Source: Tribonema minus
Lineage: Eukaryota > Sar > Xanthophyceae > Tribonematales > Tribonemataceae
Assembly (NCBI GenBank): GCA_017506865.1
Contig: JAFCMP010000168.1
Coordinates: forward strand, 1,054,001-1,118,000
DNA length: 64,000 nt
Direction of reading: 5' to 3'
Shown piece by piece: positions 1 through 64,000 of this stretch. The position numbers and the translations under genes are program-made. The notes under the pieces were generated by a model. It was not told the DNA's origin. It searched no databases and saw only the letters and a program-made list of their open reading frames with translations. The stretch's first letter is position 1, and each line of letters starts with the position of its first letter.

Positions 1-1409
1 CTAGCAAGGCTTCTAGTTGTCGCGAACTGCAGCTTGCACAGCTCATCGAGGCTAATGCTGTCAAGCACTGCTGCGACTGCGGGGGTTGAGATGGTCCACG
101 TGAAAAGCCCACCTGCCCCACCTGCTGCGCCTGCAGGCACTGCCGCTGCTGTCGCCGCACCTGCCGCTCGGGGGCCCCCTCCGCCGCCGCCGCGGTCGCC
201 ACGGCCACCGCCTCGTCCACCGCTGTCGCTGCTGCGACCGCTGCCACGGCCACCGCGGCCGTTTTGAGTTCGCGCGCCACTGCCGCTGTTGCTAGCACCG
301 CCGCTGCGGCTGCTGGCATCACTGCTGCGGCCGTTGCCAGCGCCGCTGTCCTTAGTACCGGCTGCACTGCCGCCGCCGGCACCGCTGCTGCTGCCGCCTC
401 CGGTTCTGCTGCCGCTAGTCGCTCTGCTACTGCTGATGTCTGCATCATTGCTGCTGCTGCGAACGCGTCCTCCATTGCCACGTCCGCGCCCTCCACTGCG
501 ACCCCGACCCCCTTGTGTAGCACTGCTGCCCCCGCGTTCCGGCCTCATTGAGCTGCCGGAGGAGCTGCTGCCACCAGCCTGAGCAGCAGGTGCCTGCTGC
601 GCGTGCGCTGGTCCCTTTGCGTAGGGGTTGCCGATGGGTGTGCACGCCGGTTGCTGCTGTGGCAGCGACGTGGTAGCTGTTGCCGTCGATGCATCAGGTG
701 CTAGCGGTGCTGCTGATGCTGTTGTTGACAATGTTGCCGCCACTGCAGCGGGTGAAGTGATAGGCCTGCAGTTGCGGCAGCGCTTGCCCGCGCTGGGATC
801 GCTGCTGTCCACCCTGAATGTCTTGTTGGCATGACACAGGTTTTTGCACAAGGCACACTCGGTGTAGACGGTTTGCAAGTGCGAGGTGCTGAGGTCGGAG
901 CGATCCAGGAACGTTGTTGCTGTCCCACTGTGGTGTTCGCGCTGGTGCTTCGCCGCGATGTGGGCGTTTAACCTCTGCTGTAACGAGAGCAGCGACATGC
1001 CCTTCTTCACCACGAGGTCGCATAAGTTGCACTTGTACTCCGGGTCCGCACTGCCTCCACCTCCAGCTTCGTCGTCTACCATCAGACGTTGCTGTTCCAG
1101 ACTGTTATGACCTGTTCTAGAGCGCTTGACTGCACTTTGCCCGCCCGTGTGCTCCCCTTCGCCTGTTTGATCGGAAATGGACCAACCGTCATTCTGTACC
1201 CTCTTGCGTTTGTGCGCTGCGCGTCCGTCTCCAGTTGCTCTGCTGCTGCCACTCGTGCCATCGTCCTGTTGACAATCGCCAGTGCCATCTGCAGCACTGA
1301 TGCTAATGTCCTGCGCTTGTGCGCACGCTAGATCGGATTCCTTGCATTTCTGCGCTGATTCAGAGTTGGCAATACGGGCCTCCCGCCGCCGCCATGATAT
1401 TCTTTTCAT
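1..1409 (-). CDS. Partial RGG-rich zinc-finger protein, open at left edge
   Basis: An uninterrupted minus-strand frame of about 469 codons runs from an ATG at 1409 off the left edge. An in-frame stop lies at 1431-1433, so 1409 is the first possible ATG; another in-frame Met lies at 1082. The N-terminal third is acidic and Gln/Ser-rich with a basic HKRKR patch. Residues from about 125 hold a C2H2-like finger (YKCNLC, then about 20 residues to HIAAKH). Next comes a Cys cluster (CALCKNLC ... CRNC). The rest is Ser/Gly/Arg-rich with RGGRG and GGRGDRGGG tracts, typical of RNA-binding RGG regions. It could be a host nucleic-acid-binding protein or the N-terminal part of a mobile-element ORF. No catalytic domain is visible in the part present. 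The frame is certain; the function is not assigned. Confidence 0.5.
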   Translation of the reverse strand, partial: MKRISWRRREARIANSESAQKCKESDLACAQAQDISISAADGTGDCQQDDGTSGSSRATGDGRAAHKRKRVQNDGWSISDQTGEGEHTGGQSAVKRSRTGHNSLEQQRLMVDDEAGGGGSADPEYKCNLCDLVVKKGMSLLSLQQRLNAHIAAKHQREHHSGTATTFLDRSDLSTSHLQTVYTECALCKNLCHANKTFRVDSSDPSAGKRCRNCRPITSPAAVAATLSTTASAAPLAPDASTATATTSLPQQQPACTPIGNPYAKGPAHAQQAPAAQAGGSSSSGSSMRPERGGSSATQGGRGRSGGRGRGNGGRVRSSSNDADISSSRATSGSRTGGGSSSGAGGGSAAGTKDSGAGNGRSSDASSRSGGASNSGSGARTQNGRGGRGSGRSSDSGGRGGGRGDRGGGGGGPRAAGAATAAAVPAGAAGGAGGLFTWTISTPAVAAVLDSISLDELCKLQFATTRSLA

Positions 1410-1499
1410 GATCTCTGCTACGCCATGGTGCTACATGCTACAGCTACATATCTCTTCGCATCTCGTAGGGCATGTACTATCTTCAAGTATCTGGTTTGT

Positions 1500-1937
1500 T
1501 GTGGGAATCTGCCCCTTTATCCGCCCCACAACTTCATCTTTCAACTTCCGTAACTGCCATCTACCGTTGGTACAGTTGCCCACCACGAGGCCCACTACTT
1601 TGGCACCCTTGGTGTGGTGTAACTGCCACCTATGATTGGTTAGTTGTCTACCAATCAGGCCCACCACTCTGGCCCTGGGTGTGCCCACACTGGCTCTCTA
1701 AGTTGCCAACTGTTGGCAGCAGCTCTCCTCTGCTCCCTTGCAATGCAATCGCTCTTAACCTGCAACACGACAGTGTCAGACTTTGCAACCCTGCCCTGCC
1801 TTGCCAACCTGGAGTCAACAAGTGGCCTGCTGTTTTTCGCCTACAGCTGAGTGTGGGCTGACCTACAACTGGTCCGGCCATCACACACTCTGTGTTTTGG
1901 GGCTTAAAACAGCCTAGTAGTACGGTAGTACCCCACA
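1500..1937 (+). repeat. Left LTR of the outer retrotransposon
   Basis: This 438-bp copy matches 22866-23289. It starts TGTGGGAATC and ends CCCCACA, a short inverted terminal repeat of the usual TG...CA kind. It is 14 bp longer than the right copy because of one short insertion near its 3' end. Confidence 0.95.
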
Positions 1938-2514
1938 TTCTGGAGGAGTCCATCCGGTTTCGGACCTCGCGCGCGGTACCTGGCGCTGCAGCAACAGCAG
2001 CAGCGACTCACCAGCAACGCGCCCTCGCCAGCTACAAGCGCAGCTACTGTGAACGTCGGCCGACATCATCTCACAGCAGCAATTCTTCTGGCAACTTCGT
2101 CCATTCCTACCTTCCCAAGCGAGCAAGACCTCAACGCGTTCGCCATCTACCGAGTCTACAGCCTTCTGGACAGCATCAGCATCAACCAGTTTCGGCAACC
2201 CGGAAGCGACGGCTTCCCCATCTCGGCACTACTTTCCATCCCTATCATCAAGGGGGGGAAGAAAGTACATCATCTACAGCAACAGGAACGTAAGCCTGAA
2301 GCTGACTCCTTGCTTGTGGCTGCATTCTTAAGTGCGCTGCATTCTCAGCAAGTAGAGCTCTGAAGCTACTTTGCCTCGCGTGGCAGTAGCAATTCAGTCC
2401 GCAACCAGCCACAGCAGCACTTTCCTAGTCTGCTGATACCTAGCCTGGCAGCATGTTTATTGCATTCGGACGCATGTCGGAGGTGGAGCTGGGGCTACAC
2501 CTGCCGAAGTCGCC
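1938..2514 (+). other. 5' leader of the outer element
   Basis: Untranslated leader between the LTR and Gag. Apart from the primer site, I see CAG/CAACAG-rich sequence and no convincing gene. Confidence 0.6.
1941..1958 (+). promoter_or_regulatory. Primer binding site of the outer element
   Basis: TGGAGGAGTCC begins three bases after the left LTR. A TGG start at this spacing is what is expected for pairing with the CCA end of a tRNA primer. The tRNA species was not determined. Confidence 0.6.
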
Positions 2515-5500
2515 GTGTCTCGAGCGGCCGCTCGAGCTGCAGCCGGGGGCCCGTCGAACCCGTTCGACGACCCAACCCTCGTCTACCGCGACCCCAACAA
2601 CGAAGACAGCAGCAGCGATGAAGAAGACACGTCAGGCCCGCCTGCCGCTCCGTCGCCGCGCCGCGCGGTGCCACCACGCCTCCTTGGCCCTGGCTTTCTG
2701 CCCAATCTTCCTCCTTTTCCTGGCCCGCCGCCGCCGCCAGCCGCAGCAGCTTCCGGCCGCGCCGCCGCCGCCATCGCCGCCGCCGCCGCCGCCGCTGCCA
2801 CCGGACCTCCAGCAGACGCCGCACCCTCCTTCGCGGGCGCGCCCTCTACACTGGACCCGACCGCGGCCGCCACCGCCGCTGAAGTCGCCGCCGCCGCCGC
2901 CGCCGCAGGCATCGACCTGCGCCCGCGGCGCCATCGCACCCCCGAGGAGCGAGCCGCCCGTGACCATGCCAAGCTGCTTGCCTCGTTGCGCAGCATCGGC
3001 ATCCCCCTCACAGGTCGTGGCGCAGTAGAAAAGACTCTCAAGCCAGACGCCGTCAAGAACCTCCCCGACTACCATGGCGCCAAGCTACTTCAAGGCGTAC
3101 GTACGGAACAAGACGTCACGGAATGGGTAGAGCGCTTCATCTCCTATATGGAGACGCAGAAAGTCACCGCGCCCCACGACATCTGCCACTATGCCTTCCT
3201 CAGTTTGAGAGGCGAGGCACATGCGCTTGCTACCTCTCTCCGCCAGGCCGGCACCTGGCCAACTTCCTTCACCGGCATCGCCCAGGTGCTGCTCGAGCAC
3301 TTCGCCCCCCCGGCAGCGTTCGAGGACAGCTGCCGCGCCGTGGTCGACCTCAAGCAGGGGGCCAAGGAAACCAGCAAGGCCTACATTCTACGCGGCCGCC
3401 GCACGCTTCAGCAACTGTCTACCCTATACGGCCAGGTTCGCCGCACTCGCGCCGTCTCCGTTGACGGCAGCAGCGGCGCCTCCGCCGCCCCTCTACCTGA
3501 GCTTCAGGAGTGCCTGTTCCTCACCATCCTCGAGGGGGGCCTACTTCCGGGACTGCGCCAGCAGATGCGCCTGCAGACGCATTCTCGCTTCAACGAGGAG
3601 GAGATGGTGGTGTCTCTTCAGCGCATTGAACGCACCATCGTTTTGCGCAACAAAGAGAATTCCACCGCGACCAACGGCGCCAGCAGCGCCAACTTCATGC
3701 CACCTCAGCATGGGTCGCCATCTCCCTTCAACAGCTCTCCCTCCGCCGACTACGTTGATGACGACACATCGCTCAACTACGGCAACAACAACCAGGGCAA
3801 CGGCAACCGCAACGGCAGCGGGCGCCGTCCCTACCGCGGCAACCGTCACGGCGACAATTCCCGTCCGCAGAGTGCTCCCACCCCCCAAGGTGGCAACTCT
3901 GCGCTGCGTTTTGCTCCCCCTGCAGGTGCCGCCTCCGCACTCACGCCTTCTCGAGACCGCAGTCAGCAGCGCCAGCAGGCGCCGCCGCCGCGTCCACCCA
4001 CGCTCAACCCCAGCAGCGGAGAACGGCCCCAAGACGCACGCCGCCAGCTCCCTAGCCGCGGCCCCAACAACTCTGGCACGCCTGGCGCAGCACAGCAGCG
4101 CCCGCGGCCAGCTCATCACGGTTCTGTCAACCTGGGCGCCCCCGCATACCTACGCGCCACAGCATTCACGGACCCTTGCGTCATCCCCGTCGGCATGCCG
4201 TCTCACTCGCGTACCGACGACTCAGTCTGGTACAAGATGTTTGGCTACGACGCCGGAGCAACTTTAGCCACCGTGAAGGTCAGCATCGGCAGCGGAGCTG
4301 ACGCATTGGACCTTTCAGCCGCCGTCGTCGACACCGGCGCCGGCAACGTGTACATCCGCACGCGAGAGGCCAAGAGCTACTTCAGCCTACTCCCCGTCGC
4401 CGATCGTCCGCGCGTGTTCCTCATGCCAGAGGACATCACGCGTCAGCACATGCCCATCTTCCACGCCGGCAGCGACGCCAGCGCCGACGAGCCCGGGGAC
4501 TATGGTGGCCTACCTCTCCCCGCGCCTCGGCTTGGGCGCCCGTTGCACACCCCTGCCAACTCCCACCGTCCTGTGGCCAGCGCCAACATGACCGCCGCCG
4601 GCAGCCCGCGCTACTTCGCAGTCCCAGCTCAACACGGCGCTGACGACGTCGACATGCTGGACTTCAGCGACGCTCCACCTCGCCGCAGCGCGCACCACGC
4701 TCAAGCAGTTCAGAACTCTGCCAGGGGCCGCGCGCCGCGCCGCGAGGGTCAGGCTGGGCGCACACCCCGCGCCGACGCATCGCGCCACCCGCGCCGCGGC
4801 TCACCGCCGCCGCCCGACTACGCGCGCCAGGCCTACATCGCCCCAGCTCACGACAGCCCTCGCCGCAGCAGCGCTCGCGAGCGCAGCCGTGATCAGCCAG
4901 TTCGTCAGCACAACCGCCGCCGCAGCACTCATGAGCGCAGCCGCTATCGGCGAGCTCTTCAGCACGACCACTGGTGGCACCGCCGCAGCCCAGCGCGCCA
5001 CTCCCCGCAGCACCGCTCGCCCCCTCCACAGCCTGCCGCTCAGCGTGGCCACCGCGCGCCGCACCCAGCGCGCGGGCAAGTGGAGCGCATCGGGCCACTG
5101 CCGTCACCACAGCGCAATCAGCCCGTCGCCATGGACATAGCGCCGCCCGCCAATGGAGCAGCAGCGCTCAACCAGCGCCACGGCCACCCCTTGGATCCTC
5201 GCACAGCCCCGACGTTCGGCGCACTTCCGCAGCTTACGCGGCCGCACAACTTGCCGCACGCCCCTTTCACCATGACGCAGACGCTGCCGGAGGGCCCCCT
5301 ACTTCCAACGCACGCGCGCACCGGGAGGTTCAGCGCGCCGCCATTGCTGTCTTTGCCGCTCGCAACACAGCAGTGGCCCGGGCACGGGCCCCGGGGCTGC
5401 CACCTCCGCCGCCAGTCTACAGCCCCATATCACCGGTGTACAGAACTCTTGGCTCACCCGTGGCGACCACGTCGGCATGTTCCTGATGGCGCCCGGCTCA

Positions 5501-5595
5501 CCAACTACGGACGCCCACGCCAACAGCAGCAGCAGCGACAGCTACGAGACCAACAGCGTCACCGGCGACCAGCTCACCGCCACCGACGCGCCTGA
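2515..5595 (+). CDS. gag: Gag and protease region of the outer element
   Basis: The N-terminal 170 residues are Ala/Pro-rich low complexity. A retrotransposon Gag (capsid-type) domain lies at about 3064-3660, with the helix-rich pattern TEWVERFISYMETQ ... ALATSLRQAGTW ... LEHFAPP. A Gly/Asn/Pro/Gln-rich linker follows. An aspartic protease with active-site motif VVDTGAGN lies at about 4280-4450. The last third (about 4680-5590) is very rich in Arg, His, Ser and Pro, unlike usual Gag tails, and may bind nucleic acid. No CCHC knuckle is obvious. The pol region overlaps the end of this frame in another frame, an arrangement that fits the programmed frameshift many members of the family use. Confidence 0.85.
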   Translation: MSRAAARAAAGGPSNPFDDPTLVYRDPNNEDSSSDEEDTSGPPAAPSPRRAVPPRLLGPGFLPNLPPFPGPPPPPAAAASGRAAAAIAAAAAAAATGPPADAAPSFAGAPSTLDPTAAATAAEVAAAAAAAGIDLRPRRHRTPEERAARDHAKLLASLRSIGIPLTGRGAVEKTLKPDAVKNLPDYHGAKLLQGVRTEQDVTEWVERFISYMETQKVTAPHDICHYAFLSLRGEAHALATSLRQAGTWPTSFTGIAQVLLEHFAPPAAFEDSCRAVVDLKQGAKETSKAYILRGRRTLQQLSTLYGQVRRTRAVSVDGSSGASAAPLPELQECLFLTILEGGLLPGLRQQMRLQTHSRFNEEEMVVSLQRIERTIVLRNKENSTATNGASSANFMPPQHGSPSPFNSSPSADYVDDDTSLNYGNNNQGNGNRNGSGRRPYRGNRHGDNSRPQSAPTPQGGNSALRFAPPAGAASALTPSRDRSQQRQQAPPPRPPTLNPSSGERPQDARRQLPSRGPNNSGTPGAAQQRPRPAHHGSVNLGAPAYLRATAFTDPCVIPVGMPSHSRTDDSVWYKMFGYDAGATLATVKVSIGSGADALDLSAAVVDTGAGNVYIRTREAKSYFSLLPVADRPRVFLMPEDITRQHMPIFHAGSDASADEPGDYGGLPLPAPRLGRPLHTPANSHRPVASANMTAAGSPRYFAVPAQHGADDVDMLDFSDAPPRRSAHHAQAVQNSARGRAPRREGQAGRTPRADASRHPRRGSPPPPDYARQAYIAPAHDSPRRSSARERSRDQPVRQHNRRRSTHERSRYRRALQHDHWWHRRSPARHSPQHRSPPPQPAAQRGHRAPHPARGQVERIGPLPSPQRNQPVAMDIAPPANGAAALNQRHGHPLDPRTAPTFGALPQLTRPHNLPHAPFTMTQTLPEGPLLPTHARTGRFSAPPLLSLPLATQQWPGHGPRGCHLRRQSTAPYHRCTELLAHPWRPRRHVPDGARLTNYGRPRQQQQQRQLRDQQRHRRPAHRHRRA

Positions 5596-8463
5596 CGACG
5601 ACGACTTAGACACTACCGAGGACGTCGCACCCGTCATGGCCAGCCTACTCAGCGACGCCGATCTGCCAGTACATCCCCTGCTCGCAGATCCACTGGAGCC
5701 GTCGCGCCTATTTGGCCCCCCTGCTGAGCCTCGCGACATGACCGGCAAGCCGCCGGTGGACTTCGCGTCGCTCATCCCAACCGACAGCCCATTCACGGCG
5801 GAGCAGCGCCAAGACTTCGTCACCCTGCTCCAACAGTTCGAGGACTGCTTTGGACAAGAAGACACGGACGTCGGCAACGTCTCTGCTTCCTTCGGCTACT
5901 TCCGGCCGGTCATGAAGGCTTCCTACAAGCCCTTTCGTGAACCCACACGCCGCTTCAGCCCCGTGGCCCTTGCCATACTGCTCACTTGGGGCGAGCAGCA
6001 GCTTGCAGCTGGCCTTCACGAGCGCTGCGCGCGCACTGACCAGCTGAGCCAGCCCCTCGTCACCCCCAAGCCGCACACCAGCAAGTGGCACATCTGCGGT
6101 GACTACCGCCGCATCAACAACTTGAAGGACACCGCCGACGATCACGGCCCCGTCGTCCACATACCGCAGCTCATGGGCGACTTCCACGGCAGCCGCATCT
6201 TTGGCAGCATGGACGCGCTTGGGGCGTTCAACAACTTGGTCATCGACCCCGAGTGCCGCCACCTGTACGCGCTGGAGATACCGCAGCTTGGCATCATTCA
6301 GCCTACACGCCTCGGCTTTGGCAGCAAGGTCGCTCCCACCGCCTTCAACCGCGTCGCCGACATGTGCTTTGGCGACCTGCGCCCCGCCGGCGCCACCAAG
6401 TACGTCGACGACATGAGCCCACACGCCGCCAACTACCAGCAGTACCGCGCACTCATTTATGCCATCCTACTCTGCACCCGCTACTACGGCCTGGTGTGGC
6501 AGGTGAGCAAGTGCTCTTTTGGTACAACTTCAACCAAGTTTGTCGGGTTTGAAGTTTCTGCTTCAGGCGTCAAGCCGCTCACTCGCAATGTGGAGATCAT
6601 CTCTGCAGTGCCCTCGCCGCGCACCGTCAAGGAGCTGCGCAGCTTCATCGGCATGGTCGCGTTCTACAGCAAGCACATTGCCCGTCACGGAGAGCTCGTG
6701 GCACCGCTCAACCACCTCTTACGCAAGACGGCGGGACCTGATCCATTCCGCCAGTGGTGTGAGCGCCACGACCGTTGCATGGCTCAGCTGCGCGCCGCCC
6801 TGCTATCGGAGCCCGTCCTCACATACGCTGACCCTCAGATGGCATACCAGCTCTACACCGACGCGTCCGCCTACGCCGTAGGCGCAGTGCTCACACAGTG
6901 CCCGCCGGATGCAGAAGCTGGTCCCGATCGCGCCGGCGCCCTACAGCCCTACGAGCGCGTCATCTCTTTCTTCAGCAAGGTGCTATCCCCCGCGGAGGCC
7001 AACTACGGCGCCACCGTCAAGGAGCTCATGGCCATCGTCAAGGCCGTGGAGTTCTTCCGCGATTACTTATGCTACGAGTCGTTCACAGTGTGGACTGACT
7101 GCCAGCCTCTACTCTTCCTCAACCGCAACATGGCCAGCAGCGCAGTGCTCACGCGCTGGGCCTTACAGCTTGAAGAGTACGACTACACCGTGCGCTACCT
7201 CAAGGGCGAGCATCAGCCTGCCGACGGTTTCAGCCGCATCATTGGCATGGATCAGCTACAGGAGCTGTACGACGTGCCCGCTGCCGCTTTACCGCTTCAA
7301 CTGCCGCTGCGCCGGCCAGGCGCATCGCGCAGCATTATGCAGCCAGCCACCTTTGCCGACTTGGGCTGTGGCATCGGCAGCGCCACGGAGGGCGCCGCTG
7401 GCTACATGCGCCCCATCATCGCCGTGGAGCTCGACCAACGCACACTAGATGTGTACTCGCAGCGCTTCCCCACGGTGCCCACCATCTGCGCCGACCTTGC
7501 TTCGGAGGAGGTTTACCGTTTCCTATGCGTACGCTCTGTCTACGCCTTGGTACATGGCAGCAACTGCCAGCCCTACTCCGCCGCCGGCCCGCGCATCGAA
7601 GGACCACTCGCCATCTCCACACTCGACTACGGCCGCCTGCAGCTACGGTGCCGGCCCGTGCTCGGCATCTTGGAGAACGTGCCCCCTTTTCTCAGCAGTG
7701 CCACCTTCCGTGCGTACCGCGACATGCTTCTCAGCGGCGGCTACGACATCGGCATATACACGTTAGACGCAGCGGCTCTTGGCGCCGCCACTGTACGCCG
7801 CCGCGTCTACGTTGTGTCACTGCAACGCAGTGAGCGCTCTGGGTCGCGCCTCATGCTACTGGACCAGTGCATTCGCGATTGCCACCAGCAGCCGCGCCGC
7901 CTCACCGTCCACGACGTCCTGCCCAGCCAGCCGGACGCCTACGTCTACATGTCCCGCTACCCCGCCGGCGCTTGCATCTTGGATGCTCACGCGCCCGCGC
8001 CCACTCTTCTAGCGCGCATCGCTCAGCGCCTGCCGGCCAACTACGTGCCGCGCGCCGGCGATGCCTGCGCACCTTCTGAGGCTCATACTTTGAGCTTCAG
8101 CGACATGCTGCGCATTCAGGGCATGGAGCCTATTTCGCCGCCACTGCCCCTCCCCCGCGCTTTGGAGGGACGCCTGGCCGCCAACGCCATCCTGCCCATT
8201 CACATGAAGACCCTCTCTAGCTGCCTGGCCATGGTAGGAGCGCTGGACTTACTGCCCGTCTCCACGATCATCCCTGGCCGCCTCATTTGCGCGCCGACTC
8301 GCGCCAAGGCCCACATGGCGTCAGGAGCTGTTCAGTTTGACCGCGCAGCGCTCAACAGCGCCGCGCTTGTCATCGCTCCAAACCCTCTGGTGCCCAACAC
8401 TAGGGTTCTTCGCAGCGCCAAGCCCGCTGCCACCGCTACCACTTCCGCCGCGGCTGATGCAAC
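5477..8463 (+). CDS. pol: Reverse transcriptase, RNase H and C5-methyltransferase region of the outer element
   Basis: The reverse transcriptase spans about 5900-6720, with KWHICGDYRRINN, the YVDDM catalytic box at 6401-6415 and the Ty3-type thumb FVGFEVSASGVKP ... LRSFIGMVAFYSKHI. RNase H follows at about 6845-7230 (LYTDASAYAVGAVLTQ, TDCQPLLFLNR). Next, at about 7340-8260, is a cytosine-C5 DNA methyltransferase. Its parts are motif I FADLGCGIGSATEG (AdoMet binding), motif IV GSNCQPYS with the catalytic Cys at 7565-7567, motif VI LENVPPF, motif VIII VRRRVYVVSL and a late LSFSDMLRIQGM block resembling motif IX/X. The integrase of the same element lies beyond the inner insertion. Methylation activity is inferred from motifs only. 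Confidence 0.88.
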
Positions 8464-8837
8464 TGATACGGCTTAGGGGCGGATCAGGTTCACAATGCCC
8501 CAGTTAGGGGTTCCAGTTAGACTTCAGTACTGAGTGGCGGTTGAAGCCTCAGTGTGGTGCCAGTTCCTAGTTGCATGTGAAAAGCCACACTGAGGCCTAT
8601 AGCTTTTGCGCAGTATAAGAACCTCCCCTGCAAGCGGCAAGCCCGAGCCTTGCTGCGCCTGCCGTCGTCCAACCCCAAGCCTTCCGTCTCTCAGCAGCAG
8701 AATAAGATATCCGGTAAGCGCATCGCGTTTCCTTTCGCATAACATTTCATTTGAGTTCTCTGAAGCGTGTCTACTTGTTTTGCTCTTCCAGCTTGCTTGT
8801 TTGCATTCATGACAGCATCACAAGGTAAGCCGCTTCA
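8464..8837 (+). repeat. Left LTR of the inner retrotransposon
   Basis: A 374-bp LTR matching 20085-20458 with about three substitutions. It contains a TATA-like AGTATAAGA at 8612-8620, a plausible element promoter. Confidence 0.95.
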
Positions 8838-8840
8838 ATT

Positions 8841-8857
8841 TGGCACCCGAAGACAGT
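8841..8857 (+). promoter_or_regulatory. Primer binding site of the inner element
   Basis: TGGCACCCGAAGAC starts three bases after the left LTR, the usual position and TGG start for tRNA priming. The tRNA species was not determined. Confidence 0.65.
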
Positions 8858-9830
8858 CCTTACCTCGTGCTAACCCCGCCCGCAAGGGCAGCAGCGTGGT
8901 GATCGCTGTTCAATGTATCACTGCTCGAATCGTGTCAAAGCCTTTCGAGGACCCAGATTACGTAAAGCAATACGTAAAGAACAGCCGTGGGAAGCGAGTT
9001 AAACGTTAATCACGCTAGGTTCCTGCACTAGAATGCTTATGACGGGGCGGCGTAGTGGTGCACCGCTACGTCGTGACCCGCCCCCTTGATGTCAACGACG
9101 CAGTGCGTGCTGCACGGGTCTGAGCAGCAATGAACATGCAACTTCATTTAGCTGGCCTTATTCTGCGGCTCATCTGTGATTGATGAACGTGGTCACGTGG
9201 ACCCATATAGGGCATCGAGGGTAGACCCGTGCGGTAGCGCGCTGTGTACACCAGCTTGCGCGCCGTACACTATCACGTCACGAACGCACCAGAGTCTCCC
9301 GGGAGAACGCGCGGAGATCCTTTAGGGGGGACACGTGATAGCTTGTGTATCAGAAGTCACAGAAACGGTAGTGACTTGTCATAGACAGTGTTAAGTGGTT
9401 GCACTCGAGAGGTCTCGAGAATAGGCGCACAAAGGGGCATGCGCTGCCACTTTTCTGGCTGTAACGGTTGCCTATGACTAGAATAAAAACCCTACCGCAT
9501 GCTCTTCCTTAGTAATTTGCTCTAAAGCTGATATGACTAGCTTTTTGCAAAGAAGGGGGAGAGGAGTCTAGCTTAAGAGCAAAGCGATGCAATTTTGCTT
9601 CATGATTGTACGGCCGCAATTGTGTTGCAGAATTGACAACGCGGTCGATCTGTACAACTGCTATCATAATGTCAAACTGGCTGGCTTGCAGTTCAGAGTG
9701 CCCTAGAAGCATCAGACCTCGTGCAGAGGCGTGCGGGGCATAGACGGCTCGTGCGCTGACAATTTAAAATCATGGTTTTGTCGTCGCACTCAGCTTCATG
9801 CGCGTGAATCGTGTGCAGGATACACCATAA
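8858..9830 (+). other. Long 5' leader of the inner element
   Basis: About 970 bases between primer site and Gag hold no convincing reading frame. An ATTAA/AATAAAA-containing stretch and several short inverted GC-rich motifs are visible, for example GGGCGGCGTAGTGG and its near-complement around 9044-9088. Confidence 0.55.
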
Positions 9831-12700
9831 ATGGTCAAGACTGACCATGGCTCCAAGAAGCCAACGAGTGGATCAAGCCGCAGCGGAGGTGTTAGTGGCG
9901 GTGCTAGGCCTGCTGGCAGCACTGCTGCTACTAGTAAGAGCAACAAGGGCGGTCAGCGCTCCGCTACGCGCCCCGCACCAAGCTCGGGTGACAAGCCGTC
10001 ACGCCCCCCTCCCCGGCCCGCGGCAGCGTCCGCACAACCCAGCCAGGTCGGTGCCAGTGCGCCCGACACGTTTGCCTCGGTACGGCCCACAGAATCAGTA
10101 GTCACTGGTGCCGGACCGCCTATTATACGTAATTTCGCTGAGTCCAGCGACGAGCCCAGCGGTGGCGGCTCAGAAGCCGAAGCCATGGTGGCAAGGCAGT
10201 TACGTTTGAGGCAGAAAAGAGAACAGCTTGCAGCAATGGGCATTATGCTTAGCGAAGCCCAGGTAGCAGAAGGCGAAGAAGCTTTTGCACGTGCAGCTGT
10301 TGAGAAAAAACTCGCACCAACGAAAAGCCCACGCAAGACACCGCGTGCAGCTGCAACAACCGCACCAGTTGTGCCGGTAGCCGCGCCAGTTGTGCCGGCA
10401 GCGCCGGCGAAGTCTGCGGCGCCAGCACCTGCGAAGTCCACAGTGCCAGTTGCAGCACTGGTTGCGCCCGCGGTGGCCCCACCTAAGGTCGCGCGCAGTC
10501 AGCCGGCCAAGACGTCGGTTACGCGCGGTGCACGGGTCCCAGCTGCGGCGCCTGAAGTAGCACCGGCGGCTCCGACGCCTCAGAGCTCCAAGCCATCAGC
10601 TAGGCTAGTGGCTCCCACATACTATACTGCACCAGCGAGGGCCCCTAAAGCCTCAGATAAATCGCCTGTGACGCAGCCGCGTCGGGGTGCAAGTGGTAAG
10701 GCGCGGCGTGTGCCAGTTGTGCCACGTAGCGTGCCAGTCGTGCAAAGTGCGCCAGTTGTGCCACGTAGCGCGCCCGTCATACCGCAAAAGCCAGTTGAGC
10801 AACAAGCGGCAGAGCGACGGAGGGCAGTTAGGCAACTGCTCGAGTCTTCTGAGTCATCTGGTGATGAGGGTGGTGTGCCCTTTGATCCTGAGGGCACAGA
10901 TGAGGCTTATGACCAGTGGCGTGAGGGCATCGAAGCTCGCGTCGAGGCACATAAGCGAGCTGCCAAGGCCGCCAAAACGGCTGCAACGTTCGCCGAAGTT
11001 CACGAGCGTGCCCTTTACGAACGCCTTGGCGAGCTCCAGCTTCGCGTCACCAGAGCTCCCAGTGAGAGCAAGAACATGGTGAAGAACTCACTGCTGCCGA
11101 TGGCGCGGACGTTCGCTGCGGAGCAGGCCGAAGAGGTGCGCAAGCATAATGTTGCACTTCTGGAAAAACGTGGTCATGACTTCAAAGCTAGCCAGTTCGG
11201 CGAGCTGCTGACCATAGGTGAACACCGTAAGCGGTCCAATAGTCGGCATCGCTTCGCCTTCGGCACAGGCGACGGTGAGGAGGCGGAACTCTGGCGAATG
11301 CTAAGGGAGTTCGAGAACACGCCTCTGGTCACCGAGGAGGCGCGCCTAGCTGCGGACACTTACCCGCGCAGCTTGGTGACGCACCCGTTTCTCAACACTG
11401 ACGGGCACTCCGACACGTCGGACGACGACGCAGCCGGCGCAGCTGCGAGTCCGCGTGAAGATGGCGCAGTGGCCGGCGTAGCCACCAGCGCATCGGCTCT
11501 AGGTGAGAGCATTAGGACTGCGGGGGCAGTAGAACCCTCGTACTCCTCAGTTGCCATGACGGCGCGGAAACCCAAAGTTGACTTGAGGGGTTTCGGCGGC
11601 ACTGGCGTCGTCATTGTAACGCAAGTAGGCAGGCTTGAAGCTTCCATTAGAGCTTTTGAGCGTAGCTGCGACACGCGTGGCGTGCCCAAGTCGGCCTACT
11701 CAATAGCGCTGTTGCAGAGTCTGACCAAGAGTCAGTACGCTGATCTGACCAGCGCAGTCACCAATGAGCGCACGGGAATGCTAGAAACTCGTGCGTTTAG
11801 TGATTTGTCTTATGAGCAGATGGTGCAATGCCTTACGGCAGCGTACGATAGCACATCTGCCAGGCAAATAGCACTTCAAAAGTATCATGAACTCACGCGT
11901 ACCTCCGGTACCAGCCCCGAAGTGTGGGGCGGGGAGGTAGTTGCAGCCGCGCACGACGCCGGCTGCGCGGACAACCAGCAAATTGTTCGTATGAAGTTCG
12001 TTCATGAACTGCCATTATGCTGCCGTCAAGAAGTAAACGGCATGTATGAGACCTGGGATCTAAAGAACACCGCTTTTCCCAAGGTCGTGGCAACTGCCCA
12101 GCAGAAGTGGCAGGCAGCGCCTTTTGACGAGCGCGAGACTCAAAATGTTGTGTCTGCAATGGCCGCGGCACACATCTCAACCCCCCCCTACTCTGACACA
12201 GGCAAGCGCCCTGCCAAGGATGGGTGGAGCGTGGTCAGTAACGACCATCGCTATAAAAAGAAGAATAAGCTTTCGGCTGCTCGCGCTGTGTTGGCGGGGC
12301 TGAGCGCTAACGAGCGTCGCCAGCTTGGAGTCAGCGACCGCGCGCCGCAGGGCAAGGCTAGCTCTGCAGGCGGTAGCGGCAGCGGCGGAGCCAAGCCCAA
12401 GAGCAACTTCAAGTGTCTTGGCTGCAGAGTGGACCAGCCTGAGGGAGACTGGGACGCACTCATGCGGCACAAGACTACCTGCCCTCAGTGCATTGCGCAC
12501 CGAAAGAGGATGGCAGAAAAGCACCGCCAAGGTGAATCACACTTGCAGTTGTCTGCTGCCTTGGTAGAAAGTGACTTGCCTACTGCAAGTTCAGCACCAG
12601 CGATCAGTGAATTGCCTGGTGTAGTTAGAGCAGATGCACGTTCAGCACAAGTAGCTGAGCATGCCACTGACGCTGTTTACGATGTCTCTTTGCGCGCGCA
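9831..12700 (+). CDS. gag: Gag region of the inner element
   Basis: It begins MVKTDHGSKK. The first 300 residues are Ala/Pro/Lys/Ser-rich, with repeated PVVPVAAPVVPAAPAKS-type and VPRSVPVV-type motifs. An acidic Glu/Asp segment follows (about 10840-10900). A helical, capsid-like region lies at about 11560-12130 (SYEQMVQCLTAAYDS, ALQKYHELTRTSGTSPEVW, MKFVHELPLCCRQEVNGMY). A Cys/His finger lies at about 12410-12510, with spacing C-x2-C-x14-H-x4-C-x2-C-x2-H (CLGC ... HKTTCPQCIAH), likely for RNA binding. Assignment rests on its position before protease and RT. Sequence similarity to the outer Gag is not obvious. Confidence 0.75.
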
Positions 12701-12749
12701 GATGGCGGCAATTGAGGGTGGGCCAGAGCCACCACCCAGAGTTATCAAA

Positions 12750-13680
12750 CACGCGTCTATCTGCTGTGGGGCGCTAGGGGGCGCCATAGCTGGGGGTAAG
12801 TTGACCTCCAGAGCAGGTTTTGTAAACGCACGGTGCTCGCAGTTGACAAAGACGTCAAGGCAATTGAGGCTCTGCATGAAGTTCATCCAGAAGTGCCCAC
12901 GCTCACTGCATGCATCACTGATGCGAAGGTTGTTGCACGTCTCATCGACGAGAAACCTGACGTCACCACCATCTCGCCGCCCTGCACAGATTTTTCTGCG
13001 GAGGGCAAGAGGGTCGAGGGCGAAGCTGCCGAGTGCACGGTTCATGCCGCACGGCTCATCGTGCGAGCCAAGCTTCAAGTGGTGTTGTACGAGAATGTGC
13101 CCGGAGTGCTAGTGTCACGCGCGTTTGCACGCGCAGTGCGCACTCTTAAGGCTGCTGGTTACATGCTGTACATTGCCAAGTTAAAGGCTTCTGAGTTTGA
13201 AGTACCTTGCAGGAGGCAGAGGGTGTACATTGTCATAGTACCAGCAGGGGTGGCCTCATGTGAGGCACTCCAGAGGTTCGGTGCGGTAATAAATACCAAG
13301 CGTTTACACAGCAGACCCACATCTGTTCGCTCTCGCTTGCGCTGCCCCGAACGCACATTCTTCTTGCAACCACGCAGTGCTCAGCACCCTGGTGTTTTGG
13401 ATGCTGATGGCTTGTTGCCTAGCCCAGTGCGCAGACTGCCTGGTAGGCCCACTGCGAGTTATGTTGCACATGCAAAGGACGCTGGCCCAGTGGCATCTGC
13501 CCGCTTGCTGTCGCTTGCGGAAATGGCGGTGCTCATGACGTATTATCATGAATTACCGGCGAGTGCATGCAGTAGTGATGTACGGCGTTACATTGCAGAC
13601 TTGTTCATCCCAGAGATGGCATTTCACTTGTTCGTGGCAATTGAGGCCTCGGGCCTGTGCACACTGCCAGAACAACAGGT
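12750..13680 (+). CDS. Cytosine-C5 DNA methyltransferase domain of the inner element
   Basis: The domain lies between Gag and protease. Visible family motifs: motif I CCGALGGAIAGG (AdoMet loop), an acidic LAVDKDVKAIEALHEVHPE block, motif IV TISPPCTDFSAEGKR with the catalytic PPC cysteine near 12980, motif VI LYENVPGVLV and motif VIII PCRRQRVYIVIVP. After these, a LLSLAEMAVLMTYY block resembles motif IX/X. The PPCxxFS form is the canonical one of bacterial and eukaryotic C5 enzymes, whereas the outer element has NCQPYS. The target-recognition region between motifs VIII and IX is short. Host-methylome or self-methylation roles have been proposed for such retroelement-borne enzymes in other algae. 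Activity here is inference. Confidence 0.85.
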
Positions 13681-14800
13681 ACGTTTGCCGCGTAGGTCAG
13701 ACTCTACGTTGAGGCATTCAGTTGACTGCCCGCCCCCATCTTGGTTGGCTGGTCAGAGTGGTTCGCTGGTGCAGGCCGCTACCGCGGTACACGCAGCGCC
13801 CACGTCAAGTGCACACTGCTCAGCAGCAGTGGCGCGTAGCATACATGCAAAGGCGCATGATGCAGGGTATGCAGAGGTACCCATAATTCCGATGCGCAGT
13901 GCATGGGAAGAGCCAGAGGTAGACTTGGCTGTGGTGCAGCCCGGCATGGCTGACATCGTGGAAGTCGATGACTCTGACTCAGGGTCTGACTCTGAGTGGG
14001 ACTCACAGTCAGTTATGAGCGTTTGCAGTAGCGCAGACGACATGGACATTGACACAGAAATCAGTGCTCCACCCATTGCGGCCGCAGCGGCACGCAAGAA
14101 GCTCGGCGGCGGTACAGACCCGCGCCTTGCCCCAGGTGAGTTGAAGGCAGCGCTCAGGCGCGCTGGCCTTGATGCTCAGTCTCTAGGCATATTAGACCAT
14201 GTGCCAGGTGTCAGCAAGTTAGACACAGCCCCACCAGTGAGTGTGGCAGAGACAATTAAGAATCTCGCAGAAGAGATCACAAAACAGAGGGAACCAGTCA
14301 AGTTACCTCATGTGGGCCTTGCAGTAGGGTCCCCTGAGCCTAGCTCGGTAGAGCGCTCCAAGTCGGAGGCTCCAGTGGAGTACATACGCCCAGTAGCCGG
14401 TGTTGTACCTCCAGGGCAGATGTTTGTGTCCGCGTCGTTACGCGTACAAAGCAACTCTCAGACGCCCAAAGAACTCTATGTGCGCGCCATGGTAGACTGC
14501 GGTGCGACCGTAACCATCATGGGCAAGCGCATTGCAGACAAGCTCCCCCACAGCTATGTATGTACACCTCAGCAAGGTGACTACACTGAGATCCTCTTGG
14601 CAGACGGCAAGACGTCGCTGCAGATCAGTGGTGTGGTCAATGCATGGCTGCGGTTTAAGAACAAGATGTTCTTGCACAAGTTCTATGTGGTAAACGCACC
14701 CATGGACGTGCTCTTAGGTACGGATTTCTTTGCCCCGCATGGCTCAGTCATCTCGTATCACGGCAGTAGCCCAGCCTTCTTCCCAGGGGGACTAAAAGGT
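13681..14800 (+). CDS. Acidic linker and aspartic protease of the inner element
   Basis: A Ser/Asp/Glu-rich linker lies around 13950-14070 (VEVDDSDSGSDSEWDS). A retropepsin-like domain follows at about 14400-14760, with YVRAMVDCGATVTIMG as the active-site D(C/T)GA loop and VLLGTDFF as the second conserved block. It would process the Gag-Pol product. Confidence 0.8.
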
Positions 14801-15196
14801 GTGGCCATACGCCCCATGCACGACAAGAATCGCGCAGACAACGCGAACGCGCATGCGGCAGCACTAGCCAGTTGCAAGGGCAATGGCAGCGCTGAGAGCA
14901 CTGAGGCACCAGACAAGCCTCAGCAGTGCTCAGCTAGGATGGCATATAACACTGTACTGGCACCATCGTCGGAGACGATTGTGGAACTCACGCTGCTACC
15001 AAAGCCAAAGCGCGTGCAGCCCTATGAGGCATTGCTCATACCAGAAGAGACAGTGACTACAGAAATGATGAGAGGCAAAGGTGTTAAGGCAAATATCACC
15101 GCTCTCACTGTAAATGCCAGCGGCACGATATACGCTACATTGAGCAACACTTCAATGTACCCGGTTTACGTGCGCCGCAACACGTAATGGGGAAAA

Positions 15197-17000
15197 GTGA
15201 CTCCAATTAAGGCTGATGATCTGCTAGAAGTGCAGACAGCTACTCAGCAGGCTCTAGAAGCCAAACTGCTAGTAATAGCAGCCAAAAGGCACTCTGAAAA
15301 TGCTAAGTTAGTGGCAGAATTAGCTGCTAGCATAGGCAAGACTGCCAAAGAGGTTGCACAAGAAGTGCAACGGCTGGCAGACCTCAGCCAGCGCCACAAT
15401 GACCAGCTAGAGAACTGCACAGATGCAGAGCTGGAGGAAATCCTTGTGAAAGATGGCAGGCTTGCGCCTCATTTGCAAGGAAGGGGGAAAGATGGGGTGC
15501 TGTTAAAAAGAAAAGCACTTGACATGCTAAAAAAGCACAGGAATGTCTTTGCTAAGGACCCTAAAAACCCTCGAGTCACTCAGCATTTTGAGATTGATGT
15601 TGACACTCAGACGGCCGAGCCGGTGGCGGACAAGGCACGCCATTGGGCTTTCAAAGAAGCCGAGTACATCATGAAACAGATTCAGATGATGGCAAAGCGC
15701 CAACAGATTGAGCCATCAGCTAGTGCATGGGCAAGCAACCCAGTACTAGTGGTTCAAGGCGACAAGATCCGCTTCTGCATAGACTTCAGGAAGTTGAATG
15801 CGGTCACGAAGCGTGATAGTCATGGCTTAGGCAACATGGATGACATGATGCGGGCTGTGCAAGGTGCCAGGATTTTATCTTCGTTAGATCTGGCAGCGGG
15901 TTACCATCAGATCCCGCTGGCGAAGACGGCTAAGGCCAAGACGGCCTTCAGAGCCCCAGACGGCTCGTTGTGGCACTACAAGGTGGCGCCATTCGGGCTG
16001 GTGAACTTGCCAGCGCAGTTCACGAGATTGATGCACCAAGTGCTGGGAGATGCCTTAGGCTCCCACGCGCTAGTGTACATAGATGACGTGTTGGTGTATG
16101 GCACGGACATCGAGGAGCACATCGAGCAGTTAGATGATGTTCTTGGCCGCATAGGCGCGGCGGGCATGAGTGTATCTCGCCCAAAGTGTCAGCTGTTTCA
16201 AGCTGAAGTCAAGTTCCTAGGTCATATAGTTGGCGCCGCTGGAACAAGACCAGACCCTGACAAGGTCAAGGCCATGCTTGACATGAGCCCCCCACTGAAA
16301 GGCGGGGTACCAGACAAGCAGTTGGTACAAGTGGTTATGGGAGTGTTTAACTATTACAGGCGATATGTACCCAACTTTGGGGCGATATCAGAGCCTATAG
16401 TAGCCCTGACCAAGAACAAAGCAGTCATGGTTTGGGGGTCTGCGCAGGAGCGGGCTTTCAAGCGGCTGAAGAGTGCCATGTGCGACAGTCGCATAGTGAT
16501 GCACCCGGATTTCAGTTTGCCTTTCGTATTGTACACCGACGCCTCCAAGACGGCGACGGCAGGTGTGCTTACACAATTCAGACCTGTGAGTGAGGTCGAA
16601 AGGGCAACAGCGGGACAGCCATATGCTCACACGGGCAGGCGCCGCATAGCTGAAGGCGAGGAGGTCAGAGAAGTAGTCGTTGGCTACTTCAGCAAGCTGA
16701 ACTCTGAACCCGACGCGAAGTTAGGAGCGACGGCAGTAGAGTGTCTGGCAGTAGTGCTGGCGCTCAACCACTTCAGGCCTTACATTTGGGGTAACCCCGT
16801 TACAGTGGTCACAGATGCCGCTGCGCTCAGGTGGCTGTTGACGTTGCAAGACTACAACGGCAAGCTACTAAGATGGGCCATGCGCATACAGGAGTATGAC
16901 GTTCCCATTCAGCACAGGCCTGGCAAAAGGAATGCCAATGCTGATGCCCCATCCAGGCTGCCACAGCAGGCAGAGTTAGATGCTGAGCGCTCTACGGAGC
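15197..17000 (+). CDS. pol: Reverse transcriptase and RNase H of the inner element
   Basis: The reverse transcriptase has RFCIDFRKLNAVTKRD (about 15770), SSLDLAAGYHQIPL, FRAPDGSLWHYKVAPFGL, YIDDVLVYG with the catalytic aspartates at 16075-16101, and FLGHIVGAAGTRPDP. The thumb VVMGVFNYYRRYVPNFG is followed by RNase H at about 16520-16960 (LYTDASKTATAGVLTQ, YFSKLN, LGATAVECLAVV, VVTDAAALRWLL, HRPGKRNANADAPSR). The motifs are a close match to the Ty3/gypsy consensus, closer than those of the outer element. Confidence 0.93.
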
Positions 17001-17599
17001 CAGCAGACGAACAGTGGCCAGACGCAGTCCCGAGCATGGACGCACCGCCGTCAGGTGTGCGCTTTGCGGACGAGGCCACGAGAACGCACAAAGTGGCCGA
17101 CGTGAACAGCTGTCGTGGGTACACGGCGGACGCACGTTACGGGCCAGCGTTCAAGTTCAACGAGGCCGTCGCCATATCAGGCGCGGTGGCCGCTAATTTA
17201 GCCGCTCTGACAGCTGTGGAGCTAGCACAGTTGTTGGACAGAAGGCTAGATGACTCCACGGTGGAGGAAGCTGAGGTTGAAGAAGTTGAGATCAACACAG
17301 CGTACGCAGAGCCAGTCAATAAGTACACCGGCTCGTGGGAGCATTCCCAAGCGCAGCGACTCTTAAGGCAGATCGCATGCGACAGGCGACGCAGCATCAG
17401 CTCAAAGAGGGCCAAGTGCAGCGTCACCACGGCTCAGCCGGCGGCAGACTCATTGGAAGAAGGAGAGATTCCAGAGGTAGAAGCTGCTGCTGATGCAGAT
17501 GAGGCAGACGAGCCACCGGATGGCAAAGCTGTTTTAGGCAAGCGCAAGAAGACGCTGCCAAGGCCAGAAGTGGTGCAGTTGCTGAAACGGGTGGCCGAG

Positions 17600-18960
17600 G
17601 GAGACTCGCCTGCCACGCCAGCAATGCTCAGCAGAGCCGCATTTCTTGAAGTTCAGAAAGCGGACGGCTTCTGTCGAGCAGTGAGCAAGATGCTCATTGA
17701 GGGTGACATACCCGAAGGCGCGGAGCTAGCCGCTCACGTCTTAGCACAGAGAGAGCAGTATACCATCGAGGAAGATGGCCTCTTAGTGCACAGTTCAACA
17801 AGCCACCCCAAGAGAGGTATGGTGTTGTTGCAGTGGGTCGTGCCAGTGGTGCTACGAACCCTAGTCATGCGTTTAGGGCATGATGACGCGAGCGCTATGC
17901 ATTGCGGCATAGGCGCTACGCACACGCGTATATTCGAGAGGTATTTCTGGCCTGGTATGGGCGCAGACATACGAACGTACGTGCAGAGTTGTATGACGTG
18001 CCTAGAACGCAAGCGCGCCAGCTCCACTCAATATAAGCAGTGGTTGGCTGAGCCAGTGCGCATGTGGCAACGTCTCAACATTGATATCACAGAGCCTGGT
18101 ATCCAGTCCGCAGCGGGGCATAAATATGTTCTGACTATTGTGGAGACGAGGTCCGGTTTTGTATGGCTAGCCGCTATGCATGGCCAGGGTACTAAAGATT
18201 TAACCCCGCACCTCATGACAGTGTTCCTAGAGGTTGGAGCATTAGTGGAGGAACTATGCTCAGACAAGGGCAAAGTCTTCCTTGGCAATGTGGTCAGTGA
18301 CTTTGCAGAGCGTTTAAAGTTAAACGCATAGAGACCAGTGCATACCACCCACAGACCAATGGTGTGGCAGAACATGCAAATGGTCGTGCTAAGAAGGCAC
18401 TAGCATCTTGGGTCAGCGCTCAGCAGACAAACTGGCACGAAGGCTTAGAGCTCGTACAGTTTGTGTTGAGGACAACTCCCCGAGATGAAACAGGTTTAAC
18501 ACCCTTTTTCTGTGTGTACGGTCGGGAGGCTTCACTGCCACATGATGCGTTTATGCACGAGGATGGCAGCAGGAAGTTGGACCTGCACGAGGAGATTGAG
18601 CACAAGTTAGATATGCTTGAGCTTGCAGACAAAGTGGTGTCAAAGGCGCTGCAAGTGCGCGCCCAGAAGATCACCAAGCGCAATGAAGCTATTAAGCGCG
18701 CGGTGAAGTTCGCCGTCGGTGACTATGTCATGATACGGCTGCCCAAGCAAAGAGACAGGTCGGCTGCTCTTGATGCCAGGTATGTGGGGCCTTGGCAGAT
18801 CGAGGCTCGCACAGGCGAATCAGGCCTCTCATTCATCTGCAGGATGATGGGCAGAAGAGTTAGACACACTACAGCTCATGTTGAGAACATGAAGCCCTTC
18901 CACATGAGGCCTAGTGCCATGTTGGAACCAGGTGTGCACGCCATGCTAAGCCCCCAACAG
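17600..18960 (+). CDS. Integrase region of the inner element
   Basis: An HHCC zinc module (MHCGIGATHTRIFERYFWP ... CMTCLERK) lies at about 17895-18015. The catalytic core starts with WQRLNIDITEPG, followed by ELCSDKGKVF and the Glu-bearing NGVAEHANGRAKKALASW block around 18358-18410. A GDYVMIRLPKQ module near 18718-18750 matches the SH3-like C-terminal domain. Between RNase H and integrase is an unusual linker of about 200 residues rich in Glu, Ala and Asp. The region shows signs of decay. Confidence 0.8.
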
Positions 18961-19842
18961 GTGGAGGAGCTAGCGGATGGTGAGAAGTTATACAGAGTTC
19001 TAGACCGCCAAGCGGGCCCCAATGGCTCGTGGCAGTACAAATGGCAGTCCATAGATGGCAAGTCACATGCGTGGGTGTCAGAAGATGACATGCTGCAAGA
19101 AGTGACGCCACGGACCTTAGACGCTTTTCACGCGCTCTATGAGCTGCGCAACGAAGGAAGGTTGCCAGCATATGCTATCAGGCCCACACCCAAGGAGGAT
19201 GCTGGCATGCGCCGAGAGAACGCGCTGCAACTCTATCCCATCGGCACAGCGCTGGTCAGGGAGCACAGAGCGGTGGTGGGCGGCCCAATCACTTACGTGT
19301 GGGGGGCCGTGAAGAACTTTGTGTCACCGTACTGGAGGATCAGATATGAAGATGGTGAGTGGGAACAGATGACCCGTACACAGGTCAAGTCTGCCATACA
19401 GTTGGCAGAGGCGGTGCGTAACAAAGCCAAGAGGTTGCAGGCGCAAAGTGCGCCGGACAGCGCCGGTGGTGCAAGTCCCAACTCTCAGGTCACGCGAGGT
19501 CTGCCGGCTTCCCAAACCGGTTCTGAGGCAAGCTCAGCCCAAGATTCTGCTCAGCCGCGGATCTCGCTGGTAAGGCTACCCAGACTGCCATCTGATTTCG
19601 GATCAAGCTTTGAGGGTGAAGTGGTTTGGTATCACTTTCCGACAGGCTGGAGCCGCGGCGTCCTAGGCGAGTTTTACCCTGCCAGGTCGCAGTTCACGTT
19701 TGATGTGCTGTTCGACGGCGAGAAGACCGTCAGGCGGATGCGTTTACGTCCAGGTGACTACCGCACGCCAAAAGACAGTCCACATTCATCATGGAACGTG
19801 CTCGCCGCTCGCAGTACATCCTCAGAGGAGAGTGCGAAGTAG
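18961..19842 (+). CDS. Chromodomain-like and Tudor-like tail of the inner integrase
   Basis: Three small beta-barrel-like modules can be seen. The first, about 18985-19095, looks like a chromodomain (KLYRVLDRQ ... SWQYKWQSIDGKSHAWVSEDDM). The second, about 19265-19400, has the WRIRYEDGEWEQM pattern of Tudor-like repeats found in plant and algal chromatin proteins. The third, about 19610-19765, has EVVWYHFPTGWSRG ... FDVLFDGEKTVRRMRLRP and also looks Tudor-like. Reader modules after integrase are known to direct integration to marked chromatin; a run of three is unusual. Domain names are by eye. Confidence 0.5.
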   Translation: MEELADGEKLYRVLDRQAGPNGSWQYKWQSIDGKSHAWVSEDDMLQEVTPRTLDAFHALYELRNEGRLPAYAIRPTPKEDAGMRRENALQLYPIGTALVREHRAVVGGPITYVWGAVKNFVSPYWRIRYEDGEWEQMTRTQVKSAIQLAEAVRNKAKRLQAQSAPDSAGGASPNSQVTRGLPASQTGSEASSAQDSAQPRISLVRLPRLPSDFGSSFEGEVVWYHFPTGWSRGVLGEFYPARSQFTFDVLFDGEKTVRRMRLRPGDYRTPKDSPHSSWNVLAARSTSSEESAK

Positions 19843-20070
19843 TTGTGGGGACTCAAGTTGAGTCAAAGCTGAGGCCGGCGACTCCCTTTTCCTGCAGAGA
19901 GGATTTCCCTGACTAGCAGGTTTGCCTCCCAGGTTTTTAATGGGGTTTCCAACCAGTTATATATTGGCCTCCATGCTTAATAGTGCACATAGTGCGAGCA
20001 TGCTGCAACTACACAAGGGACCGCGATCTGCTGCTTCGAGTTCAAGTCCGCATCGAGGGCGATGCTCAGC

Positions 20071-20083
20071 AAAGAAGGGGGAT
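20071..20083 (+). promoter_or_regulatory. Polypurine tract of the inner element
   Basis: AAAGAAGGGGGA abuts the right LTR, the expected site of plus-strand priming. Confidence 0.65.
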
Positions 20084-20084
20084 C

Positions 20085-20458
20085 TGATACGGCTTAGGGG
20101 CGGATCAGGTTCACAATGCCCCAGTTAGGGGTTCCAGTTAGACTTCAGTACTGAGTGGCGGTTGAAGCCTCAGTGTGGTGCCAGTTCCTAGTTGCATGTG
20201 AAAAGCCACACTGAGGCCTATAGCTTTTGCGCAGTATAAGAACCTCCCCTGCAAGCGGCAAGCCCGAGCCTTGCTGCGCCTGCCGTCGTCCAACCCCAAG
20301 CCTTCCGTCTCTCAGCAGCAGAATGAGATATCCGGTAAGCGCATCGCGTTTCCTTTCGCATAACATTTCATTTGAGTTCTCTGAAGCGTGTCTACTTGTT
20401 TTGCTCTTCCAGCTTGCTTGTTTGCATTCATGACAGCATCACAATTTAAGCCGCTTCA
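20085..20458 (+). repeat. Right LTR of the inner retrotransposon
   Basis: A 374-bp copy of 8464-8837 differing at about three positions, followed by the target duplication CAAC at 20459-20462. Confidence 0.95.
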
Positions 20459-20462
20459 CAAC

Positions 20463-22506
20463 TGCCAGCGCCGCCACTTCTTCCGCCGGCGCTAGCGCCG
20501 ATGTTGAAGTTGGCGTGCAGTCAGCCGCCCTTGACACCACCGACGCAGCCGTCAGCGCCGCCGCTTCGCCCGCCGGCACCAGCCCCGACGTTGAAGTTAG
20601 CACGCAGCCGGCCGTCCTTGGCACCGCCGGCGCCGATGGCGTCGGCCGCTCCGCCAGCACTTCTGAGCCCGCTGCCGCCGCCGACCCTCCCTCTTCGCCA
20701 GCCCCATCGGACAGCAGCAGCGCGCCCATGCCGTCCGCTGCCGCCTCTAGCGTCGCAGACGCTGGCGGCGCGGACTTCATCAACGACGCGGACTTCACCG
20801 CCTCAGCGGAAGGCGACGGCGACTCCAGCGCGCCCGCAAGCTACGCCAGCCTGCCTGGCCTTACGTTAGAGCGCCTTCGCGAACTTCAAGCCGCTGACGC
20901 CGCCGCCGGCCCCATACTGCGACAGCTCGCCGGCGACTCTACTGCTCAGTCATCTGCCGTCGGTGACGCTCCCACTTCTGCCGCCGCCGAACTCGCCAAC
21001 TACCGTCTCAGTGACGATGGCGTATTATTCCGCGTGGACATGGAGCAGTCAACAGTGTACAGCAACGACAGGGAGCGCGTTACTCTCTTTGTGCCTCAGG
21101 TTTTGGTCTTCACAGTGCTCACCGCCACCCACGACGACCACGTCTCCGGCGGCCACATGGGCGCGGAGGTCACGCTGCGCCGCGTTCGCGCCAAGTACTA
21201 CTGGCCCACGCACCGCGCCGATGTATTGCGCTGGTGCGACACGTGCATTACGTGTCAGCGCACCAAGACCCCCCACCGCAAGGCGCAACTCCCCTCCGGC
21301 ACGCTCAACACTACACTGGAGCCGCGCCAAGGCCTCCACATCGACCTTATGGGCCCCTTTCAGCCGTCCGCTGATGGCAGCCTATACGTATGCGCACTGG
21401 TGGACCCCTGCACGCGCTTCCGCGTCAACACCGGCATACCAGGCAAGGCGCCCCGCCACGTCGCTCAGCGCATCGTGGACTACTGGGTGGCCTACTTTGG
21501 CGTGCCGCGGTACCTGCACTCGGACCAAGGTACGGAGTTCGTCAATGACGTCATTCGCGAGCTTTGCGACCTGCTCGGCATCGACCAGACCACCACCACG
21601 CCGTACCGCCCCCAGGCCAACGCCATCGTGGAGCGCGGCAATGACGTACTCGGCAATATAATGCGCGTACACGCCCTGCGTCACCCTCAGCATTGGGACC
21701 GGCTACTGTTCGCGCACTCCCTCGCCGCCAACACCGCGTACCGCCGCTCGGTCTTTGAGTCGCCATTCTTCCTCCACATGGGCTTTCATCCGCGTCTTCC
21801 CGTCGACATCATCTTGGGCGAGCCCGCGCCGCCTACTTCCAGCGACTACCGCCGCGAGCTTCAGTCAACACTGCAGGAGGCATACGAGCTGCTACGCCGC
21901 AACAGCGAGGCCCTACAATGCCGCCTTGACGCTGACGCCGCCTTGCTCGACATACCTACCTACTCAGTTGGCGACCGCGTCTGGGTGGCCGCCGTACCGG
22001 ACCCCAAAATCGCCGTCGCGCCCAAGCTTCAGTCGGACTGGGCAGGCCCTTTTGAGGTGCTGCGCGTCATCGACCCCATATGTGTTGAAGTACGCATGTC
22101 CGCCAACGCTACCACCGGCACGCGCTTCCACATCGCGCACGTCCGCCGCTACGCTGACGGCGAGCGCCCATCGCCGCTCACGGAGAGCGACTTTGTCTAC
22201 ATGGGCCGCCCCCTACTCACGGTTCACGCGCCACGCACGCCTGGCCGCACCGACGGCGCCGACGCCGACGTCGCCTGTACGTTGGACCCGTCCGTCGCCG
22301 TCGAGGCCATCGTGGCGCGCAAGCCTGGGCGTGGACGTGCCGCCGACGGCAACCAAGTCTACCAAGTCCGCTACTTCGGCGACCTCAGCGGCACTGACTG
22401 GCTCAGCCGTCGTCACCTCATCAACCGTGGCCTTCACGACATGGTCACCGCGTTCGACACGCGTTTCGCGCTTCCCGAGCCCATCAACCTCGACACCCGC
22501 GCCTGA
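20463..22506 (+). CDS. Integrase and chromodomain region of the outer element
   Basis: This is the part of the outer pol region that lies downstream of the inner element. After an Ala/Ser/Pro-rich stretch come an HHCC zinc-binding module (HDDHVSGGHMG ... CDTCITCQR, about 21130-21260) and the DDE catalytic core, with HIDLMGPF, YLHSDQGTEF and NAIVERGNDVLG (about 21330-21690). An SH3-like C-terminal domain around 21960-22170 carries YSVGDRVWVAAV. A chromodomain-like module lies at about 22280-22420 (VEAIVARK ... VYQVRYFGDLSGTDWLSRRHL). Chromodomains in this position steer integration to marked chromatin in chromoviruses. Stop codon at 22504-22506. Confidence 0.88.
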
Positions 22507-22865
22507 GCCAAGAACTTCAAGAGGCGTTGGAGGGGGGCGTCGCCGCGCACGCGCTAAGTACATGCCGCACTCCGCCGCATGTCTGTTGTTTTGCACTCCA
22601 TGTGCAATGTAGTGTGTCGCGCGCCGCGCGCGCGCGCGTTTCATACAGCTTGGCTGTTCAATGTTAGCAGCATCGCCGCCCTATTGGCCGCTTTGCGTAC
22701 ATGCAGCTTTTGCTGTTAGGTGTCAGCAGCATCGCCGCCCTATTGGCCGCTTTGCAATGTGGTGCTATTGTGACACCGTTTGAGTAACTGTAAGGGAGGG
22801 GGGAGCATATTCTTGTGATGCACCACGTTCACACTGGTGTTATCACAGGTACATCAAGGGGGGTA
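22507..22865 (+). other. 3' untranslated part and polypurine tract of the outer element
   Basis: It contains a CG-repeat tract near 22618-22640. A 33-bp direct repeat with core GCATCGCCGCCCTATTGG occurs twice, about 60 bp apart (22670-22760). A G-rich polypurine tract, AAGGGGGG, lies at about 22856-22863, abutting the right LTR, where plus-strand priming is expected. No gene seen. Confidence 0.65.
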
Positions 22866-23289
22866 TGTGGGAATCTGCCCCTTTATCCGCCCCACAACTT
22901 CATCTTTCAACTTCCGCAACTGCCATCTACCGTTGGTACAGTTGCCCACCACGAGGCCCACTACTTTGGCACCCTTGGTGTGGTGTAACTGCCACCTATG
23001 ATTGGTTAGTTGTCTACCAATCAGGCCCACCACTCTGGCCCTGGGTGTGCCCACACTGGCTCTCTAAGTTGCCAACTGTTTGCAGCAGCTCTCCTCTGCT
23101 CCCTTGCAATGCAATCACTCTTAACCTGCAACACGACAGTGTCAGACTTTGCAACCCTGCCCTGCCTTGCCAACCTGGAGTCAACAAGTGGCCTGCTGTT
23201 TTTCGCCTACAGCAGAGTGTGGGCTGACCTACAACTGGTCTGGCCATCACACACTCTGTATTTTGGGGCTTAAAACAGCCTACCCCACA
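22866..23289 (+). repeat. Right LTR of the outer retrotransposon
   Basis: A 424-bp copy of 1500-1937 starting TGTGGGAATC and ending CCCCACA, followed by the target duplication TTGT at 23290-23293. The right flank is the reversed 3' tail of an R2-like LINE, so the element landed at the edge of an older LINE fragment. Confidence 0.95.
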
Positions 23290-23420
23290 TTGTACTTTTT
23301 ATTAATTCTCGCTCAGGGCGCGAAAAAGCCCAGATGATTGGCATCTAGCTGTAAGGAATCTACTTTTATTATATTCCACTTGTGGCTGTGGAAATGCCAT
23401 GTTGTACTTTTTATTAATTG
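23290..23420 (-). mobile_element. Reversed 3' tail fragments of an R2-like LINE
   Basis: 23290-23361 is the reverse complement of the LINE 3' end present at 25215-25290 (AATAAAAAGTACAAG tail, then GCGCGAAAAAGCCC on the plus strand here). 23404-23420 repeats only the extreme tail. Between them lies a 46-bp sequence (23361-23406) also found at 25531-25576. Confidence 0.8.
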
Positions 23421-23778
23421 TACCTGAACGGCACATACGGCTGTTCAGCATGCAGATGCATGCACAACAACATGTGTGATGCCGTAAGCAGCAGTACTGC
23501 AATTGCATAGCGTTAGGCATGTATGCACTGCAGTGCAGGCAGGGATCGCAATGGCCGCCCATTCACGCACCAGCATTGTACCGCAGCTCACACGACAATC
23601 AAATGACACTCCATGCCCATCGCGCTGGTCGATTTATGGAGCAGCATGTTTGTTCTACAAGACTACCTTGTCAGTTCCTCTGATTCATGATGCTCAGCAG
23701 GTATGAGCATGGCTCTAGGTTCGATGTCTCTGCCAGGTCCATACCTTGCAGCCAAGGGTACAAGTAGGCATACAAACA
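23421..23778. other. Non-coding stretch between LINE fragments
   Basis: No gene recognised. It is AT-richer than neighbouring DNA. A TACAAGTAGGC site at 23759-23769 matches the junction at which the LINE copies to the right are joined. Confidence 0.5.
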
Positions 23779-23950
23779 TGGAGGAGGACGTAGGGGAGGA
23801 CCCCGAGATGCCATTTGGCGGCGGCGGCGTTTGAGTGGTTGTCGTTGCGACACTTTCAGACTGTCATACGACATGTAGATTCCTTACAGCTAGATGCCAA
23901 TCATCTGGGCTTTTTCGCGCCCTGAGCGAGAATTAAATAAAAAGTACAAG
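23779..23950 (+). mobile_element. 5'-truncated R2-like LINE copy (3' end only)
   Basis: Nearly identical to 25127-25290. It covers the last 17 codons of the LINE protein with its stop, the 3' UTR and the tail AATAAAAAGTACAAG. A further 39-bp tail-only copy follows at 23951-23989. Confidence 0.85.
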
Positions 23951-23989
23951 TTTTTCGCGCCCTGAGCGAGAATTAATAAAAAGTACAAG

Positions 23990-25291
23990 TAGGCAGAGGT
24001 GGCGCGCCTGCCCCTCATGCAGACGATCGCCACAGCTGCCACATCTCTACGTGCAGCAACAGGTGACAAGCTGGAACATATACTGCCACCAGCGCTAACG
24101 CCACTGCAGCAGCAACCACCTACGCAGCAGCCGCCGCTGCGGCCGACAGCAGGTGGTGGCACTGGTGCGGATGCTGCTTGCGTACTTGACGCCAGTGCTC
24201 TGCAGTTGCAGTGTAGCCTGAAGCGCCCCAATCAGAGTGCGCTTGCAGATGCCGTCGCTACCGAGCTTGCAGATAAGGTGGAGGCGGACCTGCAACAGCT
24301 GCCGCAGGGCACGCAACGCACGCAAGCACTTGCTCGATTCCGGTCGCAGCGCCACATGCACTCGATCGGCATGGCATTCCTCAACGAGCCCATGTACTCC
24401 ACAACGGCTTCGTTCGATGGCCTATCCTGGCAGCTGGCCGTCAAACGCGCCATCGGAGTAGAGGAGCAGACGGCAGGCTGCAAGCTGTGCGGGAAGTCGC
24501 CGGGCGGCACCCTGCATGCACGGCTGTGTCAAGCGCCACGCGTCAAGGCGCACGACACCATTGTCCACAATAGCGTCAAGAGGGCCACGCAGCGCCTCCT
24601 GCGGCAATACCTCAAAACGGGACTGGTGGACGAGGACTACACGCCGTTTCTGGGGTCCGCCGGGCCGCCGGGGAGTCGCAGGATGGACATCGTGCTGCCT
24701 GCCGACGCCTTCCCGGTGACCGGCTACGACGACCCGACACGCCACCTACCGCTCATGGTGGACGTTACCTGCTTCGAGGCACAGGTGGCGTCGCGGGCGG
24801 CGAAGACTGCAGCAGACCCCGAGCGATGCTGCCGCGACCAAGAGGCCGCCAAAACTACCCACTATTCTGGTCATTATGATCAGAATTGCTACAAACTTGC
24901 CACATTGGCAATAGGGTCATTTGGCAGCATCGGGGAGCAGGGGCGGAAGCTGCTGGAGGCTGTGGCGACGGAGTATGCCAGCAGGATGTCAGTGCCCGGA
25001 GGAGCGCGCCCTAAAGCTCTCAAGGGCATCGCCCTGGCGCGCTTACGCTCGGCACTGTCGGCAGCGCTCCACATGGCGTACTCTGGCCGTGTCATGACAC
25101 ACATGGCAGAATCCAGGGGGGGGGGGCACATGGAGGAGGACGTAGGGGAGGACCCCGAGATGCCATTTGGCGGCGGCGGCGTTTGAGTGGTTGTCGTTGC
25201 GACACTTTCAGACTGTCATACGACATGTAGATTCCTTACAGCTAGATGCCAATCATCTGGGCTTTTTCGCGCCCTGAGCGAGAATTAATAA
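23990..25291 (+). mobile_element. R2-like LINE, 5'-truncated, with C-terminal endonuclease domain
   Basis: An open frame of about 395 codons (23999-25186) lacks the reverse transcriptase and keeps the C-terminal part of a single-ORF, R2-type LINE protein. A zinc knuckle CKLCGKSPGGTLHARLC is followed by an HN motif (IVHNSVKRATQRLL) and by a restriction-like endonuclease fold, seen as RRMDIVLP and LMVDVTCFE (PD-(D/E)xK-type acidic residues). The 3' UTR is about 85 bp and ends AATAAAAAGTACAAG. The 5' junction is TACAAG-TAGGC, the same sequence as the tail of the preceding copy. The frame has no stop, so this fragment is young. Confidence 0.8.
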
Positions 25292-25302
25292 AAAGTACAA
25301 GT

Positions 25303-25472
25303 AGGAGGACGTAGGGGAGGACCCCGAGATGCCATTTGGCGGCGGCGGCGTTTGAGTGGTTGTCGTTGCGACACTTTCAGACTGTCATACGACATGTAGA
25401 TTCCTTACAGCTAGATGCCAATCATCTGGGCTTTTTCGCGCCCTGAGCGAGAATTAATAAAAAGTACAAGTA
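25303..25472 (+). mobile_element. 5'-truncated R2-like LINE copy (3' end only)
   Basis: Repeats the last codons, 3' UTR and AATAAAAAGTACAAG tail of the preceding copy, joined head-to-tail through TACAAGTAGG. It is almost identical to 23779-23950 and to 25127-25290. Confidence 0.85.
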
Positions 25473-25521
25473 GGCCAACATTCCCACATGCCATTGGGTC
25501 CTTGTCCAAATTGATGACTCT

Positions 25522-26211
25522 ACAAAATTGTACTTTTATTATATTCCACTTGTGGCTGTGGAAATGCCATGTTGTAGGTGTGTCGCCTTGTTCTCACTCT
25601 TGGATGTAGCATGCAAAGCTTGCACGCCACACCCCGCCCCCCACATCACCCCCAACAAAGCACCCGCAAGCGACTGTCCCCCACATACTAGCAGGGATAC
25701 CAAACAAAGCTACAAGACTCTCCCCCCACAGACAGACCCGTCTTAGGGCCACCCAGCTCCACGCAGACTCCATCTCAAAGTTTTCATGCAGGCCAAGGTC
25801 ACCATAATGGGCCCTGAACTGGAGATTGTGGCTATCTACGTGAACCCCGATATCATAAAGATAAGCAGAGGGAGTCACTGGGCGCCAGGCGCTGACGCTA
25901 GAAAGAAAGGCTATATAACTAAGCAAAGCATCGCCTCCTTGATGAGCGGGACGGTGGTTCACCGGGCCTCCCATATCACCCCCAACAAAGCATCCGCAAG
26001 CGACTGTCCCCCACACACTAGCAGGGATACCAAACAAAGCTGCAAGACTCTCCCCCCACAGACAGACCCTTCTAAGGGCCACCCAGCTCCACGCAGACTC
26101 CATCTCAAAGTTTTCATGCAGGCCAAGGTCACCATGATGGGCCCTGAACTGGAGATTGTGGCTATCTACGTGAACCCCGACAAAATTGTACTTTTATTAT
26201 ATTCCACTTGT
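25522..26211. repeat. 330-bp direct duplication bounded by a 32-bp repeat
   Basis: 25641-25850 and 25971-26180 are about 95% identical at a fixed offset of 330 bp. The pair is bracketed by the 32-bp sequence starting ACAAAATTGTAC at 25522-25553 and 26180-26211. A minus-strand frame is open through both copies, but its protein is just the same segment twice and I do not recognise it. It is probably the remains of a mobile element. Confidence 0.6.
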
Positions 26212-26260
26212 ACTTTTTTATTACTTCTCGATCAGGGCGTGAAAAGCCCAGATGATGGTC
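26205..26260 (-). mobile_element. Diverged reversed LINE 3' tail
   Basis: The sequence from CTTGTAC through GAAAAGCCCAGATGAT matches, with several differences, the reverse complement of the LINE 3' UTR at 25240-25290. It is older than the copies further left. Confidence 0.6.
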
Positions 26261-27062
26261 TAACTTGATGCTGCTGTACGGAATCTAATTACATGTTAGT
26301 GGGCGAATTTTTGGTGTACTGGGGCAGCTCTCGACAAATTAAACTTAGGGCTAGGGTTGCGCGCGCCAAGCCGCGCAACCCTAGCCCTAGAAGATGCACA
26401 AAATTTCACATACTTTGTAGCACCATAACTCTTGACTGCTGTGCCTGCACCAAAGTTAGATTGTGTTAATGGTAGATGATATGAGTCCCTTTGCCCCTCA
26501 TACACACAGACCAGAATTTCAAGCACGTTTTCGGTCATGCTTTGCAGCAGCAAGCTGCTGCGCATAGTTTGCAAACGAGAGTATTTATCATGTGACTGCA
26601 ACATGAGAGAGTGCATCCACGAATTGCTCATTGACCTCTGCAGCACTTTGCCAAGCCCAGGCCCCGCAAAGCCGTGCTTGCACCTGCAATGACGATGCTC
26701 GTTCAATGCAACGAAAGATTGGAGGGTCTCGTCATACATTCCGGATGAATGTTAACCTAACTTAGCAAGCAGTCACTGTGTCACTGTGGGGAAACTTGCT
26801 GCATGTGGTCATGTTGTTGATGTTACTCAACAACATCCTCTCCCACATGGTTGTGCCAGCAGACAAAACGCACAATTGCAAGATCCATGCAGGAATGATC
26901 CATGTATCATGATGATACACAGGAGCAGGCACAGTCTTGCACAGCAACAATAGGGCACCAGCAGTGAACCAGTCTGTCCACTTCCCAGCCAGCCAGGGCT
27001 CAGCCGTTTTCAGCCAACGGATGTCATGGGCTCTGCTACGCTGCCGCCATTCGCACTGGCAG
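26261..27062. other. Intergenic stretch with a perfect hairpin
   Basis: No gene recognised. At 26347-26388 a 17-bp arm (AGGGCTAGGGTTGCGCG) and its exact reverse complement flank an 8-nt loop. Open frames on the minus strand here lack any family motif. Confidence 0.5.
26347..26388. repeat. Perfect 17-bp inverted repeat with 8-nt loop
   Basis: AGGGCTAGGGTTGCGCG at 26347-26363 pairs exactly with 26372-26388 around the loop CGCCAAGC. Confidence 0.9.
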
Positions 27063-27495
27063 GTGTGCGAGCGCGCTGCCAGATAACAGCGCAGGCGCAC
27101 ATGACGCACCCACACCAGATTTGAGCGCAGGCGTGCTTGACGTGTCCTCCGTTAGAAGAGCGTAGATGCGCGACGCCGTGACGTGCTTGCCATTCAACAG
27201 TGCACGCGCACGCGATGCAGGTGCCGCCAGCCTGAGAAGAGTGCGCCTGATGCGCCCACGCGCTGCCAGCCAAGGAAAATTTGCAGGCGCCCTTGATGTG
27301 TCCGCCGCTAAGCACAGCCCAGGCACGATTGCATGTGCCCACAGGCAGAGCCTGGGCGCGCTGACGGGTGGCCGTAATGCGTGCATCGCCAAAAAACACT
27401 GACCGCATGTGATGAGCCCATTGTCCAACCAGCGCAGGTGAACATCACGCACCCGTTGCCCGCATACAGTCCGCATCTTGTAAGCGCAGATCTCA
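27063..27495. repeat. Degenerate tandem repeat, unit about 36-39 bp
   Basis: About eleven diverged units with a recurring GCGCAGGCGTGCTTGACG-like core can be picked out. On the minus strand they read as 12-13 residue units of the ALLSGGHV(T/K) kind, so this may be a decayed repeat protein. Boundaries are approximate. Confidence 0.35.
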
Positions 27496-28793
27496 ATCTC
27501 ACTCTATGTGTGCACTGGACCCACATTGCACCACAGCAACGCGACCTGGTGCGCCACAGCCTGCTGCACGCCCTGCATTCAAAAAGCTGCGCGTGCATGA
27601 GTTCACCCACTTCATGGCTGCGGCTGGGCACCTCAGTTATGCTACTCTTGACATGTGACCAAAGTCCAGTGTGTACCCATTGGTCCCATACATGATCTGA
27701 TGGCGTTGCTGCTCCAAAGATGCCTGCTGCCGAGACCGCAACGACACTTCCTAGCTCCCAATGTTGGCGCTCCTGCAGAATTCAATGTATATACAGGCTA
27801 GGCAATTGGTCCCATGAGATCACCTGCAGGCGAAGCACCATCGCACCTCTTGTTGATGCCACGACGCCATGCTTTGCCTTGCAAAGCGCTTCAGATTTTG
27901 CTGCCAGCCACTTTTTTTGTGTGCACCTCGTCCCCTCGCACTGTCCTGCCACTTCCTGCGCATGCCTTCAAGTCAGCTGCCTTTGCAAGCTTCGTCCTCG
28001 TGAGCACACCACCTCGGCTACCGTGCATCACGAGTAGCACAGGCTGACAAGTGCTCGTGCTTGCGACGCTGCTAATAAGCTCGGTGGGGGTGTCAGAAAA
28101 GTGCTTATGCAGAATTTTGGCCTGCGATTGGCCAAGGGGGAAAGGTGCTTATGCAAAATGGAGCTCGCTAATTGGCAGGTGCTTATGCGGATTTGCCCTA
28201 GGGCACCGAGTACTCCCCTGTTAGTGCAAACAAATAGGGCATAGCACTTCAAGCGAATTCAGGTGACGCGCCAATGATGAAACCGTTGGTGGATGAGAGA
28301 GTTGGTGGAGCAAAGCTTGTTTGGCGAGCGATGCTGCAGCGAGGATCTTCATTTGTAACTGTTCTTCAGCAGCAATGCTCCTGCGACTGTCAGCACTGGC
28401 AAAGCAGCCAGTTGAGGCTGAAGCGGCCGAGAACCTGATAGTTGAACTGGAACTGGAGTGCGCATGGAGGAGCAGAGAATAAGAGTGTTGATACGGTGGG
28501 TGCATGCTGTTGTCCGTTCTGCTGAGGCGTGCTGCCATACTGCATCGTTACAGCACGAGCAACATGGCAGCAGGCTCAACTCATCAAGTCAAACATTCAG
28601 TAGGTTTCTGTTCTGTGGGCAGCGCTCTAGGTTTTAGCCTGTGCGGCGCTGCAGACTGCTGGGGCACCGTCCGTGCTGCCTCCGTCAGTGGACTGCTGTG
28701 GCATGTTGCGTCACGAATGAAAACTGACGACAACCACGCGAAAGCTGTCGCTTGCCCTCACGTGCTGCTGCCCGACTTGGCTCGTCATCACAG
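27496..28793. other. Intergenic region upstream of the kinesin gene
   Basis: No certain gene. GTGCTTATGC occurs three times (28101, 28145, 28179), interleaved with ATTGG (reversed CCAAT) at 28126 and 28171, which looks promoter-like. The kinesin's first exon, carrying the beginning of the motor domain, must lie here but was not identified. Confidence 0.4.
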
Positions 28794-31700
28794 ACCGCGG
28801 CCTCTCAGCGATGCCGAACGGGCAAGGCGGGATGGCAAGTGTATATGGACGCAGGGGGCGCCTGGGGGGATTCGCGTGGGAGAGGCGCCACCAGGGGTGG
28901 ACAGGAGTTTTAGATTCGATCACATCTTTGAGGAGACCGATGGCCAGGCTGAGGTGTTTGAGCAGCTGCTGCCGGTGCTGGAAAGCGCACTGGCGGGCTA
29001 CAACGCCACGATTTTCACGTATGGGCAGGTGAGAGGATCTGCGGCCCAGCTGTGCTTCAGTGGATTGTTCAAGCTCTGCCTCGATCACCTGTGTGAGCTG
29101 TGCAGGCATCGGTAATGCGCACACGCTACAGCCTGACACGCTGCTCCGTCGCAACACGCAGTGCAGTACGTTAATGTACTTAGAACATTGTCGACAGCGA
29201 CCCGGAAGCGGTGTAGTCCTGTCAATTGCCACCAGCGGCGGCGGCGCTTTTACGCGCATACGCACTAGCATATCAGGCGTTGCAAGCCCGCAGGTGACTG
29301 TAGAAATGGACGCAGCTGTCTCCGGAACACAGCTGCCGTTCTCTTTGGAGTCTGCGTGCGCGACGCGACGCGAGCTGTTGCATGTGCAGTGCTCTTCGTT
29401 TTGTACATCATGTACTTGAAGTAGCACTCCTGTCAGGAAGAGAGGGTCCCAGTTTGACGTGCTGCTGATGGGGAAGTGCCGCCGTCCCGCCTTGCAAGCT
29501 GGTGGCAAGCGCAACTGCAAGTGCGACGGTGACGCCACGGACGGCACCATGCCCATCTGAACGTTACAGCAATCAAACAACCGTGCCTCACATTATAATC
29601 TAGAAAAGTACATTTTGACATGAGTAGCCGCACTTCCTCACAGCAGCGAGGAGCGGCGCTGCTGCCGGTGCGCACGGCGCAGTCGCTGGCGGTAACCGGG
29701 GGCGGCGCAGCTGGCTCGGGGTACCAGCTTGACACAGCAGCGCAGCGGCAGTTGAGCAGCATGCTGTGCCGCAATCACAGCACCTTCCGATGGGAAAGCA
29801 CTGAGCAATGCCGCTACCACACCTCAACATGCGTGGTGCCGCCGCACGAGTATCCTGAAGGCAGTGGCTTCAAGACGCACCTCAAGTGATCCAGCGAGGG
29901 TCGGATGCCATGTCTCACTGGCGGTGCAGAGAGCACTGTTGCTGGTGCTCTGCACCGCACGTGTCGCGCTGACAGCTCCTGCGCACGCGCCAGCGCTATT
30001 GAAGTTGACGCACCACGACACAGGAGTTCAGGCCGCGCATCTCGCCTTTTGCGGGTGGCGCTGCGGCGCAACTGCACCGGAGGCACGCCGCGCACCCACA
30101 AACTTCCATCAGCACCGACCACAGACAGATGGTCACTTTAATTCCCATGCGCTGCCCGCCCCGCTGCTTGCACGCGCACGCCACCTGCCCGCCTGCTTAC
30201 CCCAGACCGGCACCGGCAAGACCCACACCATGCTCGGCAGCAACCTCTGGGAGCTGGCGGCGGCCACCTACCGGGCGTCCAGCGGCGGCGGCGGCGGCGG
30301 CGCTGCGGCGCTGCCGCCGCCGCCGCCGCCTTCCGTCACGCGGCTCATGAAGCCCGGGGGCCCGGGCGGGCTCATACCGCGCTGTGCGGCGTGGCTGCTG
30401 CAGCGCGCGCACGCGGCGGCGCCGCCGCCCTCCACCGCGCGGCAACGCCGCGGCGACGGCGGCGGCAGCAGCAGCGCGGCGGTGGCGGCGCCGGCGCCGC
30501 TGCGCCTCTCCGCCAGCTACCTTGAGATCTACAACGAGCGCGTGTTCGACCTGCTGGCGCCGCACGCGGACGGTGGCGGCAGCGGCGACGGCGGCAGCAG
30601 CAGCGCTCAACCTGCGCCCCCCGCGGCGCTGGACATCAAGATGGACGGCGAGGGGGGGGTGTATGTCCCCGGCTGCGTGGAGGCGCGCGTGCGGGGGGAG
30701 GGGGACGTGGCGGCGGCGCTGTGGGCGGGCGCGCGCGCGCGCGCCGTCACGGCGACCGACATGAACCTCTACTCCAGCAGGAGCCACACCATCTTCACGT
30801 TCGGGATTGACAGGGGGGGTGGGGAGGGGGGGGGCGGCGGCACGTCGTTCTCCAAGCTGTGCCTCGTGGACCTCGCGGGGAGCGAGAAGGTGTGTTGACG
30901 CGTGCGTGCGGTGTGACGTTCGCTCACTTCGAGGGTGCTTGATCAGCCTCAACGCATCTGTGCAACACCGACTGCATCTGTTTGCAGATATGACTCCTCA
31001 GTGCTCAACATGTCCACACACCTCACTGCATACGCGCCTGTTACCCAATCATGATTCTGTCTCCTGCCCACGGCACCCCTGCCGCCGCTGCTGCCGCCGT
31101 CGTGCACCGCAGTGGAACGTGTTCCGCAGCAACCATCACATTCACCACGAGCAGGCCTGCACATACCCGCATGTACTGCGTCATAACACCACGCCCCGCC
31201 CGCCGCTGCCGCTGCCGCCGCCACCGCCGTTTCGAATCGCAGTGGGACGTGTTCCGCAGCGACACGCTGAGCCGCGCGCGCATCCGCGAGATGACGGCCA
31301 TCAACGTCAGCCTCAGCAGCCTCGGCAACTGCATCGCCGCGCTGCAGCAGCCGGGGCGCACGCACGTGCCGTACCGCGACGCCAAGCTCACGCGCCTGCT
31401 GCAGGTGAGTGCTGCCGCGCGAGCGCTGCCGCGCAGCATGCTTCAAAAGCTCGAAATTGAGCATGTACATGTGTGTTCATGCGCGCGTGCCGTACCACGA
31501 CGCCAAGCTCACGCGCTTGCTGCAGGTGAGAGCGCTGCCGCCCAGGGCATACTTCTGAAGTATGTATGTATGTAGGTGTGCATATATTTCAAGCTGTACA
31601 TATGTATGTGCGTGTGCATGCGTGCACGCGTGCCGCGCTGTGGCGCCAGACTTGTGCCGCTGCTGCAGGCGAGCGCTGCTGCTCGGCGCGTATGTATGTA

Positions 31701-34699
31701 TCAATGCATTCATGCCGTACCGCGACGATAAGCTCACGCGCCTGCTACGGGTCAGCGCTGTGCGCAGAGCGTTGCCGCACAGCATGCATGCGGGCATCCA
31801 CGTACTTGAAGAAACTTGAAACCGACGCATGCATGTATGCGCTCATGCACGCGTGCCGTACCGCGACGCCAAGCTCACGCGCCTGCTGCAGGTGAGCGCT
31901 GCCGCACGGCACGTATGTACGTATGCATGTGTGTATGCATGCGTGCGTGCTGCGCCCCGTGGCGCCGAGCTCATGCAATCGCGCACGGCTGTGCGGCTAG
32001 CATCCACGTAGACGTATGTGAGTATTGCATGAATGCATTACACAAACATGCCATGTCGCGACGCCAAGCTCGCATGGCTGCTGTCAGCACTGCAACAGTT
32101 GAAGAACCCTGACCCTAACCCCGACATCAACCCCCCGCGCTCGCAGGACTCCCTCGGCGGCAACACGCTCACCGCTTTCGTCGCCACCGTCTCGCCCGCG
32201 GCGTCGTGCCTCGCCGAGACCCTCAGCACGTGCCAGTTCGCCGAGCGCGCGGCGGCGGTGCGGCTGAGCGTTGCCGCAGCGGGCGCGCGCCTCAGCGACC
32301 GCGGCGCCGACCCCACCCTCCTCCTCGAGCGCTACAGGGCCGAGGTGCGCCGCCTGCGCGGCGCGCTGCGCGCGGCGCTGGCGGCGCGCGGCGGCAGCGG
32401 CGGCGGCAGCAGCAGCAGTGCTGCGCTGGGGTCGGCGCCGCTGTCGGCGGATGACGGTTCTGGCGGCAGCGGCGGCGGCGGCGCCGGCGCCGGGCTGCCG
32501 CTGCAGCGCCGCGTGGAGCGTCTCCAGGCGCGGCTGCTGGCGGAGCGCGAGGAGAAGGCGGCGCTGGTGGCGGCGGCGTGCAGCGTAGGTGCGCAGCGCG
32601 GCGCGGCGGTGGAATCAGTGCGGCAGCGCGCAGCGCGCGCAGAGCCTCGTATGCGCACTGCGTGGATGGACGTGGAAGCGACAAGCTCTGTGCGCGCGTC
32701 GCAGCTTACTGAGCTTTGCTCTGTGCGCGCGTCGCAGCTTACTGAGCTTTGCTGAGCGACGTCGCCTGAGCTCACATAGAGAAGACGATGCGCGGACAGT
32801 TCAGGCTATGCCTGTTCATAGAATACCTATGCAGCAGGTATGTACATGCGCTGGCTGCGCGCCCTTCCCGAGCGCCCACGTGCATCCGGCCGTTGCACAC
32901 CTATCGCACGCATGCTATGACCTCTGTTCGCGCAGCATCAATGGCGCGCAGAGCGCGGCAGACGCGCAGCACGACGACAGTGCGGCCCTCCCTCGCGCGC
33001 CCCGCAGGGCCCCCTTCTGTGTGCGAGTCTGTCGCATTTGCACAAGCGCTGGGTCCCACGCTTCACAGGGCTAGCATTGTGGTTAGCAGACCACAACAAC
33101 ACTACGCGCTTACCTACTGACCGCCGCTGTGTGTCACGTTGCGCTCCGCGTCGCAGGCGCCGGCGGCGCCGCGGCGGCGGCGGCGCGCCGCGAGCGCGCA
33201 CAGCTGAACGCGCAGCGCGCCGCCCTCGACGCGCGCGAGGCAGAGCTCGACGCCATCGACGAAGACCAAGAAGCGGTGTGGTCGTGGCTGGAGCAGCAGC
33301 AGCGCAGCGGCGCGGGCGGCGGCAGCGACGACGGCGACGGCGGCGGCGGCGCTGCGGAGGGGCCGGTGGGAGCGTGGCTGGAGCTGGAGCGCGCCCATCA
33401 GACAGAGCGCCGCAGGCGCACAGTTGCCGTAACGCACAACGGCACCTGGCGCGGAGCTGGCGGCGGCGGCGGCGGCGGAGACGGCGAGGACGCTGCTGCA
33501 CGCGACAGCAGCGGCGACCGCAGCACCGGTGGCAGCAGCGGTGACGGCGACGGCCGCGGCGGTGGGGCGCGCGGCGCTGCTGCCGGCAGCAGGAGCGCCA
33601 GCAATGGCGGCGGCGGCGGCGGCGGCGGCGGCGGACGCAGCGCCAGCGGCAGCGCTCGACATGAGACGCTGCACGAGCGCGCCTGGAGTCACCTCGGCCC
33701 CAGCAGCCGCATCCCCGCGGCCTCCGTCGTCTCGCCCTCGGCGTCTTCGCGCTCTGCAGCGTCGCGGGGCGCCGCCTCGAGCGGCGGCGGCGGCGGCGGC
33801 GGCGGCGGAAGCGGCGGCAGCGGCGGCGGCGGCGGCAGCTCGGAGCATGCGGCGGGGTCGGAGAGGTCCAGCAGCGTGGCGCGGGGGTCGCGGGGTGCGG
33901 CGGCGGCGGCGGCGCAGTGGTCCAAGCCTGTCTGGCGGGAGTATGTGGACGGCAGCACGGGGCAGTGCTACTACTACAACCGGCTGACCGGCGTGACGCA
34001 GGCGAGCGCTGGATGATCGCGCATTAATTTCATGACTGCGTGAATTTGAGGTACATTGTCCGTGCCAAAAGTGTATGCGCGTCTTCAGTTCGCACTCATG
34101 CATGGCATGCATGGACAGCGCAGCCACAGCCCAAGGCATCAGCGGCATGCGCCCATGAACATTTGTGTAGCCCGCGCGTGCAGTACGCTGAGCAACAACA
34201 TCATCGCTGTTTTTTGCCGTGCACTGCACACTCCGTCCACAGCTGCAGGCCCTGCAGCTGGTTGAACGCAGCAGCGAGACCGCTGTCGGCGCAGGCGACA
34301 ACTGCAGCTTAAAGCAGCCGGCACGTCTCTCTGCCCAGTGCACCGCGTCCCTTGCCCTGTAGGCATTTTTCTGAACATAGCATGTTGCCACCCTCTCCAG
34401 ACCCGCTGCTAATGGCATCTGATCAAAACCTCTCGCGCACTTTGCAGTGGGACCGACCCGGCAGCGCCGGCAGCGCCACGGAAGGCGTCAGCAGCAGCGG
34501 CTATGGCGGCAGCGGCGGCGGCAGCGGCGGCGGCCGCAGCTCCAGCCCGCAGCGCCCTTGGCAGTTGCAGAGGGCGCGCAGAGGCGAGAGGAGCGCTTCA
34601 GAGGGCGTCGGCGCTGCGGCGGCGCTGGCGCGGGAGCGCACGCGCAGCACGCCGGGCGGCGCCGCGTGGCAGCCTCGCAGGACACCACAAGCTGTCTGA
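28794..34699 (+). CDS. Kinesin motor protein with C-terminal WW domain (5' exon not found)
   Basis: Six exons join in phase: 28794-29028, 30206-30889, 31243-31404, 32147-32588, 33157-34001, 34448-34699. The motor domain shows [26 protein letters not shown], the P-loop split by an intron (TYGQ / TGTGKTHTM), [14 protein letters not shown], switch [12 protein letters not shown], switch II DLAGSEK followed by WDVF, then [26 protein letters not shown] / DSLGGNT. Gly/Ser-rich insertions enlarge loops after the P-loop and near L5/L6. A coiled coil follows ([32 protein letters not shown]). A WW domain spans the last intron: [20 protein letters not shown] ... TQ / WDRP. The donor at 34002 is GC, not GT. 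It would move cargo or organise microtubules; WW domains bind proline-rich partners. The subfamily is not assigned. The start exon is missing from this model, and the 32588 donor is the least certain junction. Confidence 0.85.
31090..31262 (+). repeat. Duplicated acceptor side of kinesin exon 3 within the intron
   Basis: 31099-31130 (CGCAGTGGAACGTGTTCCGC) repeats the true intron-exon junction at 31237-31262 with one or two changes, including its CAG acceptor and the preceding CCGCCG tract. Confidence 0.75.
31405..32090 (+). repeat. Tandem decayed copies of kinesin exon 3 end and donor site
   Basis: The exon end CCGTACCGCGACGCCAAGCT plus CACGCGCCTGCTGCAGGTGAG recurs in this intron near 31490, 31710 and 31853, and more weakly near 31630 and 32045. 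Copies at 31490 and 31853 keep an intact CAG/GTGAG donor. Confidence 0.8.
32685..32750 (+). repeat. Perfect 33-bp tandem duplication in kinesin intron 4
   Basis: Two identical units, GCTCTGTGCGCGCGTCGCAG plus CTTACTGAGCTTT, lie head to tail. Each contains a CGTCGCAG stretch like the true acceptor at 33150-33156. Confidence 0.85.
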
Positions 34700-35908
34700 C
34701 CCTCAATAATATGACACGGTGATTATACTGCATAACGAGTAAGAGATGAGAGCTCGGTTTCAGGATGTACATGCAACGCTTGCGTGTCTTGGTGTTCGAG
34801 TGCTGCGCATGGTCGATGCCGGTGAAACATGGTGTGCAAGTCTCGCTGGGTGCTCAAGCTCTGCGTGCTGTCGGTACTCTGAGACGCGCTGCACTCGCTG
34901 GTGCTTTTTGCCTGTGTAAGTGATCCAGCAGCCCGCACGCCAGTCGAGGGCGCTCGAGTGAGGTGTGTGTCAGGCGACAGACCTGAGCATTCTCGCCATA
35001 CACGTTTGAGCGCGTGCGAGGCGCATGCAGCGCAAGGCATCTCAGCGGGGCAGCAGCAATGCGGAGCATGGCGCCGGCAGTGCAACAGAGACACCATCAC
35101 GTGCCAAGTGGCCATTTGGTATTGAATAGAATAGAGGTATACTCCCCCAAGTAGTTGCTATTCGCGGCGAAGATGCAAAGACGGTGGCTGCCCGACGGGC
35201 ACTCGACGAAAACTGAACGGAGCGCATGAGCCAGCGGCCGTTCCACAGTCGCGGCAGAGCGATGCGCACCAGTGCAGCAGTGCTCGAAACTGTTGCGCAC
35301 TCAAGTCCGCATGCCTCAGCAATACCAGCACCGGCAGCGCACCTTTGAGCATGAATTTACGCACACATCGACTTTGGGGCTGTGGTGGGGGGGAGGGGGT
35401 TGACAGACGGGAGGAAGAACATCCTCCCCGTGCCTCCCCCCAATGCGCACGAGGTATTACTGAGGTGGGAGCAAGCAGGAAGACCAATCCTGCGCTTGAC
35501 ATCTACTAGTAGTACATGCACGAGTATCGCACAACTTATGTGTGCAGCCCTGGACCTGGGCACCTGCACACGCAATCTTGTTGAAGTCATCGATGACCTT
35601 TACTTGAAGTACAGCTATTCTGATCTGCCCCACGAGATGGGGTGGCTTTACATGACAGAATGGGGGGGCGGAAGCAAGCAAGGTCACACAGTGCTCAGTC
35701 AAAGCACGGCACCCCAAAGATCACGGCGCTCACTGCACGCAACTCGGCCAACGAGTGAACGTGCACAAGAGCCTGCAGGAGGTGATGAACGTCGAGCCCG
35801 GCCTGGCCAGCATACCACCAGTGCGCTGAGCACTGAGCAGCAGATGTCATCGACGCCAGACTGTGACTCCTCATGACCCGAGAGTCGTGACTCTGAGTCA
35901 TGTGCGGC
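34700..35908. other. Intergenic region between convergent kinesin and plastid protein A
   Basis: No gene recognised. Short open frames on both strands have no family motifs. The two flanking genes converge here, so it should hold both 3' UTRs. Confidence 0.5.
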
Positions 35909-38767
35909 CTAGAAGAAGAAGAATCGCTTGTTTGCGGCAGGCGCCGCGGTGGCGCCGGGCGCAGCGGCAACGGCGCCCTTGGTGGCGCCAGCAGTGGAGC
36001 TGAGCTTGGGGCGGGGTGCCTGCAGCAGCAGTTGAAGTTGAAGTTACAATTCAGGGAGCGAAGTCATGACGGAAGAAGACTCACAGCAGAGGCCGTGCGC
36101 GCACTCATTGTAGCCGCCTCGCCGATGTCCGCGCAGTGCTCAACTGGAGAGTTCTTGCACATGGCACTCGCACAACTTCAAGCTGAAGGTTGACGAGCAC
36201 CTGGCACTCATCAAACACAGAACATGCGATGCCGCTGCCGCGACAGCGACTGCGCGCATGCCCCTGCCGCCTCATGCAGCCGTGGCAGCGGTCACGACGG
36301 CGCACACACACTTCAAGCACATGCACGGAGTCCCCTACGCGCGCTTGAACTTCATGTTGAACTTCATGTTGAACTGCAGTGCTCAGCAATGTCAGCTCAC
36401 CGGCGTGGCAGCGGCGGGGCGCTGGCCCTTCGCAGGCGCCTTGGCAGGCACCTTGGCAGCAGCGGCAGCGGCAGCAGCAGCAGCAGCGCTGGGCTCGAAC
36501 GCGGGCTTGCCGCGCCACGGCATGTTGACGCTCGTGCCGTAGAGGTTGACGCTCTGCGCGGCGCGCTCGCCGCCATTGGCGTACGCGACATCCGCGGGAA
36601 GCCAGTTCTTCTTCTTTGCGCCAGGCTCCTGCTTCATGGGAGGGCATGGGGGGGGGGGGGGGCTCTGGCTGAGAGTCCGCTTCACGGGAATGCGTGGGAG
36701 GGGGGGGGTGGTGTAGTCAGCGCGACAGAACAGATGTGTGGCCCGTGTTCAGCTGCAGCATGCGCAAGAGTGCGCTGCAGACGACCCACAAGTCTTCAAT
36801 CCCTATTCACGTTCTTCTCGGTGCCTGCTCGTCGCAGGAGTCTGCCTGTGTAATGCATGCGTGGCAACATATATGTATATCTATTGGATTGTGGAATAGT
36901 CAGCACCACATGCACAGTGAGCAGCAGCTGCACGCTCTTCTCTCCATCATGCAGGCTAAAAAAAGCCAGCCCTTTCCAAATGTCTTGCGTGTAGAGCTCC
37001 CAGAGTCCACTCACGCTGTTAGACACACCATGATTGTACCTCAGAAGCGTATGCGTATGAAACCATTGATTCATGAAGTGTTTCATCTTCAAGCATGTTG
37101 CATTCTGCCTGTCATACCTATACTTACCTTATCCACCATGTCGGAGTCGTCCCACGCTCCGCGCCTGCGCATCATGTAGGGCACCTGCGACAGGCCGATC
37201 TCTCCGCTCTTCACCTTGCGCAGGTCCACGGGGAACAGGTGTCCGCCTGAGGGGAGGCGCGAAGAGTGCAAGTGTACTGTCAGCGGACTGCAACTGTACC
37301 GTGGACTGCACCGTGACACCACGCAGCAGAGGTGGTCCGTTGTACGGCATGCCGGCGAATGTCAAGGTTAAGGCTCAGTCACTGACGGTCACTCAAATGC
37401 ACGTGTAGTACTGTCTGAGGTGCGGAGAATACAACTGGACTGTCAGCGCACTGTAACTGTACTGTGGACTGCACCGTGACCACGCGGAAGAGGTGGTCCG
37501 TCGCGCAGCACGCGCGTGGATGCTGAGGGCACGGCTCAGTCAGTGCAACGAACGCGGCGCTCCGTTGCATACTGCGCGCCGCAACGAGTCGTTCACTGCA
37601 CCAGCATGGCGCGCATGTTATTGTAACGCTGATTTGCCTGACGCTGAGTGTTGTGGCAGGGCAGCATGCGGCGCCTGAACGGTCGCGCGCTGCACCAGCG
37701 CAATACGCCACTGCTGCAAGTGGTGCTTGCTCACACGGCGCAAGCGCATCACGAGGCGAGCAGCGGACTGCGGTGCGATATACGTATACACCCAGCGGAT
37801 CCAGTACGGATGCTCTTTTATGGGTATCAGCATGACAGTGCTATGGAGGGTCGTAGTGTGCTGCGGCCTGCCATGCGTCAGGTGCAAGCGGCTCTGCTAA
37901 CCCAATCACTACAGCGTACTCTAGCCTTCCTGCAGCGGCCAGCCCCCCACCTCACAGAGATGTCCGAGCATACACAGAGCTGGTCAAGGAGAGATTCTTG
38001 TGCAAGGCACCGAGGTCTGGCTGCAGTGATGTCGGGTATGCGCACAATGACACAGAGGCATGGCCTGACATGATCTCACAGCGTTCGTCGTCAAGTCAGC
38101 ATGCTCGGAATGCCGTAATGCGCAACTCACCGTGGCCTGCCTCCAGGGACTGGTGAAATGCCTGCACACAAAGGATGGGCATGGGCAGAACGCGCGTTGG
38201 CTGTGTGCATGAGGGGGCAACGCTGTGCATGGCACCTCGCTGGATGCGAGGCAACAAAGGGTATACAGAACGCCCGAACTTGAAGCTGCCTCTCGACATG
38301 CCACAAGTAAACTGCACATCCAGCCCACGAGGCAGCAAAGAGCGATTGTTGTGGAGAGAGTTGCACCCAGCACCTGGCGAATTCAAGGAATCACGTGGCC
38401 ACGGAGGAGGTGAGCCATGCCAGTTGACACTGGATTTCAATGTCTGCAGCTCTCATTGCGGCAACATTCTCACAAACTGCAAGCGCAACATGGTGTGCGC
38501 ACTCACCTGGAAGCTGCGGCTCTTGAACTTGACTGTCCCCACCCTTCCCAGGTTCTTGCTGGCCTTTGCCTGCTCCTTCTGTTTGATGGCCTGCCACTGC
38601 TCGAGAGAAAGTCCATCTGGGATGTACGTCGACATACGTAGAGATGGTCCGCTATTGCGCAACGCGGCGGATGCGGGGGCCCTGGTCAGCGGCGATGCAA
38701 ACGCGTTGCTGCAGGGCACGCACGCCAGGAGCATGACGATGCATGCGCCGAATCTCAAAGGCTGCAT
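35909..38767 (-). CDS. Conserved plastid-targeted protein A, function unknown
   Basis: Five exons on the minus strand: 38767-38507, 38161-38131, 37246-37128, 36628-36401, 36019-35909, giving 249 residues. Phases match at every junction. The N-terminus is a signal peptide (MQPLRFGACIVMLLACVPC) ending SNA-FASP, the Phe-containing plastid transit signature of heterokonts. The mature part has YIPDGLSLEQWQAIKQKEQ, FKSRSFQ / AFHQSLEAGHG, GGHLFPVDLRKVKSGEI, PYMMRRRGAWDDSDMVDK and KKKNWLPADVAYANGG, then an Ala/Lys/Pro-rich tail ending KRFFFF. Protein B (48544-50854) has the same exon plan: the second exon is 31 nt and the third or fourth is 119 nt in both. A lacks the intron that B has inside the TYI/PDG junction. 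I do not recognise the family; lack of membrane spans suggests a soluble or peripheral plastid protein. Confidence 0.85.
37268..37560 (-). repeat. Two tandem units in an intron of plastid protein A
   Basis: 37270-37385 and 37435-37550 share, in order, ACTGTCAGCG, CTGTAC(C/T)GTGGACTGCACCGTGAC and GAGGTGGTCCGT, at an offset of about 165 bp. They lie directly upstream of the exon at 37246-37128. Confidence 0.7.
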
Positions 38768-39742
38768 GGTGCTCTTGAAAAAGCTGTCAACTAAGCGGAA
38801 GCACTTTTTCGGTTTGGAAGACAATTTGTGAGTGATAATCTCTAGTTGCACTGGTAACAGTTGAACTTTCTGCTCAAATGGCTGACGTGCATGCATGCGC
38901 AATCGCATCAAATCCCATTGCCGTCGTGCCGAAGTAGGTAGCGGTGATAAGAATCGGCCGACGGACTTCAACTTCAACTGCAAAAACGGGAGAGTTGGGG
39001 TCACGCATACTTTGACCAGATGACGTTTGTGTTTGACAAGTAAAAGTTGTTGTTCAAGATGAGTTTCAGAGGATGGCTCGCAGACACGGGCGTGTGCACC
39101 AGCATGCAGCAAGGCAGACACCAAGGCGGCTTAAGTTGAAAAGCAAGCAGAGAGAGAGAGAGAGAGAGCTGCAAGCGCCAAGAGAAAAAAAGCTGCTCTG
39201 GCAGCATGTATTACAGTTGCGCACGGACCACGCACACTGACACGCACACACAGGCACACACAAATCGCCGGCATACAAAAGCAGAGGACCCATGCCAGCG
39301 GCAAACCTACGAGCGGCACCATACGTAGATGGGCAAGAATGGGGGGTCTCTCCCCCCCCTTCGTGCTCAGCCACTCGAGCCTTTGCCGCGGCGGGGTCTG
39401 CCCAAACCGTGGAGCAGCCACTCTTGTCTTTGCGAAAATTCCACTGTGTAAAGGGATTGTGATGCTGCGGTTACAGATACGCCAAAGCTCTCCCCCTGAA
39501 AGCGCTGAGTGCCGCCGCCGCCGAGCCGTGCAGAGACTGAAGAAACCGTTACAAAATCAGCGCGGTTCTGGCGGCGACAGCGAAGCTAGCGCTACTATGC
39601 TTCTTTTGCCAGCCAATGTTATTTCCCTTCCCCGTGTCCGTCGCCTGTCTCCCCGCGCCACCGCTTCTGGCGGCGTGCCGTGCGTTTGAGCCAGCATCGC
39701 CACGCGCAGCGGCAGCAGCGGAAGCGGCGCAACAGCAGCGCC
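38768..39742. other. Spacer between plastid protein A and the fibrillin-like gene
   Basis: Promoter side of protein A and 3' side of the fibrillin-like gene. It holds a (GA)n run at about 39148-39168 and a CTTCAACTTCAAC motif near 38966-38980. No further gene seen. Confidence 0.5.
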
Positions 39743-41127
39743 TCACAGCGGCCAGAACCACTGCTCCGCCTCCTCCTGCTCCCCGCCCTCCTCCGCAGCG
39801 CCGGCGGGAGCGGCGGCAGCAGCAGCGGCGGCGGCGGCGCTCCGCCTGTACACGCTCAGCTCGCCGCACGGCCCGCGCGCGATGCGCAGGTTCTGCGACA
39901 CGTACGTCACCCGATCCGCGGCGCCGCGCTCCGCGGCGGCGACGTCCCCCGCGAGCCCCCCCCCGCCCCCCAGCGCCCTCAGCAGCAGCCGCCCTCCGCG
40001 CGCCCCCCCCACGCCGTCCTCCGCGTACAGCGCCGCCCACGCGCCGCCGCCGCCGCCTGTGGTAGGGCCCGCGCGCGGCGACGCGCGCACGCCCGCCTCC
40101 ACAGCCGCTGACGCGGCCGTCGCCTCCGCCGCGGCGACGGCTTCTAGCTCTGCGGCGGCGCGGTGGATGGCGCCGAGCTCTGTGCGCGACGGGCGCGCGC
40201 CGGCGATGCGCAGCAGCGACGTGAGCTCCGCCTCGAGCGCGAGGCAGCGGCGGCGTGTCTCGACGACGGCGCCGCGGATGCTGCGGCGGCGCAGCAGCTC
40301 CTCGTCGAGCGCCTGCGCGGTGCCGTCGTCCGCGGTGGCGGCAGCGTTGTCGCTCCAGTGGCGGCCTGGGAGGGGAGTGGGGGGGGGGAGTGAGTGAAGG
40401 GATGATGGGGTAAGCGAGTGCTTTCCCGGAACAACAGAGGGCTCGGCATGAGGCGAACGCACAACCTGTCAATCGCATTAGAGATTACACGGTTTCCACA
40501 GGCGCAGAGCGCTCAGAGCAAACACACTTTGAGACTCTATTTGTAATTACCCCAGGTATTCCGTTGAGCCGGTGCGTGCTACTGTTGAAATGTGTTCTGC
40601 AAGCAGCAAAGGCGAGAACCTCGTTGTCGACGTGGTCAGCCATTACTGGCGTCTCTGCCATGCCCTGGCAAAGCTGCGGAAATAACCATTTGTTTTTGCT
40701 GGTAGCGCATTCAGAGAACTTGCCGGCACCAGTAAACATATAGGTAAGTTGGAATATCCGAAAGTCGGAGGCACAAAACCCCTCCCGTAACCAAGCGCCA
40801 GTCGTAAGATGCATCCACAGTGACAAGACCCCAGGGAACCAAAATTGTCTGACTGTTGCCTACCTAATTATGAAAACCCTACGGGCATGAGACACTGAAA
40901 GGCGCAGTGCAACACTGTGCGTGCTCACCCCAGATGAAGTCATCCAGCCTAGCGGCAACGGCCTCTAAGCTCTCTGACCATGTGTTGGACGGAGGGGCAA
41001 CGCGTGCTGCCACTGCCGAGGTGCGTTGTTGCCGGTGCCCGAGAGATGCTGCGGGGACGAAAGCCACCACGCCGCACCAGCTCATCGCCGCCAAGACGAC
41101 CAGCAGAGCAGGAAAGCGACACATCAT
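39743..41127 (-). CDS. PAP/fibrillin-like plastid lipid-associated protein
   Basis: Two exons on the minus strand: 41127-40929 and 40365-39743, joined in phase 1 (W-G / R-H-W). Total 273 residues. Exon 1 encodes a signal peptide (MMCRFPALLVVLAAMSWCG) with VVA-FVPAAS as the plastid transit cleavage motif, then NTWSESLEAVAARLDDFIWG. Exon 2 holds a long helix-rich, Ala/Arg-rich segment, GAWAALYAEDG, and near the C-terminus TYVSQNLRIARGPCGELSVYRR. The last matches the conserved PAP/fibrillin ending (TYL-x2-LRI-x-RG-x3-G-x-x-FV). Such proteins coat plastoglobules or thylakoids and bind lipids or quinones. The middle is atypically rich in Ala and Gly, so the family call is moderate. It ends WFWPL before the stop. 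The gene diverges from TFB1 across 457 bp. Confidence 0.6.
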
Positions 41128-41584
41128 TGACGTCCTAGGATAGAGGGAGAGGACCCTGCGCACGGACACAGAGCAAAAGCTTAGAGGCGAGCGGAGCTGC
41201 GGCATAGCAAGATGCCGCCAAGCATAATCACGCACAATCGCATCAAAGTGACTAAAGCGCCAGCGGCATCGTGTGCGGTGGCCATCAATCTAGCAGCTGT
41301 CAATGGCCCCAGAAGGATTATTTTTTCACCTGTGGGCTGCCACGATGATTGGCGGGACTAGAAGGCGCAGCGGATGCCGGCTAAGCAATTGCGCAGCCGG
41401 GCCTGCTCCTGCTGCTGTCCACGCCTTGTGTGCAATTGCGGATCCGCGTGCGTGTGAGCTCAGCTGCAGCACTTCAAGAGCCCACTTGAAGAAGCTCGAA
41501 GTTGAAGCCAAGAGAAGTGGTTGACCCACGTGCACTGACTTTGCCGCGTAGTGCTCCCGCGCCGTCAGTCTACGACTGGTTCCC
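41128..41584. promoter_or_regulatory. Divergent promoter region between fibrillin-like gene and TFB1
   Basis: 457 bp separate the two start codons, which point away from each other, so the region must serve both. An ATTGG (reversed CCAAT) occurs at 41348. No TATA box stands out. Confidence 0.45.
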
Positions 41585-44500
41585 ATGGCGCAGGCCCCCG
41601 TCACTCTCGGGGAAGGAGAAAGCGAACTCCTCAAGTTCGCTGCCAACTACAAGAAGTGCTTAGGCACAGCTCTCATCAGCAACCAGAGGATAGTCTGGAA
41701 GGCCACGGATGCTCAGGCCAAGGTTCAACATGTGGAGATGGCCTGGAGCCTCGTCAAGGATCACATGGTCAGTACTCCTGCAGGCTGTCATGGAGACTCG
41801 CTTCAGCGAAATCCAGGAATAATTAGTAGCAGGGCGGCCCATCCTCCAATCGTACAACGGTAGCAGGATCAGATTAGCTCCAATTCTCTCGACCTTTACT
41901 TGCCCGTTCCATGCCGCAACAGCAGGATCTGTGTGATCTTTACAAGTGGCATGTGCTCCCAGATAAATCCGGCGCAGCAGCAGCCGCACGGTGTCCTGCG
42001 GGCCGTTCTCCAGCTGCTATTCTGCGGCAACTGCACCAGCTCTATGGTGTCATAGGTCTTGCATCACGGGCCATGGCACTCTTTTATCTTGCAGCAGCGG
42101 CGCCTGGCTCAGCACATGTTCACAAATGTGAAGCGCCTCTCCAAAGCTAGTACGTGGCGCTGCAGGTATCGGGCCTTGCCTTCACAGCACTGACACATCC
42201 GGCAATCCCGACGTTGTGCTAGCATTGTCAGCTTCAAATTTTCCCAATGCTTGCAGTGTCTGAACTCATCGCTGTGGCGGAAGAACCCTATTATTTTTTC
42301 ACACCACAGACATGCGCGCGTGCAGCAGTAGGTGCTGCCCCCTGCCGGTTCTGCCAACAACAAGCAGCAGTACAATACACATTTTGCATTTTTTGACCCT
42401 GGTTTCTACTCTGTCGCCACCTCAGCCGCATCAGCTTTTCACTTTCTGCGTACCTGCAGCAGGTTGGTCCCTGCTGCATTGTCACCCCCCCCCCCCCCCC
42501 CCGCCCCCTCCCCTCCCCCTCCCCCCTCAGGTCTCCCCCGCCACCTCCGCAAAGGCCATGATCAAGGTGAACCCGACATCCTCCGCCGTAGACCCTATGG
42601 TCATACAGGTGCTCGACAGCGGCCTCGCAACAGCGGCCGACATACTGGCGACGGCGCGCAGCACGATCCTCAAGGTGCTGCGCAGCTACGCAGGCAGCAG
42701 CGGCGGCGGCGGCGGCGGAGGCGGCAGTGCTGCGGGGGGGGGTGCTGCGGGCGGCGGCAAGGCCAAGTCGCTCAATGGGGACGGTGGCGAGGGGGCGCCA
42801 CGGGGGGCGCAGAGCTGGGGTGCGGGCCACAAGCGGCAGCGCACGGCGGGGCCGCTTAGCGGCGCCGGCGGTACGTGTGTACTCCATGTGTACGCTATGT
42901 GTACTGCAAGTGTATTGCACGCATGCATGTATGTCTAAGTGTGTGCACGCATGGCCCTGGGTGCACGCAGGGGCTGGGGGGGTGGTAATGTGACGCCTGC
43001 TTTGAGGAGTTGAAGTTGGACTCCTGCGCCAACATGACGCAGGCAAGCGCCGTGGGCAGCCTCACAATGCATTTCCTCAGCAGCACAGGCATGCCATAGT
43101 CACTTCACCTTCTGTCAACCTGAGCTGTGAGATTTAGTGGCCGTAATCTTGATTGATGTTTGCATGCTCGATGTGCGTTGCGAGGTGCGGTCACCGCTTG
43201 CTGCTGTGAATGGCCGGCCTACGCAGCAGCGTCGGGCAGTGCCTGCGCACACAGTCAGCGCGCATTTCACCTCCGCCTATTGGCGCGCTGCACGAGCATC
43301 AACTTGGGTGAACACTCGCTGTCTGTGCGACACCGCACCTGACATTCGTGTTGCCGCGATGCTGCGCTGCCGATGCACGGCAACGAACGCGCGCCGCCGA
43401 CTTCAACTTCAACTCTCCCTCACACGCCAACTCCCCCCCCCCCTCCCCAGGACGCGCGCTGGACGCGGCAGCAGTACAACCACCCGCCGCCGCCGCGGAC
43501 GGCGGCGCCGCAGACGTCGCGCAGCGCCGCGCCGCGCTGCTCGCGCGCGACGCCGTCCTGCGCGCGCAGTACGCGGACGTTGTCGAGGGCGGCGTCCTCA
43601 GCGACGCCGAGTTCTGGGCGGGGCGGCGCGGGATGCTGGAGGGGGAGGCGGCGGCGGCGCGCGCGCGGCGGCAGGGGGCGCGCTCGGCGCTCGGCGCGGA
43701 TGTGCGGCCCGCGGTGGAGGGGGCGAAGCAGGTGTTCCGTCTCACGCCGCGCGACATCCACCAGATCTTCCTCATGTACCCGGCGGTGGAGCGCGCGTAC
43801 AAGGTGAGCGAGCGCGCGCGGCGGTGGCGCGCGCGCAGGTGCAGGTGCGGATGCGACACGGGAGCGGAAGCGGAGCGCAGCGTCGCTGGACGTGAAGTTC
43901 TCTGTTGAGCATGCACGGGAACTGCGTCTGGCTCTGTAATACGCAAGCGCTGGCGCACGGGCACAGGCCCCCACGGAGCTGCTGCAGAAGGAATGTCTTG
44001 GTTTAGTCTTCCAGTCGCAGTAGTCACAGTACCGTTGAGCACTGTTGAGCCTATCCCAGTGGCAGGGCAAGGTCCCGAGGAGCTCTGGGTCAAGTGCTTG
44101 CAGTTGCAGTAGTCGCAGCACCCACTGTTGAGCACTGCTGAGCCTACATATCCTGTTGATATTTGCACTCACGTCCAGGCTAAGGTCCCCGTGGAGCTGT
44201 CGCAGAAGGAGTACTGGGTCAATTCCAGTCGCAGCAGTCACAGCACCTATGTGTTGAGCACTGCTAAGCCTATCCTGTTGTGATGTGCGCGCACGTCCAC
44301 GCCAAGGTCCCCGTGGAGCTGTCGGAGAAGGAGTTCTGGGTCAAGTACTCCCAGTTGCAGTATCCACAGCACCATTGAGCACTGCTGAGCCTATCCTATT
44401 GATATTTGCAGGCCAAGGTCCCCGTGGAGCTGTCGGAGAAGGAGTTCTGGGTCAAGTACTTCCAGTCGCAGTACTACACACGCGACCGCGGCGGCGCGGC

Positions 44501-47500
44501 GAAGGCGGGCGGCGCCACCATCAGCGCCGGCGACGACATGTTCTCGCGCTTCGCCGCCGAGTACGAAGGTGCGTCAACAACACTTGAAGTTGGGCACACG
44601 AAGGGTGCATGGAATATTTTCATCTTCAGTATCAGCGACATGTTTTGTGCTTCGTTGCCGAGTACGAAGGTGCGTCAACAATGCTTGAAGTTATTAATGC
44701 AATAGAATATATGCATCGTCAATGTCATCCTGTTCTCGCGCTTTTGCCGCCGAGTGCGAAGGTGCGTCAACAACACTTGAAGTTGTGGGAAGGCAGATGG
44801 TATGGTCATACTTCTACATCATCTTCAATGCCACAGTTTATCGATGACTGCTGTGATCAATTCAGACGCATCACTTGCAAAGTGGGTCTTGAACATCTGA
44901 GGCATGCTACGTGGAGTTTGTGGAGCAGTGCGAGTCTCACTGAGAGATGCGCCGTGTCCGCTTGAGCTGCACGCCCGCAACCTGCACTTCGGGTCAGGGG
45001 TTAGGGTTGCAGCTTTCTTCTCTTGCCCGCTCTCTTCTGCTGCTCGTGGATGATTTGCGCTGCTGACAATTGCCACCACTGGTCACTGCGCACACGTACC
45101 CATGTCATCGATCCACCCAGCTCATGCGCCAATCCTCCGCTGCCCCTCGCGACGCGCGCAGAGGAGAAGCGCAAAGCGGCGGCGGCGGCGGCGCGCGGCG
45201 GCGGCGGCGGCGGCAGCAGCAGCGCGGCGGCGGCGCGCGGGAACAGCGCGCAGCAGCGGCTCAGCGGCACGGAAGGCGTGGACCCCACGGTCGACTTGGC
45301 GGCTCAGTTCTCGGACTACCACTCGCGGCCGGTGAGTTCGCTGCCTGTGTGAGTGAGTGAATTTCGCGAGAAGTGGTGGGGCTAGCGGTAGGGGCGGGGC
45401 GGGCGTGCGGTCGTCTCACGTGCGGTGCGGTGCAGCCAGACACTGCCTGCGTGACTGAGTTGCGCGAGCGGTAGTGGGGCTAGCGGTAGGGGCGGGGTGG
45501 GTACAAGGGCGTCATTGCGTGCGGTGCGGTGCAGCCAGACGCTGCCTGCGGGACTGAGTTGCGCGAGAGGTAGTAGGGCTAGCGGTAGGGAGGGGGTGGG
45601 TACGGGGGCATCATTGCGTGCGGCGCGGTGCGGCCAGGCGCGGATGGAGCGAGTCTACCGCGGCCATTCAGTGCTATGATTGCCTTATATGTACACATGG
45701 GCTGTGGCGTCGCAGTAGGGCGTGTAGTGGTCAGTGTCGGGGTGCTCATCGTAGTGGCTCAGCTACGCTGCTGGATTGCCGTACCACGGACACGCATTTC
45801 GACTGCCAGTCGCTGACTACCACCACATGTTCCGAGTCACCTGGCGGCAGGACGGTGGACGGATGCCCAGTCGCTTCGAAGGACAGTCACATTGCGCATG
45901 GTCATCTGACCACAGCGCCACTCCCGTACATGCATGTCTCGCAAGCTGCGGCCCTCACAGCTCGAGGGGCAGACCCTAGCCCTAATCCCGACACGCGCGC
46001 ACGCGCCACCGCTCACAGCTAATCCAACTTCAACCGCAACTTCATAACCCTAACTTCAACCGCCAGGTCGACGACCGCGGCCCCGAGGAGCGCGCCGGCG
46101 CCGCCGACGCGCAGGCCGTCATCGAGCGCCTCAACCGCCACGCCGCGCTCGTCATGCGGCCGCGCGCGGGCGGCGGCGGCGCGCCGCACGACGACCCTGC
46201 TGCCGCAACGGACCTGCCGGAGCTGCACGCGCCGGCGCCGCCGCCGGTGCAGCCGCTGCACCTGGCGAACGCGTCGCGGTACGCGGGCGCGCAGCGCGGC
46301 GCGGCGGCGGCGGAGGGGGGCGGCGCAGCGGCAGCGCCGGTGGTGGTGAGTGATGGCGCGGTGTTGCGCAGGGGTGGAGGCGCAGCAGGCGTTTGCCTGA
46401 GAGCGGTGGTCTGGGTGGGAGGCTGGGGGTTTGACGCAGATGCAGATGAGGGGAGTTGAGGCTGCGGCGTGGCGCATGCGCGCGGTGTGCATGCTGGTGC
46501 TGATGCTGCGGCTGCTGCGCCCCATGGGCTCGTTGTTGCAGCCAGAGCAGGCAGCCCTGCGGGGGGGCATGGGGGCCAGATGTGGCGGCAACGGCGGCGG
46601 AAGCGGCGGCGGCAGTAGATGCCTTTTGAACAACAAACCAATGACCACACCAGTCGTGGATGTCTGGTGAGGTGTATGTATGTATGCGCTTGATGTCAGC
46701 CCACTGGCGCCTTAGCGGCTTGTGCAGCAGTGGCGGGCAGTGTTAGGCGTGGCGGTGTTGGCGTTTGCTTACTGAAGCAAACGCGCTATCCTGTGAGGTG
46801 CCTGTCACTCGGGCGGCCATTTGCGTAGAGCACTGTGCGAGCTTCTTTGGTCATGTCCTTTTTTGTAGCAGCGAGGCAGGAAGGCGCTGCTCTGTGGGGC
46901 GCAGTGAGAGCGCCATTCAGATTCTAACTTCATTCTGCAGCGCCGAAAGCGTGTCTCCCTTGAAGCCACATGCATCAAGCGCGCCCGCCCCCCCCACACA
47001 CACACGCACACATCATTGCAAAACAACACCGCCACACACTGCAGCGCCGCCGCGCCGCGCGTGCCGCCGCAGGCCGTGCAGCTGCGGGAGCCCAACCTGG
47101 CGCGTGCGCTGCCGCCGCCGGCGCGCGCCCTCGACGTGCTGCAGGCCTGCACCAAGGAGGCGGCGGGGGCGGGCGCGGGCGGCAGCGCCGCCACCGCCAA
47201 GTCCTTTCCGCAGGAGTTTGTCACGCAGATGCACCGGCACTTCCAGGTCATCGGCGAGCTGCTGCGGCATTTCTATGCGGGTATAGGCGGCGGCGGCGGT
47301 GGCGGCGGCAGCGACATTGTGCAGAAGGTGCGTGCATGGTGATCGGCCGCTGCGGGTGCGCTTTGGTGCTGCGGGTGGAAGCGGCGGGCAATTGAGTGGC
47401 GTGCTGCTGCCGCTCGCGTGTCGAGGGGTGGTTGGGCGGCGGCGGCACTGGCGGAACCACTGCATGAGTGCCCAGTTTATAGGTGCTCGCGCATCAACAT

Positions 47501-47885
47501 ACACCAACCAGGTTTCATCCATGCGCTCACACATCGATATTCATGTTTTTGTAGGGCCTTAACATCAGCACGTGACATGCTTGGCCATCTGCTTCCGTCT
47601 CAACACTAACAATGGTCTGCGCATCGTCCCGCTGCGCGCTTCTAGCAGCTCCACCGCCTGGTGACCAAGATGGGGAGCAAGTACGACGAGCTCAAAGCGC
47701 TGCGGCAAGGGCTCCCAAGGGATGCCCAGGGCAGCCAGCTCTCCACGCTGATCAAGCCTCTGCTGGACAGTCTCGACGACGCGTTCGAGAAGTACGAGCA
47801 CTATAAACGGAGCGCCGCTGCGGCGCCTGCTGCTGCAGGTGCTGGCGGCGCAGGTCCTCTGCCTGCAGCGCCGCTGGTGCGATAA
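41585..47885 (+). CDS. TFB1: TFIIH core complex subunit p62 (TFB1/GTF2H1)
   Basis: Eight exons, all in phase: 41585-41767, 42531-42870, 43451-43803, 44412-44568, 45162-45331, 46067-46345, 47073-47327, 47649-47885. The N-terminal PH domain is seen as ANYKKCLGTALISNQRIVWKA ... KVQHVEMAWSLVKDHM. A BSD-like region follows, with LRAQYADVVEGGVLSDAEFWAGR (compare YKDLVxxxxISAEEFW of p62), then LGADVRPAVEGAKQVFRL, a second BSD-like block (IFLMYPAVERAYK / AKVPVELSEKEFWVKYFQSQYYTRDR) and MFSRFAAEYE. The C-terminus has VIERLNRHAALVM and a helical end (FVTQMHRHFQVIGELLRHF, LKALRQGLP ... AFEKYEHYKRS). p62 anchors TFIIH for transcription initiation and nucleotide-excision repair in the nucleus. Gly/Ala tracts expand several loops. 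Introns 3 and 4 contain decaying copies of exon 4 edges. Confidence 0.93.
43965..44411 (+). repeat. Tandem decayed copies of TFB1 exon 4 start in intron 3
   Basis: Four units of about 103-119 bp start near 43965, 44068, 44178 and 44293, followed by the real exon 4 at 44412. Each carries a version of AAGGTCCCCGTGGAGCTGTC with GAGTTCTGGGTCAAGTA and then a TTGAGCACTGCTGAGCCTAT spacer. The nearest copies are the least diverged. Confidence 0.85.
44545..44785 (+). repeat. Tandem copies of TFB1 exon 4 end and donor in intron 4
   Basis: The exon end GCCGAGTACGAAGGTGCGTC with the following CAACAACACTTGAAGTT occurs at 44556 (real), about 44650 and about 44742, each with an intact G/GTGCGT donor. Confidence 0.85.
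45340..45640 (+). repeat. Three tandem units of about 100 bp in TFB1 intron 5
   Basis: Units start near 45341, 45443 and 45542 with CTGCCTGYGKGACTGAGT and carry GGGGCTAGCGGTAGGG and GCGGTGCGGTGCAGCCAGAC. They begin just past the exon 5 donor. Confidence 0.8.
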
Positions 47886-48543
47886 TACATTGTGGTCACT
47901 TATTATGAATATCCCCTGAGGGCGAATCTACCATCTTTTTTGTACAAATTGGACTGCAGCTAAATTTGTGTACATACAGCATATGTGTACTGTCCTCATG
48001 TACTGTCCTCATGGGCTCCTAGGGGACAGAACCTGTGTGGTCATCAATTCCGCTGCCCGCGAGTGGGGCGAAAACTCACGCACCTACAAGCCTGGAGATG
48101 GTTATAGCTTTGTGCTGTGCTAACTGTACTGCGCAGGACATGGCTACCAGGAAATGACAGTAGAAAAAGCAGCTGCAAACACCCCCCCCGTCTTCCTGTT
48201 TGAATGGCCTCAGATTTCAGTTCCGAACCTGGCCAGCTGCGCCGGGGTCACAAAAGCTGTTGTTGTTGGCTGCTTGCTGATACACGGCGTCAGGTATCCG
48301 CGTTATTTGCTGCAGCACAGCCGTAGTCCCTTGGGACGGTGACGCTTGCTGTCTGACGAGAAAGCCAGCTCCCGCCAAAGTTGATTTTGCGTGGCGACCC
48401 CTTCAGCTGCCTCTGACTAAGCAGGGAGCACATACGCTCGCTCGCAACTGCCAGCGAGAACAGAATCAGCATCACACACGCACACGACACACAGCAGCAC
48501 ACAGCCTTCACCTCACTCCTCACTCAGCAACAGCACCATCACC
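47886..48543. promoter_or_regulatory. Spacer and upstream region of plastid protein B
   Basis: Holds the 3' end of TFB1 and the promoter of the next gene in the same direction. From 48470 it becomes CA-rich (ACACACGCACACGACACACA) up to the start codon, which sits in CACCATGG, a good eukaryotic start context. Confidence 0.5.
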
Positions 48544-50854
48544 ATGGCGCCCATCAAGAACACTGTGGTCCTCGCCGCTGCCCTCGTGGCTTCCGGAGCG
48601 GATGCTTTCGCCCCACGCGCTGCGCTGCCCACGGCTGTGGCGCGTCCCACGACTAGCTCCCTCAGCATGGCCTACATGTGAGTACGACCGTGTGTGGCCA
48701 GCAATTGCACTGTGGGTGCTTTATGGCAGCTCTCCGGCACTGCTCCCTAATTTGGTACAGTACTAGTAGCATCTCCTTTGCTTGCTCTGTGGCCTCACCG
48801 CAACCGTGCACCTCGCCTCTGCTTCTCTGCAGCCCCGACGGCCTCACCCCCGAGCAGTGGAAGGCCATCAAGGACAAGGAGCAGGCAAACGCCGGCAAGA
48901 ACCTTGGCGTGGTCGGCACCACGCGATTCAAGAGCCGCAGCTTCGAGGTGAGCCGCGTCAAAGCGTCTTGCGTCGTTGCTCTGTGGCTGCTGTCTGGACG
49001 TACTCAAGTTTGTTGTGCCTGAGCTGATACAATTACTGCATTAACTGGTCCACAAGAACTGCATACTTGGTCGAGCAGAAGTTCAGAATCCAGCAAGGGT
49101 TGCCTGCAGACTGGACATTGCTACACAGTCTTTGTTCGTTACAGACGCGTGAGAGTGCCTGTCTGCGTGGTTGCCAATGAGGGGCTTCACAGTATACATT
49201 GCATAGTTTGCCTCTGTTGCAGCCAGTACACAAGGCCCTACCACACACTGCACGATGCTGACCATAAATTTGTGCTCTGCCGTTGCTGTTGTGAATTAAT
49301 GCAGGCCTTCCACCAGGCCCTGGAGAGCGGTGAAGGTGAGAGAGCAAACTGCCCTGGAAAGCTTTTGTTTACTTTGACGCAGCATCATGCATGCTTTGAT
49401 ATCAGAGACCCTCTCCAGCCGCCTGCAAAGAGCATACATCAGCAATTTGCCCCCCACTCACCGTCCAGACCATGATGCCTTTGCAATGGTGGCATCTCCT
49501 GATGCATCGCGGCGCGCTTGTACTATACAGTACTCTTGTACTCCCACACAGTACACTCACAGTACACCTGCACTCCTGCGCGTCTCAGGCGGCCACCTCT
49601 TCCCCGTGGACCTGAGCAAAGTGAAGTCGGGAGAGCTGACGCTGGCGCAGGTGCCCTACATGATGCGCAAGGACGGCGCGTGGGACGACTCCGATGTCGC
49701 TGACAAGGTGAGCACTGCTGCCATATGCGTGCGGTGCGGATCGCAATGCAAGTTGTTGCACGTGCGCGCCTGTGTACAGTTGAGCTGCCACTGTAGGCGC
49801 ATCTGATTGGTGATATGACTGCCATCAACATTTTCTTCCACTTTCGCACACGCATACAGTGGTGGACTGCATGAAAATAGGAGGCACCTTGTCCGTTCCA
49901 CTACATGCGTGCCATATTGCAACAGAGCATCGTCGACACAAGGACAGCCTGATATGGCTGCAAACGAAACCTGCACGCTGTCCGTGAGCGCCGGATGACT
50001 CCTGCTGTGCATGACGGTCATACGTACATGAACCTCTAACAACCACCCATGTGCACCCAAACAAAAAAAACGCATCAGCACCAGCAACCCTCATCACACA
50101 CACATTCTACACTCTCGCCCATTCACTGCAGGTGCCGGGTGTGCAGAAGAAGGCGTGGCTGCCGGCCGACGAGCGGTACTACAGCGGCGGTTTGGAAAGG
50201 TCCAAGTCCTTCAACCTGTTTGGCACGCAGGTGAACCTGCCGTGGAAGGGCGAGATGCAGCCCGGCTACGAGCAGCCGGTCGTGGCGCCCGTGCCCCCCC
50301 CCATGCCCAAGCGCCGCGCAGCAGCGGTGAGTTGCGGGCAATGGTGCACACATGCCTGCATGCATATCATACATGGCGCTTCTCAGACTGTAGCCTTCAC
50401 GTCAGTCCTGAGGTCCAGAAATTGGAGCAGTCGTTGGATTGTAGCCTGTACAGGCAGGCAGTTCCCTTGGCTCTCTATGAAGCACGCTGCGCCAGGGCTG
50501 GGTGTTGCGCGCAAGTTTTTGTTCCAACAGCACGCAAGGATGTATGTGTGGCGCCGTGATACAATGCTATGGTTGTGGGCATGTTGTGTATGTCTTCATT
50601 TGCACCTTTAAGTGTTCAGCACACTCGCCTCAGTGGGCGGACGTGTGTGTGCATGCGTGCCCTACTGTAGGCTAGCTTCGAGAAGCGCGTGAACCGTTGG
50701 CACCTGCCCCGATCGCATCTCCTCACCACAACTTCGCCCTGTGACTTGCCCACAGGCGTCGCCCAAGGCGAAGGCAGCAGCTAAGGCGCCAAATGCGAAG
50801 GCCGCCCCTGCCCCCGCGCCTTTTGTCGCCGCAAAGCGCTTTGGACTGTTCTGA
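48544..50854 (+). CDS. Conserved plastid-targeted protein B, function unknown
   Basis: Six exons: 48544-48677, 48833-48947, 49305-49335, 49589-49707, 50132-50326, 50756-50854, giving 230 residues with all phases matching. The leader MAPIKNTVVLAAALVASG ends ADA-FAPR, the classic heterokont plastid import motif with Phe after the cleavage site. The mature protein carries YIPDGLTPEQWKAIKDKE, GKNLGVVGTTRFKSRSFE, AFHQALESGEGGHLFPVD, LAQVPYMMRKDGAWDDSDVADK, KKAWLPADERYYSGGLERS and FNLFGTQVNLPWKGEM. A Lys/Ala/Pro-rich tail ends KRFGLF. It is the inverted paralogue of protein A (35909-38767). Strong conservation of the IPDGL, GHLFPVD, PYMMR and WLPAD blocks between paralogues shows selection. I cannot name a function. 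Confidence 0.88.
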
Positions 50855-51946
50855 GCGGCGAGCTGAGCGCTGCAACTGCAGCGCGGCTCAGCAGGGACTC
50901 TCCAGCATTGAAGTTGCATTGAAGTTCCCTCGGCGGCGACGCCTCACTCGATTTTGATTCCCCCCCAGTGCGCACCTTCAGTGCGTGTACCATGTAACGT
51001 TGGCGTGTATATACGGTCAAATGGCCTCCCCTTACCTACAATGATTATCATAGCGGCAGCAGTGCTGCCATTTCGGCGGCAACGCACGCTGCCACCGCAC
51101 ACCTCTTGTGAGCGGACAAGCTTTCCACTCCAGTTTTATGTCGCTGTGTTCCGGCGGCTTCGGAAATGTTCCGCTGGCGCGCAGTGTAGGCGCGTGCGTG
51201 GTCTGAGCAGTGGATTTAGTAGTGCTCGTTGTGACTCGGTGCGGGCAGCGTGTGCTGCACGAGCGTGCAGAATCCACTGTCAAGGCGCAGCAGGGTTGTA
51301 TGTGTCAGGTGCCTCGTGATGGGTGTTGTGAGGGGGCCGCTGGCAGCGCAAGAGGTGCCACATAAGGAAGCTCTGAACAATGAAACTACTTTTTTTCTGT
51401 CCGGCGCACATGCCAGCCTTGTTGCTGCCCCTGTTGTCCACGACCTCCTGTTGCACTTGACTTGATCCCCAGGCCTGCGGCCGTGACGCTGTGAACGGTT
51501 AAAGTCAGTGTTGTGCGGCATCTGTCTTAGTCTGCGCCAAATGCAAGGTTGTCAGCACAATGTTTAAGATCCATGTGCCAAATGCTTTGGCCATTTTCGT
51601 CACCATGCTTGTTGTAGCAACTGTGGCTCTGCTTCTGCTCTCGCTGTCTTGAGAAGCGCTGGCTCGTTTTGAGTGATTTATACGACTTGGCAGCACTTGG
51701 ACTGTCAAAGTGGGTACCGCATGAATCACGTTTGGCCTGCCAGCCTGGTCTCCCAGAGCTACATGGGTGCTGCTTGCAGTTGCCCTCCAAGACACCAACC
51801 CTGTGATAGCACTTGTCAAGGGTCTCCAAAAATGCTGCTCAAACTCGCAACCGCGTCCCACGAAAGGGACTTCAACCGTTCCATGAGACTTCGAACGTGA
51901 AGATTCCAGAAAAGGTGCTCCCGTTGGCAAAAGGACTTTAAACGAC
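50855..51946. other. Intergenic region; start of a segmental duplication
   Basis: No gene recognised. From 51523 onward the sequence (CTTAGTCTGCGCCAAATGCA) is repeated with divergence at 55093-55350, marking the left part of the duplicated ankyrin-gene unit. Confidence 0.6.
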
Positions 51947-54009
51947 ATGGTGACGACCAGGAAGAAGGCTCGTGTCCTGGCTCTCGAATCCTCTTGTGAC
52001 GCCAAAGCGGAAGCGAGTCAACAGCAACATGGTGAGTGCGTGATTTCGTTTCAAGCTTTTGCAAAATGAGGTTGGGAGGGTGATGTTCCTGCAGTTGTTG
52101 TGTCCTCTAGGATCTGCATCTCTCCACTGCAATTGTGTCTCCTTTTCGCGCCACAAGGTTCAGAAATCAACGTCGCCGCACATGTCGGGCATGCCTGAGT
52201 TGACTGTTACACATGCATGCTGCAGGCCCTGGCACAATCTGGGTTTCAGTATCCTATTTCCGGGTTCTTTTGTCCTGTTGAAAACCCCCTATATCCTGTT
52301 TTGAAAAAAAAAGTTTTCCCTGATGTGTTCTGGGCACAAAGCTGTGTGCTATAGACACTGAGAGCGCAGCAAACAAGCTGCAAAGCAATGTCCTACTTTG
52401 CAAGGCCTTAATGCTGCCTTTACATGTACATGGATCTATTTTTTATTATGTGCGGTGGACAAAAATCCTTTCAAAGTGGTTTGTCGATATGCAAGAACTG
52501 ACAGCCTCTGAACGGAGAGCACACCTACTCTTAGTGATACTTTATGTACTCATGAACCTGTATTTTTGAAGGCCCACTTGAGGGAGGCCAGGTATCCCGT
52601 GTGTTTCTAGGGTGTAATTGTATGCAGCAATCTAGTTGGCACTGTGCCCTGTGAATACTTGATGTGTGTTGGGTGCAGTAGGCTTGGAGATTCGGTGCAG
52701 CAGCTGTAGCTGCTGCTACACTGACTGCAGCAGTGGTTCTACTACTCTTCTGCTGCTGCATCAGGTAGGCGAAAGGGTGAGGGTCAGCTGAGCTCCAATC
52801 TTGCAGTTGTCGAAATGGTATGATATGCCTGCAGTCTCTGATGCAGAAGCTCAGCACCTCAAGCACAACGTATGACTTGATGGCACTGGATGTACTACAT
52901 AGTATGCATGCAATCTGCTCCTGGTGTTATGACAAAGTTGCCTACTCTGAACAACACGCATGCACGTGTTGTGCCAGCCTAGATTTTGTGCAGTGCATTG
53001 TGCCATTGGATTTCCAACATACATCTGTTCCCTTGTGTCCTCAGACATGTGGACGAGGATCTTCGAGTTCATGCCGCGTGGGCACTACCTCCAGCTTTCA
53101 TCCGTGAGCACAGGGTGGCGCTCGCTTTACGCCAGTGCTATGCGGCACAGGGGGGGGGAAGAAGCACAGAAAAAAACGACTGTGCGGGCCATGCTTGCAT
53201 CAGTGCCCCTCATGCAGCGGGCAGTTTCAAATGGGTGCAAGGTGACTATGAGGGTACTGCGTCACGCTGCCGCGTGCGGTCCTCTAGGTGTGCTGCAGTA
53301 TCTGCACGCACATGGTGTGCAGCGGGGCATCTATAAGAGAGATTTGTCGGTTTGCGAGGCCGCAGCTGAGCGCGGGCACCTGGAGATAATGCAGTGGGCG
53401 CGCACCCAGGGGTTTTCGTGGGGCACAAGCACAAGCGCAGCAGCGGCGAGCTCAGGGCACCTGGAGGTGCTGCAGTGGCTGCACGGCGCCGGATGCGGGT
53501 GGGACGAGGCGACATGCCATCGCGCCGCAGCAGGCGGCCACCTGGACGTCCTCCAGTACGCACGGAGCAACGGCTGTCCGTGGAGCACCACGACATCTCA
53601 CATGGCGGTCAGCCGCGGCCACCTCCAGCTTCTCCAGTGCGCGCATGCGCACGGCTGCCCCTTGGCCCCCGGCATACACACCACGGCCGTGCTTGCAAAC
53701 CATCTGCATGTTGTTCAGTGGCTGCAGGACATAGGCTGCCCCTTTGACCCAACGGTGTGCTCGGTTGCCGCCCAACAGGGGCACCTGGACATACTGCAAT
53801 GTCTGCCGGCGCACGGCTGCCCGTGGAATGAAGCACTTGATTTCTTAGAGTGGACCGTGTACATGAATGTGAGTCCCCTCGTCCACAGGATAACTGCAAC
53901 GGTAGAGTGGGCGCTGGCAAATGGCTGCCCGTGCAGTGATGCGAGTAGGTCGCGATACGCGGAGCTGCAGCGCATGGTGCAGGCTGCTCAGGCATGCGGC
54001 TCTGGGTGA
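51947..54009 (+). CDS. F-box-like ankyrin-repeat protein 1
   Basis: Two exons: 51947-52031 (28 codons plus 1 nt) and 53045-54009, joined as H / D-MW, giving 349 residues. The N-terminus is basic. IFEFMPRGHYLQLSSVSTGWRSLYAS resembles an F-box (a hydrophobic helix, then LSSVSxxWR). About nine ankyrin-type repeats follow, of the form xxGHLEVLQWLHGAGCGWDE-xxC-xxAA, with spacing of about 25-28 residues. The repeats use the GCPW variant common in brown-algal and giant-virus ankyrin proteins. The last part, ITATVEWALANGCPCSD, is shared with protein 2. F-box plus repeats would suggest substrate recognition for ubiquitin ligation; this is inference. The start is chosen because exon 1 reads in phase into exon 2 and is conserved upstream of the second copy. 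Confidence 0.8.
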
Positions 54010-55092
54010 CAGTTGGCGGTTAACATTCGCGGTCAGCTTCAGAAGAGCGCCACCGTTAGCTTGCGCTTGCATGCTCGTTATGCATCACGCAAATATGCAC
54101 ACGCGTGTTTCCATGTGATGATTCCTACTTCTATTTTGTGTATGTTCTGCATTGCATGGTCTGTGTTGTCTTGCAATTTGCAGCAGGTGTTTGGGCTCAC
54201 TGTGGTCAATGTACGGGTACCAACATGCAAGCATGTGTATGATAGACAACACCTGGGCGCATTGCGTTACAGTTGGCTTTGGGTCGTGTCAATGCGCATG
54301 ATGACTGCAGGCCTTCAGAAAGTGAGATGTGCCAGTTTGTATTGCCGACTGCTTGCGTGTATGGAACAAACTGTGTTAGCCGCGCTTGCTTGCGTGCTTG
54401 GATGCTTGGCCGGACCTGCTCTGCTAATGGTGTTGTCTTCTGGCATTGCTGTGATGTGCTTCAGTCAGACCATGTGTCTTCTCATGGCTTTCAATCTGTG
54501 TGGACTAGTGCGTCGAGTGTTCCTACACAGTATCAGCCTGTATGGCATCACCAACTTAAGTGCTGCATTCACAGCAACTTGGTGGGTGCACGCAGTTTGG
54601 CCTGCTGCTGTCCATACAATTTGTTCTCATGCTAGTCACCTCACTGAGGCAAGCCATGCTTGGCTTGACGCGTCTGAATTCTGGTCCAAGTAGGCAGGAA
54701 AGTCACTCAGCCCAAGATCTGCGCATGCGATTATGATACCGGCCAATTCCAGCTATAGGAGCGCTTCAAGCCTTACTTGCTAGTTAACGAATTCCAGGCG
54801 CTAGTTGGCAGAGTACTGGTGACATCTCCCTCTCGCACTGTGTAGATGCACTAACACTGAGGCAAGCTGTAAAAGAGGAAGTGGATATGCCACCATGCAT
54901 GCATGTGGTCAGCACTAGGAATGTGCAATTCGCGGGATGAATTGACCCATTTTTGAGGTGCATGCTACCATGCTGCTTGGCGCAAACAGAGCATCTGACA
55001 CGCCAAAAAATCAGCAATATGGGTGTTTGCGTGCAGTGATGGAGTTGCTTGCTTGTGGACAAGCAGGGAGCCTCACTGCAGGACACTCAGCT
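54010..55092. other. Intergenic DNA after ankyrin gene 1
   Basis: A 226-codon plus-strand frame (54013-54693) is present but reads as a Cys/Trp-rich string typical of TG-rich non-coding DNA. No gene accepted. Confidence 0.5.
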
Positions 55093-55350
55093 TAGTCTGC
55101 GCCAAATGCAAGGTTGTCAGCACAATGTGCGAGATCCATAAGCCAAACGCTTTCGGGCACCTTCGTCGCCATGATTGTGTATAGCAACTGTGGCCTTACT
55201 TCCGCTGATTTAGGTGCAGGCTTGCTTGGAGCCTTGATTGATACCACTTGGCAGCTGTCCGACTAGCAGTGGGCGCCCCAGCATCAATCACATACATGCT
55301 TGCCTGCCAGCCCACACAGTTTCTCAGAGCTACTGCCCTTCCCAGGCTCG
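55093..55350 (+). repeat. Second copy of the segmental duplication, 5' part
   Basis: Matches 51525-51790 with many differences (shared CTTAGTCTGCGCCAAATGCA, CACTTGGCAGC, GCCTGCCAGCC and CAGAGCTAC blocks in the same order). The remainder of the unit resumes right of the LINE at about 58350. Confidence 0.7.
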
Positions 55351-55559
55351 AGCCCGTGCGGGCTCTTGTCGCAGTCCTTCAAATAGGCGTGCGGCACAAA
55401 GCTGGTCGCGCAGCATCAGCCCTCCGAAAGACGCGAACAAAACGGCGGGCGCCCGGGGCAGGGGCATGCACTTCGCCTCAGACAACGGCACTTCGCCTCA
55501 GGCACTTCGCCTCAGACACGCCTTAGAAGTATTCACAAACTTGAAGTTGTATATTATGT

Positions 55560-58345
55560 CCTGGACCGCATGGGCTGCGCGCACGATAAATCGGGCTTGC
55601 AATAACTAAATCTACGGGGGGGCCGGCGGTTCGGCGCTGGCCGGCGAGGGCCGCGGCACTTGCAACAGTGCGATGCGGCGGTAAGCGCTGACGTCGCCAT
55701 CAGGGGCAATGACTGCGTTCCAGTTGTCGATCACGACACGTGTGAGCGCGCGCTGTAGCGCGAGGGAGGTGCGGCGGCGCCAGAAGGCAACGCGCTGCGC
55801 GAGATTGTAGCTGCCCTGCGAGCTCTGCTCGGCGAGTGCGTGTAGCAGCGCTTGGGTGTCGCGTGACATAGCGCCGAAGTGGTCAAAGGCTGCGGAAAAT
55901 AGGGTGTGTGTAGTGGGGTCCAGGGCCCCTGAGACTACGTATGTGTCTATCTTTTCCTGCGAAGCCGATTCAAGCACGCGCTGCACATCGCGCGCGCCCC
56001 CCTGAGCCTGACGGAGGCGGGAGGGGCATGAGCTGTCACGTATGGTGACGTCTATGCAACAACCTACTTCAAAGCCGCCGCGCAGTTTAGTGCACCGGCC
56101 TGCCGCTACCGCGTCAGCGCTCGGCTGCACTTTAGGGACTGGAAGGCAGACCTGGTTGCTGCCAAAGACAATGTCCATGAACTTGTTGGACCCGTGGCGC
56201 GCCGCGTAGCGGCGGAAGGGGGCAAGGGTGTCCCGGTCGAGACCGCGGAGGTGGGCCACCTGCTTGAGCAGCTGAAAGAGCGCGTCTGCGAGCAAGTTGT
56301 GTCGCGTGACGTGTGCAGCGGCGCAGGTGGGCACCCGAGTCCACTGGTCTATGGCACTTGGGGCACCGCGCCGCAGCGGGGGCGGGGCGCTCCACGCCCA
56401 GGTGGCGCCGCAGCGTCTCGCGGAATTCCGGCGGGGACATGGTCTCCGCTGGGTCAGTGCTCGGCAATTGCGCCAAGAAACCCATGGCCCCCTTAGAGGC
56501 GCCGCTGCGCCACGCCGCGACTGCTTCCAACGCATTTGCTGCTTCAAGCCGACGCAGCTGCGTGGCGGCGAGCGCTGCGTCTAGCACCCGTGATAGCGCC
56601 GCTTGACGCCGCGGCAGCACGGCGGCCGGCGGGGCCTGGGCAGAGCCTGGCTCGCGCGCCACCGCTGGCGCAGCAGCGCGGCGCGCGCCGGCGCGAGTCC
56701 GCATGCCCGGCCCCGCAGCTCCGCCTGCCCGTTGCAGCAGATCGCGCAGCGCCCGCCATGCGCCGTCGTCCTGGCGCCAGTCCTGGTACCAGACCGTGGG
56801 CAGGAGCAGTGCGAGGGCCGCTGCAGCCTCATCGCTGCCGCTGCGCAGCTGCTGCAGGCAGGTAGCTATCTGGGTGAAGGTGAAGCCATAGCGGGCATGC
56901 TCTAGGACGCGGCTGCGTGCCGCGACTGGAAATGCCGCCAGTGCCGGCCCCATGCACTCGAGGGAACGTGCAGCAAATGCGGCACATGCACGGGGCGCCG
57001 CGCCCAGCACGCCAAAGCCACCACTCCCCAGCCGCAGATGCACGCGTACCTGCTGATGTGCTGGTAGCCTCACTGGGGCCTCGCCACCCCAGTCGGCGCC
57101 GCGTACCCATGCCACTGCCGCCGCCCACAGAGAGGGCGGCGCCGCCGCCGCCGAAACCGCCGGCGGGCCGCGGCAATCGTCACCCGCCGCCGGCGCGCCC
57201 TGGTGGGCCGGCGGCGTAAGGCCCGCCGATGGCTCCTGCGCCAGCGCGGCCACGGCCGCTAGCGTGATGGCGTCGAAGCGCCGTAGCTCCTCGTGCGTGA
57301 GGGATGGCGCTGTATTGCGCGAGACATGCCCTGCGCGGGCGGGGACGGCAAGACGCAGAATGGAGAAGGCAGCCTGCACATCCTCCATCTGCACAAGCTC
57401 CGCAACCAGGCGGTCGGTGCCGGGGGCACGAAGGGTCGCCGCCACTTGCGCGCGCACGAAGCCCTCGGTGCCGACCGGCACCCCCATCAGCGTGATGCCG
57501 TCGTCTAATACTGGTACGGGGACATTGGCGGCGGCAAAGACGGCGGCGGCGCGCTCGCGGGCGCCGCCTGAGGCCGGCACCAGCGCCGCGCATTTCGTGA
57601 CGTTGACCTGAATGTTGAGCTCGCTCAGCGCCTGTTGTATGAAGCAGAACGCGCGGCCAACGTGGCCGAGCACCGGCGCGTCACAGCTGGGCGTCATGAT
57701 GGTGAGGTCATCGAGGTAGCCCGGAAGCGCCAGTTGCGGGAACTTGGCGCGGGCAGCCACCATGGTGCCGCGCAGTGCCAGCGCGAACAGCAGCGGCCCC
57801 AATGGGTCGCCCTGCTGCACGCCCTGTTGGGAGAGGATGATGGCGGCGTCGAGGTGCCCATCTAGGCCAAATTGTAGCCAAGGGGCCCGGCCGGGGCCGT
57901 GGATGTGCTCGACGTAGCCGTACAGGCCAGGCAGATGCTCGGCCACCGCGGTGAGGACTGCCGAGCGCGACAGCGCGTTGAAGGCATTACTGCAAGGAGC
58001 ACGCCGCCGCACTCATGCGTGAGCTGCGCCATGAGCGCCACTCTCTCTGCGCCCCCCCGCGCGCCGACCCCAAACTGGCCAATTGGTTCCAGCAGCGCGG
58101 AGACGCGGTCCCGGGTGTCCGTGCAGAAGGTGCGGGCGAACAGGCGGCGGATGGTGTCGCCGCACGCGATGGGGCGCGCCTTCTCGCCCACAGCGCTGAG
58201 GCGCGCGGCCGCGTGAAGGCGCCAAAAGGGGGCGGGCAGCGCGGCGGGGGTGGAGTACACCGCGGTACCCAGCCACGCCAGCAGCTCAAGGAGCCAGTCA
58301 ACCGTGCGCCCCGACGTGAAGTTTGACTTGATCACCGGAGCTCTA
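55560..58345 (-). mobile_element. Broken R2-like LINE, 5'-truncated
   Basis: Three overlapping minus-strand frames make up one decayed element: 58425-57862, 58012-56132 and 56547-55612. Two frame changes lie near 57,990 and near 56,300. The reverse transcriptase shows KARPIACGDTIRRLFAR, then NAFNALSR, where a small deletion has removed the expected catalytic-Asp segment of motif A, then GVQQGDPLGPLLFALAL (57770-57832) and YLDDLTIM (57696-57722). A knuckle CPKCHRPVDSGAHLRRC is followed by THVTRHNLL, FMDIVFGSNQ and CCIDVTIRDS, marking the restriction-like endonuclease of R2-type LINEs. The 3' UTR is short. The N-terminal zinc fingers are gone. It is a different family from the LINE at 23990. 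Ends are approximate; the right end abuts exon 1 of ankyrin gene 2. Confidence 0.82.
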
Positions 58346-58367
58346 GAGTTTTGCTGAGAGAAAGAGG

Positions 58368-59679
58368 ATGGTGGCCAGCAGGAAAAGGGCCCGAGTCTGG
58401 CTCTTACATCCTCATGTGACGCCAAAGCGGAAGCGAGCCTACAGCAGCGGGGTAAGAAGCGTGTTCAAGTATTGCTTCTCGGTTGCAAATCCGGCATTTC
58501 TCACGCGAGACTGTGGTCGGTGTCCTGTAGCATCTGCATCACTCCGCACCGACTGAGTCTCGCTACTGGACCACCAGTCATCTCTGATATGAAGCGACAC
58601 CCCGCACATGTCGGAGCTTTCTGCTGAACGCAAGAGTAGAAAGTGGTCGCTTGCTGTTTCACTATTTTTCGGCCCTGCATTTCCTGATGCCCTCAGATAT
58701 AGGGACGAGGATCTTCGAATTCATGCCGCATGGGCACTACCTCCAGCTTGCATCTGTGAGCACGGGGTGGCGCTCGCTTTACGCCAGTAGCATGCAGCAC
58801 AGGAGGTGGGAAGAAGCACGGAAAGAAACGACTGCACGAGCCATGGTCGCATCAGCGTCGCTCATGCAGTGGGCGGTTTTGAACGGGTGCACAGTGACCA
58901 CGAGGGTTCTGCGCCACGCTGCCGTCTGCGGTCCTCTAGAAGTGCGGCAGTACCTACATGCAAACGGCGCGCACCGGGGCATCGACCCGTCTTACAACAC
59001 GTGGCTGTGCAACGCTGCAGCTCAGCGCGGGCACCTGGAGATGCTGCAGTGGGCGCGCGCTCAGGGGTTCCCCTGGGACACTTTTACCAGCACAGCAGCG
59101 GCGCGCGCGGGGCACCTGGAGGTGCTGAGGTGGGCGCATGATGCAGGATGCGAGTGGAACGAAAGCACATGTAGTGCCGCCGCAGAGGGCGGCCACCTTC
59201 ACGTTCTCCAATATGCTCGAAGCCACGGCTGTCCGTGGAGCACCTATACGTTATATCATGCGGCTAATCATGGCCACCTCCAGCTTCTACAGTGGGCGCA
59301 CGCAAACGGCAGCCCCTTGCATCGCAACATACACTTGTGGGCCGCGCGCGCGGGCCACCTGCACGTCCTTCAGTGGCTGCACGAGGTAGGCTGCCCCTGG
59401 AGCCCAGGAGCGTGCATGGTGGCCATTCACTTGGGGCGCTTGGACATGCTGCAGTGGCTGCGCGCGCGCGGCTGCCCGTGGGACGGTGAGGACACCCTTG
59501 AATTCTTGACATGGACCGCGTGCATCAGTTCAAATCGCCACATGATTATTGGTAGGATACTGCCAACAGTGGAGTGGGCTTTAGCGAATGGCTGCCCATG
59601 CAGCGACGGGTACAGGTCCGCATACGAGCGTCTGCAGCGCGCAGCGCAGGCAGCAGCTCCGGCATGCGACTCCCCGTAG
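58368..59679 (+). CDS. F-box-like ankyrin-repeat protein 2
   Basis: The main exon is 58697-59679 (327 codons to the stop). It begins IGTRIFEFMPHGHYLQLASVSTGWRSLYAS, the same F-box-like segment as protein 1. About nine ankyrin-type repeats follow (GHLEMLQWARAQGFPWD, GHLEVLRWAHDAGCEWNE, GHLHVLQYARSHGCPWS, GHLQLLQWAHANGSPL and others), then ILPTVEWALANGCPCSDG. A copy of gene 1's first exon lies at 58368-58451, starting MVASRKRARVW. Relative to gene 1 it lacks one base and ends in phase 0, whereas the next exon needs phase 1. Either the gene now starts at the in-frame ATG at 58687 inside the old intron, or exon 1 is broken. A LINE sits directly upstream, so the promoter is probably displaced. Confidence 0.7.
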
Positions 59680-62373
59680 CAGCTCATTTGTGCGACTCGA
59701 TTGCTGTAGCAGTCGGCCAGTAGCATCCCCCTTTGCTTACGCAGACAAGCCCATACAGGCGACCTTTCAGTAGACAATGCACCAAATATACATGGGCATG
59801 TCACACACTGTCAGGCCACATTGCCACGTGTCTTTTTCGGGCCGCGTTGCTTGCGTCAACTTGACGTGCCGCAGTGTCTGCATGTGGCCGTTGCGGCTAC
59901 AGCATGATATGTGCTTTTGCATGGTGATGCACATTGTGCATGCCTCGCAGGTGAGTTCTGAGATACTGTTTTTGTGCAACCTGTGCAAGCTGCAGCATGA
60001 TTGAAAACGCGCAGCCAGGTAGGTCAGGAGTAGGGTTGCAAAACAGCGTTTTAAGTTTAATTCTGAGTTCAAGTGCCCCTTTTGTGGCGGACTGTATGCT
60101 CAGAATCGAGCAGTCTGGCCACGTGCCCGGTTGCAAAAAAGCGTATTTGATGTTTGCTTCTGAGTTCAGGTGCCCCTTTTGTGGTGGAGTGTATGCTCGG
60201 AATCAAACAGTCTCACCTCATGCCCCACAAATACGCCCTTCGCGCAGCATGTGATCATGTTGAGTTTTGCTCAAGACATATTCCTGGTTGCCAACTACGC
60301 CCCAAATACGCCGTATTTGTGTGGCCAAATACGCTTCTGTGCAACGCTAGTCAGGAGTGATGATTGATGTGCGATGAGCGAGATGCTACTGTGCATTGCC
60401 TTGTGCCAAAACCAAAGCACACAACACATTGCTCATTTGTCGTAAAATCATTAGCAATTTCACCTAGCCATGAGCGTCGGGTAAAACTCCAATTCTCAGG
60501 TAATTTTGATTTAAAAAAAAATATATAGATTGCAATGGCCTGGAAACAGGTATCAATCGCCGTGCAATTTGCAGTATCATAATGTTGAAGGTGAGTCTTG
60601 GTGCAGTCTACAGCCTGGTGCTTAGGTGGGGGGCTTCATTGCTGCATCAAGATCCAGGGGGAGAAGTGTACCCGCTCTCGCTCTGGCCAGCTAGGCCTAG
60701 TAGGTAAGAACCACACATCTGAAGCTAGTACAAAGTTTACTACCAACAGCTCAAAGCAGTCATTATGATGCAGGAAACCCTGGTGCCTAGATAGGCAATC
60801 TCAAAAGGCATGTGACGGGTACCCTCTCATCAAACTATCAAAAGGTAAACACCCGAAGCCGTACACACGTGACCATCTTCAGCCTCGATGCTCCTTTGCG
60901 GTTAGGGTGAGGGGTTGGTTATGACGTCAAAACACCCACAAGTAAGAATACGCCATGTGGAGCACTGCTGAGAGAAGAGGGTAAAAATGCGCCAATGCTG
61001 TGCCTTTGAGGGCTGAAGGACGGGTGTGACTGCTCTCTCACTGGACTCTGGCTGGAGCCTGAGGGGGGGGGGGGGGAGGGGGGTCACTGTCTTGCCTCAC
61101 GTTATGTATGTGTCCACAGTGTGGCCTCCACACCCATGGTGACTGATATCATCAGCAGCTTGCTACAAACTACAATATCAGCACAGAGAGAAATGTGTGT
61201 TTGCAGCGCCCAGTTTAGACACTCATGTGTATAACTTGACTGCTGCTTCCACCATCCCAAACTTGTGACAGCTCTTCGACACACAACTGCTACTTGCCAT
61301 GGCAGCCTTCATGAAGTTCCACAAGCAGTTACAGCAGCACCTGAGCAGTGCGCACACCAGTCAATGCAAAAGACCAGACACCATGACGGCTTCAGGTCAT
61401 TGGATGGCTGTACAAATTCAAAAAATCACAATGGCAATGGCACAAGCAGGCAGGCTTCAGCTGTGAACATCCACAAGCCTTAGGGTATTCTTTGACGGTA
61501 TGCTGCAGTGCCACTGAGCAGACAAGGTCATGTGTTTGTGCTGGCCAGGCCAGCATTTACCGGTGTCATGACGCTCTGCGCTAGTGTCCAAGAACTGCAC
61601 AAGTGCAGTCCCTGTCGCCCATCTGATGAGTTCGCTTCAAGCAGCTGCGCTGCACTGTCCTCGCTGCACACGCACCTGCCGCAGCTACATGCGGCATCGC
61701 CGCAGCAGCATTGCGGGCGCCGAGTGCTTGTTCTCTCGTCGCTGAGGGTTTGTGACAAGCGTTAGAACGACAGTGCTGCAGAAGTTGCCCTCTGCTGTGC
61801 AACCGTCACGCTTGCTCCACTGGAGCCATCACAGACTTTTGTTTTACTGAAGGTATGCATGGACCATGAAGCAAATCGCAAAAATGCAATCACTGACATT
61901 GCTCAAGGTAAGCAACGACCACTCACTTCGTCTCAGAGTCATCATGCATGTTCTACCGCTAGATATGACGCACCCCAATGCAGAGCCGCAAAGCCGCACA
62001 AGGCATGTTGCCGTACACCAGCGATGGCCGTGTGTGGCGGCGGCGGCACTGCATCAGCGGTGGTGGTGTGTGGCAGCGGCGGCAGCTGCAGCTCAGCTAC
62101 TGCCGCACTTCAGCCCGCAAAAGCCATGAGAGGCATTTGCCATTGCCGGCGATCGCTACTGCTGCAGCACGAGCCACAACAGCCAGTGTCACCATTGCCA
62201 GCAGAGTCGCGGCGGTGCAGCAGGCAGCAGCTACCGCTCACCTGCTGCTGCAGTGCACTGCGCACGCATGAGCCACGAGAGCCGCATCACCCAATTACCA
62301 TGGTTACCAAGTCAGCGAGTGACTCGAAAGCAGCAAGTGACTCGGTGTAGTTCGTTGCGGCGTGGCAGCGCAA
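59680..62373. other. Long stretch without a recognised gene
   Basis: Mostly AT-richer non-coding DNA. Noted inside it: a 97-bp-offset tandem duplication at 60035-60215, an AT tract at about 60510-60525, a poly-G run of about 20 bp at 61063-61083, and CAG/GCN-rich sequence at 62000-62260. No open frame shows a family motif. Confidence 0.5.
60035..60215 (+). repeat. Tandem duplication with CPFCGG finger-like coding trace
   Basis: Two copies about 97 bp apart. Each can be read as SEF(K/R)CPFCGG(L/V)YA(Q/R)N, a C-x2-C finger-like stretch followed by a Pro-His or Pro-Arg. It may be the remnant of a zinc-finger gene or element. The two copies are in different frames. Confidence 0.4.
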
Positions 62374-62461
62374 CTACTGCTGCAGGTCGGCGAGCAGCAC
62401 CTGGCACTCGTCCGAGCAGCGCAGCCACGGCGGCGCAGCGTGCTCGTGGATCCACTTGTAC
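62374..62461 (-). CDS. Possible terminal exon of an unidentified gene
   Basis: After a CCGTGCAG acceptor on the minus strand, a short frame reads YKWIHEHAAPPWLRCSDE, then CQVLLADLQQ and a stop. The composition (Trp, His, spaced Cys, amphipathic end) looks more like protein than its surroundings. No upstream exon was recognised, so this is tentative. Confidence 0.25.
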
Positions 62462-63460
62462 CTGCACGGACGCGCAATGAGGAGTCGCACACTGAGTCCA
62501 CGAGCGCTTGCAGTGTTGCGGAGGGGGGGGTGGCATGAGGCATCAGCGCTCAGCAACAGCGGCGGTGCATGCTAGCGTATCCGCCTGTAGCTTCGAAGGA
62601 GCGCGGTTACGGGGCTGCAGAACGCAGTTGCTTGTACTCAGATCTGCGCAAGTGCTATGTAGCATGTTTGAGCATGGCGGCGTGAGGTGTCAACGCTCAG
62701 CGCGCGGGGCCGTAGTATTGGTGCTGTGGCCCATGAGTGGAGGGATGGCGATGTGTGATACCTGCCTGGCTGCACAACATGGTGTACAAGAGCTGAGCTG
62801 CAATGAAAGAAGCACTTGGGCGTCTTGTGTGCGGTAGCAGCCAAATCTCCACCGAATGGTTGGCTGTATACACTATCAGCAGCATGCGGCACATTTGCAT
62901 CGCTCGAGCACTGCTGGTCGTGCTACTGCAACAAACCTCAGTAAACCTGCTGATGTCTGTCACACGCCAGTTATTTGTGAATCCAATCATGGCGCGGCTG
63001 CTGGAGGGCACGCGCTTCTGAGCAGTTGCTGAGCAGCTATCCACGGAACACAGGGTTGGCAGATATTAGGTGTTCTGCTGCAAGATGTATACCTTCGGCA
63101 TTGGCCATACTCAAACAGCTGCTAAAAAAAAATGCAATGTTCTGTGCTCCGCACTGCCTACTGCAATCAGACAGCCGTCGTGTGAGTTGGGGAATGCACA
63201 TACATGCATACATACAGGCACCGTTGCTCATGCACCGGCACCCTTTGCACGGTGCGCAGCAGCCTTGGCCCTGTAACCGCCAACAGAGGCCAAAGAACGT
63301 TGGTATCCCGCATATACAGCAGTCTACACTGTATGCATCCAGGTGTCTTAAAAACACTTACCGAGGCACATACGCTGCGCTTAGGCCGGACTTTCCCGAA
63401 CACGCCATCAATGGCCCTACATGCTGAGCGCCCTTTGAACGCACGCATATCGACTGAGAT
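62462..63460. other. Non-coding or unresolved DNA
   Basis: Nothing recognisable. Short frames on both strands have no family motif. Upstream exons of the candidate at 62374-62461 would lie here. Confidence 0.45.
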
Positions 63461-63928
63461 CTACATGGTTGTTTTTTTCAAGTACGGGTACACGCACCTG
63501 CGCGGCCACTCGCGCACCGGCCACACGGGCGTGCACGGCAGCGGCGGCAGCGGGTGTATATACTGCGTCCCCACGCGCAGCGCGCGCAGCGCCGGCGGCA
63601 GCGCGAGGCGGCGGTCGTAGCTCGCGCTGATGCTCAGCGAGCGCAGGCCCGGCGGCAGGTCCACCTCAAACTTGAAGTGCTGGCCGAGGTCCAGCGCGCG
63701 CAGCGCCGGCGGCAGCGGCGGCAGCGCGTGCGCCGCGGCGCCGGCGACCTGCAGCGCGCGCAGGCTGCACGGCAGCGGCGGCAGCGCGTGCGCGTGGTCG
63801 ACGAGCACCAGGACGCGCAGCGTCGGCGGCAGGTGCGCGAGCGGCGGGCAGTCGGCGCCGGAGACCGCCAGCGCGGCGAGGCGCGGCGGCAGGCGCAGCG
63901 GCCAGGGCACGCCGCAGAGCTTCAGGGC
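63461..63928 (-). CDS. Leucine-rich (FNIP-like) repeat protein, 3' exon, partial
   Basis: A minus-strand exon of 155 codons plus stop ends at 63461 (YLKKTTM). It consists of about six repeats of 20-25 residues built on LPP-x-LR-x-L: LPPRLAALAVSGADCPPLAH, LPPTLRVLVLVDHAHA, LPPALRALDLGQHFKFEVD, LPPGLRSLSISASYDRRLA, LPPALRALRVGTQYIHP. This spacing and LPP start recall FNIP-type leucine-rich repeats, which serve in protein binding. A likely acceptor (CCCCGAG) at 63929 follows a run of about 20 C on the coding strand. The frame also stays open through it as poly-proline, so the exon start is uncertain. The rest of the gene lies past the right edge. Confidence 0.6.
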   Translation of the reverse strand, partial: ALKLCGVPWPLRLPPRLAALAVSGADCPPLAHLPPTLRVLVLVDHAHALPPLPCSLRALQVAGAAAHALPPLPPALRALDLGQHFKFEVDLPPGLRSLSISASYDRRLALPPALRALRVGTQYIHPLPPLPCTPVWPVREWPRRCVYPYLKKTTM

Positions 63929-64000
63929 CTCGGGGAAGGGGGACGGGGGGGGGGGGGGGGGGGGGGGGTCAGGTGCTGCTGCTGTGGTGCACTGGCTGCT

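Follow-up and report, generated by a model that had tools for sequence, protein, structure and literature searches.

A retroelement that carries a silencing enzyme presents a paradox, and such elements have, in the literature consulted in part here, been described mainly from Symbiodinium and Klebsormidium. In the sections of PMC5890265 available to us, isolated C5 DNA methyltransferase (DNMT) domains of SymbioDIRS elements are reported to perform de novo CG methylation in yeast, and DNMT-bearing gypsy elements are described from Klebsormidium. Here, we analyze two DNMT-bearing Ty3/gypsy elements, one nested within the other, in a 64,000-nucleotide stretch of the Tribonema minus genome (contig JAFCMP010000168.1; hereafter the window), and place them among their relatives in the 158-Mb assembly.

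Structure of the nested elements

The outer element (1500-23289) is flanked by the target duplication TTGT (1496-1499 and 23290-23293) and is interrupted by an inner element of 11,995 bp (8464-20458) with its own duplication, CAAC (8460-8463 and 20459-20462). In a sister copy of the outer family (L031), the insertion point of the inner element is intact and is read straight through. The outer LTRs (TGTGGG...CCCACA; 1500-1937 and 22866-23289) are identical at 411 of 417 aligned bases with an additional 14-bp length difference, and the inner LTRs (TGAT...TTCA; 8464-8837 and 20085-20458) at 372 of the 375 positions in the aligned block. Putative primer-binding sites, recognized by eye from their TGG start and adjoining the respective 5' LTR, lie at 1941-1955 in the outer (TGGAGGAGTCC...) and 8841-8856 in the inner element (TGGCACCCGAAG...), and purine-rich tracts, likewise identified by eye, directly precede the 3' LTRs (22856-22863 and 20071-20084). 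The LTRs, primer-binding sites and coding domains given here are all on the forward strand.

The outer element encodes a putative Gag and protease open frame (2437-5595; VVDTGAG motif; PF03732, E 1.3e-4, with 22.5 bits falling below the cut-off of 24.1), reverse transcriptase (RT) and RNase H (6065-7180; PF00078, E 1.4e-12; PF17917, E 3.1e-26), a DNMT that we designate type A (7331-8266) and, separated from it by the inner element, an integrase with H2C2 and rve domains (21091-21612; PF17921, E 4.7e-18; PF00665, E 3.2e-15). The window copy is defective, with residues missing, a change of frame and the split caused by the inner element; by eye, approximately 240 residues present in L031 after the protease motif are lacking.

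The putative inner Gag frame (9831-13112) gave no match in a Pfam search and contains a Cys/His zinc-finger-like motif recognized by eye; its end holds motif I of a type B DNMT (12741-13663) situated between Gag and protease. The DNMT is frameshifted near 12.82 kb, which puts motif I in a different frame from the later motifs; the frame starting at 12800 covers positions 26-308 of a retroelement-DNMT profile, and in a sister copy of the inner family (L032) the domain is uninterrupted in a single frame. Downstream follow a putative aspartyl protease (14480-14731; PF13975, E 5.1e-5, 24.2 bits against a cut-off of 28.2, and thus below it; other protease motifs were assigned by eye), RT and RNase H (15761-16897; PF00078, E 3.1e-27; PF17917, E 9.7e-23), an integrase (17840-18319; H2C2, PF17921, E 6.9e-17; rve, PF00665, E 3.7e-5, 24.4 bits and below the cut-off of 32.6) and a second open frame (18301-19842). 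A weak Tudor-like match (E 0.011, below cut-off) was observed at the C-terminus of the inner element.

Plain direct LTR pairs, 4-bp target duplications and the order RT, RNase H, integrase (H2C2, rve), with the DNMT placed between RNase H and integrase in the outer family, identify both as Ty3/gypsy elements. Together with the uninterrupted site in L031, these features confirm the nested arrangement proposed in the initial annotation.

Identity of the methyltransferase domains

Both domains exceed the 22-bit cut-off of the Pfam DNA_methylase profile (PF00145): residues 692-854 of the outer frame 5276-8476 score 51.6 bits (E 1.2e-13), while in the inner element the match covers the 3' part of the domain, residues 11-145 of frame 12800-15187, at 65.6 bits (E 7e-18). 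Type representatives L031, L036, L040 and L038 (types A, C, D and B, respectively) match at 32-61 bits. Each element has its own DNMT, as had been proposed; the outer one follows RNase H, the inner one separates Gag from protease, and alignment reproduces their distinct motif IV forms, NCQPYS and PPCTDFS, respectively. ENV and RxR are found in both (for the inner domain via L032), and the catalytic Cys of motif IV, ENV and RxR are invariant across 13 aligned DNMT rows, including one D-type row that keeps the Cys but has RCE instead of PCQ.

An AlphaFold2 model of the outer DNMT (pLDDT 87.8, pTM 0.89) returned C5-methyltransferases as its best Foldseek matches (best E 2.7e-15), among them MET1, a prophage methyltransferase, M.HaeIII, M.HhaI, DNMT1 and Dnmt2, supporting the C5-methyltransferase fold for the outer domain specifically. 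No DNMT3 was listed when the PDB was queried with domains of types A, B and C, with E values up to 1 allowed. The DNMT domains of these elements are predicted to be enzymatically active.

Survey of the assembly

Five merged searches, in which matches no more than 1.5 kb apart were joined and fragments included, located at least 365 DNMT places in the 158-Mb assembly. The elements opened for inspection fall into four RT clades (types A-D) and carry the DNMT at one of three positions: Gag-DNMT-protease, protease-DNMT-RT or RNase H-DNMT-integrase. The two distinct types noted in the window are genuine but too few to describe the genome.

The domain is prevalent: all 10 elements that were selected through their RT or RNase H, irrespective of DNMT, carry it, and of 150 RNase H loci scored (from 432 candidates), 125 had a DNMT match in range and 25 had none. 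Five of these 25, picked for their DNMT-less state (open frames of 750-1429 aa), indeed showed no DNMT in the 5.3-5.4 kb inspected for each. Four of them resemble D elements (97-99.8% identity) and the fifth a C element (75%), in each case only from a point downstream of the DNMT position, suggesting that they are truncated or rearranged copies. Two of the five share a junction and are 99.4% identical, and could be a single locus that was duplicated or a derivative that lacks the DNMT.

Two Rubisco fragments were also located in nuclear contigs; one of them is presumably red-type, judged from sequence differences, which bears on the earlier description of the host as heterokont-like.

Phylogeny of the methyltransferases

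A protein search with the DNMT alignment yielded 63 matches, of which the few that are named are bacterial. The remainder were treated as presumed prokaryotic, except P0001-P0003, which are environmental A-type sequences, and P0004, which is C-type in trees. In a search for a viral or prokaryotic donor, pattern scans, which detect close relatives only, gave no relative in viral contigs (A, B and C domains) or in genome contigs (C domain).

In trees built without DNMT4, DNMT5, DNMT6 or chromomethylases, seventeen retroelement DNMTs formed one group (support 98/100; 100/99 in another tree). The 98/100 split sets them apart from DNMT1, a single DNMT3A row on a long branch, a portion of the host's Dnmt2, two stand-alone enzymes and 18 rows presumed to be prokaryotic. 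With the N-terminal half alone, A and B grouped at 100/98 and all retroelement rows used (A, B and C, with D rows left out) at 90/75. The near-copies A_L031 and C_L037 were omitted from these two trees and from that of the N-terminal half, L049 (broken frame) from the by-type DNMT tree, and the fragmentary P0001-P0003 from all trees.

These results bear on the proposal of the initial annotation that the DNMTs were acquired separately, the outer and inner lineages each taking theirs from a different donor. Consistent with such a history are the differing positions and motif IV forms, the low identity of the outer DNMT to the B, C and D rows (20-28%), the looser grouping on the N-terminal half, where type C is loosest, and the precedent of Symbiodinium, whose two DIRS architectures are read as independent Dnmt3 acquisitions in the consulted sections of PMC5890265. 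Nevertheless, both types fall within the one retroelement group in both trees, and A and B remain together on the N-terminal half; the proposal is not supported, and separate acquisition is, in our assessment, quite unlikely. The opposite expectation, that the two would branch together as one recent acquisition, holds in its first part only, as they do group, but with the inner-family row (L032) 28% identical to the outer DNMT, their shared origin looks old.

Type by type, the RT and DNMT trees agree, in that every type forms a single clade in the former (100/100) and a single group in the latter (with B at only 56/90). Support for the deep RT branches is weak; the DNMT-bearing rows are separated from eight animal Ty3 rows at only 71/76, in a tree without P0074, P0118, P0121, P0103 and P0135. 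A single clade of DNMT-bearing RT rows was rejected (p-AU 7.4e-5) in a wider outsider set that included two more animal rows and three rows of unknown DNMT state (P0074, P0118 and P0121, whose frames start near protease or RT). L032 (duplicated RT piece) was left out of the RT trees, and L045, L046 and L048 out of both trees with outsiders.

The rejection of a single clade would suit a scenario in which one Ty3 lineage captured the DNMT and the module was then passed on by recombination or template switching into new positions, as would the occurrence of three positions in one genome with only one DNMT grouping. It arises, however, with the three rows of unknown DNMT state placed outside; without them, the RT and DNMT groupings are not in conflict, and the type-by-type correspondence of RT clades and DNMT groups likewise speaks against such spread, which we consider rather unlikely. 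The simplest account is one old capture, followed by relocation.

Selection and CpG substitution

Substitution patterns show the DNMTs to be mostly under purifying selection. Seven diverged pairs from types B, C and D gave dN/dS ratios of 0.06-0.31, the window copy of the inner domain compared with L032 gave 0.23, and pooled pN/pS was 0.255 over six of the eight A copies (L012 and L018 were missed by the start motif). Values were 0.41 for the outer domain and L022, and 0.39, 0.52 and 1.58 in three near-identical pairs that differ by a handful of changes each. The middle (target-recognition) region was not consistently faster than the core, and an arms race on target recognition is not supported.

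A D-type subfamily of at least 27 copies, represented by L044, has lost 24 residues in frame, the motif IV Cys among them. The flanks of the gap are contiguous, open frames reach 3455 aa, and the subfamily has multiplied despite loss of the catalytic stretch. L044 further has ENA in place of ENV, and the DNMTs of L044 and L047 give a dN/dS of 0.17, with no sign of decay. Together with the RCE that replaces PCQ at motif IV in other D-type DNMTs, this subfamily implies that methylation is not needed in every lineage, and that in the derived copies the domain either has a non-catalytic use or is carried with the help of others. The same observations would be expected if the domain served mainly to bind nucleic acid or AdoMet, or had a structural role in the polyprotein, with methylation secondary or lost. 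As a general account this is improbable in our view, given that A, B and C rows retain the catalytic Cys, ENV and RxR and that their DNMTs are under purifying selection.

Within element DNA, to which this analysis was confined, C-to-T changes at CpG were 1.7-4.8 times as frequent as at non-CpG sites in six sister-copy comparisons, the factor being 2.7 when eight A copies were pooled, and CpG changes were raised in all four element types tested. Among A copies, the rate of change at TpC sites (0.0198) equals that at CpG sites (0.0192). The excess fits CpG methylation, by the elements or by the host, which may be the methylator. CpG depletion as a mark of self-methylation was weak or absent (observed/expected 0.70-1.22 in elements versus 0.94 in the rest of the window). 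Raised CpG change in four element types, and hundreds of copies that could dose the cell, are also what might be anticipated from a DNMT whose targets lie in trans, in host DNA or in competing elements, thereby shaping the methylome or silencing competitors; faster DNMT evolution is, however, not concentrated in the target-recognition region, and we assign this possibility a low probability.

Discussion

Our analysis supports the presence of the domain, its fold in the outer element, its catalytic motifs, its prevalence, its common grouping and its purifying selection. Most likely, the DNMT was captured once, long ago, by a Ty3/gypsy lineage and then settled at three places in the polyprotein in different RT clades. 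Presumably made along with Gag and Pol, it may enter the virus-like particle or integration complex and methylate, probably at CpG, cDNA newly made from its own element or the copy that has just integrated. A copy so marked would resemble already silenced host DNA, a disguise that could limit its cost and exposure until transcription resumes. We hold this explanation as a whole, a retroelement-specific DNMT lineage with a single old capture, three sites and self-methylation, with moderate confidence.

A bolder and more doubtful formulation is that these elements constitute a Ty3/gypsy radiation defined by an ancestral DNMT, specific to retroelements, that is standard in Gag-Pol, was moved to three sites and includes one lineage of conserved, amplifying but catalytically inactive pseudo-methyltransferases. 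If true, the life cycle of these elements would centrally involve methylation or binding of their own DNA, and the DNMT would be more than occasional cargo. A small genome with hundreds of DNMT copies, four RT clades, three positions and Cys-less versions offers a ready-made comparison, and placement within the polyprotein may reveal which step needs the enzyme, on the Gag, protease, RT or integrase side.

Among described systems, DIRS elements with a Dam-like methylase also carry their own DNA methylase; theirs is an adenine methylase of another structure, accompanied by a tyrosine recombinase (consulted parts of PMC5890265 and PMC6338049). Ty3/gypsy elements with chromodomains or Tudor domains, described from Ectocarpus and Tribonema, share a setting in red-plastid algae and the addition of chromatin-related domains, but these are reader domains at the C-terminus, and the term DNMT does not occur in the main text of PMC12477816. 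According to the available sections of PMC5890265, SymbioDIRS-Dnmt3 and SymbioLINE-Dnmt of Symbiodinium likewise amount to hundreds of retroelement DNMTs in an alga, under purifying selection and in more than one position, and SymbioLINE-Dnmt is an orphan DNMT lineage; they belong to DIRS (tyrosine recombinase) and LINE elements, whereas those described here are Ty3/gypsy with an rve integrase.

The closest counterpart is KnitGypsy-Dnmt3 of Klebsormidium nitens (de Mendoza et al. 2018, PMC5890265), which, in the sections consulted, has the domains of a gypsy element together with a C5-DNMT encoded within its polyprotein, is intronless and present in several copies, and has its DNMT under purifying selection. 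Its DNMT is Dnmt3-related and located in the Pol ORF, and its repeats are DIRS-like. The Tribonema DNMTs, in contrast, are not DNMT3-like, standing 98/100 apart from DNMT3A (one row, long branch; KnitGypsy itself was compared by description), and occupy three positions, one of them before the protease; both window elements have ordinary direct LTR pairs in place of a DIRS-like arrangement. Relative to these systems, what is new here is the non-DNMT3-like lineage, the three positions, the prevalence and the subfamily without the catalytic loop.

Two nested Ty3/gypsy elements, each with a DNMT domain

The outer (window positions 1500-23289) and inner (8464-20458) LTR elements both have paired LTRs, TG...CA ends, a purine tract and a primer-binding site starting TGG, and are flanked by 4-bp target duplications (TTGT and CAAC, respectively). 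The outer LTRs are identical at 411/417 aligned bases, with a 14-bp length difference, and the inner LTRs at 372/375. The inner element's insertion point is unbroken in L031, a sister copy of the outer element in the same genome; because it is nested, the inner element is the younger of the two. The domain order is Gag-protease-RT-RNase H-DNMT-[inner element]-integrase in the outer element and Gag-DNMT-protease-RT-RNase H-integrase in the inner. Both translated C5-methyltransferase (DNMT) segments matched the Pfam DNA_methylase profile PF00145 significantly (E = 1.2e-13, outer; 7e-18, inner), which, together with the LTRs, target duplications and unbroken site in L031, bears out the nested pair with its own DNMTs proposed in the initial annotation. 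RVT_1, RNase H, H2C2 and rve were matched in both elements, the inner rve below the Pfam cut-off; the outer Gag and inner protease matches were likewise below the cut-off, and these two domains were assigned in part from motifs recognized by eye.

Neither window copy is intact: a stretch that follows the protease motif in L031 is missing from the outer, which is also interrupted by the inner, and the inner carries a frameshift within its DNMT. In the sister copies, the DNMT and neighbouring domains share one long frame, of 2585 aa in L031 (domain order established by Pfam) and at least 2624 aa in L032, the sister of the inner element. L032 also contains a duplicated RT piece, in frame. For the 312-aa outer DNMT, an AlphaFold2 model built on an alignment with 30 database proteins reached a pLDDT of 87.8 and a pTM of 0.89, and its best Foldseek matches in the PDB were C5-methyltransferases (MET1, a prophage MTase, M.HaeIII, M.HhaI, DNMT1 and Dnmt2). 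The catalytic Cys, ENV and RxR were invariant across 13 aligned retroelement DNMTs.

The C-terminus of the inner Pol (18301-19842) weakly resembles a Tudor domain (PTM_DIR17_Tudor, E = 0.011, below the cut-off); Tudor-bearing gypsy elements have been described in Ectocarpus and Tribonema (PMC12477816). Directly 3' of the outer element, a 169-nt repeat occurs three times (23776-25465; at least 98% identity), with an inverted partner at 23290-23372. By eye, the window further contains kinesin-like motor gene pieces (29756-32755; motifs of 17 protein letters not shown) and two related plus-strand ORFs of ~350-360 aa with ankyrin-like repeats (52951-54009 and 58588-59679), between which lies a reverse-transcriptase-like ORF (56132-58012, minus strand).

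Four element families and three DNMT positions

Merged searches of the assembly (158 Mb, 554 contigs; window at G000:C168:1054001-1118000) with PF00145 and the A, D, C and B domains yielded 365 DNMT places, with matches ≤1.5 kb apart joined and Dnmt2, stand-alone DNMTs and fragments counted too; because each search scores best candidates only, many copies may be uncounted. The opened elements fell into four RT clades with three DNMT positions. Type A (RH-DNMT-IN) comprises the window outer element, L031 and L022, the last opened over RT-RH-DNMT only, and type B (Gag-DNMT-PR) the window inner element, L032, L033, L034, L038, L039 and L041. Type C (PR-DNMT-RT) includes L035, L036 and L037, with L048 and L049 assigned by similarity, and type D shares this order with a different RT (L040; L044-L047 by similarity). 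Proteases were recognized as motifs by eye, except in the window inner element and L036 (Pfam matches, both below the cut-off). By eye, the Gag of every opened type B element (9831-12740 in the window) has a motif resembling a Cys/His zinc finger (C-x2-C ... H ... C), located some distance upstream of the DNMT and different from the usual CCHC knuckle, and in L034 a Gag stretch is repeated in frame. A further B-type DNMT (G000:C311:3907-4842) lies inside a 6208-aa open frame, perhaps two elements in tandem.

All ten elements picked regardless of DNMT from the RT or RNase H match lists (best 94 of 492 and best 150 of 432 candidates; L038-L041, L044-L049) contained a DNMT, split across two frames in L049. 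When RNase H loci were scored (best 150 of 432), 125 of the 150 had a DNMT match on the same strand between 6 kb upstream and 2.5 kb downstream. From the other 25, five loci were opened and none showed a DNMT; all five match D or C elements solely downstream of the DNMT position and therefore look truncated or rearranged. L050 and L053 are 99.4% identical and share an unrelated 2.8-kb stretch joining a D-type element just past the DNMT position; they represent either amplification of a derivative without DNMT or duplication of one locus.

Type D carries RCE instead of PCQ in motif IV. At least 27 copies match D-domain residues 1-73 (or 7-73) and 98-313 in contiguous DNA and one frame, so that they lack 24 residues, the motif IV Cys among them. 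Some of these copies have open frames of up to 3455 aa, and L044, of the same kind, is in a single frame throughout, with ENA instead of ENV. Absence of the Cys points to a loss of catalysis, despite which amplification of the subfamily did not stop, with or without other copies' help.

Divergence and origin of the retroelement DNMTs

NG86 estimates of DNMT dN/dS, with synonymous sites near saturation in several pairs, were 0.19 (L033/L034), 0.18 (L038/L041), 0.31 (L038/L039) and 0.23 (inner window copy/L032) for type B, 0.06 (L036/L037) and 0.23 (L035/L036) for type C, 0.22 (L040/L047) and 0.17 (L044/L047) for type D, and 0.41 for outer/L022; pooled pN/pS across six A copies was 0.255. Near-identical pairs, with few changes, gave 0.39 (L035/L048), 0.52 (outer/L031) and 1.58 (L040/L046). 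DNMT identity was below RT identity in 8/8 diverged pairs (DNMT/RT 0.64/0.90, 0.66/0.80, 0.44/0.73, 0.95/0.97, 0.66/0.82, 0.59/0.92, 0.68/0.92 and 0.44/0.57) and in two of three near-identical pairs, the reverse holding for outer/L031 (0.99/0.97).

The initial annotation had also suggested separate acquisitions. A branch with 98/100 support in a tree of 40 rows set 17 retroelement DNMTs apart from 18 MTases presumed to be prokaryotic, DNMT1, DNMT3A, two stand-alone DNMTs of the host and part of its Dnmt2. The grouping was also present in a previous tree, of 43 rows (100/99), and the N-terminal half united A+B (100/98) and A+B+C (90/75), all in trees without DNMT4, DNMT5, DNMT6 and chromomethylases. 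These groupings speak against separate acquisitions. The RT clades A, B, C and D each had 100/100 support; corresponding DNMT values were 96/99, 56/90, 100/100 and 100/100. With eight animal Ty3 RTs as outsiders, DNMT-bearing RTs fell on one side (71/76) and A+B+D grouped at 78/87, a tree by which neither clade is shown or rejected; a single clade of DNMT-bearing RTs was rejected (p-AU = 7.4e-5) in a test whose outsiders also included three relatives with an unknown DNMT state. From these trees, we read the DNMTs as the probable product of one old capture followed by relocation, the main rival being exchange of the DNMT as a module between elements.

In sequence searches of the PDB (E up to 1), the C domain matched Dnmt2 and bacterial MTases, the B domain Dnmt2 plus one unrelated enzyme, and the A domain bacterial MTases and rRNA methyltransferases; DNMT1 and DNMT3 appeared in none of the three lists. 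In a 5.8-billion-protein set, the outer DNMT had three environmental matches; one of them, in which RNase H is fused to the DNMT, shares 84% identity with the window across 28% of the query. Among the best 120 of 571 matches to a B-type RT, the three nearest by E-value (72-73% identical) have PF00145 ahead of RT; the retroelement-DNMT profile found nothing (E up to 1) in the other 117, mostly pseudoscorpion Ty3 elements. Three open frames of 367-390 aa (L001, L002, L003) encode a stand-alone DNMT and are the genome's three best PF00145 matches; L001 and L002 fall outside the retroelement group in the 40-row tree.

Possible methylation traces and comparison with known elements

CpG o/e was 0.70-1.22 in the elements, against 0.94 elsewhere in the window. 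C-to-T differences were 1.7-4.8 times as frequent at CpG as at non-CpG C in six sister-copy comparisons (outer vs L031 in two stretches, inner vs L032, two C pairs and one D pair); the ratio was 2.7 across eight pooled A copies, and LTR pairs differed too little to be usable. CG was the highest of four CpN contexts in all five sets tested, although TpC reached the same level in A copies (0.0198 vs 0.0192 for CpG). This excess, counted in elements only, fits CpG methylation of the elements, whether by the host or by the elements themselves. We infer the DNMT's expression, activity, specificity and benefit to the element. It may be made together with Gag-Pol and methylate the cDNA or new copy of its own element, as a masking or self-restraint strategy, a proposal to which we give roughly even odds.

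Within open-licence PMC literature, with most subscription papers and bioRxiv outside its scope, we found no report of DNMTs at several Ty3/gypsy positions, a gypsy lineage with DNMTs outside DNMT3 or a DNMT subfamily lacking the Cys; the same three features are absent from the available portions of PMC9998398, PMC10538959, PMC12477816, PMC13076208, PMC11105155, PMC5348765, PMC8226279 and PMC12210899. Gypsy elements with DNMTs are already published (PMC5890265) and are named in PMC6338049, which mentions stramenopiles and lumps DAM and DCM elements; PMC12344493 names Copia and DIRS. The K. nitens gypsy DNMT domain had no activity in yeast, a result its authors called inconclusive, and isolated SymbioDIRS DNMT domains produced CG methylation in yeast, a precedent for the proposed mechanism (PMC5890265).
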